DNA of 64,000 nucleotides from Casuarius casuarius (taxonomy: Eukaryota > Chordata > Aves > Casuariiformes > Casuariidae), in the NCBI GenBank assembly GCA_003342895.1, contig PTFA01000531.1, positions 127,654 through 191,653 of the forward strand, given 5' to 3'. Shown here piece by piece: positions 1-64,000 of the stretch (position 1 is the stretch's first letter; each line of letters starts with the position of its first letter). The notes under the pieces were generated by a model. That model worked only from the letters and a program-made list of their open reading frames with translations. It had not been told where the DNA came from and did no database searches. The translations under genes were made by a program, and so were the position numbers.

Positions 1-361
1 AGTCACCTGGCTCTCTTTCTGTCTCTGTTGGGACAAGTTGTTAAAATAAAACCCTTTCAGCTATTGTACTGGGATAGGAAAGGAAAATAGTGATGTGCCA
101 ACTGAAGTACCTCTGTCCTACAAACCACTCTGAAGTCGGCATGAATTCCTCCAGCAGTGTCGGGAAACTGAAATAATCTATTTGTAATTTTCTTCCCTGA
201 CAAAACGCAGGGAGTGACTCTCATAGGTCCCATCCTTATGGAAATTAATTGTGTTAATGGGATCATTAGAATTTAGAGTAACTGTCATCAGACTGGTTTT
301 TGCGGCTAATGATCGTTCTTGGGTAGGTTATGTCATAATGAAGGCGGAGAATCTGGTCATC
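1..361. other. 5' flank of SPINK5-like gene
   Basis: No gene, RNA gene or clear repeat is visible in this stretch. It is the proximal upstream flank of the SPINK5-like gene and leads into its TATA box. Confidence 0.4.
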
Positions 362-369
362 TATATATA
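362..369 (+). promoter_or_regulatory. TATA box of SPINK5-like gene
   Basis: TATATATA lies 94 bases before the ATG at 456. The same arrangement (TATA-like box 77-119 bases before the start codon) is seen at every other SPINK unit in the window, which supports it as the core promoter. Confidence 0.6.
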
Positions 370-455
370 CATGATGTGACCTGAGCCCTTCCTTTGGGTT
401 TCATTGAGCAATGCACTTGTAGAGTCAACGTAGGCAAACAACTGCCACCCTCACC

Positions 456-1670
456 ATGAAAATAGAAGCTGCCTCGATGGTCCTTGTTCTGGCATTTTTC
501 TGCTTCTTCTCAGGTCAGTAACTTCTGATGTTCTCTGCACTGAAATCTGGGACTGGCATGGCATGCAGCCTGGGAGCTCCCTTAAAGACAGCAAGATAGA
601 AAAATATAGAGTACTTGTTCTGTAAAAACCATAGTGACATAACAAGAAGACCATCATTTTTAGTGTAGTACTAAATGTAGTGTTGATTTTATATAGCATT
701 GTTAATAATGGCCTTTTCTCTTGCATGTGAAAATGGTGAAGTTCCACCAATGGGTGAAAAGTATCTATTCTTAGTAGAGTTTAGTAGCAGTAAAAAAACA
801 AAAACCCAAAGCAGTCTATGTGGAGGAATATAAATTTCCAGCCAGACTGAATTTTTGCACAAAAGAAGTTTAACATTGAACAAAAAAGTGTAATACGCCT
901 TTTGGTGAATGCAGGAATACATTTTTGTATGGCTACAATAAAGAGATTTCAGGAGAAGTTTAGATTTGATATAATGGTCTTTCACTTTAATATCTGTTTA
1001 TATTGAAAAATAGCTAATGGAGGATTTCTTGATAGCTCCCTGCGATGTCACAGATGATGCAAGAGAAAAGGATGAAACATGTATTATACCGACTCTACAT
1101 GGCTTAGCAGAAAGAAACAGATAGCAGCTACTCGTCTACTGAATCGTTATCAGTTTGGTAATTTATGTGAAGTATTGCAAGTGGAATGAGCCTTGAAGAG
1201 AAATTTGAAGGTTTGGACAAGCAACAACATTATGGGCCTGCTCTGGCACCCCAATTTTAAGTGAAGATGAAGAAAGTCCAAAATGTTTGGGTAGAAAATT
1301 GATATCACTAGCAAGGCAGTGGGGTAAAACAGTAAAGAAACAGTTATTGAACCATCCTTGAAATGTCGATTTTAAGACTGAAGAAACTAACACAGAAAAG
1401 GAAGGAACAAAGATGAAAAAACATGGATATGCTTTGCATTTGAATGACAAAAATGCAATGTTCCAGGAAAAAATCTCTTACACAGTCCTTTCTACCAATG
1501 CGCCATAATGTATTGGATTAGATTTATCTAGAGGTATTTGGATGGATTAGGAAATTGCATCAAGTGTTTTAATTAAATGCTTTTGATTTAAAAATTTTCC
1601 TTCAAAGATTCTGTATGGTTTCATTGTTTTGTTTTTTGTCGCAGATGTCGCCAGCCAAGCTTCGATTAAG
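456..1670 (+). CDS. SPINK5: SPINK5-like exons 1-2, signal peptide and linker
   Basis: Exon 1 (456-513) encodes MKIEAASMVLVLAFFCFFS, a hydrophobic secretion signal. Exon 2 (1645-1670) encodes the short linker DVASQASIK, with its first codon split between the two exons. The ATG has a Kozak-like CACC before it. The 58 + 26 coding bases make 28 whole codons, so the first domain starts in phase 0. Confidence 0.8.
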
Positions 1671-4600
1671 GCGAGTCCAACCTTTTCTATTCCAATTGTC
1701 TTTTTGTTTTGCCATCTACACTGCTTACTGCACACTGAGCAAAGTTAGGCAGACAGACTGAACTGAAAGATTATAGTCTTTTCCAGTGGCATAAAAAAGG
1801 GAGTTATATTTTCCTTATTTAGACACAATACATTTATACTGAGTAGTGGGTCTAGCTGACACAGTCTGTATGTTTGGTGTACTGTGCTGAGTATGCACCT
1901 GAACAGCTCTAGTCTAGAAATCTCATGAGAAGTTAGTGAGTTGTATTTCTAATGATATTTACAACTTTGGCTTCTGAGCCAGTAGAAACCCTTGTTTTTG
2001 ACAATTTATGGGTTTGATAATTAAAAAAAAATTAAGCCAAGTCCATTTGATTCTCAGGAAATGATGGACTTAATGACTGAAAAGTAAGCTCAGTTTGTAT
2101 TTTAATCAAATTAAGTTGTTTTTCCTCAGTAAAGATGCTTTTAGAAAACATGGTAGCCAAAAATAACTGAATGGTTCATTGATTCTCCATAATCTGTATT
2201 TCCAGTTACCCAAAAGAAGAGGAAATTGGTTGATACAGCATTAGGGACTATTAACAGTCTGCTTCCCAAGAGAATAGTGCTTTTCTGAAATTCATCTCTT
2301 GCACTTGATCCACTCTCAGTTAGATTCATTGCTTTTGTATCCAGCTGACAATTTTAGGGCTATATTTTCTGCTCTTGACTAACTTCTTACAGAGTACTCC
2401 CCTGCAGTGGGTAGCAATTTGTAGCAGTAGGCAAATTAAACCCGTATTCCTTTTCTCTCAAGTAACGGCCCTCTTGATGAGTTTTGGACTTTTTCATTGC
2501 CTTTTTCCACCCTGGGAGCTGTGCAGCTCTAGGCACAGTATGTGATGTGGGCTCACTGTGTCCTGCACATGTCGCAGGATGGGGATGAGGTGAGGCGTGG
2601 CGTGTGAGCCTGGCAGGAACAGACTGTCGCAACTGATAGTGCAGAGCCCACCCAAAAAAACACCTTAAATTTGGATCAATATTTCTTAAGCTCCCAGCAA
2701 CTGCATTGGAGGAAGGTCTCCGCTGACCTGCCTCCTGTGTGTTTTTCAGAATGAGTGCCTGAAAATTTGGTCGCTCCTGCGCAGCGGGAAGTTTTCCTGT
2801 CCCAATGACAACAAGCCCGTCAGTGGCCCCGATGGCAAAACCGACCTCAACAAATGTCTGATGTGCAAACGGCTGCTGTGAGTATCGACTGCTGGCCCCA
2901 CTCCATAGCAGCCAGCGTGTTGGTTCGGACTGCCATCCCAGCTCGCCACGGTGTGTCCCTTCCTCCTGCAGTGACGGTCTTGTTGTGGTCCCAGGACAGA
3001 CGGACCAGTCCATAGGTCTTCAGAAAACCCATGAACCCTGTCAGCTCTCTGCAGCTAGTCACACATTGCAGGGAACATGAGAAGCAAGCCCAGGATGAAA
3101 GCACGTGTAGATTTAGTTTGTCTTTCTTCCACAGATGGTGCTTAATAGGGTGGAAACACCTGGCTGTTAGGCAGAGTGAAAGGATGGCAAAATGCCCCTG
3201 GTGAAGAGATGCTAAATAGCTGGAGCATGTCTCACCAAGCTGGAGCCCCAAGTTCTGGTCCCTCCCGCCATGTTGCACAAGGAGGAGGTGGGGTTGGCAA
3301 GACTGGACTTTAATCACTAGCTATTTTGGTTTTACATCCGAGGACTATGCACTGCTCTGTTGCTCACGCCTTCCTTTCTTGCAGGGAAAGATACTCAAAA
3401 AACAAAGGGACTGGTGAAGCCAATAGGAACATGAACTCTTCAGGAAAGGTGAGGTGAAATGTCACTGCTGAAGCCAGTTTTATCAGTGTGCTGGGAGGAG
3501 GGTGGCATCATGGCATGTATCTGCTGCGTCTGCCCCGCTCGCTCAGCGTGCTTCCCTACAGCAGTGGGGCAGCATGCGCTTGGCCGACACGAAAGGGCCA
3601 CAGCCAATAAACATGCTCTGCCTCAGCAAGAGGGTCCTCCTGGCTCCTCCCAGGCAATCTAGTCCCTATCAGGGAAATAACAACGTGGCATGTATTGTGT
3701 GTGCCCAAACCACATTGTAGGCTAAGGCAGATACCTGCTTGTTTATAAAGCACACTATTAGCATCTGATAAATAATTGATAGCAATAATGGTACCCTGAC
3801 TAGAGCAGGGCGCGGGAGCAGGTTAACTCTAATTTGCCTTGTTTATCTTGTTGATGTACCTAGCTAGTTTCTTTTATTCAGAGCTATTTTTCTAGATGGC
3901 ATGTCTTTTTGTGGAGGGACTTGTCCTTTTTCCATCTTGGTCTCTTATTCTCTATAGGAGCAAATTGCTTTGCAGTAGTTATTGTCAGTTGCAGTGATTT
4001 ATTTTTTCACACCTCCTGGTTAAATGGTATAGCTCACTAGCTTTTGCATGCCCAAACAACTTAAAGGATTTGTAAAGCACAGCTGTTCTAAGGAAAATCT
4101 TTTTTTAAACATCTGGCTTACCAAAGTATGGTCCCAAGAGAGGAAGTTCATGGTGCCAGGCAGATTTTTGCGCTGGATGTCTGTTCAACCATGGCTTTTC
4201 TGTCTGGCTTTTGGCAAGTAATTTTCTGGGCCTGACTTCTCTATCTGCAGAATCGGAATAAGTCATAAAATTATCTCCTCCACATGGTGTGAGGGGGAAG
4301 AAAAATGCATTACAGATCACATGGCAGATAATCTTAAAAAGGGCCCCAGAAAAGTGCTGTAAAAAGGATCCCGAAAGGCTTTGCACAGAACATGTTACCT
4401 GTGCTGCAGACCTGCTGACATGTCCTGAAAGCCATAGGAAAGCTGTTCAGAGGAAAGGAAGGGAAAAACTAAAAAGGCTTGAGCAGGCTTTGAGATGAAA
4501 GTCTCCTGCAGAAAAGAGCACTTTGCTTAAATTAATTTATAGAATCATGTTATATGAAAGATAAAAATGGTAGCCTTTTCACTCTAGCACATCTGGAAAT

Positions 4601-7600
4601 GTGAGGTGTGCAAGGATTTTTTTTCTTTAATGCCTACAGCTTCCTCTCTCTCTTTATTGGGCACAGCTTTTTAAAATTCTTAGTAGTGTATGTACTCACT
4701 AGAGATGGGAAAACTAATTTCTCCCTAATTCAGAATTCACTAAGAAATTGTCACTTTTACACTTTGAACAGAACCTAGGTCCTTCAGGCAGGGTCTTGCA
4801 TATGTCTTATTTATTAGAAATAAGACTATCCTGGATGCAAAGGGGAAATACATTCTGCTAAACTTACTGACTTGTTTGCTGTATGTTGTATGCTATAGTT
4901 TAAAAGACAACACATCAAGCAAAGAATTTCTGGTTTGCCGCTCACTTGTGCCTTATGCCTCCTTATACCCAAGGAAACAAAATTGTGTTCGACGTGTCAT
5001 TCAGTGGATGGATAATGCTTTGTGGATTAGTGTGATATCTCTGTCAAACTTATCTGTGTGAAATTTTGTATTTGGCCCTTCCACAGGACGACTGCCGAGA
5101 ATTTCGGGATCTGTTTAAGAACGGGAAACTTACCTGCACAAGAGAAAATGACCCTGTCCGGGATTCCTCTGGGAAGCAACACAGCAATAAGTGCATCATG
5201 TGTGCAGAGAAGTTGTGAGTAGAGAAAAATACCGTTTCTGTTAGATTGACAAAGCCGTTGTTGGATAATCTGGCTGCTGACACCAGATGGGGCAGAACTG
5301 CTTACCCCTCGTGTAGCTGTCAGCAGAGCAAACCTCTTGCTCCCCAGGAGCAATATCTTATTCACTTTTTCATCTTGCTTCTCTTCCAGCAAAAAGGAGA
5401 ATGAGCAGAAGTCATCTAAAAACAGACAAGGAAAAGATAAGGTGAGATTAAAGTATTAGGCAGGTCGATATACAACTTTATTGGATTTTCACCGAAGATA
5501 GAGAAGGGGCAACATTATTCTACTCAGTTGCTTTGTCTGTACTGATTTCATTTTGAGATCCACTTTCCTTTCTCTGCTTGTTTCTTGTTCATGCTCCTGA
5601 AGCTCCCAAGAGAACAAATTGCATGTCTTTCATTTTCAGCAATCAAATTCACCTCCAAGTGGCAGTGCCAGTCCATAGCTCCTTTCAGGGTTAGCGAGCA
5701 AGGAGCCCTGTGCTGGTCTTGTGAGCTCCCAACGTCACCAGCTGGGAGGCAGGAATTTGGATAGGTTTTGCTGAATGCTACATCTGTCCTACTGACCCAT
5801 GACTCCAGCGACAGACGGGGACAAAATCCCATCGGAGAAAGAAACTAAATATGCTGCACTATCCTGAAATCTGGCACAAGGATAGAGAAGCCAGCCTTGC
5901 TGGGGATGTTGTTTAGGTTAAAAAGAGAAATTTGGGAGAAAAGCTCCACATTTGAGCTCTGGGAAGCTCAAAAGACCTTTAGATCCTGGGAGGAGAGCAT
6001 AGCTGTGCACTGTCCCCAGGGGCCCATGGCACCTTGCTTGTGCCTTGCTTGCACCGTGCAGCCGTGTCCGCTGTGCATTGCTAGTCCAGGCTATGCCCAG
6101 TGCGCCCCAGGGCGTTGATGCTTCACTGGCAAAAGCAATTCTGTACAGAAAAAAGTCACTTTCCAACCTTTTGATTTCTCTTGTGCAGGGGACTGGTGGA
6201 GTCCCCTAAAGCCTCAGTCTTGAGGCCAGCCTCATTTTGGTGCTAATCCTAATGCCCTTGGCACAAAAAAAATGGAAGAGTGAGTGAAGTTTGCTGATGG
6301 CAAAGTTGGGCGGCAGTATTGGCAGAGGAGGATCAGCAGATCATACAGGACTAATTGGATAGCACTGAGGCCTGAAGTAATAGAAACGAGATAAAATGTA
6401 ATAACAGAAAGTGCAGGATCACACAGTCAGTGATTAACAAGAATCCCTGCTCGTCAGTTAGAAGTGACAAAAGATAAGAAAGCCCTGCATTTATTAGTGG
6501 GTCAGTGGTGAGAGGCCCATGAAAAAGGAAAATGCAAGTCTTGGATATACTCAGGGAGGTTTTTGCAATAGAAGTCAGGGAGTTAACAAAGCTCCAGAAA
6601 TGCTAAGTCAAAGGGAGATGGTTTGAGAAAGGCTGTTAGGATGATCAAGGAAAGGCAAATCTGTCTTGCAGCCGGAGGCTTGGAGCGCTTAGTCAGGCCG
6701 GTCTGAGGGGAGGAGGCTGGCAGGGGCCAGTAGAGCTTTCCAGAGCTCGCCAGGGAGGGAAGACTGCTTAAACTGTGTAAGGGCAAGTGAGCACAAACAA
6801 GCGATGAGAAGCAGCAGTGGGTTTCTTGGGCTGCCACTCCCAAGTGGAGTTTGATGTGTTTCTGATGGGAGCAATGTGATGGGGCTGCCAGCCAGAGCAG
6901 GGTGAGGATCTGCCCAGGGTTTTGTCTTGTCCTGTGCATCCCTCAGACTTCAACCTCTCCTCTCGGTGACTAGTTTGGGAGTAGGAAGACATGTGCTTTT
7001 GGGCTCTGAACACCTTGCTCGGTAGCTGGCAGTGTTTGTTCAGCAGCCAAGCTGCGGACCCTGAGACTGCGGTATCCAGGGGTGAGATTCGGGAACGCAC
7101 TGGTGAGGAAATCCTCCCCTGGCCAGACAGGACAAGATGTTGAAGACTTTTAAGACGAGCAAAAGATTAGGCCACTGACCTGCTGGGGGACTTAGTGCAA
7201 CCTAGCCAAAACCCTCTAATGCAGAAAGTAGGCACAAAATAGCAAATGTTAAATCTACTTATAAAAAGTAAAGGGTGATCGAGATCCAGTTACTTGTCTT
7301 CAATATCTGCTACTGAAATCACCTATTGCAGTATCTTAAATAGTTGAAATTAGAAGTTTGAATGTTTACATCCATATTACAGAACGGGGAAAATTAACAT
7401 GGTTTCTGTATGGTGATTTCGAGCAGGGAACAAATTAGTCATCTGCTCTCCAAAGAACCTTCAGCTGCTTGTAGACTTTTAAGTATGTTTGCACTGGGCT
7501 TTTATGTTTTATCTGTTGTTTCTTGATCCATGCATACCAAACTGTGATTTTGGGGGTATTACTTGCTTTGTAAATTAAACTATTATCTGAGCTATGATCT

Positions 7601-10600
7601 GGGTAAACGCTGTAGCTTGTGTATTAAGGGTGTTGGGAGAAGTGGGAGACATTATCAGCCACATCGCTAGCATGCTTTGGATAGCCCAGCATGGAGCATA
7701 ATAATTAGTCGGACCGTACTAGGAAACTCCCAACACGTGCAGTGCCGGCAGAGGGACTCACAATTTTTCTGACTCACTCCTCTGTTTAGACACTAAGTGG
7801 CTGGTGCTGCACACCCTCTTCTCTCGCTCACACCCAGGCTCTTCTGCGTGACACACTTGTGATGGTTTGATACTTTCCTGGCAGGAAACCCCAAGTTCCT
7901 AGGAATCAAATCACTAAGGCAAGGAAGACAGGTTGCCCTAAATGCTGCCCTCCCTTCTGCAGGACAACTGCAGGGAGTATCGCTCCCAGTTTGAGGCCAG
8001 TGGAAGGCTGTCCTGCACAAGGGAGAATGACCCCGTTCGGGATTCTTCGGGCAAGCGGCACCCCAACAAATGTCTCATGTGCGCTGAGAAGTTGTGAGTA
8101 CAGTTTCCTCTGAGCAACAACAGCAAAGAGAGAAATCCCCCGCTGCAAAACCGCGGTTTCTGCCTGTGGAGCTGCAGCTAGGTGATGCCTGGGAAAGAGT
8201 CCTGAATCCCGGTGGCCCTCCAAGAGATGCTCCTGCAGTAGGGCTCCGGTCATTGCCCCTCTTCCCGCTTCCCCTTTGGTGCAAGAGACCCAGGGCAGGT
8301 GAGAAGCAGCATGGAGTAGAGGAAAAGCAGGGTTGATAGCTAGTAACCCCTCCCTGAGGGGACTGTCTCTGCTGTGGCAGTTCCTGAGGAGTTTCCCACA
8401 TGTGTACTTTGCCTTCCAGATGCGCTCTCTCTACTCCCATAGTGCATCTGCAGAAGCAGCCCTGATATGAAAGCAGCCACCTGGATCCAGGATGTAGCAT
8501 ACAGTGGGAATGGTGAGGAGAAGGGAGAAGGTTTAGGGGTGGGGATTAGGAGCAGAGCCACCAGGAGCATGGACCGCGGAAGGGGAGGGTGGTGCATGGT
8601 GCTGGGCTCCATGGCAACCTCGTGTCTGGACACCGCTTGTGTGGCCATAGCACTCCATTTTCTCGTCTCCTTCCAGCAAAAAGGAAGCCCAAAGAGGCCA
8701 GTTTGGGGGAACTGCCCAGCGCAACCAAGAGCTCACTTCAGAGAGGAAAACTGAGGTGAGACCAAGTTTGCTTGCCTTGGCAGTGGGTGCCTCACCTGAG
8801 CTCAGAAGGGGCTGGCAAGAGTGTCTGTGCGATACTGATGGCCAGGGACCATCTGTGGTCAGCCTGGTATGACACTGCTGTAGCTAATGATAAGGGAGAA
8901 GCAGATCATATTATGAAGTCACATTCATTTGTGGGCTGTGCTCACATATGAGTGTACAAAGTGGGCACTTTCAAACCTGGCAGAATAACCCCGCTTGCTT
9001 TCTCAGTGATGTGATTGATGCTCAGTGATGTACCCAAGATAAAGGGCAGATTTGGATGCCCTGCAGTCCTGCCCGCCCTCAAATAGTAATCTTCAGTGGG
9101 TATTAAAACCTGTATGGAACAAGCATTGAATGTGCTCCTCCAGAAACAGCACCCCGCTCCCTTGGATCTGGGAGCGGGAGTGGGGAAGGACAGGAACTGC
9201 TTTAGCTCTGCTTATTCTCTGGTAGTACAAGAGTGTCTTCTATGCTCAGTTAATGTGCTTCTGTCCCTTTTGCAGAAGAGCTGCAGTGGCTCCGGGTCGC
9301 AGCAGGGAGCGAGTCAGCGGCGTCCCCCCTCGGCAAGCAGAGGGTGAGTACGGCAGCAGCTGGCGTGGCAGCCCAGCCCCTGGCCCATTGCACCAGCCCT
9401 TGCTCCAGCTTCTGCAGCCTTCCACATGTGGCCTGTTCTCTCTAGAAATAGTCAGGAGTTAATCATAGCAGGAATAGCTCAGTAGCACAGAAGTGCCAGT
9501 ATCTGGGATGGAGAATCAAAGACTGCAGCATGTTGGGTGCTTAATATAGCCTTTCTCCCCTCTGTCTGAGCCAGCTTTAGGGACCATGTCCCTGCTGTTT
9601 GCTGGAAAGGGCAGATGGGGCTGGGTTGTCATTCTTGGCAAAGGTGTGATTTCAGAGATGCTGACGCCTGTAGCGGTTTCTCCTGCAGACACAGGGCTGC
9701 ACAGTCCCATGCACCCCTCAAGCCTGTGCAGAGGAGCAGGGCTGTGTGAGGAGCTTGGTGCAGTGACGCACATGCACGGGCTCTAGGAGGAGTGTCTCCA
9801 CATGCCAGCACTGTCTGCAGCCCTGGCTGGGCTCTGCCAAAGCTCTTCCCCATGAGAAGAGACATTAAGAGCCAGGCATGTTTCTAGTGTGACCGTCCTC
9901 CTTTTCAAAAACGTCCTCGCTTTTCTTCTGCACAAAACACTGGGTGATTTCTGCATTCAAGATCCCTCTCATGATGTCTTTGCCCTACAAACTCTGCCTT
10001 CTGGCCTGTCACAGCCATGTCCTGAGCCCCGCACATCCTCCACATGCCCGCATGCACACATACAGCGCCTGGTGCACTGCATGCCTCTGGGCCTTGCTCA
10101 GGGCCTCCTGTTTTTTAGAGCTCTCTGACCTGTGCGGGGCTGCTCTTGCTGCTTTTTCAGAGCTTGTAGGAGGGCTGACACAGCCTTTGCTGAGGAGCTC
10201 TGTCACCACTTGCTTGAGGGTGGCTGGCACAGCTCAGGTGAGCCTGAGCATGGGCAGGGGTGCAGAGCCTTTGCCATGTCCCTGATCGCTATAGAAACTT
10301 GTCCCCTGGATACGGGACAATCTCTGTAATGGTGATCTTCTGCTCATTTCCCTATGGACTCCAAGACCCTGGTTAAAGGAAGGCCTCTATCCCCTGGCAA
10401 GCCAAGCTCCCTGTTTAAAAAAGGCTGCAAACAAATGGCATTGCCTCTTAAGGCAACGTCACCCTTCCCAGGGCAGCAATGCACTCTGGATGAGCATGGG
10501 GCTCCACTGGGCTTCTTGCCCATCCTATCCCATCCCGTCCCTGCTGTTGGGTGCATGGCTCCCTGGGGCAGGGGTCTGCGGAGGGCCCATGGCTGTGGCA

Positions 10601-13600
10601 GGGGTTTGCGCTCTCTTCCCATGCCCGTGGAGACCTGAGATGAACTCACTCTCCCTCTCTCTCCCTGCCAGCCCGCAAGGACACCTGGCTCAGCGAGGTG
10701 GGAGCCGCAACCCTGGACCCGAGCGCAAAGGACAGAGCCGAGACACGGACACCTACCAGCCGGTAAACCCGCCCGCGTGGCAAGCGAGCCACCGCGGGAG
10801 CCACACCGGGGAGCTTTCCCATGGGCACTCCGCTGCCATTGTCCCATGCAATGGTGCTGGAGCTGAGCCGCCCTCTTGGCTCCCTCCCCAGCAGATATTC
10901 CCACGGCAGCTTGGACCTTAAAACTGTTTCCTGGGCTCTGTGCCCTTGGAAGGGTCCAAATGAGAGATGGCGCCCACAGCCTGTCACTGTCCCCAGCGTC
11001 CCCCACACTGGCACCAAGGTGAAGAGGGGCTGGATGCGCTGATTTGGGAGCCCCCTTGGCTGCTTTCACTGCTGGAGTTGGCTCCTTGTGCATTGGCTGG
11101 GGGGGTGCTGGCCTTGAGCTGGACGCCTGCCTCAAATATCCAGATATCTGCCACTGATGTCGAGGAGGTGCAGAGTCAAGGGCCATGGTCCAGAGCAGGG
11201 CGGTGGGGTGACCAAGGGCCTCAGGAAAGGCCGAGGCAGGATGCTAAGGGGGAAACACTGAGCAAGAGATGATTGCTGTATATGGAGTAACGGGGGGGGG
11301 GTGGGGAATCAGGGTGTCTGCTCTTCTTATCTCTACAAAAAGAAAACGCGAAAGTTTCAATGAGGTCAAACAGTGGAAAATGCAAAACTGATAAGAGAAA
11401 ATAATTTACCATAAAATTTGTGACTAAGCGGTGGAACTTGCTGCCAGAGTGCTGCCAAAAGCTAAGATGATTAAAAAAAAAGAAGCCATTTATAGTTCCT
11501 CCAGCTTTTTCATTCAGTAATTTAAAAAAACATTTTAGAAGGGAAAGGAAACCTTTCTGCAGGGCTTGGGGGGAGCTTTACTGCAAATCACATTAACCCT
11601 CTGAGAAGCTTCTGTCATTGACCACTCTTGAAATGGGATATTGGAGTAAAAAAACCCGAGGAGGTAGTTGAAGTATGGCAGTTTTAATGCATTCCAGAGG
11701 AAGCATTAGGCTGTAATAACGACAGGCTGCTTGAGTGCTTAGTGGTATTTCCTGGCGGTATCAGGGGAGTGGATGCCGATTAGCCTGGCTAACATGGGGT
11801 GATTCAGCACACGAGCCCAACCCTCTCCGCTCTTGGGCTGCTGGTGGGTTTCAGCGCGGGAAGCCCCACGGCGGGCACTGGAGGAGTGTCCTGCTGCTAG
11901 GGAGGTCTCTGCTGTCTCCGCTGGGCTCCAACACCGACACAGGCAGTGTCATCTGGCGCATGGGAAGGAGTCTGGCGGGGAATTGCGAAGGTCAGCACTG
12001 TTTGCTTAATGTCATCGTCAATTACGCAAATGAGGGAGGAAACGGCACATTAATGAAATTAGCAGGTGACATTGAAGCAGCAGGGGCTATTGCAGCAGCC
12101 CGGTGTCACTGTGCTCACCCCCTGCCACCAGGCATGAGCCCATCGTCCTCTGTGTGGCGGCACTGTCCTGACCCCGACGAGCAGCAATAAAATGCTGCTC
12201 TGTGCTAAACGGGGGGGTCCGTGGCTGGGACAGGAGATGAAACATCCTCACTGTCAGTCTCCTGCGGTTGCACCACTTGTAGTTGTCGCAACATGTTTTA
12301 TGGCCCATAGAGAAGGGAACAGGAAACCATCAGTCACTCTTTCATCTTGACCTTTTTTGAATGCCGGCGGCTGAGGAGGGCAGCGAGTCTGAGAAAGGCG
12401 TGAGTGTGTGCATGTGGGGGTATGGCAGGGAACAGGCTGCGCTATCTCCAACCTCTGCTGTTTGACATTCACGTCGGCAGGTCTGTGGGGTGAAGACCTA
12501 AGTGTGGGAGGCCCTCTGGGATCCCTGGAGAGGCAAGGCGAAGGCCACTTTCTGCTGTGATTTTTTTTTTTCCCCCCTCGTTGTGCAATGTGCATAAATG
12601 CTCCTGTTCTTACTCTTGAGAGGAAATAAGAGGGCACACTTAATTAGTCATAGCTCTTAATATATTGTTTGCATCTCTTAATTCGGTGAGCGTCAGAAGT
12701 TGTGCTGTGTCTTGCACCGCCCCCAGGCGGCTGGAGTTGGCTGTAGAGGTTTTCCTTTAGTTTTTGCCAATGGGTGCCTGCTATCTTGCAGATAAAACAG
12801 ACATCAGGGCCTGATGAAGAAGGACTAGTGACAGGTAGCAGAAGCTTTTGTCTTCTCATGGACTCAGAGAGAGGGAGAAATAAACCTCCCCTGACCAAAG
12901 GTTTCGAGGCAGATTGGGCCAGCGGGTCTAGGTCTGTGCCTGGCGCTGCCCTGCAGTACCTCAGTCAGGAGGGCTCTTGATGCTCGGCCCGGCAAGGGTC
13001 TTTATCTCCCTTTACAACCCCGGCTGTGCTGCAGGCACGATGGACATGCTGCAGGGCAGAGGGGTCTCATGGCGACATTTGGATTTTAAGTGCTGCTAAG
13101 CTGCGTTTAAAAAAAAAAAGGGTCTCACAAGAGAACCGGCACCAAATGTGATTTCTTTTTCTCTTCAGCTGGACTGTGATCGAATTCTGCATGGGGTAAA
13201 GGGTGGAAGGATTTTCTGCAGCAAATCCTCACAACCCGTCTGTGGCACTGATGGAAAAACATACAAAAATGAATGTGACTTGTGTTCAGCTGCCATGTGA
13301 GTAGGTGGAGAGATTTCAGTAATATAGGGCCATCCACCATTCCCGAGTGTCTTTTGCAGCATAGTGTTTGTTTTGATATATCATGACTCACTATCAAGTG
13401 TGTCCTTGGTGCCTTGCTGTTAAGCAAACATAGATCAAAATGCCTGAGATTAATCTGATGACAGCTATTTAAGACACGCAAGTTTCTAGAATTCCCTACC
13501 CCCCTTCTGCCCTTTCATGAGATTATTTTGGGAGTAATAAGTGCCATCCTATTGGAAGCAGCATCAAAGTATTAAGGAGTCCACAGAGGATGGTCCTGCC

Positions 13601-13726
13601 GATGGCAGAGAACTGCGGCATTGCAAGTGAGTAACAGGCAACGTCTTGTACTCCCGTTGCAGGAGAGCTTCAGACTACATCACAGTAAACTACCAAGGTG
13701 AATGCCGAAAGCCTGCCCCAGAAGTG
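456..13726 (+). CDS. SPINK5: SPINK5-like (LEKTI) multidomain Kazal inhibitor
   Basis: Secreted serine protease inhibitor. Exons read from splice signals and frame: 456-513, 1645-1670, 2750-2877, 3385-3448, 5087-5214, 5390-5441, 7963-8093, 8677-8755, 9276-9343, 10672-10762, 13169-13296, 13663-13726; at least 339 residues. The order is signal peptide (about 1-19), linker, 4-Cys LEKTI-type domains at residues 29-92, 93-152 and 153-222, a vestigial domain at 223-275, and a 6-Cys Kazal domain at 276-339. Domains 2 and 3 carry the LEKTI hallmark CTRENDPVRDSSGK. Each domain is an exon pair with an internal phase-2 intron and phase-0 borders. Human LEKTI has 15 domains, so this is a compact version, unless exons were missed in introns. 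In mammals LEKTI inhibits kallikrein-type proteases in epithelia; the role here is inferred. The terminal exon is not resolved (see 15182 and 17241). Assignment to SPINK5 rests on domain type and on its position at the edge of the SPINK cluster. Confidence 0.85.
1671..2749 (+). other. GC-AG intron 2 of SPINK5-like gene
   Basis: The donor after exon 2 reads AAG|GCGAGT. It matches the donor consensus at every position except that GC replaces GT. No GT nearby keeps the frame. The acceptor is a normal TTTTTCAG at 2742-2749. GC-AG introns are a known minor class processed by the major spliceosome and are often alternatively spliced. Confidence 0.65.
2750..3448 (+). CDS. SPINK5: SPINK5-like domain 1 (4-Cys LEKTI type)
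   Basis: Exons 2750-2877 and 3385-3448 encode 64 residues from NECLKIWS to the NMNSSGK linker. Four cysteines are seen (NEC, FSC, NKC, LMC), as in LEKTI-type domains that lack the C3/C6 pair. The predicted P1 residue after FSC-P is Asn, not Arg as in domains 2 and 3, so trypsin-like specificity is not expected. NSS near the end is an N-glycosylation sequon. Confidence 0.8.
4190..4305 (+). repeat. MIR-like SINE relic
   Basis: The segment reads like a decayed MIR core: a 'ttggcaagta' block, then 'ctctatctgcagaatcggaa', then 'ttatctcctccacatggtgtg'. These correspond in order to MIR's loss-tolerant conserved blocks. It lies in an intron of the SPINK5-like gene. The call is by eye and unscored. 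Confidence 0.45.
5087..5441 (+). CDS. SPINK5: SPINK5-like domain 2 (4-Cys LEKTI type)
   Basis: Exons 5087-5214 and 5390-5441 encode 60 residues. Cysteines are in DDC, LTC, NKC and IMC. The reactive segment TCTRENDPVRD predicts P1 Arg, so inhibition of trypsin- or kallikrein-like proteases is expected from the family. The domain ends in a charged Lys-rich linker. Confidence 0.9.
6180..7150 (+). mobile_element. Degraded CR1-type LINE fragment
   Basis: An old non-LTR retroelement lies in an intron of the SPINK5-like gene. Broken reading frames recall the reverse-transcriptase blocks 'GVPQGSVLGP' (near 6195-6230) and 'FADDTKLGG' (near 6285-6315). These are followed by the typical 3' nucleotide phrases 'catgaaaaaggaaaatgcaa' and 'taggatgatcaagga'. 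No intact ORF remains. The ends are approximate. Confidence 0.6.
7963..8755 (+). CDS. SPINK5: SPINK5-like domain 3 (4-Cys LEKTI type)
   Basis: Exons 7963-8093 and 8677-8755 encode 70 residues. The core is nearly a copy of domain 2 (SCTRENDPVRDSSGK, then NKCLMCAEK), with P1 Arg predicted. The first exon is 131 bases, one codon longer than its paralogues. The C-terminal linker is long and hydrophilic. Confidence 0.9.
9276..10762 (+). CDS. SPINK5: SPINK5-like vestigial domain, cysteine-poor
   Basis: Exons 9276-9343 and 10672-10762 have good splice signals and keep the family's phase pattern (phase 0, then phase 2 inside, then phase 0). The first exon is only 68 bases against 128 for a normal half-domain, a loss of exactly 20 codons. 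The product is a 53-residue Ser/Gly/Arg/Gln-rich linker starting KSCSGSGSQQGAS and ending TDTYQP, with one cysteine. It looks like a Kazal domain that decayed into a spacer while staying in frame. It cannot fold as an inhibitor. Confidence 0.65.
11325..11650 (+). mobile_element. CR1/L3-like LINE 3' relic
   Basis: Phrases such as 'gcggtggaacttgctgccag' and 'ctctgagaagcttctgtcat' correspond by eye to the conserved 3' portion of CR1/L3-type elements. The element is intronic in the SPINK5-like gene and heavily decayed, with approximate boundaries. Confidence 0.45.
11985..12110 (+). mobile_element. CR1-type reverse-transcriptase relic
   Basis: One frame reads LLNVIVNYANEGGNGTLMKL and continues AGDIEA. 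This resembles the LINE reverse-transcriptase block around 'INDL..G..TL.KFADDTKL'. It sits in a 151-codon open frame (11735-12190) that ends just at an AATAAA. I read it as a retroelement fossil in an intron rather than a host gene. Confidence 0.45.
13169..13726 (+). CDS. SPINK5: SPINK5-like terminal 6-Cys Kazal domain
   Basis: Exons 13169-13296 and 13663-13726 encode 64 residues with the full Kazal pattern: LDC, IFC, PVCGTDGKTYKNEC, DLC and GEC. P1 is predicted as Lys (CSKS), so trypsin-like targets are expected. A classical 6-Cys domain at the end after LEKTI-type domains matches the mammalian LEKTI layout. The exon ends in phase 0 after PAPEV, so a tail exon must follow. Confidence 0.88.
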
Positions 13727-15181
13727 GTAAGGAGGATGCCATTCCCGGCTTGGGAATGCTTGTGTTTTCCCTTTCCATTGAGAAAACCTCCTGTTGGCAC
13801 TGCATGGGCTTGTGGGGGCTGACTGGCAGCCCTTCATGGACTTGAAGTGGAAAAGTTGTCCCTTTGCGAAACAGCATGGAAATGGAGAGGGGGAGAGTAA
13901 GCAATGAGAAGACGTGTCTGCCAACTACTACTGGCCGCACTCCTTTGGCAATAGCTAGGAGTCAACTCTTGATCCTGCAGGCAGGTTAACTAGCAGGTTA
14001 ACCAAGCCAACAGGGTAATTAACACCACGTTCATGCTGTGCTGGGGAGTCCCGCCGCCAGCAGGGCTCAGCTGCGCTGCTGAGGTCACCTCTGTCAGGGC
14101 GAGTCCGCTTTGCCCAGAGCCTGGCATGGGGCACGAGGCCAAGGTAAAGCCTGCGGCCATCTGTCTCCCAGCCTGGCCGTGGACTGGGGAGGCAGGGGGG
14201 ACCGCCAAGGAGGAGGGATATTGGAGCCCTTGAGCTCCTCCTTTTTACTTCCACGGTGGGGGATTGCTGGGAGCTGGTGCAAGCGGCTGCCCAAAGTGCT
14301 TCCAGGCCGTGGTATCCCTTTTCCCACTCCAAGCACATGCCAAGCTGCTGTCTGCTGCCCCATATCTGTGTCGGGAGCGTGAGAGGCTCAGAAGTGGGGT
14401 GTTTGTGGTCTGGATGGGAGGCAAGGTGGGCTTAAATACAGGTTCAGACTTAGATTTAATATATAACTTAGGTATAGCCGCTGTATTTTACCTAGGCTGT
14501 CCAGTAGAAGAGTAACATATCTGGGAAAGCATCTAGCTTTCCTCCTGGGATTTTAGAGAGTAAGTGAGGCCAGGAAGACCAGAACAGCATAAACTGTAAA
14601 GACCTCATTTCCCGAATAATATCCAGGGAGAAGGCTGGGAAATGATAATTATCCACTAAGTTGCACATCATGCATCCTTTTGGGAAAGGTCTCGAGCCTT
14701 GACGTCTTGTGTGATCCCGCGTAGCGGAGTTAAGTGTTTCTCAGTTGCCCTTTGTGTCTCCACCAGTGGCAGCTCTGCATTGTCCAGTGCTTTGTTGTGT
14801 AGTCAGGCTCTCCCAATTTGCGTCTCTTGGATGTGTTTGGTGGGGTGGACAGATGCCACGTAGTGCCCAGGGAGAATGTGACCTCAGTATTGGCATGAAC
14901 TGGAACTCTTGAGAAACTGAGTATTCATCCCCAGGGAAACGCTGAGATTTGTTCCCACTCTTGGAGAGAATCAAAATGTTGAAACAGCCAGAACAAGAAG
15001 TTCTGTGAAGTTTTGGATGGGAGCTTTGGTTTCTGAATATGAATTTGGTTTCCGAATGTGTTCTGAGTTATTGGCCTGCAGTGTTTTTGGAGGCCAAAAG
15101 TATTGTTCAGCCTCCTTGGCATAAAGAGCTTTACTGCAAAATAGACATCATGTCATAGCTGTTTTTCCCTCCTCTGTTTAG

Positions 15182-15535
15182 TGCTCGGATGCCAGCAGGT
15201 TGCTAAAACATTTAAAAATTACACATTTCAGTTCCTCTTCCTCTCCTCTGTAAAGCATCAAAGTACTCTTAACTCTCTGTTTAAAGGTGAGGAAACCATA
15301 GTGCAGAGAAAAATGATTTTGCCCATGATCACGCTGGAGGTCTCCTGCCTTCTTGTCTCAGCCTTTAGTGTTTCTGTAAGTTAAGATGAAGCTGCTATGG
15401 GCTCACGTACACTGGGAGCACAGGGAGAGGAGGCATTGTTGCTAACCTTCCTGTGATGCTGCTCAGGTTGTCCGAGACAGCTGAGAGCAGGTACACCAGG
15501 TGCAGCTGAAAAATAAAGAGGATTCCCTCAAAACT
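15182..15535 (+). other. SPINK5: Candidate last exon and 3' end of SPINK5-like gene
   Basis: After a pyrimidine tract and AG at 15180-15181, frame 0 reads a 23-residue Ser-rich tail starting CSDASRLLKHL and stopping with TAA at 15251-15253. AATAAA follows at 15512-15517. The phase and a short Ser-rich tail fit LEKTI's C-terminus, but no coding conservation can be checked. The alternative is 17241. Confidence 0.35.
15255..15375 (-). repeat. MIR-like SINE relic
   Basis: Reading + strand, 'ggtgaggaaaccatagtgca', then 'ttttgcccatgatcac' and 'ggaggtctcctgcct' match in order the reverse complement of a MIR. The copy is decayed and the call is by eye. Confidence 0.4.
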
Positions 15536-17240
15536 GTGGCCAGGCTGGGATTGCTTTCTGGTTTGTTTCTTTACCAAGCTGTTACAGCTCTCAAACCTAT
15601 GCATCTAGAGGAATATGCCATTTACTGAAAATCAAACAAGCTTCACAATTCATAGCCAAGTTAAAAGTATTCCAAGGAGAGTGGGAATCAATTCAAAGGA
15701 AAAGCAATAAGCTCTTGCCACACACGCAAAAAAGAAAAAAGAAAAAAAAAAGCACACAATGACTTATTCTTTCTTCCTCTATGTATATTATATCACCTGA
15801 AGAATCAGATCAGACATTTATGGAAGTCCATTTCCTTGGCAAAGGAAATATGGAGTCCATCAAAGGCTTCTCTTATTTCTGAACTGGAAACCTATAAATG
15901 AGAAAAATTCCACTCATGTACTGAGCAATGTTATTTACAGGCACTGAAATTGATGGTAACTTGCAGTGTAATGAATCCTTCCTTCCTTCCTTCTACTGAA
16001 GAGCTGGACGCTAGTTATTTGCTATTAAAACGTGGAGGAGACCAGCTCCAGCAGTGCCTTTGGCATCTGAAATGGTTTTAGACAGCAGTGATGTGCAGAA
16101 CAAAAATGCACAGGCCCAAAGAATCTTCAAGCTTGAGGAAGATCGTATTTTTGGATCATATTTTGAAATTAGCCTTGGAGGTGCTGGTTCGCATGATGAA
16201 ATATATGTCCAGCATGCCTCATCTCTTCCGCTGTGTAGGTCAGTGCCTGCATCCACTCCTGGCAGCAAAGTTCCCACTGAATTTACAGGCATTTCTGGCA
16301 GCTCTCCTGGTTGGTGGCCAGGTTCTCATGAGGAAGGGATTCCCATAGGGAGGAATGGGAGAAGGAAGGGTTGTGAGGGATTTGACATTAAAGGGCGTAT
16401 CTGGACAGTGTGCATTGCTGTAGTGGAAACCTTCTCACAGAGAGCCTTGCCCTGTGCCTCAGGCTGGCCATCCTCCGAGCTCACTGCCTCCCCAGTGAGG
16501 ACTGTGCCAAAACCAAATTCCTTTGATCCTGCCTGACGCATGCTCCATCCTGCTCTGCTGCACTCCGAGTGAATGCAGCTCTGAGTCTGGGTATTTTGTT
16601 GTTTTTGTTTTGATTTTTTTTTTGACAACCTTGCTTGCCAGTAGGTCCTCCAATGCTATAAATGTCATAGGGACTGGGATGAATTAATTGTGGGTCTTTC
16701 CAGTACCTTTCACTTTTAATGCTTTATCTCTTATGGTTCCTTTTCTTGTTTGAAGGCTTTTTCACAAATCCCCCATGTGATATTCATCATTCTGTCCATT
16801 TTAGTCAACAGGTCAGGCAAAAAAAAAAGTGGGAGTGTATATCCAATTTCTTCTTCTTTTTAATCTGTTTCTTAAAGAACACTAGACTCCCAGGTTTTCA
16901 ATGGGCATGTCCCAGTTTTCTCACAAAGCTGATTGTTTTGTCAGTTTGTCACTGTCTAAGAAGGCAGAAGAAGGAAAATAAAAATAGCAGCACCTTTCCC
17001 AGATAGGTATTAGGCGTGAAAAGCACCTAGCTACAGGCTGAAATTAGTGCTGTTTTCCTGGGCTGGCAGCTTCCCAGTCCACCTGCCCTGGTGCCACACT
17101 CTGCAGCCTCCATTTTGTGCAGAGGCTGAGCAGGCACTGGTGGGACAGATGGGTTGTCACATAAACACAAATGCTCTGCCAGCGTAACGCAGCAGTGGTC
17201 ACGTTTGGGGATGGACTTATTTTTTGCTCTTTCTTTCCAG

Positions 17241-17815
17241 CAGTAATGGAATTCAGACTGCCAGCAAATATCAGGGATCAGCTGTGACCAAAGGTAAAGA
17301 GAGAAGCGCTGTGATTTATTCCCTTTTGGCCAGTATGTCCCTTGGAGACAGCATTTCACAAGAGTTTGTTTGTCAAACCTCGCCCAGGCAAGCTGCAGGG
17401 CTGGGACAAAGGGGTCTGCCACGTGCTCTTACCTCTGGTGGCAGCCCAGGGCCGGACTGCCACGGCGCCGGTGCTTTGCAGAGCACTGGGACATAGCAGG
17501 GAACTGTAGGACTTCAGGACTATAGGGGTAAGCTCTTCATCTTCTTCCCTCTTTCCTTCTCTCTAGGGCAAGTAACAGAAGAATTGATGTTAAGCATCAA
17601 GGGGAATGGACAAGTCCTCGGTGTTGTCAAAGCTGCCATTCATGCCCCCCCCCCCCCGAGCAGAGGACAGCCCCATCCTTGCTCTGGTGGTGGAAGGAGG
17701 GCTCAGGGGACCCAGCCGCTGTTTCCTCAGGTCTAGTTCATGTGTGCCTGTCTGGGCTCAGCTCTGCTCAGGCTCTTTGCCACATCACTGTGTCTTAGTG
17801 TGCTTCTACAATAAA
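17241..17815 (+). other. SPINK5: Alternative last exon of SPINK5-like gene
   Basis: A strong acceptor (TTTCTTTCCAG, with a second CAG directly after it) precedes CAG TAA in the required frame, which would end the protein one residue after PAPEV. A consensus AATAAA at 17810-17815 with a U-rich downstream stretch could close a 3' UTR of about 570 bases. A poly-C tract is at 17645-17657. It competes with the exon at 15182. Confidence 0.25.
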
Positions 17816-18019
17816 GATAACTCAGCAGAACCCTGTCACTGTTCTTCACTAAACCTCCCTGGGGGACCTGCCAGTCCTCGCTCCGTCTTTACACCAAGCA
17901 TCCATTAGACGGTAAATGCAGAGGCCACTTGGGCACATCAGCTGCTGTAAATATGCAGTGAAGATGTCAGGTCTGAAGAGGAAGAGCGTTTTATGATAAG
18001 GGACTGGGGTTGGGTTTTC

Positions 18020-18195
18020 TCTCTGACTCGTTGTGGGGTCTTGAGTAAATCACTTCACCTCCCTTCAGCCCTTTTGTCTTTGCCTGAAAAATGGACATTA
18101 AAAGATACTTACCTACCTCAGAGGGTTGTTTTGAGATTTAATTGATGTATGTTGGGAAGCCCACAGATGAAAATCTGTTTTAAAGCACCAAACAT
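18020..18195 (+). repeat. MIR-like SINE
   Basis: This is the best MIR copy here. In order it shows 'gagtaaatcacttcacctcc', 'gcctgaaaaatggacatta' and 'cttacctacctcagagggtt', each matching a MIR core block. MIR is an ancient amniote tRNA-derived SINE, so the match shows unusually slow decay for a bird locus. Confidence 0.6.
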
Positions 18196-21100
18196 ATTCT
18201 GGTGCCAGTTTAACTGTTGCAGTAAGTGTCCTCTTCCAGCCAGCTCATCTGAGCACCAGGAAATCCAGACTGCTTTGCTCTGAGGGGTGGTGGGAAAAAA
18301 ATATTTCCGTGAGGTCGTGTGGGATGGTGCCACAAGCCACAGTGCCCCAAAGCTGGAGTAGTGCCTCAGCTGGGAAGGTCTCTGCAGGACCTCGAGGAGT
18401 GAATTTGATCTGTTGCACAGAGGGCCAGCAGCATTTCTAGCCCTGTGAGGGCACAGACACTGAAGGCACCTCTGAGGCAGTGCTGGCCACCTCCACCCGT
18501 GTGAATGTCCCTGCCCTTGCCTGGCCCTGCTGGTGTTGGCAGGCTGGACTGGATGCATGGAACCAGCAGAGCCCTGGGAGTAGAAAGCCCAGCAGCTGCC
18601 CTCAGTGGCCTGTAGACCAGCATCGCGTGCTTTTGGATCACCTTTCTGTACTGGCCTGACCTGCCTGCCCAAAGCAGAGCCTGTGCAGCCCTTTGACCAC
18701 CCCCCGGCTGTGGGCACAGCTGGAGCCCATCTCCTGGGCAGTCTCCTGAAGGGAAGAGAATTGCAAAGTGCAAATGCAGCTTTGCATTTAACCCCTCCTA
18801 TAAGCAATCCTGCCAGTGCTTCCCAACTGGCTGTGGTGGGCTACCTCGGCAGAGCCATGGGGAACGATGACTTTCCACAGGGTCTGGAGGTGATGGCAGA
18901 GCTGGCAAGGGAGGAAGAGGAGTTTGAAAATCCAGCTGAGAGGCCCTGGAGAGATGCAGCCAGCGCCTGAGAGGGGTGAGCTCTTCTCTGAACAGTGGTG
19001 GGATGGCAGGGGAAAGCCCGAGGATTCTGGTGCTGGGGAAGGATGGGTGAATGAGAGAGACGCTCCAGAGATTCGGGAGGGGAGTTACTGTCGAATGGTT
19101 TAAGCTATTTGTTGTTTTGAGGTGTAACTGATTTACAGGTAGATTTAATTGACTTGTATTTGGAAGCTATTTTAAGATGAAGTCAGGTCATTTAGCTAAA
19201 TGCTCCCCTAGGTAGTTGGGGCCTATCAGTGCAACACACCTGAAAATAGTGGGGAACCTGCAAAGGAGCACTATACGATGCCAAGTAACAAGTCTGTTGG
19301 TAATGTGCACATACTTTCCGTACTTTCTTTCATAGCTGTTACTTAGAGCAAATACATTCCTTATTTGTATAAACNTCATAGCAGGACATTTCCAGAAAAC
19401 CTTGAGTGAACACACACCGTATTTGAGTCCATTTTAGCTGTGACCTGGTCTGTAAACATTCTCTGCTGCAGATAAGGATTGAGTGATATCACTTCAGATT
19501 TTGGCAGGATTTCACCTAATGGTGTTTCACTTGGTTCTCTCCAGAGTTTTATAGTTTTTCAATTAAGCTTTCAAGACCCATTTTCTTCTAGTATGGCTAT
19601 TGAGAACAGAATGTAAACTCTCACAAACTATTTCTATGTGCATCATATTTATCAGTTTATGACTCTCTGTTGTCAGCAGACTCTGACACAAATAGTAGTT
19701 AATATTTTGCATGCTGATTTTTAATGTGAGCAAACATTGTGGGTTAGAAATTGTCGTCGCCTATTTCTACATGAACCAAAAACCCTATCACCACATACAG
19801 TCATGGATGGTGAAAGTCACTGGTTTTGTCCTATTTAGCTTTTGCTGGGAATGCAAAATACCTGTCTGCCTTTCGGCTGATATAGCAGGTAAATCCCTGA
19901 CTGTTATTTACACAGCCTGAGAAGGATGAGTATCAGACAGTGAAAATGTTCACTGATGACATCTGCTCACTGATTTCAGCTAAAATCATGTACAGTGACA
20001 TGTACCCAATTTTTATAAAAGCAGTGCATAATTTGAGGCTTAAAATAAATTCTTGGAAATGAAAATCAGTGCACTTGAGAAAGCTATTATAATTTGTGGC
20101 AAATTTCAAGTATTTAACTTTTGAAATAATCACCAGTAAAACCTGCATTAACTGTGCTACTAAAGCGACGAGCTGATGAGGAAGGTGCCCTTAGTAGGCT
20201 CTTCTATCAGTATTCGGGCACCTTCTGAATTTCTCCCTGCTGCCAGAAGAAATAATCAGCCATTGATAAGGGATTATTAATCAGATTAGAATACTCTGTC
20301 TGCCAAGATGACACATGACAGTGATTGAGCAGAACTGCCTGTGGTGTAGCCAGCCAACCCCCTAGAGGCAGCAGCACTAACTCCTGTGTGCTTTCTGCAG
20401 TCTCTACAGTCATTCCTGTCTTTCCTTTGACCTCCTTTTGCAGATAGCTTCAAGGGCCTCCCAAAGCTGTCTATACCGAGTGGGTGGTACACAGCAGAGC
20501 TCTGGCAGGTACCCACATGAGGGAGGCCACATGCTGTTTCCATAAGGTTCCTGGGGATCAGGAGGCAAAAGCTCAAGAAGTGTTGGGAATTCATTACCAT
20601 TTCCTGTATGTTTTCTCTTGGTTATCCTATGTGTTACTCTCAAACACTGTAATGAGGTCAAAACAGTCCCCTACAAACCTGCAAAGGTACCAGCACCCTG
20701 GAAAGTCTTAAGTTTGCTGTAAATGATACCTTATAAAGGGTGTCTCTTTTGCCAAGATTCAGAGACCCCCTCATGTGATTTGTAGTATTTTCTGAGGCTT
20801 TGGAGAATTGGCAGCTTCAAGTCCCAGACCTCTAACTAGCCTACTGCTTCTCTCAGCCTTTCATGAAGTTGTCCCAAACACAGTCAGGTCTTGAGTTAAA
20901 CTGTTCTCTGCTGGGGCTTTGTGCCTCTTGCATTTTTTTTTCATAAAAGGTGCTGGATACCTATGCAATTCCTAGGGGCATGCCAGTGCTGCTCTTTGTG
21001 TGTTCTGAGGACTGTTGACTCTGGCAGATGCCTTAGCCGACCTCATACTCACCGTGGTGTTTCCCAATCCTCTGCAGCCTGTCCTTTTGCAGCCTGCCAG

Positions 21101-22740
21101 TTGTGCACATTATCCTCCTGTTTCTCTTACAGCCTGCTGTGGTGGGAGAGCCTCACTCATGGCGTGCTTCAAAGGTGTCCCCTTTGCAGTCAGCTCCTGC
21201 AGACAATGCCAGAAATCCTGCAGNTGGGGGCGTTTGCTCCTTCAAGAACTAAGTGAATCACGATGTGGAAAGCCTGATGCTATGTGACACTGCCTTTTTA
21301 CAAGCACCACACCATTTGCACCATGACTCCCCCGCTTCAAGCTGTCTTTATAGCCCTGCGGTACTCTCAGTCCTTCCAAACAGCTGCTGCAAGTTGGTAC
21401 CTGAGGGTTTCAGCCTTGTTTCCCTCAGTTAGCATAAATTCTGCTGCATAACCCATCTGCTTTATCCTGGGGACTGGTGAATGGGCCTATCTCTTTCCTC
21501 TCTTCAGGGCTCTTTCTTGATAACCATCTGCTGGTTTGTCCTTTCCTGCAAGGGCCTCTCTACTACAAGGAGCCCTTGTTTAGGCTATTTCCTTGGGATT
21601 TTCCCTGCTCTACCACATGCTACAGGAGGTCTCCTGCTACCTAGCCCTCCCATTAAAACAATCAATGAATGAGATGTGGAGCTGAAAGAAGTCTTCAGAG
21701 CTTTCCCCTGCAGGAAGGCACAAGCAGCTCCACTCATATAGTTAACTGCAAATAATCACACGTGAATGCAACTAGTTGCAAACTGCAAATCCAGATGAAA
21801 ATTCTCAATTCTACTTAATGCTGAAGGTCCCAGAGAAAAACACTTTTATGTCTTAGAGAATGGAGGAACTCTGTGCTTGTCACAAATTTCTTCTAATTTG
21901 CAGTTGTAGGAAAAGAAAGAAATGGAGAAAAGAAATGGGACTCTTCCATTTCCCTCTCTGTCTCACACATACACACACAAAGGATGGAGTGTGTTGGAGT
22001 AGGCCAGAGGGAGCTGGATGTTCAGGTACCAACTGCATTGCACTCTCCTTTTGGTTTCAGGCTCAAGCTCTCATGCTCACAACACTTCACCCATNCACGG
22101 TCAGTCTATGTTCAGCACTCCAAAGTGCTCTTTCTGTGCCATCCTGGGGCCCTACTAGTGTGCCTCGTGCTGCAGCTAGCTCTGCNTGCTGCCAGGTCCA
22201 TGCTGAGCACCTGGCACCAGGTCTGAGCACAAGCTAGCGATAACCACACANCTGGTTTGCAGATAGGAAGTGTAGACAATTTCTGCTTGTATTTATGAAG
22301 AAGAGGTGACTGGGCTTTATTGCTATCTGGCCTCAAAGGGGCCACTCTCTTTCATGGCCAGTGTCAATGAAGATCTGTATATGCTTCATTGTATATGCAT
22401 CTAGCTCGGCTTTTGTCTTCTGCCCTTATCTGGAGGTTCTGAAAGGCTCTATCCTGACAGACAAACGGGCTGATAGAAAAAGCTCTGCTGAGCCTGTCGG
22501 CGAAGCAGCCAGCTCCCTTCAGGAGTTGTATCGTGGGGCTTCGTTGTGCAGAAGGCAAAGCCCAGCACTGCAGAGGCTGGCCGAGGCTAGGGGCAAGGGG
22601 CATGCGCTACAGCTGCAGTGATGATTTCTAGATCTTGATTCCTGCTCTAGATGCCTGGCAGATGTTTGCTGTTCTTTCCCTTTGAACCGTCTCCTATTGC
22701 AAACATTTCTCAAATTTGAATAACTTAGTTGGAAAGAGCA
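18196..22740. other. Intergenic region, no confident gene
   Basis: Between the SPINK5-like gene and ovoinhibitor. Long open frames occur by chance (for example 18605-18970 and 20921-21256) but none has splice-phase or family support. The only structured signal is copy A of the shared upstream element, near 19.43 kb. A weak exon-1 relic may sit at 20308 (see findings). Confidence 0.45.
19425..19600 (+). promoter_or_regulatory. Shared upstream element, copy A
   Basis: The block TGTGACCTGGTCTGTAAAC then CTGCTGCAGATAAGG aligns with four other copies (22.75, 37.7, 43.3 and 47.8 kb). This is the most diverged copy: the AGAACA and TGACTCA motifs are lost, while the GATAAG motif is kept. No intact gene follows within 5 kb. 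Confidence 0.5.
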
Positions 22741-22960
22741 TTGCTGTGATCTTGACAGAACATGCTGACTCAATCTATTTCAACTGTAGATTTGGTTTGC
22801 AAATAATGTCTCCTTGCTGATAAGGTTTAGGTGTCATCGTTGTGGACATTGGCAGAAATTCATTTGACCATGACAGCTTTTATAGAATCTAGCAATAAAA
22901 TTGTCAAGATACATTTTCTTCTGCCAGGATGCACTAATTGATGATGGTCTTGGCTGGAAT
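22740..22960 (+). promoter_or_regulatory. Shared upstream element, copy B (ovoinhibitor)
   Basis: Contains AGAACA at 22757, the AP-1 consensus TGACTCA just after it, an A/T block, and CTGATAAGG. It aligns with the ovomucoid copy E over these blocks and with copy D further down ('ttcttctgccagg'). It is 2,223 bases before the ovoinhibitor ATG; a CR1 insertion occupies most of the excess distance relative to ovomucoid. The regulatory role is inferred from recurrence and motifs, not shown. Confidence 0.6.
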
Positions 22961-23079
22961 AAAGCACTGAGAGACAGATATTGTAATTGGGATAAACAGG
23001 GGTCACTATAGTTGAGACCTGCATTGGTCTAAAGGTCTAGAGTCTTGGACACGTGGTGGAGCTGAGATAAGGGACAGGG

Positions 23080-24660
23080 CAGGAGAAATCAGAGCTGAAT
23101 ATTAGGGGGAAGGGATGAAAACAAGAGACATGGATAGAAAGCTCTGTAATGTTACTAGAGATCAATGCAGCTAGGAATGCTGGCATTTGGGGAGACTTTA
23201 ACTTTGCAGATGCACACTGCAAACTACTAATACTATCAGATCTCAGATACTCCTGAATATGAGAGCAAATAGAATTTTCCATTAAGTAATCCCCCCACAC
23301 CCAAAGTGTTATTTTAGATTTTCATTTGACATGTGAAGGATATTGGAGATGTCCTTCTCTTAGAAAGAAAGACTGGGATGATTCAACCTGAGTTCACTCT
23401 GTTTAAATTATGTCAAAAACAGATCTGAAAATAAGGATTTTGATTACCAAGTACAGAATTTGAGAGATTAAGAGAAAAAGTAATGAAAAATCTGGACTGA
23501 AGAATTTAGGATCCCAATTTAGAAATCTGGGCTTGAGACCAGTGCAGGGAATTGCCAAAAATGAAGGTGAACGAGACTTTGCAGAGGAAATTCACACATG
23601 CAGCGGAGATCACCTGTGTGAATGCAAAGATAAAGAGTGGCCACCCCTGCTCTGCAAAGACATGGTAGAAACGAAACATAATCTATCTGTGGTTCCAAAT
23701 TCAGAGAAACAGGTGCTCAACACATGTATTAGCAGACTGACTTATGAGAACAAGATTAAGGAAAAATAATCACCACATCTAAAGTTGGAAGCAAAACTCT
23801 GCTCAATGTACTCAAGGTGGGAAAAGCAGATGCCTTNCATTGTGGAGCTCTGGAAGAACCAGCACACAAACCTGCAGGTCCAGTAGTTATACTATTTCAT
23901 AAATGTCTACTTGGTACACGTGCAGTATGAGGTGACTAGAGACTAGGAACTGGCACAGCTCTGTTTACACAAAGGAGCAAAAGTGTTTAGGACCAATCCC
24001 AGCTCTGTTGCTTTAATAGTGGGCAAGCCTTCAGGGGGAATTTGAAGAAAAATAAATACATAAAGTGCAAAGGGATAATGTGCACTGTGAATTTTCTGAA
24101 GGAAATCATGCATGGACTGATACCAATCTTTACAAAGTTGGCTGGCTTCCTAGATAAAAAGAATACAGTAGATCTAGTGTACCTGAACTTCAAAGCTTTT
24201 GACCTGCTGCCCTGTGGGATGCTGTCAGTCAGGCTTGGAAAGGCAGATGAGGAACTAGCTACAGGAGAGATGATAGTGTAGAATCAGGGGGTACTGTGGA
24301 CTGGATGGAAGTTATCAGTGAACAGCAAAAGGGATAATTTTTGTGACCAAACTTAATATTTTTGCTACTTGCCTTAGTAGAGAAAAAGTTGGCACATGGA
24401 ATAGACTTCTGCTGAGTTTTAAAAACAGAAAAAGAGCAGAATTTCTCCAGCAGAGAACTGGGTGACCTTCTGGACTGAAATTGTCTGGACTCAAACTGGG
24501 ATGAAATACAGCGGTGAAAAGTGCAAAAATCATGCTGTGAGGTTTAATAATGAGGATTTCAGCTATCAGCTGGGAGCACAATGGAAAACTACAGAGGAGG
24601 GGAAACATCTAACTGTATTTAGTGAGCCCAAGGGTAAATGTAAGCCTGGGACGTGCTGTG
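23080..24660 (+). mobile_element. Degraded CR1-type LINE
   Basis: Three ordered fossils of a non-LTR retroelement: an endonuclease-like 'GDFNF' block near 23190-23210, a reverse-transcriptase block reading FLDKKNTVDLVYLNFKAFD near 24150-24200, and downstream phrases 'ctgggatgaaatacagc' and 'agtgcaaaaatcatgc' at about 24497-24535. There is no intact ORF. It lies between element copy B and the ovoinhibitor promoter. The ends are approximate. Confidence 0.65.
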
Positions 24661-24902
24661 GCCGGGCGAGGAGGAGTGTGGTCGCGGGGCATAGAAGGCA
24701 GAGCCAGGAGGAAGGCGACCTTGCACTGCTTCTGGTTCCCCTCGAGCATCCAGCCACGCAAAAGGCCCCTTCCTGGCATTTACTCCTGTGTCAATCATTA
24801 GCCAGAAATCCAGATCTGGGTAAATATATTCTGGCTTCCAGTGTTGATGACAGGTTTGGAGAGTTACGTAATAAGGTGGGACCGTTTGATAGTATAGGGC
24901 GT

Positions 24903-24908
24903 TATATA
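24903..24908 (+). promoter_or_regulatory. TATA box of ovoinhibitor
   Basis: TATATA lies 77 bases before the ATG at 24980, which predicts a 5' UTR of about 45-50 bases, close to ovomucoid (81 bases from TATA to ATG). Confidence 0.7.
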
Positions 24909-24979
24909 CTCCTGCTCGTGAACTTCGCTTCCTACACGGCACTCTTGCAGCCTGCACAAACGCAGCACCACTGTCAACC

Positions 24980-27900
24980 ATGAAGCTAACGAGGGGCTTC
25001 ATGCGGGTGGCTGTAGCCCTGTGCTGCTTCTTAGGTGAGTAATTCCCATGATGCTGCTCAGATCTCTGCAGCTGAGTCAGAGGCCAGGTTATTAGCAAAG
25101 TGTTNGAGTCTTGTAAGGTGGAGGAGAGTAATCTTCTGTGAAGAAATATTCTGCCTGAGAAAGCGTAGCAAAAAAATCGGACTGAAATTTCAGCAAGCCT
25201 CATACAGACAACTGTTTTCATCTTCTCGGTTTATAGGAACAAAAGATTGAAGGAATAGTTCTAGTGCAGGGCAGGAACTTATATATGGAAGTACTAGATG
25301 TAAAGGTAAAATAAAACAGTTACCTCTGTCTGAGTGAGCAATGAAAATGAAAACTTTAACTCCTAGGGTTACTCTCCAAGGTTGCTGTGCTGTTCCCTGC
25401 AGCTGGGAAGCACGTGACTGGAAATAGACAGTTTCAGTGGTCAACAGTCTTCTTAAATATGCATGTCCTCTAACTTCTTAATGTCAGATACAAACTCTTT
25501 TAGAAAAGGCTAAACTATAAAAACTCACAGTTTAAATTACCTGTATCATTTCCCTGTAACATCTTAGGAACTGATTAATTTATTCTCTCTCCTATTCTGT
25601 CTCCCCTCAAAAGTGCAATGAGACTTTATAAATACACCCTATGACCATCTACTGACATGATGCAAAACTTCATTTTCCTAAATGCAATAAACCAGTCATC
25701 AGCGGTCGTGGGATTTAACTATTTCATGACATTTACATATGTCATCTCTGCATATCAATAATATTTTTTCTTTTCTGTTTCTGTTTTTCTTTCAGATACT
25801 GTCTCTGGAGTGGAGGTGAGTTACAGATCTTTCCATTTATCCTGTTCTACTCCTGGTGTCTGGTAAAATAGCGATAGTATGTAACCACCTGATGACCAAG
25901 TGGGTTAAATCTAATGAAAGGTTGGCTGTTTGAATAATATTTGCCAGTGCATGATTGAAAGATATTGCCAATTTCATGAGTAAATAAAACGCCTACCATT
26001 TTTAGGCTGTTTTCAGTTCATTAAATAAAATGAAGAAAGCAATTAGTCATTATACAATTCTATTATTTCAATTCTCAGACATAATTGATCTACTCCTGCA
26101 GTCAAAGGCAGTAGGTTACTGCCTCAAGAGGAAAACTAACCTAAGATGATATGCCTGAAAGCATCAAAGACCATGATTCAGATAATTTTTCTATACAGTA
26201 ATACCCATAGAATTGTGTCCCTCGAATAGGTTTTACATACATATACTTAGCAATGAAAACAGCAGGGTATGTGCGATAGATTTGTCTGCAGGTTCTGCCC
26301 ACGCAGTTATGAATGCTGAGACTCTGGTAGCTCACCAGAGACTGCGGCGTGCTTGGGAAACCTATTAGATTCGGCGCTTGGGGGCTCCAGAGGCAGGCCA
26401 GGCTCCCAGTTACCAGCTGCCTTCATTAGGCTGGCTCCTCACCCACAGCAAGCCCTCCTCCGTGCCCTCCGGACCCTTGCGGGAAAGCCTCATCAGAAAC
26501 TTTCGTAGGGAAGATTCACTCCTCTCGGCTGCCTGGAGAGATTCAGAATAATTCCTCTCATTTATCTCCTGGCCAGAGCCTGCAGGGGCTGTTGCTGGGG
26601 GAGGGGGAGGGCTTGCCTGGGAGGGGGGTCTTTCAGCACCGCAGCCTGCAGCGGGGCTGATGGCGGCGCACCACTCGCACAGGTCGACTGCAGCCAGTAT
26701 CCCAGCGGCGTCGCTAAGGACGGCACCTCCTGGGTAGGCTGCCCGAGGGACCTCTCACCCGTGTGCGGCACAGATGGCTCCACGTACAGCAACGAATGTG
26801 GCATCTGCCTCTACAACAGGTGAGTCTTACGCCACAGGCACTGCGCCGACCAGGCAGCGCTGTGCAATGTACCTGATGTCAGCTCTTGAAATACTGGCAT
26901 TTCTTCATAGGCTTTCTAAAGTCCCTCAGGAGTGGGTTTGACCCGAGCTCCTGCAGCCCTTGTTCCTCTGCCTCCTGGCATGGGCTGCTGTGGCAGGTCG
27001 CAGCTCTGAGTGTGGCAGTGGGGCTGGAGGAGGAATAGGCTGATCCTTATTGCAAAGGAGCAGACCAGCTGCTTCCCACTGGCCTGCTGGAAACCCAGCA
27101 GATACTGGCAGAAGTCACAGGGCAATAGATTAGAGGTAAGAGTGGCAGCTACATGCCCCAAAAGGCACAGAGGAGCATATGAGTTAGCACCTAGGCACCA
27201 ACACCTCCAGTCTGGAGGCGACGGCTGCTCTCCACAATCCCTGACACAAATCATCTTCTTCTTCTAGGGAACACAGTAGCCATGTTGCTAAACAGCATGA
27301 TGGAGAATGCAAGCAGAAACTTATTCAGGTAAGCGTAATAGCAAGGCAAAATCTTGCTCTGCTGGTGTCCATGGAAGACTTCTGTTGGCTGTAAAAGTGC
27401 AGCCACCATATAAGAGGAACACAGTCCAAAGGGAAATAAAACATTGGTCTGCACAGTCCAAAGGGAATTAAAAAATGGTGATAGCCAAGGCCCAGAAAGT
27501 TTTACGTGCCATATGGTACTATGTCTCTCTGTTTTTCTAGTGCAGACTCCTAGCCTCTGGAATCAGGAATAAAATGAAAATGTCACATCGACTGAAGGTT
27601 TGGTCTCACAGCCTAGTTAGTTACAGTAAGACCTCACAAAGGACCTCATAAAGCCAGAATGAACAGTCCTTTTTTCTATGCCATTTTCTTCAGCATGAGC
27701 GAATTCCCACAGAATTGGCTCCAAATGCTTTTGGAGCCCCAAAGGCTGAGACAGAATAAGGACACTATAAAGAAGCATTATTTCTTCATATCAAAAGTGA
27801 ATTCTGTTCTATTACTGCTATTTTTTCAAGGTTGACTGCAGTAGATACCGTAGCGCTACAAAAGATGGTGAAGTCCTGGTAGCCTGTCCAAGGATACTGG

Positions 27901-30900
27901 AACCAGTCTGTGGCTCTGACAGCCTCACTTACAGCAACGAATGTGGGATCTGTGCCTATAATGCGTAAGTGGTGTGCATAGAACCTCCTCTCTGGACAAT
28001 TAGCAATATTTAGGGCTCTCAGAAGTTTTCCTTTAAAACACTAGTCTTTCTTCAGTCTGGGTTCTCAGTAGGTCTCTCTGGAACTATCTATTTGCAATTT
28101 CTCCAGCCAGCCCGAGCAGTCTTCGGCAACCTCTATGCTCATATGTGGAATCACAAAAGAGCCAGAGGGTAACACAGAGCAGGGCCATGAGCCCATCAGA
28201 GTGGCATTCGTAATGCTGCAGGATAAGGAAATACTGTGTTTGCTGCTCAAAGAGTGACTGCTACCATCCTCTGGGCATATTCAGATTAAACTTAGCCAGT
28301 TCTAGCATCCCACACAATGAGCAGGACCTTGCTTTCTTGTCCCAGTGTCTAGACTGTAGTGGAAAAAGTTACTCTCAGAGCTCCCTAACCAACGCAACTC
28401 TTTTTTCCCAGAGAACACCACACCAACATTAGTAAGAAGTATGATGGAGAATGCAAGCATGAGATTGTCTCGGTAAGTGCAATAGAAGTCAAAATTCATC
28501 TTGTACTGCTGTTAGTAGAGAAAATGCCACTGACTTCCCTAGGAAATTGTGAAAGTGCCATATGACAGGGCTTACAAGGTCCCATCCCAGGCTCTGGCTT
28601 TCTGCAAGTGAGAGTGGATTTCACGTTCTCCTTGCCCCAAAAGAAAGGGTCACCCCACTCAAACGAGACAGGAAATGGGTATGGCATAAGAAGCTGTAGT
28701 CACCCAGTGCTGTCCAGTCCACTTCCCTTCATACTAAGTTGGCTTTTGTGCCCAGGGAAGGGGAAGCCCAAGAGACTGGCATATTCAGTTCTTTGGGTCC
28801 TGGATTTTCCTTGCCAGTGTGTTGTGCAGGCTGGCAGTTTTCTTTCTGAACATCACAAGCTTCTCCACCCTTTGCAACAGGGACTCAAAAAAAGCCCATG
28901 CTAGTTGTTTTCACAGACGTAATGAAACTCGTAAGAGCACTAAGCATACATATTTATAGCGTTTAGCTTATTGTATATTTATAATTAGTTCTACACGAGG
29001 CAGAACAGTCTGGTGCCTCAGGAGGAAAAGCTTATATATTTCAGAACAAAAATTTGGGGATGTAGAAAGTCCATTCTCCAAATGATAGCTAACCATTTCT
29101 TCTTTATCCTTTCAAATCCCATTGCTTAAATATATGAAATCTGAACTAGTAAGTAATCACAGCACTGGAGAAAAGGGGAGAAAAATAACCCAAACTACAA
29201 CAATACTAGTCAGATTTCTAGCTGGTGAAAAATGGTTCCCACCAAATTGAAGAGAATTTTGTTGATGAGAATGAGCCCAAAGTTTTGTACGTTCCTTCTG
29301 TCTGAAGGATCCCTTCTCCAAGATGGGTCCTTTCTCTCCACTCCTAGATAACTAGGATAATATTCAGAAATCCCATTTCTGATAGAAGATTTAGTTTAAG
29401 TGTATCAGGGCTTTGTCCTGTTACAGAAACTATGAAGGCTGGGATACAGAACAGAAAGGTTTTGCATGGACTTTTCTCACATAACAATGGCTCTACCAGA
29501 TCTAATTCTCCTTATTTTGGTAGATTGACTGCAGCCAGTATCCAACAGAAGTCACTAAAGATGGCAAAACATTAGTATCCTGTCCAAGGGTCCTGCATCC
29601 AGTTTGCGGCACAGATGGTTTTACATATGATAATGAATGTGGGATCTGTGCCCATAATGGGTAAGTGCCATACATAGAGCATTCCTTCTAAGTTACCAGC
29701 AACACTTAGCAGTCCTGGTAACAGTCCTTTTATATTTCTGCTTATGCCTATTTCTTCAAGCCTCTTAGAAACTGGCTTATTTTGGGGTCTATCTTGAGTT
29801 TCCTTCTGATTTCCTTTTTGTGCTCATGAAGGGAAACTTGGAAGAGTCACATGACAGCTCTTTGGATTAGTCTGTAGGCTGGCCAGTGACTGAGCAGATG
29901 AAGGAATAGTTCAGAATATCACTATAAATTATATGTTTTTAGAAGATGTGACGAGCTTGTTAATGAGTAGAATAATGTAGCTATTTTGATACACTCCTGT
30001 AGAGGCTGAAACCTTAATTTGCCAGGTATCTGTTCTATGCTGTATCTGATTCATTTTGCATCTGAATGTGACCAGGAGCTTAAGCATTAGGTTCTTCAAC
30101 TTCATTGTCTCCCTCTTCCAGAGAGCACAGCACCCATGTTGGCAAAAGGCATGATGGAAAATGCAAACAGGACATTCCTACAGTGAGTACAATATAAGGC
30201 ATATTTCTCCTCTTGCTTCTATTAACTGAAAGATTCCCTGAGGCTACCTCTACTCCGAAAGTGAGCTGGCCTGAAGCCTGGCTTTCTCCACATGTCCACT
30301 AAGCCTTGTGAGCCCCCTGCGTTCAGGACACCTACAAATCCCATCTGTCTTGAGGCAGGTGTCATCTGGGCCCTCCTTGCCTACACAGCCCTGGCAGATG
30401 GGCTGCATGTGAGCCGCTGTGCTAGGCACAGAGTCTATATTACAAATTCATGCCTATGCCAACCTTTGGAGTGGGGGGTGTATTCTGGTATATGGAGTGC
30501 ACCTGAAGTTTTGCTCCAGGAATATCAGCCGAGAGGTCCCCGAACTCACTTCTAGGACACGCCAGCACATAAACGTGGAAGTGTCAGTTTGATTGCAGGT
30601 CTTCCTTTGAGTACGATCTTCAATTGCATTATCAGCAAAGTCCAATTTGCTTCACTATTTTGTTGTGGGTTTTTTTATTTATTTCTGTAGTACAGAATGA
30701 CGTGGGACTGCTTCTTTCTGGTTTTCTGACTTATTTTTCCAACAGTTTTGCTCAGGTTGTAAACCTCTGGAGTCAGAAGTAAAGTTGGGCAGCATTTGAG
30801 ATTGACCTAGCTAGTTGCACTAGTGGTTGGACGTCTCACAAACTATGCAGCACTGCGTAGTTCCTTGTGTGCATAAGGAGATTCATGCAGAGCTGTTTCA

Positions 30901-33900
30901 GGCTGGTTTTGAAAGAGCTGAAATGCAACACCAGTGTTGTCTCGGCACCCAAACATAAAAGACATGGAGACAAATGGGAGATTACGCTAGGTTTTGTCTC
31001 AGAAAACACATGCTCACATTCCTCAGTGCTGATACTCCTGCTTTTTGCAGCTTGACTGCAGTCAATACCCATCAAAAGTGACCGAGGATAGTAGAGCCCA
31101 GATACACTGTCCGAGGATCCTGCTCCCAGTCTGTGGCACAGATGGGTTTACCTATGACAATGAGTGTGGCATCTGTGCCCATAACATGTAAGTACTGAGC
31201 ATAGGACTTCCCTTTGGAGTGACTAGTCATGGTTAGTGCTCCAGCCAGCTCTTCTCTTAATATCAGCATGTCTGTAAATGTATTTCTATTCATCTTTCAA
31301 TCTCCTGAAGCCTCATCATCTTGATTTTCTTCCCTGACCCCCTTTTTGTGCTCATCAGGGGAGCTGTGGAGGGGCCAAATGTCAGTCTGCGCATACTGTG
31401 AGGGCTGTGGTACCTGGGCAGAGGAAAGGGTGGGTGGGACTGCTACCTAGCACACTGTGAGGATACCTGATATGTCTGTTACTGTTTAGGATTATGCTTG
31501 CTAAGGGCAGGGAGAAGATAGCTAATTAGGCAGTGAGATGTTTCCTTTATCAAATTTATTGACTATGAATTAGGTCCACTTTTTCTGGTGCCTGTGTGTC
31601 CTGAGGCTTACATGGTGAGCATGCCAACATGTGAGCACACTAACACCAACCTCTGCCCTTTCAGAGAACACGGAACTGACGTTAAGAAGAGTCATGATGG
31701 AAGATGTAAGGAGAAAAGTCTCCCAGTAAGTCTAAATAGATGTAAAATAAGTGCTATAGCCCACTCTCCCTACTGTCTCCAGAAACACTCTGGCTGGCTT
31801 TGCTGAGCTATCTGTCTTCCCAAATGCGCAGAGGGTTGCTGCACAGCCCTTGTGCTGGCTCTGCATTGCTCCCTAGCTGCCTGCAGCAGCTGCTGCCAAC
31901 GTACTGTACATCAGGGCGGGAGAGAACAGGAATAGCCCAGGACTTCAGAAACAAAATGTCCCAGTACTGCAGATCTCTGAACTGAAATCGTTAGAAGCAG
32001 CCCAAGAACCAGGCAGCCTATTTTAGGATGGTAGGAAAAGAAGGCAGAAGACCCTGTTAGATATCTGTGTATTCTTTCAGTTTTAGGATTTCTATTGCAA
32101 TATACAGGCAGGTTAGAAAACCTTCATGCTCCAGTTAGCCAGGAAACCTCTGCTCCTAGCTACAGATACAGCAATAGCTTTATAAACATCCACAGTAACA
32201 ATACATGCTGATAATATCTCTATGCATTTATTCTGCATATGCAGAGCAGCTCTAAAGCATTGAGAATAACTTCATGCACCCGGAGGGAATGCAATATGAT
32301 TTGAATAATAAAGACACTGTTATCTTTCCTTTAATTTGCCCTTGGACGATGTGAGAAATTTGGGTAATAAGAGACATTACACTGGGGAAACTATGCAAAA
32401 TGACAGTGAAGGGTCAGATGCTTAGCTAATGTAGACTGACTTCCACTGCTATCAATAAAAGTTTGCCTGTTTATCCTCCAATATTTGAAGTGCCACTTTT
32501 TATATATCATAAAGCTTTTTACAACACAATTGGGTGAAATGTTCCTCGCTGCTGTTTTGAAAATGCTGAAGCTAAATCTCAGATTTAGTTAACTCTATGT
32601 CAAACTGGACTTAATGTAAAACCCTTTAAATCTAATTCATTGGGTGAAATGTTTGTTTTAAAAGCTAGTTAATTTTCTTTAGGACATGGAAAACTTGNGT
32701 ACGTACTTGTCTAGGGAAATGGTCTTTCTTGTCAGCTCTTCTTTTCTTCCTTCTGTTAGCAGACAATACCAAAGCCAACTAAATTTACTTCATTTCTAAA
32801 GGAAGACTAAAATTAAAATATAACCCTATTTTTTCCCTAGCAGAAGCTTTTAAAATCTGGAGGAATAGAGCAGGCAGACTGCAGATGAGACATGTTTTCG
32901 TTTCACAGTGGCTGACTTGGCTCTGCTATTTTATCTCTGCAGGTTGAGTGCAGCAGATACCTGACCGGTACTACCAAATCCGGTGAAACCATCACAGGCT
33001 GCCCCTTCATCCTGCACGAGGTCTGTGGAACGGATGGCGTCACCTACAGCAATGACTGCGCCCTGTGTGCCCATAACTTGTAAGCCCTGGAGATCCTCTG
33101 CTGAGCGATCAACAGTCCTTCAAAGCACCTGCTGCCTGGACCAAGAGGGGTAGAGTCACTTGCTGAGCTTTCTTAACTCCACTTTCTCTCTCTTCTAGAG
33201 AATTTGGAACCAATGTAGGCAAAAAGCACGATGGAAAATGCATAGAGGAAGTTCCTCAAGTAAGTGAACCTTAAAGAAAGATAGGAGCTTGAGGTGATGC
33301 TGAGTACATAACTTGAACAAGTGCTGGCTGGTTTTGATAGCCTGGCCTCCACCGGGTCACATAGCTCATGCTGTCCTTCCTTCCACGGGTGAATACCCGC
33401 CTCCTGACAACAGGAACATTGTGCACTTCCTGCACACAGTCTTAAGAAGAAAGAAAGGAGGACAGGTAAGGAATGAGTTATGAGACAGGTAACAAATGAT
33501 TTAAGGCACTATGAGAAGAAATCCCTTTCCCACAGCAGTCTATCACAGTGGCAGCAGGAACTTAGTAGTCTATTTTGGCAATATGGGTAGGGAACACAGA
33601 GGACCCCAGGGTGCCTCTGTGCTTTCTTCTTTCTGGAGACTTAAGTTTTTCAAAAGGATGTTTCGCAAAGATTAGAAAATCAGTGTGCCTGTGTTTTGAA
33701 TGTTGATGCCTAATGTCCCAGGGGATTCAAACCCCTCTCTGTTTTTCTAGCAAATGCAATGTAATCTAATGTATACCAACAATGAATCTTGTAAAAATAC
33801 CAAATTAACCATATTTGACCAGCTCTAAATGATTTACACCCACTGGGGAATAGAAAAACAAAGCTGTCTCATTAGCATGTGTTTGAAAGAGCCAACATCC

Positions 33901-36192
33901 TGAGTCAGATATTTCATTTCTATACAGAGTATGAAATGTCATCCTTTGTTTCCCTAGTACACCCTGTGCTCAGACCGGGTGAGACACATAAATCAGTAAG
34001 GAAGAGCTCACGCTGGAGAAACTAGGGGTGCTAAAATGCCAGTTCTTCAACCGGTGTAAATCAGCCTCAGCTGCTGTCAGTCCTCCTGGCAGATTTCAAC
34101 ACTCGGAGCCGGCCCATTGGAACAAAAGGCCTGTTGGCACATCCCCCCCCCCCACACACACAGCTCTTGTGGGCCATGAAGAACTCCTCGGTCACGGTCA
34201 GCTCTCTAGTAGGGAGTGGATAAATCATTCCATTTTGATTTGCAAATTGTTGCTAAGCTGCATTTTGTAATATCGCAGTAGGCTTGGTGAGGTATAAGGG
34301 CATCACAATAAATACAAAGCTGAGGGAGAGATATATCCCTTCAGCCTCAGTCCAGTCTTCTCCAGCTGAAGGCTCTGAAAAGAAATTGCCATGTTACTAC
34401 TGCTCGGGTTTCAATGGAAGAATGAGTTAATATATAACCCTAATTTATCCTAAGGCTAATCCAAAAAGGCAGAGGCATAAGCGGGGTTGTTGTGCCTCAG
34501 CGCTGTTTTGCAGAGCAGAGGCCGTACCAGAGCTTTTGCTGTGTTTGCTTCCCAGCTCGACTGCAGCAAGTACCGAACAGTCATTACAGATGACGAGAGG
34601 CAGCTGATGCTCTGCACAATGATCTACAATCCTGTCTGTGCTACCGATGGCATCACTTACGCCAGCGAATGTGTGCTGTGTGCCCACAATCTGTAAGTAC
34701 GCGCCCTTCTCCTGGGGGCACTGGCGTTGGCTGTGGTTTTGACAGGTCCCCATGAATGCCGAGGCCTGCATCTGAAACCCTGTGTTGGACGGGGCAGCCG
34801 AACGCCACCGGGACCTGCCAACTCCCATCTCTGTCCCTTCAGCCTCCCTCATTTCCCTGCTGCCCAGGTTGGTGTTCGAGACAGGCATTCAGCAAGGACT
34901 GGGCCACTGCCCTGAGTCCTGCAAAGGGACATGCGTCAGCTGGCAAGACCACTAGTCCCAAAGACACGGCCCCTGTCCATAAGATCGCACGCTAATGTGG
35001 CACAGGCGATGCTAAGATAATTTATCTGAAAATCGCTTGTATGCTACATGTGAGTTAGACTGTGCTCTCACACTGCGGTTGTAACGGCAAAGTTTGTCAC
35101 TAACATCAGCGTGTCTTTCCTCCAGAGAGCATCGGAGCAGTCTTAGAAAAAGAAATGACGGAAGATGTGCAGAAGATATTACAAAAGTGAGTGAGAACAA
35201 ATGGAAACAAGGAGCCAGGGCCCATGTCTGTTACAGTCATGCGGGCTGTGCCTTGCTCTGGATTACAAACTGGGGGAGATCACCTGTGAATTTCATGCTG
35301 GTCATAAAACAGCCATCATCCATTCCAGTGCTCCATAACAGGGCAAGGAAGATTGTGGTAGTGAACAGGAATAGTCACACCCGCCACCAGGAAGAAATGT
35401 TTTGAATCAGTTATTATCATGATCTCACAGACAGAGTCTCATTTCTTGGAGTGATGTCATTCCTGTTGCTGGGGACCGCAGTTTGCTCTCAGGCAGGTGT
35501 CAAAATCTCCATCATTCTTCTGTCTGCAGGATTATTGCAGCAACTTCCAAGAACCCTCTCCTGTGTGCACCTTGGAATATATACCACACTGTGGCTCCGA
35601 TGGCAAAACATATGGCAACAAATGTACTTTCTGCAATGCATTCCTGTACGTACAGAAATAAATCCCCTCTTCTCCATGGTCATTTTCTGCACCTGCTGAA
35701 AATGCAGGCCTGTTTCCTTAATATGGTTTTGACTGACTGGTTATGGGCATGCGCTGGATGTTTCTGGTGCACCATAAATTGTGCAAGGAGATGAGGGTTT
35801 GTTTTTAACGGAAAATATGAAGGACCCATTTCTGTGGATCTGTATGTGGCTTCCTGGTTTTACTTCAAAGCCATTTTACTCATGTACACCAGCACACAAT
35901 TTGTTCCAGAAGCACATCAGGTCATAGGAAAAGTATTTCATGAAACAGCTGGGCTATATGAAGTGTGTGAAATCTTGTATCTTTCCTTGAATGATAATAA
36001 TGAAAGGAAGTAGTTGAGATTTTGAGAATGTTCTTCATCACTAGGCAAGATTAAGTCAACATTTCTTGTGCTAGTGAAGTGGGAAACAGGGCTTCTGTGC
36101 CGTATGTGCTCTGTGTCTAATCCATCTCTTCTCTTTTTTTCACCAGGAAGAGCAACAGGACTCTCACACTCAGTGCTCAGAGAGAATGTTAA
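24980..36192 (+). CDS. OIH: Ovoinhibitor, seven-domain Kazal inhibitor
   Basis: Egg-white and plasma serine protease inhibitor, secreted. Exons: 24980-25034, 25796-25815, 26683-26819, 27268-27328, 27831-27964, 28412-28472, 29524-29660, 30122-30182, 31051-31187, 31665-31725, 32943-33079, 33199-33259, 34556-34692, 35126-35186, 35530-35645, 36147-36192. They total 1,422 bases, 473 residues, essentially the length of chicken ovoinhibitor. Residues 1-18 are the signal peptide and 19-25 the linker DTVSGVE; the domains are at 26-91, 92-156, 157-222, 223-288, 289-354, 355-420 and 421-473. Every domain has all six cysteines. Predicted P1 residues are R, R, R, R, F, M and L, that is, four trypsin-type sites followed by chymotrypsin/elastase-type sites, the known multi-headed logic of ovoinhibitor. 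Frame, phases (0/2) and GT-AG signals are intact throughout. Confidence 0.97.
26683..27328 (+). CDS. OIH: Ovoinhibitor Kazal domain I
   Basis: Exons 26683-26819 and 27268-27328; residues 26-91. Cysteines VDC, VGC, PVC, NEC, GIC and GEC. Reactive site CPRD, P1 Arg. Confidence 0.95.
27831..28472 (+). CDS. OIH: Ovoinhibitor Kazal domain II
   Basis: Exons 27831-27964 (134 bases, one codon shorter than its siblings) and 28412-28472; residues 92-156. Reactive site CPRI, P1 Arg. NIS in the second exon is a glycosylation sequon. Confidence 0.95.
29524..30182 (+). CDS. OIH: Ovoinhibitor Kazal domain III
   Basis: Exons 29524-29660 and 30122-30182; residues 157-222. Reactive site CPRV, P1 Arg; [18 protein letters not shown] is shared almost exactly with domain IV, pointing to recent duplication or gene conversion. 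Confidence 0.95.
31051..31725 (+). CDS. OIH: Ovoinhibitor Kazal domain IV
   Basis: Exons 31051-31187 and 31665-31725; residues 223-288. Reactive site CPRI, P1 Arg. All six cysteines are present. Confidence 0.95.
32943..33259 (+). CDS. OIH: Ovoinhibitor Kazal domain V
   Basis: Exons 32943-33079 and 33199-33259; residues 289-354. Reactive site CPFI, P1 Phe, predicting chymotrypsin-like targets. The internal intron is only 119 bases, the shortest in the gene. Confidence 0.95.
34556..35186 (+). CDS. OIH: Ovoinhibitor Kazal domain VI
   Basis: Exons 34556-34692 and 35126-35186; residues 355-420. Reactive site CTMI, P1 Met. The domain has a CATDGITY turn where most siblings have CGTDG. Confidence 0.95.
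35530..36192 (+). CDS. OIH: Ovoinhibitor Kazal domain VII
   Basis: Exons 35530-35645 (116 bases) and 36147-36192; residues 421-473, ending in Cys then TAA. The shorter spacing between the first two cysteines resembles ovomucoid domain III. Reactive site CTLE, P1 Leu (chicken has Met, from memory). NRT is a sequon. It is the closest relative of the single-domain gene at 55360. Confidence 0.95.
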
Positions 36193-36317
36193 CTGCACTG
36201 GAGCCCAGCTCAGGAAGAAAAACTCTCTTGTGTGTGACTCCCCATGGACTGATCTTCCCTAACAGCTTTCCTTCAGCTTGTCTTGTTTCCTTCTATCTCT
36301 TGAAACACTTTTTGTTC

Positions 36318-36323
36318 AATAAA
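36318..36323 (+). terminator. Ovoinhibitor polyadenylation signal
   Basis: Canonical AATAAA 126 bases after the TAA, with a T-rich stretch downstream. Ovomucoid has AATAAA 116 bases after its stop, so the 3' ends are organised alike. Confidence 0.8.
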
Positions 36324-36329
36324 CTCACT

Positions 36330-37640
36330 TGGCAACATTTCTCTGTCTTATTTTAATGACACATTCTTCCACCCCTCACATGGTACCTCCAGTGCTGCGG
36401 ATTCATTCTTCTATTGACGTCCTGCTCTACCAGACACACCAGCAAACTCTTTTTTCCTGCTGTCTCTCAGTGCTGACCCCACTCCTAGAAGGGACCTGGC
36501 CTCCCCATGGAGCTCCCAGGCACTTCCTTACTCCTTACAGTCTCCTTGGCAAGATTAGTCTCATCTAGCCCTTAGTGTCTCCATGTGGTCTCATCATCTG
36601 GACTCCCTTTTTATAGTCAGTGCAGGGAAACAGGCACCCTGAGGGCATAGTCCAGCTCCTCCAAGGTGCAGTATCTAGAACGAGGTGGATGGCCTGCTCT
36701 CAAGAAGAGTACTTCATTGCTGTTGACTAGGAAGGGAAACTTGCTGCCTAGCTGAGAGGTGCCCCATCCTGGCTCCTGCTGCCAGCGCTGCCTGCACAGC
36801 CTGCCACATAGAAGAGGCAGCAACTGCTGTCAGCAAAGGTGATGTAAGCCTGTCTCCACTGATCTGACTTCAGTGCCATGTACTGTTATAGGATAAAAAC
36901 TACAGGAGGGGAACATCGAGGATCACAGAGAGCAGAAAAGTCCACTCACAAAAGCCCTTGGTTTATTAATGCAGCAGAATAGCTCCAGGCCTGGTGCCTC
37001 GTGGGAGCTGAGCAGAAATCACACCTGTAGTGTGGGACATCCCTGATAAATCACTGCAGCTGCCTCACTTCTAAAGCCATACAAGAGGGAAAAGGATGTA
37101 GAGGAGGGCCTGTGACCTCTTTTAACAAAATATATAGCAAACTATAGGAAAGTGGCTCTGCAAAATAGTCATGTTTTGGCCTATATAGGAGACCAAAGAG
37201 TTCAGGACAGGGTGATGATATTTTCTGTCGCTTTTGTCTCCATATGGATGGCAGGGTGGTAGGGGGAGCTGGCAATATAGTTACAACCACTACATCTAGG
37301 TTTGCACTAGGTCCCCCAAGCTGAAACTATTTCTAGTCCAATATTTAGGGGTTAAAGGACTTCTAGACTACAGCTATAGCCTCCCTGCTTCAATGTCCTA
37401 TTGCAGTTTACCAGAGAGTAACACAATTATTTGGACCTGCTTGGAAAGTCACTCTTTGAATTGTCAGGCTAGATTAATAGGCTGAAGGCAAATGTTCCAA
37501 ACTTGGAGATATTCTGGGTATTGTATGAGGGAATAAGGCCTTAGTACTGCCATGCTATTAGATTTTGTGGCTGGCATGTACTTTCCAAGATGATTTGTAA
37601 CTAACAATGGCTTATTGTATTTTTCTTGAATCTCTGTCCT
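36330..37640. other. Intergenic, no gene seen
   Basis: 3' flank of ovoinhibitor. No Kazal motif, RNA gene or clear retroelement is recognised. Short open frames here lack splice or family support. Confidence 0.45.
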
Positions 37641-37649
37641 AATGTAAAT

Positions 37650-37800
37650 GTTCCTTTGGTTTATATAACCTTGCCATTTGCTGTTAAGATGTTTTTTGCA
37701 GAACATGCTGATATATTCCAGTTTAACTGTGACTTGGTTTTCAAATAAACTCTACTTACAGATAAGACCTGAATAAAATTTTTGTGCACTTTGGCATATT
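37650..37800 (+). promoter_or_regulatory. Shared upstream element, copy C (dead locus)
   Basis: AGAACA is at 37700, followed by AACTGTGACTTGGTTTTCAA and ACAGATAAG. AGAACA lies 816 bases before the relic ATG at 38516, nearly the spacing seen at ovomucoid (821). The AP-1 site is mutated (TGATATA in place of TGACTCA). The 5' side ('cctttggtttatataac') matches copy D. Confidence 0.6.
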
Positions 37801-38421
37801 TTCACTTGGGCTTAGCTCTGATCACTAGCTTTTGTAGTAAAGCTGTTAAGATCTGCGCTGACATTAGCCAGACACAGACTTGCCAAAGCTGCCTCTGCAG
37901 AGCTCATTGTCTGATGACACCAAAGGCAAAACGTGAACTCGAAGAGGCACATCTCAAAGCTGAGATGAAATCATAGCAATCCATGCAGTATTCACCAATA
38001 AGTTTCGTGTGGAAGTACATAATGGGATAAATCACCAAACTAGGCCAGAAAATGGGAAAAGCCTGACATGGGAGTTTATATACTCACTCAGGCGCAGGGG
38101 CTGTTTTATGAAGCTATATAAGTCTATAAAAGTAGGGCAGCCTTCTCCTAACTGACAGAGCTGTCTTCTGTCCCTCAGAGTCGGTTTTCAGCTGTTCCAG
38201 GGTTTCTACTGAGCATCTGTTAATCAGATGATTTCTTTCTGCTTCATGTTGATGAGGAAGCAACCGTCAGACCAAGACTGGCACATTCAGGAGGAAGCGC
38301 TGAACTCTTGCGGCTTAGGAGCGAGGTAGAACAATATCAGGGTTAAGTGTCACTAACAAATCTGAAAGGTGGTTTTAAGGTAGAGCTGGCTGAGCTGGAT
38401 GCCTGCTTGGTGATAGATAGA

Positions 38422-41400
38422 TATATATGGATTCCTGTGCTGGGGAGCACCAAGGTATCATCTTGTGAGCTCAGTGCTTGACAAACTGCAAGCATATTCA
38501 GTAACCATCTCCACCATGAGGGTGGCAGATGCTTTTGTGCTACCCAGCCGCCCACTCTATTGCTTTTCAAATGTGTAATGCTGCAGAGTCCTGCAGCTGA
38601 CTTCCTTTCCCAGCTTGGTCAAAAGCCAGAGCAGCTTCCAAATCGTCAGGCTTCTCTCAAAGACCATTAAACTGGCATGCTAGGAAAAGCTTTTTTTTTC
38701 AGAAAAGGGCACTAAAAGGATCAGGCACAAGGGCAGGTTTTCAGGACTGCTTCTATGGGCTATTATTTTAGCACTCTCTCCACGAATGGAAATAGTTGCG
38801 GATGCAGCCTTGTACCCTCAGTCAAGGATGCAGTGAAGAAATAGTGGCTTGTCAGTGCCTGTTATGAAGGCACAGTATGATGTTCAGACATCTAAAATCC
38901 ACTGGTGAAATGCAGTGGGTACAGCTCCATATATTGCCCTGCAGCCCCCTGCTGCCTCCCGCCTGCTCCAAAGGCTGTGGACTGAGATCTTGAGCCACTC
39001 CAGGGCCTGACAATCTTCCACATATTTCACACCATGCACATTTGACCCTCAGGAATTCTGACTTGTAAATGCACCGGTACCAATCACAGAGGCAATATTT
39101 TAGAAATATAAATGCCCTCTCCACTTCCTTGTTTGTCCAATTTATCTTTTTAGCCTTATCAATGCTTTCTGAGCCTACAGTGATTTTTCTTACAACACGA
39201 AGAGAAAGAGAAGTGATGTGAATCATTTAATTTCTTGACTGATAAGTGGGATTTAGAAAACAATACTTTTTAAATAGTTTTTTTATATTAGGCTGAAAGA
39301 GATTTTTTTTTTCATCATTTATCAGCACGGTATATATAAGCACTCACCCATCTGTGACTTTAACAAACCTATAACTGACAATCTTTGTATCTAAACTTCA
39401 TTCAAAAGCTTTACCAAAAAAAGCTATAGGTTTCAACAGGATGTCTGCTCATAATTTGTCTTTTTGTTAGCTTTTCTTTCAGAGGTTGTATTTGCTGGAG
39501 GAGCATGTGGATGGGCCTAGATACTCTGTCACTCTCTNGGGGAGTGCCTGGTAACCACATGGCTCACCCCACTGATTTCTGAAACTATTGAAAATATTCA
39601 AGAGAGATATTAATGTATGACTGTTGCTCTTTCCAAGAGAATATTTAAATGGTCTTGTTATTACCACCTTTATAACTATATATTCCTCAGATAAATGAAA
39701 TCCAGAAATAATTATATGAACTCATTGTATCAGTTCCACAGCTATATTTGACTGGCTGGAAACAGAGGAAATAGTTTGAGGTCTGAAGATGAAAAATTAC
39801 CTTAGACCTCTTTATTTAAAAGAATATAATCCTAGTATCCACCCATTTCATCCATCTCAGTACGTTCACCCTCAGAAATGTTCACTCACTTTTTGTTATT
39901 GTCTGATACAGTTTTTTTGATTGTTTGCCATGCTCTAGGCTTCTGTTGCGTGCTTGCCACTAATCAACAAGTAGATATGAAAAAAGCAAAAAGAAATAAT
40001 GAAAGGGGGCCAGTCTCCAGCTGGNAAACACCCACTTAGCCTAGAAGGCTTCTCCTGATTTTCACCAGCCGAGGTGCAGCCCCATAAGTTTAAACATACT
40101 GTGGCTTTGCAAACAAAAACAGTTCATATATTGCATTTCTTCCTCCATATTTTTCATTCATAGAAGCTAAACCCCAGTTTCATTCAAGGCAACTGGGGAA
40201 TGAAGACTATTTGGAAATTTATTGCTTTACTGCTTGTCTCTGTTCTCTTTACGGTTTAGCTGCAGCACATAGCACAGGGGCACTGCTGAGAATGGCAGTC
40301 AGGGCCCCCTGGCCAAGCTCCGGACCAGATCTGTGGCGCAGATGGTTTCACTTACATCAATGAATGTGGGATCAGTGCCTGTAATATGTCAGTCTGATAG
40401 AAAGAACTTGCTTGCCGAGTCACAGTCCCCTAGCCCCTGGCCTCTCCCTCGTGCTTTCCAACTCATCCTCTATTTTCCTCTCCACTTTTTGTTTGTGCTT
40501 AGGGCGAAACTGTGAAGATTTAGCAGAGAAAAGAAAATAGCCAGTGGATATCCAAATGATGCAGCATATTCAGATGTCATAGGTTTGTTGACTGATAGTT
40601 TAATAATGTCAGAGATGCTAAAACCACTTCATTGTTGGTGGTTAACTCAGATGAACTCTCCTTCACTTGCATCATCTGTGAGTTTATATACATTCCCAGC
40701 ATCTATCCTTCTTCAGGAAAGTGGAAATAGTGAGCCTCTAAAGGCAGACTTTCCCTCCTCCCTTTCTGTCCTTCGGAGGACGAGGGACACGCTCTGACAA
40801 GAAACATCAGGGGATACAGGAACAGCAGTTGTTCCAGTGAATAGGAGCAAAGGCAAACCAAGACACTGCCTGAGCTCCCGTTGCTGTCTGTGGCAGCATC
40901 CCAAATGATGTCAGCCGGATGCTGAGCAGGCAGTGTAGGAACGGACATAAGTGACGCATACACCTTCTGTTGGCATTTTATTCAGCAGTGATTTAACACT
41001 AGCTTCCTAATATTGCTGTTCACCACAGCCCGCATTCAAACGTATGAAGAGAAAGATGGCAAAAAGATATGAAATATGAGACAAATAGCAGAAATATTTC
41101 TTTGCTACTGAAGTGTGCACAAACAATCTTTTCTGACAACATCAGGAAAGCAAAGCGTATCCTGTTTTAGGACTAGAAAAGGAGACTCAGAAAATCCCTG
41201 CAGATATCAGTGCACTCAGCTCTCTTGATAGAAGTTTTGCAAACGCAGCATGGTGCCAGGCCATAAGCCATATAATCAGATGCAGCATAGCAGTCATCAT
41301 GAACAAACTAACATATTAAGTCAATAACTGCATTACTTTGCCAGGGCAACAGTTTATAGCTGGTAAAAGTCCTGCTACATACCTTACTGCCATAACTGTG

Positions 41401-41753
41401 AAACAGTAAAATCCTGGAATTCAACATGTTCCTCTGTCAGCACCAATGGTGCTTCACCCACGTCCAGCTGCAAAGAATCAGTCCATGTTCCCATCAAAGT
41501 TCAGCCCTGCTGAACAAATTAAGCTGTTCCCATTTCTTTTGCTGTTGATATTGAAGGAAATAATATTCAGCGGTAGTGACCCTAACACTTCTGAAGCTAT
41601 GGGAACTCTCTCCATCCAGTTTCATCTGTTTCAGCCAAGTGACGGTTCAGGCTGTAGCACCACAATACATCCTGTCTCTCACCCTGTTCTCCTTCTCTTT
41701 CTCACCAGGGAGAGCAGTGGATTTTCATTCTTAGCCATTCTGGAGAATTTTAA
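38422..41753 (+). pseudogene. Dead SPINK gene between ovoinhibitor and ovomucoid
   Basis: Four relic exons in order. A TATA-like TATATATG is at 38422. Relic exon 1, 38516-38570, is exactly 55 bases as in living paralogues: ATG in a CCACC context, a GGTGGCAGATGCTTTTGTGC match to ovomucoid exon 1, and the donor changed from GTGAGT to ATGTGT so that a stop follows. Relic exon 2 is at 39483-39500, with its acceptor kept and donor lost. The relic Kazal exon, 40260-40387, has stop codons but the readable remnant QICGADGFTYINECGISACN, closest to ovoinhibitor domains III/IV, and a GTCAGT donor. The relic last exon, 41709-41753, aligns with ovomucoid exon 8 but has lost one base, so the final Cys codon is destroyed. 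Other domain exons are not found. The gene is not functional as read. Confidence 0.75.
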
Positions 41754-43250
41754 ATTGCTATTGCACCCAGTCCCTGAGAGAGAACTCCCTCCTCTTTCTT
41801 TTTTACAAGCTCTCTCTTAAAAAACAGACCTTCATTCATCCCACATCTCGAAGGTTCCTGGCTTTCTTTCCCTAAATGAGAGCAACCTCCTTTATCTTGC
41901 TTGTTCAAACATTGTGTCGCATGTGAACTTTTGCCAGTTGTTGGGCGATAAGATCAGATCCGTGAGTGCATTTTTGCTTGACATTCTACTCGTTCCCACT
42001 CTGCACAGCCTCATTTCGTGGTTTCACCTGGAAAGAAAGCTTTGCCTATGGACATGATACAGCCTCCTTTCTCAGGGCTGTTACTGGGCAGAGTGAGGCC
42101 TCCAGGTTGCTGTGGCATCAATGGTCTGTCACCTTCAGGAGCTGCCACCTCTTTACACTTCCAGTTATTTTCTCCCATATGGAATTTGTGCATGGGGAGA
42201 AGGGACACTCTTGAAGTTTTATCTAACAAATGAAACCTCAGGATAATTCCTCTCTCATTCATGTCATTATCTGTGTATAAACTTCTGCACTTCTAGCTCC
42301 CTCAGAAGAATACAGAGCCTCAGCTTGCCCTGTCCTGAGCTTGCACGAAGCAGAGCACAGACCCTGGCCCAAAGGGCTTGAGGACCAGGTGGAGAGCTGG
42401 CAACTCTCAGGCCAAATTTACCTTTGCAGGACCTAAAGGTTGAGAGTCACAGACTGATGGGGGAATCTTACTAGCAGAACTGGGGCTGAGCTGCAAGCCT
42501 TGAATATAAGGCCTTGGCCATTTCCCCAGTAGTTATACCAGCCCTCCTGCCCCTCTGATCAAGAGTATGTCTGGACCCTACCAGCATGGGGGGGGGGGGT
42601 CCAAAGAAATCTGTCACTCATTTACAGCTGGTCCTCCTCAAAATGCACAAACTTGGTATGCTACTTACCAAGGGGAGGGGAAGATAAACATGGAAGGATA
42701 ATTACCCTATCATTGAAAACGCTTTGTGGTCCATAGACATTTCTGTCAGTCTTAAGAAATAGAACTGAGGGGGCACTAGCACTGAAGGCATGTTCCTGTG
42801 ATAAATGAATGACTGCTGGCAGCTCCTGTGGAGAGATGATCTGTTTCGTGGGAGACTGTAATCTGTCTCTGCAGCCAGCTTTGCCGTAGCCTTCCTAATG
42901 TAGTCATATCCGGGTTACATATGCCTCTGTAAACAAGCATCAGGATGCAGCTATCCAGGAATCAAGGGATTTTCCTCGAGGCCTTAGTATTCCTCTTTGC
43001 TGCTCAGGGGGTAACACAATTACTCAGCCCAGCTATACTGAATTACTTTTTCCTACCCTACTCATTAGCCCATTAAAATCTCTTTTTTCTGCCTATAGGC
43101 CTTTCTTGGCAATGACACTCAGCTAGTCTTTGGTGACTTGGGTAGCTGATTGAAATCCAAGGGATGCAGCCACAATCCCCGTGCTGTGTGCTATTCTGAT
43201 GACGTGTGCGCTGCTAGGTGACTGGTAGCTAGCAAACACCTCATCTGCTG
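41754..43250. other. Intergenic, no gene seen
   Basis: Apart from a poly-G run near 42588-42598 no structured signal is seen. Open frames at 41966-42262 overlap on both strands and have no family match. Confidence 0.4.
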
Positions 43251-43540
43251 TCCTTTGGAGATGTGTTCAAATATTCCCTTGGTTTACATAACTTCAAAGC
43301 AATTTGCTTTCATAGCAGAACATGCTTATTCATTCCATTTTCACTGTGCATTGGTCTATAAATAATGCCTCCTTGCAGATAAGAATCTATTGATTTTTTT
43401 TTTTACCCTTGGAAGAATTTCTCCTGACCCAAACTCCTGAAGGAGACATTCTCAACCTTAGCAGTGAAGCTGCCAAAGTCACTTTCTTCTGCCAGGCAGC
43501 AGCAAATGATGTCAAACCCAGGCTGGCTGCTGTTTAACCA
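43250..43540 (+). promoter_or_regulatory. Shared upstream element, copy D
   Basis: AGAACA at 43317, then TTGGTCTATAAATAATG and GCAGATAAG. The AP-1 position reads TTATTCA, so the consensus is lost. The 3' part ('cttagcagtgaagctgccaa') matches copy E at 47.94 kb almost exactly. Only weak SPINK exon relics follow (see 45126 and 45481). Confidence 0.6.
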
Positions 43541-44489
43541 CAGCCACCTTTTCATTGTTACTATTTGGGTTTAGGCAAAGATGAAATGAGCAGTCAGGAA
43601 CACACAGCTGAGATCACTGAAGTGTCAGGAAAACTGATTAAACCAATGATTTCCACTTCCTCTGACCAGCTGCTTGATAACATCTCCTGCTTGACTTCCA
43701 AGCCACCTGCCCTGCAGTATGTTTACTCCAAAGAGTAAAACCCTGGGCTGTTGTCCAATGAAGCTTTCTGCCCTTTAGTGCCTCCTTTTTCTGCTGCTCA
43801 TTCTAGCGTTTTCCTGAATCTTTGTAAGCAACTCTTGCCCCGTGGCACAGAGCCCTGACCTGATGGCCTCACCATTCAGAAACCTGACTGAAGCCAGAGC
43901 ACTACGTGAGCTAGTGAGCTGAGGAGTGATGGTACATCCTCTGAGAGCTGATACTGTGAGATCCACATCTGGCCTATGTGGCAGCACAGAAGCAAAGGGT
44001 CCACTGTTTTGGCAGCTTATGTTCTGCAGCGCAGGCAACTACTCTGGTAAGCTGGCACCCATACTGCTTTGATGTGCGCAGAAGGGCTGTGGCTGGTGTG
44101 CAACCATCAGTTTAGACAGCCACTTGTCACCCGGGTGTTTACTATAGGTGCAAAGGCTGATGTACCGCTCTGTAAGTGTGATGGTGGCAGGAGGCCTGGG
44201 GCCATCCTGAAACAGAGAGGTCTGGAATTATTGAAATAATAATAGTCTGAATTTGGGNTTTTTTGTTGTTTTTTGTTGTTTTTTAATAATGATTAAAGTC
44301 TACTCTTTCTGCTCTGCATATTCTTACTGGCCACCCTCCAAAAATGTATTGGGAACTCTGCATCACTTACCTGTTGCCCTTAGCAAAGGTCATAGAAAAA
44401 CTCTGAGACTGTTCTCCTGGGTCACAGAGATGCATATTCTTTCATTAATAAAAACCATTTGTAGAAGACAACATTATATAACTACTCTT

Positions 44490-44950
44490 TTAATAGAATA
44501 ATTTAGGTTGGAAGGGCTCTCTGGAGATCTCTAGTCCAACACCTGCTCGGAGCAGGTCCAACCTCAAAGTCATATCAGGATGCTCGTGGCATTCCTTGTC
44601 CAGTCAAGTTTTGAGCTTCTCTGGTCCTTGCACCACTATTTGACCAGCTTTGTGGCAAAGAATATTTTTCCTATACTCAGTCAGAATTTCATCCTTTTGC
44701 TGTGTAGCTCTGAGAAGAGCCTGACTTCATCTTCTGTATAACCCCCATTAGGGAGCCGCAATTAGATCCCCCCCGTAGCCCTCTCTTCTCCAAGCTGGCC
44801 AAGCCCAGCTCCTTTTCAGCCTCACTTTTTGGTGAGGTTGCCTCCTGTCATCCTGACCTGTTGGTGGCCTCTGCTGGACTCCTTCCAGCATGTCAACGTC
44901 TGTCCTTGTACTGGGGGCCGGTACATGAAATTCACCACATAAGTAATGTG
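44490..44950 (-). mobile_element. CR1 LINE 3' fragment
   Basis: The + strand reads 'taggttggaagggctctc', 'tctagtccaac' and, further on, 'tctccaagctggccaagccc' and 'gtccttgtactgggggcc'. This is the reverse complement of the classic avian CR1 3' end, so the element runs on the minus strand. It is 5'-truncated, as most CR1 copies are, and better preserved than the other CR1 copies in the window. Confidence 0.85.
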
Positions 44951-45480
44951 AAACCATGTTAGCCTTTACCCACAGGGTACAAAGTTCTGCTCCTGTTCTC
45001 GTTACTTCAGGAAAACGTTCACTGGCATTACCTGAATCAAGCCCTATTTAATGAGCTCATAAACACGAGGTCATGTTTTCATACCAATATGTTTTAACTA
45101 TATCGTCGATTTTGTTTGTTTTTTAGATTAGTTCAAATGCTGCCTTTGGGCCTATCAATTTCTCCAGGCTTGTGGTTCAGTGTAAATAGTTATTGGCCAC
45201 GTTGTGGCCAAGTGAAGAACAAAGATGGAAACCGTAGTTTGAATTATACTTATCAGGCATTTTGGAGTGAGCATAGGCAATTTCATGTAACAACTACAAC
45301 TAACTATTGTTATTTCCTACTTTTATAGCAACTATTTGTGAATTAAATAATATGGCAAAGCCCAGGAATGTTTGGAAAAGTGTGTTAAATCAGTAATGTC
45401 ATTTATTTATCAGTGAATAACACTGAGAAGTCACGTTATTTACTAAGAAAATGTCTTAACTTCAGTTTTGATTCTTCTGG

Positions 45481-45540
45481 AGAATATGGCATCAACACTG
45501 GCAAAAACTGTAATGGAAAATGTAAACCAAGAAGATGTTA
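45481..45540 (+). pseudogene. Relic Kazal second-half exon
   Basis: The frame reads EYGINTGKNCNGKCKPR, matching the ovomucoid/ovoinhibitor second-half exon pattern (E-[YHF]-G-x-N-[VI]-x-K-x-x-D-G-[EK]-C-K). The acceptor AG just before it is GG here (CTTCTGG in place of CTTCTAG), so it cannot be spliced in normally. The HD of the HDG motif is NCN. A faint first-half relic may lie at 45126-45260 after TTTTTTAG. Together with element copy D it suggests a second dead SPINK locus. Confidence 0.55.
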
Positions 45541-47740
45541 TACCAATGGCCAAATCCTGCCCTGGTGTGAGTCCAGAGACCCTCTGGAGTTCAGGACCAT
45601 AAAATGTGGCACTGCCTTTGCTTGCTTACAGGTCTTTGCCCTTGTGCTGGCATCTGCACACATGGGGATTTTCCTCTAGCCAGGTGTTCATTAGCCATAT
45701 GCTGCATCAGACTTGAAAAATTTAAAAGGGGAGAGCCCCTAATACAGAGGATTACAGCATGAGATCAGTGGCAGGACTGCAAAGGAAATCCCCTTTCTAG
45801 CTGTTCTTTTAGGAGTAGCTAAGAACTGAGCAACCTGTCCTTCTATAACAAAGTCTTGACTAGCTGGGGGATTTCCGCCCTGTAGAAGGATAAGCTGGAG
45901 CTATAACCCCCATCTGTCCAGACTTGGAAGCTGCAAATGCTGACTGGGTGGAGGAAGGAGGCTAGGAAGTGAGCCCACTCCATGTACTGAAGCCTGGTGA
46001 CTGCTGGATATTGTTTTTGTGGCTTTCCTGAAAGGAATATTTGAGTGCCTCAAGGGAGGCTGATTTTCCTCAGTCAGCACTTAACCATCATATAGACTTC
46101 CTGTCTATATGACTGTGAGCTGAACAGCAAGAGTGATCTCCCAAACAAGAGACAGGTGTTGACGTGGTCTGAGGAAATCTATGGGTTGCTCAGGGCCAGA
46201 AAGTGCCAGCTCCAGTGCTGAATCGGGCAATTCCAGTGGTAAAACTCTGTCCTGGTCACCTCCAGTGCCCCTTAGCAAGGCCTGACTGTGGGGGTGAGGT
46301 ATGCGATTATGGATGTATAGCCTTAGATCTAGGTGGGTAGCCAAGGGCCTGGGTCAGCATGGTCAGTGTTACTGCCGGCATCCTAGTGCTTAAGTGGCTG
46401 CCTAGTATAGGTCCTGGAGTCAGGAGCAAAGATGGAGATGCAGGACATGATCTCTTAGAACCTGATTTTTTGACTCCTTTATTTTTGTATTGTTAATTTT
46501 TTTATTGCACTTACTTCATGGCTCCCTGCTTTCCAGGCCAGCTGTTGAATTCAGTGATCTGCCTAGGAGACAACCTTGTGGTGTCTTCTCATATGTGCAC
46601 TTTTCCCCAGTGTATATGGACAAACGTGTGCCCATCTTTGGTAGGAAGATACCTTCCACTTATCAGTAGCAGGTGCAATCCTGCCTAGAGGACTGCACTG
46701 TCCAGGGTGATGAGCAGTCTGGAGCAGCAGAGTAGGTACCAGGCAGGAGGACCTGCTGTGGGCTGAAAATTACCAGGTCCAGGCCTGGAAAGCTAATTAG
46801 GATGACTTGCAGAGATCTCACTGGATTGCCACAGAAGGCAGTGGCAATGTTCCTACTCCATGCAGAAAGAAGTATTTACCTCTACTGTGCTAGGTGATTG
46901 ACAGCTTGTACATACTAACCAATGAAGGCAACAAGCATGGCACAAGCTTCATTGACCTCCTGTCAACGCTAAGGGAAAAAGTATCTGGTTTCCAGAATAA
47001 GGATGGGCAAATACCCACAATGTACGTAAGGGCAGTATACATTCAAGATGTGCTACATCTGTTGAAAATATTCATACATGCTTCCAGTAATTTCTTGGAA
47101 TAAAACCCAGCAGAATGCCTATTCTAATGCTTCTTTCTGTGAGTAAGCCAACCTTTTTTTTTATGTAGAAATGTAACGTATATAGCTACACAGCCATGCT
47201 ATGACTTTCAATACATGCCAGTGTCCAGGATACATGATTCCACACACTACAGTGCAACTTACATATTTAGGGATCAGAGTACACCCTTTAGACCAGTGCA
47301 ATGTATCAGACACTAACACAATTGCTTAGGCTAAATTTCAGTTATTTCAGTTGCATTTCAGTTGATTAATGCATGGCGTGTTGTTTGTCCAAGGGAACAC
47401 CTGAAAAGCATCTCTTGCTCTTAGCTCCCACAATGCCAAAGTCTATGCTAAGCACAGTGCTTAGAGTTCATGATGTTAAACAGGTAGAGTTGCCATTTCA
47501 GACCTGTCAGAGAAATCATGGTGAGATGTTTGGGTTAAAGGCAGAACCCACTCTTGAAAAGTTACATTCACTAAAATAGTGTGGAGGCCAAGGCCTCCTT
47601 CTAGGAAGGGGAAACTCAGAGAGAGACTGTACAGAGGCTGGAGGTGTGAGACAGACTGGGAAATTGTGACAGGTTCTGTTTTAAGTACCATTTTCTAGAA
47701 TATCTGTATGGGAAAAGGATCTACTGTACTTTCAAATCTA
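45541..47740. other. Intergenic, no gene seen
   Basis: No recognisable gene. A 128-base open stretch with splice-like ends at 46894-47021 was examined, but it has no cysteine and was rejected as a Kazal exon. Confidence 0.4.
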
Positions 47741-48040
47741 GCCATGCCCATGTTCCTAAAACTTCAGTGTTGTTTGTTCTTGAGATGTCTTGGCAGAACA
47801 TTTTGACTCAATTCGTTTAACAGTGACTTGGTCCGTAAATAAGTACTCTCTGCTGATAAGGTTCAAGTGACATTTTTAGTGAAGTTTGACAGAATTTAAC
47901 CTACTTTTAAGTCTTCTGCTGAGCTTTTCTATACCTCAGCAGTGAAGCTGCCAAAAAGCCCTTTCTTTTATCAAACCAGCACTACAGACCAATAACTCAG
48001 GTTAGACACAGTCCTACCAGAGTCACCTGGCAATGTTTAA
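47740..48040 (+). promoter_or_regulatory. Shared upstream element, copy E (ovomucoid)
   Basis: AGAACA at 47795, TGACTCA (AP-1 consensus) at 47804-47810, then CAGTGACTTGGTCCGTAAAT and CTGATAAGG, and 'cagcagtgaagctgccaa'. It lies 821 bases before the ovomucoid ATG. AGAACA is a steroid-receptor half-site sequence and GATAAG a GATA-type site. Ovomucoid is steroid-induced in oviduct in chicken, so a role in hormone or tissue control is a reasonable but untested inference. Confidence 0.65.
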
Positions 48041-48534
48041 CCAGTTCTGCTGATGGCAAAGCCACACCTGACCCATGTTCATGCCTCGCCTAGTGGTAGA
48101 TATCCGGGAATGCAGAAAAAAAGCCAGAAAATGGAATGGAAATTGGAGCGTCTTAGGCTAATTTGCAAACAGAGTAGTAGCTCATACCTATACTGCTCCT
48201 GGGAGGAGGGCATCCTACCAGGAGATTTTATGCCGCAGAGAAGAATGACAAATCTGTTGCTTAAGCCCCTCAATATTTTGTGCTACATCCATTTCCACTA
48301 GAATCCTAAAACATTTCCTTTGTCAAAAAGTTGTTTGTTTGGTTTTGCCCACAGAACAAGTGATACTTGTCTCAAGCTATTAACCAAATGTCCAGCCAAA
48401 ATCAATTGCCTAGTAGAGGCAGACCATTACCTGAAAGTCAAGATCTCAATAAATATTACCAGCCTCATTGTACCAGTGACAGATTCTGCTGGTTGTTTTA
48501 TGTTACAGTTGAACAGTTTAGACACCTGCATTTG

Positions 48535-48542
48535 TATATATT
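48535..48542 (+). promoter_or_regulatory. TATA box of ovomucoid
   Basis: TATATATT lies 81 bases before the ATG at 48616, predicting a 5' UTR of about 50 bases, in line with chicken ovomucoid. Confidence 0.7.
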
Positions 48543-48615
48543 CACAGTCTGCCTCGTAGAGACCATCTCAAGAGGAGAGCACTAGCAGCCTGCAGACTCA
48601 AGAAATACTTCCACC

Positions 48616-51600
48616 ATGACCATGGCAAGTGTTCTTGTGCTGCTCTCTCTTGCGCTTTGCTGCTTCCCAGGTGAGTAACTCTCAAGATGCTGCAGAGGCT
48701 TTGTATCTGAGAGAGAGATCTGGCTATCTTTTTCTAAAAAAAAAAAACCAAAAAAAACCAAAAAAAACCCCCACAGGACAGTGTCCTCAAAGAGAGAGAA
48801 TCTTATTCTACAGAGAGCCAGTCTGTCTCAATATGTTGACATCACACAGAATACAGGATCAAATTTCTGGACAGTCTTAAGTGGATTACTGTTGTAACTT
48901 GTTGTCTGTCAAATATACAAATAACCACAAGTGGAGTTCTGTGCTTGTAATTAATGTTGTTTCACAGTTAAGGTAAATGGGTACTTGAAACAGGCCATAA
49001 TGAGGTGGTCAGACCTCTAGTAACTACTCATGGAAAATATAGTAATGGCACAAGCAAGTTCTGTGCATAAGCCTGGCAACTTACGTGCAATGCTTTCACT
49101 GCAAATGNAAAAACAAGAGATGAAAACAAGCCAGAGGTTAATATTTTCTTTGCATATTTAGATCTGATGAAATTATGAAGTCAAAGACTTTTTTAAATAC
49201 ACTCAGCTCTTTTGAAATGTGTACTCCTGACAACAGGTGCTCTGTATGTTTGTTTATCCTGTTGGTGACTATTTGCATTTATCTGTATTGACTTGGGTAC
49301 CTTTTCAGATATGCAACAGCTATTCTTTAGGATCAAAAATAATGTGTAAAAGATAAGGAAGCAAAAGCTATTCTATTCAATTAATAAGTCTATCTACATC
49401 AAAAGAAAAAAGAAGAAAGCTATTTAAAAACACATTTCTTCACAACTATCAATAAGAAACATTATTATATTTATCAACATAGACAAAAAAAAATCACCCT
49501 GATTTATTAGTCCAGGAAACCATTCGGTAAAAACCATACAGTTTGATACAGCATATAGGAATGCTACATCCAGATTCCTAACTTTAACTGAGGTCTTATT
49601 GATAATATTGGCTTTGTTTCACATTTTTCACCTCTTTTTTCTTTTCAAGATACTGCATTTGGGGTTGAGGTGAGTGCAATATTTTTCTGTCACTTTTTTC
49701 AGATATATGGCCTGATATAGATAGTTGGTAAATGCATGATAACCAAAGAGATGAAAAAACCTAAAGCCTGCAGAAGCTTAACTGTTTTTCTCCAAACATG
49801 AGATTGATGTCATTTTAATCAGATGGTTTAAAAAAAAGGATATTATCTTTGTTAATGCTATTTTATAGCTATACTAGATAATATACAATATTATATTATA
49901 CTATTAGCTCTACATCTATACTGTATGTTAATAATGTAGTAGCAGTAATAGCATAAAATTACTGGGTGAATTCATTTCTGACTAGCTCTAAATTGGTCTT
50001 AGCTCTAAATTGGTCTTAGCTCTAAATTGGTCTTAGCTCTAAATTGGTCTTAGCTCTAAGCTGGCCATATATGATGGCAATAAACTGTGGCATCAGAAAC
50101 TTTCCAAATACAACCTGGTGAAAGAATAAAACCGTATAAGGCACTCTAGCTTCCACACATCATGTGTGTGGATATTCATGAGAGTTGTTCTTCTGATAAA
50201 ACCATCCATGCTTTGAAAATGAAAGGGTAATAGTGGAAGCGCTCTGCGGATGCCACATGAAGGTAAGAATGAGGGACCAAAGCTCAGCCTTTGTAAAATG
50301 ACATCTAGTGAGTGTAAGAGATTGCCACTGACCTACCCCAGATGGTGGATGCATGGGTATAACCCTGTCATCCTCCTCACCCACTGCACTGGGGCAGGGT
50401 ATCCCTGCAGAAAGGATGCAGATTGACATACATGGGCAAGTTTGTTCTACAGTAGCAACAACAGAGTAAACAAAATTCACTGCAGGGCAGTTGTATCTGG
50501 TCCTTCTCTCATGTTAAATGAGAGATGCAAATGCAAAATGTTTTCACTGCCCTGTTGTACGTTCCTTTGACAGGTTGACTGCAGTAAATATCCCAACACT
50601 ACGAATGAGGATGGCAAAGAGGTGCTGCTCTGCCCTAAGATCCTTAACCCCATCTGTGGGAGCGATGGAGTCACTTACAGCGATGATTGCCTACTGTGTG
50701 CCTACAACATGTACGTACTGGATAGGGGAGCTCTCCTTGTGAGCAGGCAAACTTGAATGAGTCTGCTTCCCTTTAGATTAGACATATATTCCCAGCACTT
50801 AGGATGCAGCAAGAACTCTCTGCTGAACTTCCTAATGCTTGTCTTTCCCTCTCCAGCGAATATGGAGCCAATGTCAGCAAAGACCACGATGGAGAATGCA
50901 AGGAAGTTGTTCCTGTAAGTGAAATGAAGGGCAAGGCAACAGTCGGGTCCAACTTCTGAGTAGTCAAAGCTGCTTATTGACTTCCCCAANAGACAGTTCA
51001 AGACACTAAATAAGAGGTTGTATGTGATGTCAGAATCTTGTATTGATCTTCTTACGGTGAAATTTCATCATAATGACTCAAAAAGCATTTTTTTCTACTG
51101 TGGTGGACCCTCAAAAGGCCAAAGGCACAAACCCACCAGATATACTTGCTTCCTATAAATAAGTCTTCACCAGTATTTTGTTGTATGTTCCTTCCACAGA
51201 TCAACTGCAGTAAATATGCCAACACTACAAATGAGGAAGGCAAAGAGGTGCCACTCTGCGCCAAGATCCTCAGCCCTGTCTGTGGTACTGACAGAGTCAC
51301 TTACAGCAACGAATGCCTGCTGTGTGCTCACAACATGTAAGTACTGTGTATGCAGAGCTCTCCTTGTGAGTAGCCAACAAGCGCTCTGGACTCCTGGCAG
51401 CTGCACTTTTAAAACAGCGGAATTTCTACCAAGGCCTTTTCTGTAAAGCTCTGGGACTCTGACCTTCCTTCTTCCCTGATAAGTAGACCTTGTTTTCCTT
51501 TGTACTTAGAAGGAAAACTGTGCCTTTCATCTCAGAAAAGAAGCAGAGGGCTCAGTGGGGATTTAATGCAGGAGAGAATGCTTCTTGTAACTAAATTGAA

Positions 51601-53805
51601 AGGGTCTGTGTGGCAGATGTTGCCTTGCAGAGAATAGCAACTAACTTAACGTGCATCTGCCTTTTCAAATGACCCAGCTCCTATTTCCCCCTAACACCCT
51701 GTGCCCTCTCTTGTCCTTAGCATCATGCTTTATAAAACAGCACTCTGGCAGGCTGTGGCACCACCTCGCATATCTGGCGCTCTGAACAAAAATGCCACAA
51801 AACATTTGTCTTCAAGTGCATGTCTTCAAGGCCATTGGGCACCACACTGCATGTCCAGGAAAGTGGACAAAGACTGTCTCGTGTGTGCGGGGGGTCTAGC
51901 TCTGAGCTGTGTAGATGTAAGTCAGTGGCCCGGCTTGCTTGCTGGAGAGACAGGTTGTTTCCTGAGCTGGTGTCTAGAGCAGAGCAGACACAGGCTAAGC
52001 TGGATGTATCTTGTATCCCATACATTACACCTGAGGCCAATCAGTATCACTGGGGCAGAGTTTAACAGAGCAGGTTGCTCGCAGATCTCCCTGACACTTG
52101 CCTCTCCTTTTCCAGAGAACAGGGTACCAGCGTTGGCAAGAAGTATGATGGTGAATGCAAGAAGGAATTTGCTACGGTAAGTGTGAATTATGTAATGAAG
52201 GGCTAGGTGTTAGCCCCTCTGCTGTCAGTGAAAAGAGTGCAAGTGTCTGTAACAGCCCGAAGACTAGTAGCAGGCTATGGAAGCACAGCTTCAGCACAGG
52301 GAAAGATTTTGCTTTCTCCACACATAATACACATTATCCACACTATTCACATCAGAAAAAGAAGAGAGTAACTGCACAGGAAGGGATCAGTAAAAAAAAA
52401 AATCAGTAGCAAAAATAAGTCATCAGGGCAGAATTGAGAATAAAAACAGAGTGGCTTTTGAGGTCAGGCTGATGATCCATCAAGCACATGGTGGCTTGAT
52501 GAAGAGCCCAACCTTCAGCAGTGGTCGAAAGGACTGTATAGGAGAGAGTAGGAACAGAGTGAATATGTACAGCTCTTACCAAACACTCTTCCAAGCTCCA
52601 ACTCTTCTCAGCTGATGGACTACTTAAACTAGATGTGCTTTATGTGTATTCAGTGAGCCTAAATGGATTTCTCTTCCATGAATATGTCCAGCTTCTTCCT
52701 GGATCCTTGTAAATTTTTTGCACTATGATATCCCTGAGTAAGCATAGTACCCATTGCACAAAGAAACAAAATCCCATTCTTATAGTATCTAGGTAGGTGC
52801 TGATCTTTCTGTTGTAAGACTATAAGAGAGACATTGGACCCTTAGATATCTATCAGCACCTCCACCTCTCTAGACACTAGGATTTTTCCAGTTAATTTCC
52901 TGGACAGGTTGGGAGCATGATGCAATCTGAGTGAACTGCTGCTGCTGCTTAGAAATGCTGTGGTCAGGTTACGCTACAGATCTCTTTAAACAGGAAATTA
53001 TGCTCTATTTTTATATTATTAAATTTTTCTAATGTAAGAGAAACTGATACCTCAGCTTAGGAAAAAGATCTTTATCATTGAAGCTGTAGCCAGGGGTTCA
53101 AGCTCGTTTGCTATCGACTCCTTCGTATCTTTCATATTAGACTTCTTTTTTGCAGGTTGACTGCAGTGAGTACCCTAAACCTGTCTGCTCTCCTGAGTAT
53201 ATGCCTCTGTGTGGCTCTGACAGCAAAACATACAACAATAAGTGTGACTTCTGCAGTGCAGTTGTGTATGTACAAACATGGATCACATTTGTGTTATTCA
53301 CTACCTCCTACAGGCACAAGTTTGTACAGCTACTGTTTCCCTGCTTACTGACCAGTGTCGANTAGGGATTTGGGGTAGAAGAGAATACCAGGCACCATGC
53401 CAACCATTCATTTTTTAATCTGAGCACACAAAGAGCTATGCTTGGTTTGTTAGTGTGAATGGTTTGAAGACCATTAGCCTTAATGGAGTTTTCTCACTTA
53501 TTGCAAAGAAAATTAAATTTGAAGTTTCATTATAGTTTCCCAAAATATTTTCAGTCTTAAGAATGAGTTAAGTCATTGCACTCATCTCTTAATAATGAAA
53601 TGAAATAGCTAATGGGATTCTCTGAGTCTGAGATCCTTTGGCTCTGGGGCAGGATCCTGTCTAATGCCTTCTATAGGAGCCAAGGGAAAGGATAGATTAG
53701 AGCAGGCAGTACTCTGTGTAATCCTTTTTTTTTTTTTTTTTCCCTTTCCTCATTTTCAGGGAGAGCAATGGGACTCTCACTTTAGGCCATTTTGGAAAAT
53801 GCTAA
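48616..53805 (+). CDS. SPINK7: Ovomucoid, three-domain Kazal inhibitor
   Basis: Major egg-white trypsin inhibitor (OVM). Exons: 48616-48670, 49650-49669, 50574-50710, 50857-50914, 51200-51336, 52116-52176, 53156-53265, 53760-53805; 624 bases, 207 residues. The signal peptide starts [18 protein letters not shown] and the linker is DTAFGVE (19-25). Domains are at 26-90, 91-156 and 157-207, each with six cysteines. The third domain starts [11 protein letters not shown] and ends [14 protein letters not shown], diagnostic of ovomucoid. Predicted P1 residues are Lys, Lys and Pro. Five N-glycosylation sequons are visible (NTT, NVS, NCS, NTT, NGT), in keeping with a heavily glycosylated egg-white protein. 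Downstream TAA, then AATAAA. The start ATG has a CCACC context; an in-frame second ATG is two codons later. Confidence 0.97.
48736..48772 (+). repeat. A-rich simple repeat in ovomucoid intron 1
   Basis: Runs of seven to twelve A separated by CC, giving an (A8CC)-like tandem tract just after exon 1. Likely length-variable; no coding role. Confidence 0.8.
49984..50064 (+). repeat. 17-bp minisatellite in ovomucoid intron 2
   Basis: Four perfect head-to-tail copies of AGCTCTAAATTGGTCTT (49984-50051) followed by a partial diverged copy. Perfect identity implies recent expansion. Confidence 0.95.
50574..50914 (+). CDS. SPINK7: Ovomucoid Kazal domain I
   Basis: Exons 50574-50710 and 50857-50914; residues 26-90. 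Reactive site CPKI, P1 Lys. The second exon is 58 bases, one codon shorter than in domain II. Sequons NTT and NVS. Confidence 0.95.
51200..52176 (+). CDS. SPINK7: Ovomucoid Kazal domain II
   Basis: Exons 51200-51336 and 52116-52176; residues 91-156. Reactive site CAKI, P1 Lys (chicken has Arg, from memory). Sequons NCS and NTT. It is about as similar to domain I as neighbouring ovoinhibitor domains are to each other, consistent with tandem domain duplication. Confidence 0.95.
52177..52182 (+). promoter_or_regulatory. Tandem splice donors encoding optional Val-Ser
   Basis: Exon 6 is followed by GTAAGT and then at once GTGAAT. Using the second donor adds six bases, GTA AGT, that is Val-Ser, giving ATVSVDCSEY. 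Chicken ovomucoid is known in forms with and without Val-Ser at this same spot, so the ambiguous donor appears conserved. Confidence 0.65.
52640..52830 (-). mobile_element. CR1/L3-like LINE 3' relic
   Basis: The + strand phrases 'ttccatgaatatgtccagc', 'ttgcactatgatatccctga' and 'cattgcacaaagaaacaaa' match in order the reverse complement of the 3' portion of CR1/L3-type elements. It is old and intronic, in ovomucoid intron 6. Confidence 0.5.
53156..53805 (+). CDS. SPINK7: Ovomucoid Kazal domain III
   Basis: Exons 53156-53265 (110 bases) and 53760-53805; residues 157-207. The reactive loop reads [10 protein letters not shown], placing Pro at P1 where turkey has Leu and chicken Ala. From protein-inhibitor knowledge a P1 Pro greatly weakens binding to most serine proteases, so this domain may be a poor inhibitor. 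The NGT sequon is kept. Confidence 0.95.
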
Positions 53806-53920
53806 ATATCAGTGCTGAGAGAATTTGCCACAAGATCCCCACCGGTGAACCCCAGCTGAAGATCTCACCTCAGTTCGTCTTGCTCTCTGGGGACTCAGCT
53901 CGTTCTTGATTTTCTTTCTC

Positions 53921-53926
53921 AATAAA
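53921..53926 (+). terminator. Ovomucoid polyadenylation signal
   Basis: Canonical AATAAA 116 bases after the TAA, followed by a T-rich tract (53941-53955). Confidence 0.85.
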
Positions 53927-53929
53927 CTT

Positions 53930-55260
53930 AAATCAGCAAGATTTTTTGCCTTTTTCAGTGCTCTGTCTCATGCAATGTTTTCTTCTGATTTGTTGAATGA
54001 TGATGCCTGACTGTGAATAGGTTATGTGCTCATAGCTCTGGGATATAACAAGAGCAATATCTTGCTCCCCTCCCTGTCATAAAAGGCAAAAATTAAAAAC
54101 AGATGTTTAAATGATACTTGGCCTACACCAGTAATGAGGCACTTTCAGATATTTGACATTATAAGGGCCTGAAAGACTGCTCTGAACTGATGACACCATC
54201 TGAGGTATAGCTAAGGTATTTCTGGTGCACTTTCCCTGTCTAGGCATCATCAGCAAAAGCAGTTGAGGCTGTGCTGTTTTCTGAACCAAGAGCTGATCCC
54301 CGGCCTCCTGAGTACAGTTCTTTAAAAAGTGTAGCATTCTGCAAGGGCAGTCTGTCAACAAAGCCCATACTTTTCAGACATGCGAGTGTGCCCTGCCTGT
54401 TTGTCTCGGTCTTCCATGTGACTTGTTTTTAGGCTTTTCTCATCTTGGAATTATCTGAAAACACTTGAGGGTTGTTAGAGGACAAGTGACCTCCTAGGGA
54501 TGGTCTTTTCTTTTTAATCCTTAATAACAGTACCACTTGTCAGCCAAGGAAGTATTTGAGCAGTGTTTCATGATCCAAAGGCAAAATATCCTTCTGTTTT
54601 TGAGAGCGTGACCTCTTTTGTTAGCTCCTTGACCATTAAATTTATTTTGCTTTTGTCTTTTGCTGGTGTATTGAATTGGTGGGGTTTTTTTTGATCCACA
54701 CAAGAGAAATGTAAATTAGACATAACCCTTCTAAAAAGTAATGCTCTCTATGTGCATTCCTTTTGGGAGCCAAAGAGAGAGGGATGTTTGTTTTTCTTGA
54801 TGGAATGAAGTCATTTGAAAAAAGGATGCTTTGGAGCAGCTTATGTTGAGATTGGCAGATGGATGAAGCAATCATTTCCAAATTGAGTTCAACTTTTCTG
54901 GGCTCCAAGCTAGAGACTCATGTCAGTGTGAGATCATCAGACTATCAGGCTACTAATACAAATCTAATCCATGGTGCTAATGTTCTTTAAGGAAAATTAA
55001 CAGTGTAAATTCTGTGCAAATACCCATAAAGCTGTTCCATCCCATCCACATATTTCACTTGAAATAAGGTCACGTAGTGTGTATTTAACATATATAAACT
55101 TCTTGTGATTCTTGTTGATGAAGAAGCATTCTTTCTGGCTTAGAGCATGGCTTACCTCAGTAAATACTGTCAAGACTACCACCCTGACAACACATCTGAG
55201 ATGTTATTTCAGAATAAGGGTGGATAAACCAAATACAAATACACATACACACGCATGCAT
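53930..55260. other. Intergenic, no gene seen
   Basis: Between ovomucoid and the single-Kazal gene. No copy of the shared upstream element is seen here and no clear repeat apart from (AC)n/(GCAT)n near the 3' end. Confidence 0.45.
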
Positions 55261-55276
55261 GCACACATATATATGC
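55235..55276 (+). repeat. AC/AT-rich simple repeat overlapping a promoter
   Basis: An alternating purine-pyrimidine tract (ACACATACACACGCATGCAT, then ACATATATATGC) that runs directly into the TATA-like box of the gene at 55360. Such tracts tend to vary in length between individuals. Confidence 0.7.
55268..55275 (+). promoter_or_regulatory. TATA box of single-Kazal gene
   Basis: TATATATG lies 92 bases before the ATG at 55360, similar to the spacing at the other SPINK units. Confidence 0.6.
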
Positions 55277-55359
55277 ATGATTACCATGTGAGAGGAGAAT
55301 TAGGACCACAGTTACTGAGCTGAACACAGGCTCTGCTGTATGCAGACACTTCAGCCACC

Positions 55360-57360
55360 ATGAAGACAGCAGGCATGTTGATGCTGTTTGCTCTAGCCTG
55401 TTACTGCTTCCCAGGTGAGTAACTTTACTGCCTAGTGCCTATTGCTCTGTGTTTGAGTAAGTTCTGGCTGTCTTTAAAACTGCAAAAACATCCTCTGACT
55501 GGAAAGAGTTTCATTCTACAAGGACTTATTTACTCCTAGAAAGATGGTGTTGAAAAGACTTGACATCAGAGACTATCACTTATGGGGTAATATTTTAGCA
55601 ACAGAACTGAGTGGGTAAGAACAACTGTGGGAACAGCTCTACGATCAACGCTAGTTTATGCATAATGAAAGAAGTGACATGTCTGTGGTACAACCAGGAG
55701 ACTCAGCCATCCAGTATTTAAACTGTGAAATGTTGCAGAAACACAGATTAGTTTACTGAAAGGAACTGAACTTTTCCTGTAGCCATCACAAACTGAGAGA
55801 TGTGATTTGAGAGCTGGAACAGTTGTAGAAGCTTTATAGATACTACATCTCACAAAACACTTTCATTATTTAAGCGCTACTATAGAAATGCATGTAAGAA
55901 GCTGTCCCAGGATACTTAATAGCTGTATGGCCTTGTTTTTCTCACTAACCTGTTTATATTTGAGTACATGTCCTGCTTCATCCTCTGAGACATAGAAAAT
56001 ATATTTATCTTCTTTTCCTTCATTTTATGGACCCTTTTTCATCTTGGCTGTAACCCTCATGATCTAAATCAATGGTGTAACATATAACATGGCACAAAGT
56101 TTTGTGTAGCATTATTTTTATCTAAGAAGGCATTTGTTAACAGTGAATTAAAAGTTGTATATTCAGGACAAATATTTGCAGATTTTAACTATACCGGTAT
56201 CCATGAGCTGCATTTGTGTCAGTTTCTGCTGTTTTTCTACTTTTCTACTGTTTTTTTTTTCTTTTTTTTTCAGATACCATTGCTCTGAAGGCAGAGGTAA
56301 GGGACAGTTCTTTCTAGTTATTCTCCATCATTTATTTCCTGAAAGCAGTTTCAATAGAAATCATTGCTAATTACGCTGTGATAGAGCATTTGAAGATCCT
56401 GAGTCCTCCAGCTGTTTGAGCAATATTTGCTGCACATATTATGGGATGAAATTTTCATTTCCATCCGATAGTTTCAACAAGTAGTGCAGGATTCAGTGAG
56501 TGCCCAAGTTATTGTCACAGTTACTGCAGCAGCATTTATGACATTTACACATGCTCTACATTGCTAGAGGCTGGAAGGGTGCACTAGCAACACACCACTG
56601 TACTGCTGCCCTATCCCTCAGCTCTTTCCAGGCACGTGCTACTGGCCAGTACCAGAGGAAGCCCAGGTGGATCTCTAGTCTCTCCTAATGTCACCCATCA
56701 GTTGTTGAGAGATCTTTTGTTAACATAATGTTTCATCTATCTACAGTACTACTGCAGTGACTACGTCATACCCAGCCTTTTCTGCACTCTGGAACACATC
56801 CCACATTGCGGGTCTGATGGCATAACATATGGCAATAAATGTTTATTCTGCAATGCATTTCTGTATGTATGAAAATAAATCTTTTCACTAACTAAACAGC
56901 TAACTTAGCTTAAACTAACTAATCTATCTGCCCTTCACTGGGAGAAGTGAAGTGCTTTTATTTTGTGTTTACCTGTTTACTTATCAGTAAGGGCTGGTGA
57001 TTTTTATGGGGAGATTTTGCCGGGAATTCCTTTCTTTGAGGTAGAAGGTGGTAATAGCAGTAGAGTTAAGTAATTTGCTGAAGAGCTTTCTTCCAGCATA
57101 CAAAGTCTATTTCCTACAGACTATTTATTCTTCCTTTAAATTAAGTCTTTATCTTGTCTTTGAATGTTAGCAATAAAAACAAATGGCTGTAATAGCTTTC
57201 AGAAGTTTTCTGTTTTGGTTAAGTTCCTCTATGATATATCCTTCACTGGAGGGACAGACAAACATTAAAAGCCCAGATGTTTTATCTCTGAGATAACTAT
57301 TTCCTCCTCCCTAGGAAAAAGCATCGTACTCTTGCCTTGCTTTATCTTCGAGAGTGTTAA
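55360..57360 (+). CDS. Single-domain secreted Kazal inhibitor (SPINK paralogue)
   Basis: Exons 55360-55414, 56274-56296, 56747-56862 and 57315-57360; 240 bases, 79 residues. The signal peptide starts [18 protein letters not shown] and the linker is DTIALKAE. One Kazal domain (27-79) has all six cysteines: YYC, LFC, PHC, NKC, LFC and REC. The Kazal exons are 116 and 46 bases, exactly those of ovoinhibitor domain VII, and the block [20 protein letters not shown] differs from it at only two positions. P1 is predicted as Leu (CTLE), suggesting chymotrypsin- or elastase-like targets. The last exon reads [14 protein letters not shown]; the NRT sequon of ovoinhibitor VII is lost here. It probably arose by duplication of an ovoinhibitor/ovomucoid-type gene that kept only its last domain. 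I do not assign a SPINK number. Confidence 0.88.
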
Positions 57361-57483
57361 CTCTTTGAAGGGCTTCAGCTCAGAAGGAGGAACCGTCCCT
57401 TGCAAAGTTTCCTACGGCATATGCTGCCCCAAGATCCATCCTGAACCTTGAAAGCTCCTGATGAATCCTGAAATCTCTGCTAA

Positions 57484-57489
57484 ATTAAA
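57484..57489 (+). terminator. Polyadenylation signal of single-Kazal gene
   Basis: ATTAAA 124 bases after the TAA, the same spacing as the AATAAA of ovoinhibitor (126) and ovomucoid (116). A consensus AATAAA at 57708-57713 is an alternative, longer 3' end. Confidence 0.5.
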
Positions 57490-57719
57490 AAAACCCACCA
57501 TTCATATCCCATGTTAATAGGATAGTTCATGCTGGTTTTTTTCCTCAGCTATCGTGTGATTATATCACAGCAACAGTCCTGGGGTGCAGGTAGTAATAGT
57601 GAATTAAGGAAGAGAAAATACATTGTTATGATTTACAAAGAAATCAACTCCATCTACAAAGGCAATGGGGTGCTCTTGAGGGCATCTTATTTCATCCAGG
57701 TTTCTGAAATAAAACTAGT

Positions 57720-60700
57720 AGTAAAAATGTAACCTGGTGCAATGCTCCTATTGATTTGTTTCATTAAGAGTATCCTGGACAGACGTCCCCTTAACCAAGG
57801 AGGAATTGTCCGCCTCACTGACTGCTACTGTTAAATACCTGCTGCCTCACCCCTTTATTACTATTCGTACATTATGCATATTCTGGCAGCCTGTAGAGGC
57901 CCCAAGCAAACCTGAACGNACACATAATTAGAGACAAACCCAGGCCAAAGATTTTTACAGCTGGGAGTGTTTTGTGGCTGCTCTACAGAAAGCAACTGAG
58001 GCACAAACTGGCTCTCAGGCATTGGGAGCTGCTCACCTCCATTTCAGTTTCTTGGCTTAACCACACTTTCTCATGCAGACAAGAGAAGTGTGTCAATTCA
58101 GATCACAGCTGAATCTTTTCCCCTTGAAGGCTGGGTAGGAAGCACACCTTTCAGTGGAAAAACCCCTTTAGCAATCTGCTCTGCCTCCCAAAGCAAGAGG
58201 ACAGCATTTTTTCTCTATGCAGGCAGATACCTGGCTGCCCACATGCACGTTTGCAATGTGCATCAGTGCAGGGTACTGCAGAAAACCAGTGGGCAGTCAG
58301 ACCTAACAGACGAGATGTCTGGAAGCGTGCTAGCAACAGTTTCCACAGACCTTTCCTGCACCTCGCCCACCACTTTGCTGCTGCTTGCAGGTAATTGCGC
58401 TGTCGCTTGTAGAGGATTCTCTGAGATTCTTCGACCTCTGGAAATCTTGTCTGATGAAAGGAAGGGCTCAGAGTCATAGCGTTAATTTATTATTCATTAA
58501 CAGTTAGTGAAGTGCTGGCAGTGCGGCATGTAGTGCATGCAGCAGTCTCACAGTCAAATAGTTAACGATTTTAAGTGACAATATGTCACTTTTCAGAGAC
58601 TGGAGAGAGTACCTCTCTAAAGAGAGACAATTTATTTCCAAAAGACATGACTGTGTGTAATCATTTAGTGCCAAGTCCCTTCCCGGAGCTGTAATGTCCC
58701 TCCTGTGAGAGGGAGGTCTGTGTGCTGGAAGGCGTTTCAGTGGCATATGCAATTTCTTGGGGTCAAGACAAAGTGAGGCTCTGGGATGCAGTGCTGGGGA
58801 TGCGCAGCTCATGGGCTCCATGTTCGTTCTTGTCCCCCTCCACTGCAGGAGGGGGATAAGAGAACACCAGCCCCATCACATATTTTCTTTCTTAGGGAGG
58901 ACAGAGAGAAAAAGGAGGGCTCCAGAGGAGCCATGCTGCCTTGGGGAAGAAGTGGAGCTCCTTGTCGCCCTCAAGATCCCAGGGATCCTCACAGCGCAGC
59001 TTTCAAGGGCCGTTTCTGCTGAACAGGAAAATCTGTGAAGCAATTCGGGGGAAACTGTGAGTAGAACTTAATGGGGCTGAATCTGCCTCCCTGATGCAGA
59101 GCTCAGTTACCCAGCAATACTGGGGAGGTAACTGAGGGCAAAGTGTGATCCTGGCAGGATCACTGTGATGCTTCTGTGCCAGGTGGCCAGCTCTTCGGGT
59201 CGGAGAGGAAGACAGTATTCTTTTAGGAACACCTTGTTGGAAATTATTTTTTGATGCTGCTCAATAAAATCCTGCCACAACAACACAAAATCTTCTCACT
59301 AATCTAACTCTCCCTCCAGGAAATTCAAGGCAGGAAACATTGCCTGCCTGCTGAGGTATTTTATGGTACACTTCTTTAAGCAGTACCTCAGCACCTTATG
59401 TCATTATCTGTTGTTTATGAATTTAGGAAATGCCACTCAATTAGCCCACAAACTGATTAGGACATTCCATGTGGTTATTTTGTTCTACTCTATGTTATAT
59501 CAATGCTTCTGTTTTAGTATACTTCTGTTTTAGTTCTGCTTGTTGCTGGCCAAAATATACCTCAGGCCAGCCTAGATCTTTCTGTTAATACAGTTGTTCT
59601 CTGAGACTTCATTCAAGATAAACAGTTTGTCACTACATTCATCCTCAATGCAGAGAAAAATAAAATGATGTTTTAAAGGAAAATTACTTGGAGACGTCAT
59701 TTCTGGGGGATGGTCATGTCAGAGCTACTGCAGTGAGACAGAGCTGAGACTCATTGTGGAATTCGGATGTGTGGGGCCAGATCCTCAGTATTTTGCTGTA
59801 AGTATGTGGCTCTCAGACAGACAAATTATTCCAGACACCCTTGCCTGTAGTATCATCTATGGTTAAATGACAGGTGATATGTAGGCAGCAATCAGGTAGC
59901 TGAACTGCAAGGAGAACTATTACATGAATATAGCTCAGAGCAGAGGTTTTACTTGCTCTCAGTTGAGTTCATGTTCTTACAGAAAATCTAGTTCTGCCCC
60001 CCTGTGCATAGGTCTGGTAACAGCAATCTGCTTTAAATGATCTTGCAGTATGTCACATCACTAATCAGTGGAAAAGAAATGCATTTTGTCTTTTTCTGTA
60101 CTGTAGCACAGAATATAGGAGTATAGTACCATTTTATTCTTGATAACTCTGTGTGTTGTGTGACGGTATTATATGGCAGCAAGGGCAGTGGTATTGCTGC
60201 TGGAATGAAAACATGCTGTGTTACATGCATACACCCACCTTTTTTCAAACACTTGAAAAATATCATTACTCTTTGTAGCCAGATGAAGCCTGTGACAAGT
60301 TTTAAACTAAAACAANGAAAATGAACAAGGGATTTCTTAGGCTGTGGCAGATTATGGAATTGCCTGAGATAGGGAATCTCAAGACCAAAGGAAAAGATTC
60401 CCAGGGAAACACCACTGTTATGGGAAGAAATAATTCTGGACTAGAAATTGTTAGAATTTCCAGGATTGTAGGAAATTTACCCTAATACAAGAGGATGCAT
60501 CATGTGGCTACCAGTTTTTATCCTATTTATGTGGCCAAAACCTTATTGATGGAAAAAGTTTGCCTTCTAAAAACTTGAAATAGCAGGAAGAGTTTTAATT
60601 AAACTGTTCTATGGATCATATACCTCCAGAACAACAAGCTAAAAACAATCCTATACTCAAACTCACTTTACTGAATGCACCATCATGAGATTCTTGAATA

Positions 60701-62850
60701 TTACAGCAGGCCTTGGCAAGTGAGTTCATTTCCTCCTTCCCATTCCCAGCATGTGTATGACTGTTCCTGAAACTCACTCTTCCAAATGTGTTAGGACAGT
60801 TGATTTTGACCCTTCCCAATGCCTGTGTTCTCTCCTGCCCAGCAATAATTACTCATGTCTTGTTCCCTTCTTTAGTCCAGCTCCTGGTGACACCCCACAT
60901 CACACCTAGCCCAACAGCTTTGCCCAGACTGCTTGCATTTATCTTCTATCCTTTCTCCAAGGCAAGACCTCTCTGCAGCAACACTCTTTCCTTATTTCCC
61001 TTGTTCTCCCTCCTGCCCTATGAAATGGCACTAATTACTGGAAGAAGAGAGGAAAGTGCTGCTTTTGGAGTAGTCCTGGGTAGCTATTCAGACCCTCAGA
61101 GGCACCAGTTGGTCAGAGGGAGATCTCACCAAGCAGAGCTAATTAATCAAAGGGCTTATGTTGGCCAAACATGAGAATGATGCCATTCCCTACCAGATAT
61201 CTTCTTATTCACAGAAGATCCTGGGAGACCAACATGATTTCAGTCTGGAAGAAGAGGAAAACAGAGATGCAGCACAATTTCTGATAAGTGGAGACCCCAA
61301 ATCTAGCAGTGGATATGCCAAAATTGGGTCATAGGGCTAAAAAGGAGACACATTACATTCTAGTAGCCTCCCTAACCTCCTCAAAGCCAGCAAGCACCAT
61401 CTCCACTGATGGCTGGCACGAGTTCTGAGGAAACCTTGTTGTCAGGCTTAGTCATTCTTGTCACTGGAGAATAACCAATATTAATGCTTCTGTGATTATT
61501 TCTTCTCTTCCAAATATGCTTATGATCAGTTAAGGAATCTGACAGTCACGTCACTCAGGATGCTAAGAATACAACAAAAACAGCTTTGAAAGGAACCCTT
61601 TAACTCCTGATATTTGTGAATGAGATCCAAAGAACATTACTCATTTATTTTTCAGAAAAAAAAGCTCTTATTAACATGAACAGGCCAAATCCTGCAAGTT
61701 CTATTTTGTGACTACAGTTACACTTTCAGCTACAATTTTATGGTTTATCTGCCCATGCCAAGACTTAAACATCTCCCAGGATAATAAAAAAAAAAACACT
61801 TCTGATTTTCTATTTAAAAATCAGGCTGCCTCTAAACCACACATACAGCTCATGCCACTTCTAAAACATAAACATGTTGTTCTGTCCCTCACTTTCTTCC
61901 TTGACAACCTCAGTACAGACATTTTACTTTATGCAATATCCCTTATTTGTTTTTCCATATACCCAGCACAGAATTGAATCATTTAATAGAGGCTAACACA
62001 TTATTCTTCACTTATCTTCTCTAAAAAATGGCTTCCAGCTGACACTCTAAGTTTAATGACAAGTAATAGGGGGGGAACAGGTGGGAACCTAAGGACCCTC
62101 TGCTTGCAGCTACTGCAAATTTTTCACGAATATCTTAGGCGTTAAGACTCCTATTTCACCTGCACAAAGGAAGTTTATCTCAGTTCAAATTTCAGGCTAG
62201 TTATTCTCCTCATTTCTTAATCAGACCTATCCCCATTGCCAGCAGTTGGCTAACTCCTGTTCCTACATACAAAGATCTTTTAAACTTCTGAAGTTTTAGG
62301 TAATGCTTTACTGTCATGATGACTGATTCCTTCCTATTGGTGAGAAATTCAGAGTACCAGAAAAACAGAGAGAGTGCGGAGACATTCACTGTGCCCTCAG
62401 TACCTCTAAAATACACAGATTAAAATCTACATAACCCCATGTTTTATGTCTATAAAAGCTTAGGGTGAACCATGCTGCTGTCCCATCACTCTGCTGTACC
62501 TTGCAAATCTCCTGGTGCCCAAATACTGTATAGTGTATAAAATACACTATGCAGAAGTTTAAATGCTTTCACCAAATTGGTGCTTTTGCTTTACCTGCTT
62601 CCATATGGAATTTCACCAGATCTATTCTTGGTACGATGTTCTTCCTGCNTGGACAGTACAAACTGCTCATAGTACAGCAGGGGGCCTTAGTTAACAAGAT
62701 GGGCGTAGCTCATGTTTTTATTCAATTCTTCTGGGCATTTTTCTGACAAAGAATCATTGCTTAGAGCTCAATTCAATAATAAATACAATTCTGTTGGTTT
62801 ACAGAGCAAATAATTACTTTATGAAACGACTTTACAAGCAAGGTCAGGGA
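57720..62850. other. Intergenic region, no gene seen
   Basis: About 5 kb with no Kazal motif, RNA gene or clear retroelement that I can support. Overlapping open frames on both strands at 58090-58480 and 58504-59038 look like chance frames in GC-richer DNA. Confidence 0.4.
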
Positions 62851-62852
62851 GA

Positions 62853-62860
62853 TATATATA
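62853..62860 (+). promoter_or_regulatory. Possible TATA box of 3'-most SPINK gene
   Basis: TATATATA, next to an ambiguous base and a GA-rich run, 119 bases before the ATG at 62972. The spacing is longer than at the other genes. Confidence 0.45.
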
Positions 62861-62971
62861 TANAGAGAGAGACAGTCAACACATAGTCCTGCCAGTGAAA
62901 GCTGAGAAACATCTCTGCTGAATACAGTAGCAACAGGTTTGCAAGTAACAGACTGTCCAGCCCTCTCCACT

Positions 62972-63529
62972 ATGAAGATAGTAAGAATTGTTGCCCTTCT
63001 TGGGCTAGAGTTCCTCAGCTGTCTTTCTGGTAAGTTGTTTCTGTTGTAGCCTGTACCAATATCTCTAGTCTTCCTGAACCTTTGCCTGTCAAAACATGGG
63101 GTTATGTATGCAGCCTAAAAAAAGAGGTCAACTTTCTGGAGAAGAGACGGCGATGATTTCTCTTTTGATGAAATTCATCCTTGTGCAAATACTATAGATC
63201 TAGTGACACATCTGTCTGATTTACACTTACGAGATTTAATGAGGATAACAGTGCTGCAAGAGGAGAAAAGTTCATATCTTACTTCTTTAGTGAGTCAAAA
63301 TTTCTGTTTCCACAAACAATTGAAATATTTTATCTTAGGATATTACTTTTGGTTTACTCAGAGTAGAAGAAATTTTTGGGAAAACAATCACTTTTCAGTA
63401 GTAAGAAAGTGAATTTGGTGACTGATGGGAAATCGATGACTCCAAATGAATATGAATCAAGGATTGTAAAATTTTTATATTTTATAATCTCTGTTTTTTA
63501 TTGTAGATGTCGTTACTGGTGGTCAACGG
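62972..63529 (+). CDS. 5' end of another probable SPINK gene (partial)
   Basis: Exon 1 (62972-63029, 58 bases) encodes MKIVRIVALLGLEFLSCLS with a GTAAGT donor. Exon 2 (63507-63529, 23 bases) after TTATTGTAG encodes DVVTGGQR with a GTGAGT donor. Exon sizes, the split Asp codon and phases (1, then 0) are exactly those of the SPINK genes upstream (58 bases as in the SPINK5-like exon 1; 23 bases as in the gene at 55360). The Kazal exons would lie beyond the window, so family membership is an inference from this architecture and location. Confidence 0.65.
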
Positions 63530-64000
63530 GTGAGTGATCTTTGTAATTTAGTCTTCATTTCTAAGTCCAGATAAATAATTCATAATCACACTGTGTTCCA
63601 GAGAAGTCTTGAGAGAGAGACACAAAGAAAGAGAAAAAGTGAGAGAGAAAGGAAGAAAGAAAAGTTCCCCTAAGAATTATACTACCTCTTTTTCCAAAAA
63701 TAAGAAAATACCTGTCAGAGAAAGATATTTTACCATGTGTATGATAAAAGATGGCAATTAATAATGTAGAGTGCGATTCTGCACAGAACAGAGAGACAGC
63801 AGAAAACCTATACATTTTTTAAAATAACTACCTAAATATCTTCCCTGCCCTGATTCCCTAAGGTGTGATCATTTTTTATCGGTAATGCATGTCTACAGTA
63901 CTGAATAGCTTAACAGTGGAAATGAGCCCATGCATACTGTGAGAAACATGGTGTATTTTGCTCCCTTTCTTCACCATGGAGGAGCAATAGAGAAAAAAAA
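63530..64000 (+). other. Intron 2 of the partial SPINK gene
   Basis: Non-coding up to the window edge. A GA-rich run is at 63611-63664. No Kazal exon is present. Confidence 0.5.

Follow-up and report, generated by a model that had tools for sequence, protein, structure and literature searches.

Five paralogous copies of a candidate hormone-linked enhancer in the egg-white SPINK cluster of Casuarius casuarius

Introduction

Ovomucoid is one of the main proteins of egg white and an egg allergen, and egg-white genes have long served as a model of hormonal control. Paralogous regulatory elements are duplicated inside tandem gene clusters, for example those of the globin and growth-hormone genes. 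The SPINK cluster of the cassowary raises the same question: were its control sequences copied together with its genes, and what became of them where those genes have died? A preliminary description of 64,000 bases of contig PTFA01000531.1 (the whole stretch analysed, here called the window) had proposed five recurring blocks, each the distal promoter or enhancer of a SPINK unit duplicated with its control region. Titles and abstract openings in the open-access literature yielded no description of such an element.

Results

Homology of the five blocks

Five homologous blocks of ~200 bases each (copies A to E; Table 1) lie on the plus strand near 19.4, 22.8, 37.7, 43.3 and 47.8 kb of the window, confirming the places given in the preliminary description. 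In pairwise alignments of the windows it had named, each of the 10 pairs scored above all 300 of its dinucleotide shuffles (z 10.3 to 29.3), so that alignment no better than shuffled sequence, the outcome it had named as fatal, did not occur. BLAST joined nine of the 10 pairs at E < 1e-6; the only pair lacking a BLAST match, A with E, passes the shuffle test. Profiles built from four copies and run for the fifth over 164 kb recovered the held-out copy every time (A, E 8.4e-18; B, 7.2e-31; C, 3.6e-21; D, 5.4e-28; E, 2.3e-26), and the best match other than a known copy over the five runs had an E of 0.59.

The flanks of the blocks are mostly unalignable, with z of 2.4-2.5 in three of 20 pair tests (C with D on both sides, A with D on the 5' side) and lower values in the others. 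Set against z of 10.3-29.3 for the element in 10 of 10 pairs, flank values no higher than 2.5 indicate local constraint. Aligned to one another, the copies show one-base and four-base gaps. Two finer statements held in part: the block agcagtgaagctgccaa is common to D and E, yet not private to them, since diverged forms of it occur in A and B and a shortened form in C; similarly, the 5' portion common to C and D extends to B (22682-22910 matches C 37626-37852 in BLAST) and, through B, to A (19307-19589 matches B 22658-22922).

Restriction to the locus

Several short copies at irregular spacing could also reflect five chance occurrences of a domesticated transposon or of a repeat dispersed through the genome. 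Against this, all copies share one strand and four precede SPINK units; moreover, across the 1.19 Gb genome a 32-base pattern (≤3 mismatches) matched copies B to E only, and four consensus queries gave 15 matches, all at the five known places. In the sensitivity control a left-out copy was regained in one of three consensus tests, so that a few distant copies could escape, but hardly hundreds. Genome queries with single copies, which are weak tests, returned itself only for the core of E and for D, and itself plus E for B. A second-block pattern gave 32 matches versus 20 for its backwards control, three being the known copies A, B and E, and a looser-core pattern gave 17 versus 16, one being copy B; the remaining matches of both are uninformative. 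The pattern scan of bacterial and archaeal contigs gave no match. At this limited sensitivity the element is restricted to the cluster, and the thousands of copies away from SPINK genes that would have undone the original proposal did not appear. An abundant dispersed repeat is ruled out at the sensitivity reached, with no credible copy elsewhere in 1.19 Gb, and we regard a repeat origin as very unlikely.

Transcription-factor words

Words for known factor classes occur at one aligned place in several copies: GATA in five, AGAACA and FOX in four each, TTGGCA in three and AP-1 in two. We take AGAACA to be a progesterone/glucocorticoid-type receptor half-site and TTGGCA an NF1-half word. Uncorrected column-shuffle p-values ranged from 0/2000 to 0.025; these are optimistic, as several of the consensus strings were picked with the alignment in view. 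For copies B to E alone the FOX word is present in three of four (p 0.062). Spacing is near-fixed, at 59-63 bases from the AGAACA-type word to GATA and 18-19 from FOX to GATA. On these partly post hoc strings, the element contains a conserved cluster of words. The single word order originally ascribed to every copy stands for WGATAAR (five of five) and largely for AGAACA (an exact aligned match in four, A having TGAACA), and fails for TGACTCA, whose exact form is confined to B and E, the copies before live genes. A complete progesterone/glucocorticoid response element (two half-sites, 3-base spacing) was not seen, the second half-site being poor in all five copies by eye against the consensus.

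Genes and relics after the copies

Four of the five copies (B, C, D and E) are followed on the same strand by a SPINK family member, either an intact gene or a relic. The SPINK genes or relics originally reported after B, C and E are there, each with an exon-1 paralogue recognisable by self-BLAST, and Kazal relics follow C and also D. The distance from GATA to ATG is 756 bases in C (relic ATG), 762 in E and 2161 in B. For B, C and E, exon-1 paralogues and the 756 versus 762 spacing thus give good support to duplication with the gene unit; support is moderate for D, which has one clear Kazal-exon relic and one doubtful exon-1 relic. For A a unit is unsupported: over 19.6-24.9 kb exon profiles had no match at E < 1, and no gene relic was found after the copy.

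Table 1. Element copies, genes and relics in the window
Feature	Position	Strand	Words	Remarks
Element copy A	19340..19640	+		Leave-one-out profile 8.4e-18 for 19425-19589; alignment; most diverged copy
Element copy B	22690..22990	+	AGAACA 22757, TGACTCA 22766, GCAAATA 22799, TGATAAG 22818, TTGGCA 22849	Before ovoinhibitor; BLAST, alignment, profile, words
Ovoinhibitor exon 1 region	24900..25092	+		TATA-like word, ATG 24979, splice donor; part of exon-1 profile
Seven Kazal exons and 3' end, gene called ovoinhibitor	26675..36250	+		Self-BLAST, profiles
Element copy C	37625..37898	+	AGAACA 37700, AGATAAG 37760, TTGGCA 37791; FOX-type word absent	Before dead unit; BLAST, alignment, profile, words
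Relic exon 1, unit C	38442..38600	+		Relic ATG 38516, donor lost; self-BLAST 38481-38596 to 48581-48695, E 6.4e-4; alignment
Relic Kazal first-half exon, unit C	40246..40395	+		Stop, 4-base gap, acceptor lost; self-BLAST down to E 1.2e-11
Relic 3' end, unit C	41611..41797	+		Resembles stretch downstream of last ovoinhibitor Kazal exon; self-BLAST 36111-36228 to 41672-41790, E 6.4e-4
Element copy D	43255..43560	+	AGAACA 43317, ATAAATA 43358, AGATAAG 43377	Before dead unit; alignment, profile, branch lengths, words
Doubtful exon-1 relic, unit D	43786..43862	+		Exon profile E 0.017
Relic Kazal second-half exon, unit D	45456..45543	+		E 1.1e-6 with profile built without it; self-BLAST E 8.8e-5
Element copy E	47735..48060	+	AGAACA 47795, TGACTCA 47804, GTAAATA 47835, TGATAAG 47854	Before ovomucoid; BLAST, alignment, profile, words
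Ovomucoid exon 1 region	48546..48727	+		ATG 48616
Ovomucoid Kazal exons to stop codon	50565..53805	+		Three-domain protein, hand-spliced
Intact one-Kazal gene	55360..57360	+		79 codons and stop, four exons; exon 1 of same family

The three-domain ovomucoid protein has its top identity, 89%, with Rhea pennata ovomucoid among the best 120 of 198 matches; the name ovoinhibitor is our assumption, taken from the preliminary description and the expected gene order. A profile of the unit C relic 3' end and its ovoinhibitor counterpart also matches the last ovomucoid exon (E 1.4e-7). The count of five units with two intact is right in that two element-bearing genes survive; no unit was detected after A, and the next intact gene, at 55.36 kb, comes without a detected element. 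That gene served as a negative control: leave-one-out profiles found no element upstream of it, nor before the other SPINK-like exons of the 164 kb (the contig's first 27.6 kb was covered by the whole-genome queries only). SPINK units also share some upstream similarity outside the element: of six pairs of pre-exon-1 regions (~420 bases), ovoinhibitor with ovomucoid reached z 3.9 and the 55 kb gene with relic C z 3.2.

Rates of change beside dead and live genes

Branch lengths of the copies are 0.23 for D, 0.27 for B, 0.32 for E, 0.33 for C and 0.49 for A, and six of six tests detected no rate difference between copies of dead and live units. The relic exons against which this must be read give a mixed picture. 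Relic C exon 1 changed faster than ovomucoid exon 1 (37:11, p 0.0002; 30:14, p 0.023, uncorrected) and not faster than ovoinhibitor exon 1 (37:35, 33:23); uncorrected comparisons were significant in one of five for the relic C Kazal exon, two of five for the relic D Kazal exon and two of four for the doubtful relic D exon 1.

Discussion

We consider it probable that a single cis-regulatory element, duplicated along with an ancestral SPINK unit, gave rise to all five blocks as paralogues; most likely it is an oviduct enhancer linked to steroid hormones. This reading draws together the homology of the blocks, the lack of a copy found elsewhere at limited sensitivity, the strand shared with the genes, the exon-1 paralogues, the mostly unalignable flanks and the near-fixed word spacing; enhancer activity itself is what we infer from the sequence. 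In the ancestral unit, the element probably lay ~0.75 kb before the start codon. Its predicted binding factors in the oviduct are a progesterone/glucocorticoid-type receptor (at the AGAACA half-site), a FOX factor, a GATA factor and, in B and E, AP-1, which would act at the ovoinhibitor and ovomucoid start sites; with less assurance, C, D and perhaps A, their own genes dead or gone, may still act on surviving neighbours. Against this reading count the poor second half-site, the mixed rates of the relic exons, the upstream similarity outside the element, copy A with no detected unit, and the 55.36 kb gene, which does without the element.

The original wording, distal promoter or enhancer, left room for the element as a distal or alternative promoter supplying an alternative first exon to each unit. 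It does lie upstream of the genes on their strand, and TATAWAW occurs somewhere in four of five copies (D 43357, plus strand; C 37661-37662, both strands; A 19547 and B 22878, minus strand), with the words of A and B at nearly matching places. However, E has none, no aligned place holds a TATA word in more than one of the five copies, so that no core promoter word has a shared place, and ovoinhibitor and ovomucoid have, by reading of the sequence, their own TATA-like words ~75-82 bases before the ATG. The promoter half of the wording is thereby weakened to something unlikely, and the enhancer half appears preferable. A structured RNA or a coding exon might be suspected from pair identities on par with those of Kazal exons, but Rfam has no match in the window at gathering scores, the consensus fold (-2.54 kcal/mol) carries a covariation term of +1.16 and a two-sided change in one of 13 pairs, and one-base and four-base alignment gaps distinguish the copies; an RNA or coding nature is unsupported by Rfam and the fold, and is highly improbable.

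What the copies without a living gene do today is harder to judge. A, C and D may be passive leftovers, selected from before the duplication until gene death and now decaying, with B and E alone at work, a possibility that we place somewhat short of an even chance; B and E would be enhancers on this view too. By profiles and branch lengths A has diverged the most, the exact AP-1 word is confined to the live copies, and many comparisons lack a rate excess in relic exons, from which it follows that gene death may be recent, leaving little time for decay. Yet the branch of D is the shortest of all, even though its unit retains only a single Kazal exon that can be clearly recognised, and private changes in C and D are no more than in B or E. 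This absence of excess change in copies beside dead genes hints at retention of C and D as shared enhancers, though the comparison with relic exons is mixed. More tentatively, and at less than even odds, C, D and perhaps A could be enhancers that survived the loss of their genes and now serve ovoinhibitor and ovomucoid. The egg-white SPINK locus would in that case be driven by paralogous, hormone-linked enhancers spread along it, an array that gene death had produced.

The blocks look like control regions duplicated with genes, some still recognisable beside dead ones. If they are enhancers of ovomucoid, they offer compact control regions open to testing, among which natural variants already exist (the exact AP-1 word is present in live copies only), and an example of enhancers that may outlast the genes they arose with.

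Known control systems provide points of comparison. The chicken ovalbumin gene has a steroid-dependent element (SDRE/NRE) and an upstream enhancer at -1100 bound by an NF-1-like factor (PMC10353141). The cassowary element resembles these in its putative role, regulating a major egg-white gene from upstream; the gene family is another, and the -1100 enhancer is described there as steroid-independent (PMC10353141). Unlike the ovalbumin control, the cassowary element has five copies within a cluster of tandem genes. In the mouse, half-sites are among receptor-bound sequences at uterine and shared progesterone-receptor sites, AP-1 and GATA motifs accompany the receptor sites of granulosa cells, and uterus-specific sites show modest CP2, homeobox and SOX motifs instead (PMC6700090); the AP-1 and GATA words of the element recall the granulosa enrichment and do not favour a uterus-like grammar. 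The globin and growth-hormone clusters involve other genes and differ in that here, where the case is known from sequence, copies outnumber the surviving element-bearing genes; the likeness is that control sequence was apparently copied with gene units, leaving some copies beside dead genes.

A recurrent upstream element in the SPINK cluster

The preliminary description had proposed that one upstream element recurs five times across the egg-white SPINK cluster, a claim that alignment both confirms and sharpens. Copies A to E are homologous blocks of ~200-300 bases each, with gap-free pairwise identities of 64-73% in the core and of 55-66% across the longer block. Within the five intervals originally proposed for alignment, all 10 copy pairs scored above 300 of 300 shuffles (z 10.3 to 29.3); BLAST recovered nine of the 10 at E < 1e-6, missing the A-E pair. 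Profiles built from the other four copies recovered every left-out copy at E 8.4e-18 to 7.2e-31 in the 164 kb searched, and the top match to anything else in the five runs was at E 0.59.

The outer flanks (250-300 bases beside the copies) were mostly at shuffle level, with z 2.4 to 2.5 in three of 20 pair tests; because two of these three are C-D, copies C and D may keep slightly more common flank. Upstream similarity is not limited to the element, since among six pairs of ~420-base regions preceding exon 1, ovoinhibitor-ovomucoid (z 3.9) and the 55 kb gene-relic C (z 3.2) were also raised.

The alternative that the blocks belong to an abundant dispersed repeat, raised in the preliminary description, is argued against, at limited sensitivity, by whole-genome searches with one 32-base pattern and four consensuses, which matched known copies only. 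A 32-base pattern derived from B to E, with up to three mismatches allowed, matched B, C, D, and E and nothing else in the genome, with no match on the opposite strand or in a backwards control; patterns from three of these copies met the left-out one with 0 (B), 5 (C), 2 (D), or 6 (E) mismatches, so this test would catch about half of such copies. A 115-base consensus recovered B, C, D, and E, and consensuses built without E, without C, and without A recovered four, four, and three copies. Together the four queries gave 15 matches, all at known copy places; no query found every known copy, and in one of three cases the copy that had been left out was recovered. Two looser patterns yielded mostly chance matches. 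At this sensitivity a few distant copies elsewhere could escape, a large family hardly.

Gene units and relics

The window covers bases 127654-191653 of its contig and ends where the contig ends (1.19 Gb genome). We take the seven-domain Kazal gene to be ovoinhibitor, from the preliminary description and the known gene order. Hand-spliced ovomucoid has its top identity (89%) with Rhea pennata ovomucoid among 120 listed of 198 matches, which makes a palaeognath the likely source. Two ovomucoid-like proteins, P0001 and P0042, are assigned to Clostridioides difficile and Corynebacterium glutamicum and come from contigs of 844 and 624 bases; their source is probably animal DNA contaminating bacterial assemblies.

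Features of the SPINK cluster, in window positions
Feature	Position	Strand	Evidence or remark
Element copies A, B, C, D, E	~19.4, 22.8, 37.7, 43.3, 47.8 kb	+	Alignment
Exon-1 blocks	24.9, 38.5, 48.6, 55.4 kb		Self-comparison
Ovoinhibitor (seven Kazal domains)	26.7-35.7 kb	+	Kazal exons
Ovomucoid	50.6-53.8 kb	+	Kazal exons
One-Kazal gene, intact, directly 3' of ovomucoid	55.36-57.36 kb	+	Four exons, open to stop
Unit C relics			Exon 1 that has lost its donor; one Kazal exon with a stop, a 4-base gap, and a lost acceptor; 3' end
Unit D relic, Kazal second-half exon	45456-45543		E 1.1e-6, profile built without it
Unit D exon-1 relic, doubtful	43786-43862		E 0.017
Repeat-like stretch within dead unit D, between ovoinhibitor and ovomucoid	44490-44950		Similar to CR1 repeat 3' end; search of 164 kb of contig gave no further copy at E 1e-3
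Tandem repeat, ovomucoid intron	49983-50059		17 bases, perfect, 4.5 copies

The second paralogous block is exon 1, with signal peptide and splice donor, and it follows each of B, C, and E; its profile added weaker matches at 0.4 kb and on the - strand 5' of the window. From GATA to ATG there are 756 bases in dead unit C, 762 in ovomucoid, and 2161 in ovoinhibitor. The earlier proposal that a control region was duplicated together with its SPINK unit is the best explanation of this arrangement: It is well supported for B, C, and E by the exon-1 block and moderately for D by the Kazal relic, and is not supported for A, after which no exon-profile match fell below E 1. No element was detected upstream of the 55.36 kb gene, despite the same exon-1 family, which restricts the element to part of the cluster.

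Further SPINK-like exons include an exon-1-like block at 401-546 and Kazal-like matches at 2.8, 5.1, 8.0, and 13.2 kb (regions 401-8103 and 13210-13287), those at 5.1 and 8.0 kb being 74% alike across 152 bases. An opposite-strand (-) SPINK-like gene, with exon-1-like block and Kazal exon, lies ~38-41 kb 5' of the window; a profile search of 164 kb found no element near it.

Copies beside dead genes

Maximum-likelihood branches measure 0.23 (D), 0.27 (B), 0.32 (E), 0.33 (C), and 0.49 (A), and with inner support of 51 and 52 the tree does not fix the branching order. Private changes did not differ between dead and live copies in any of six tests (dead:live counts of 33:24 and 33:25 for A, 37:33 in both tests for C, and 28:35 and 28:32 for D). 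In relic exons the tendency is towards faster change, with exceptions (rate tests, all p uncorrected). Exon 1 of relic C exceeded ovomucoid (37:11, p 0.0002; 30:14, p 0.023) and did not differ significantly from ovoinhibitor (37:35, 33:23); excess was significant in one of five comparisons for its Kazal exon, in two of five for the Kazal exon of relic D, and in two of four for the doubtful exon 1 of D. For C, the element-exon contrast reaches p 0.011 in its most favourable pairing; for D, with the doubtful exon 1, it gives p 0.061. These rates hint that C and D may still be under selection; recent loss of the dead-unit genes would look similar. Enhancers that have outlived their own genes are one possible reading.

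Candidate transcription-factor words and function

At one aligned place, WGATAAR is found in 5/5 copies, AGAACA in 4/5, a FOX-type word in 4/5 (absent in C), TTGGCA in 3/5, and the exact AP-1 word in 2/5 (B and E); column shuffles (2000 trials) equal these counts in 0 to 2.5%, the words being consensus strings, some chosen with the alignment already in view. With B to E only, FOX stands at 3/4 (p 0.062) and TTGGCA at 2/4 (p 0.017). The remaining 17 of 22 words gave p of at least 0.09, or at most one copy per place, across five copies, and p of at least 0.06 across B to E. AGAACA (TGAACA in A) lies 59-63 bases from GATA in all five copies, and FOX 18-19 bases from GATA in the four that bear it.

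The preliminary description called the element a distal promoter or enhancer. Judged from sequence, an enhancer is likely but unproven, and a distal promoter less likely. Duplicated control elements within gene clusters are a known phenomenon. In the oviduct, steroids induce these egg-white genes, and the combination of a half-site for a steroid receptor and AP-1, FOX-like, and GATA words fits such steroid-induced genes. Because the second half of the receptor site matches poorly, the words amount to a half-site, not a demonstrated full response element. In a mouse study, half-sites are frequent among progesterone-receptor sites, both uterine and shared, but AP-1 and GATA enrichment is found in granulosa cells rather than uterus (PMC6700090).
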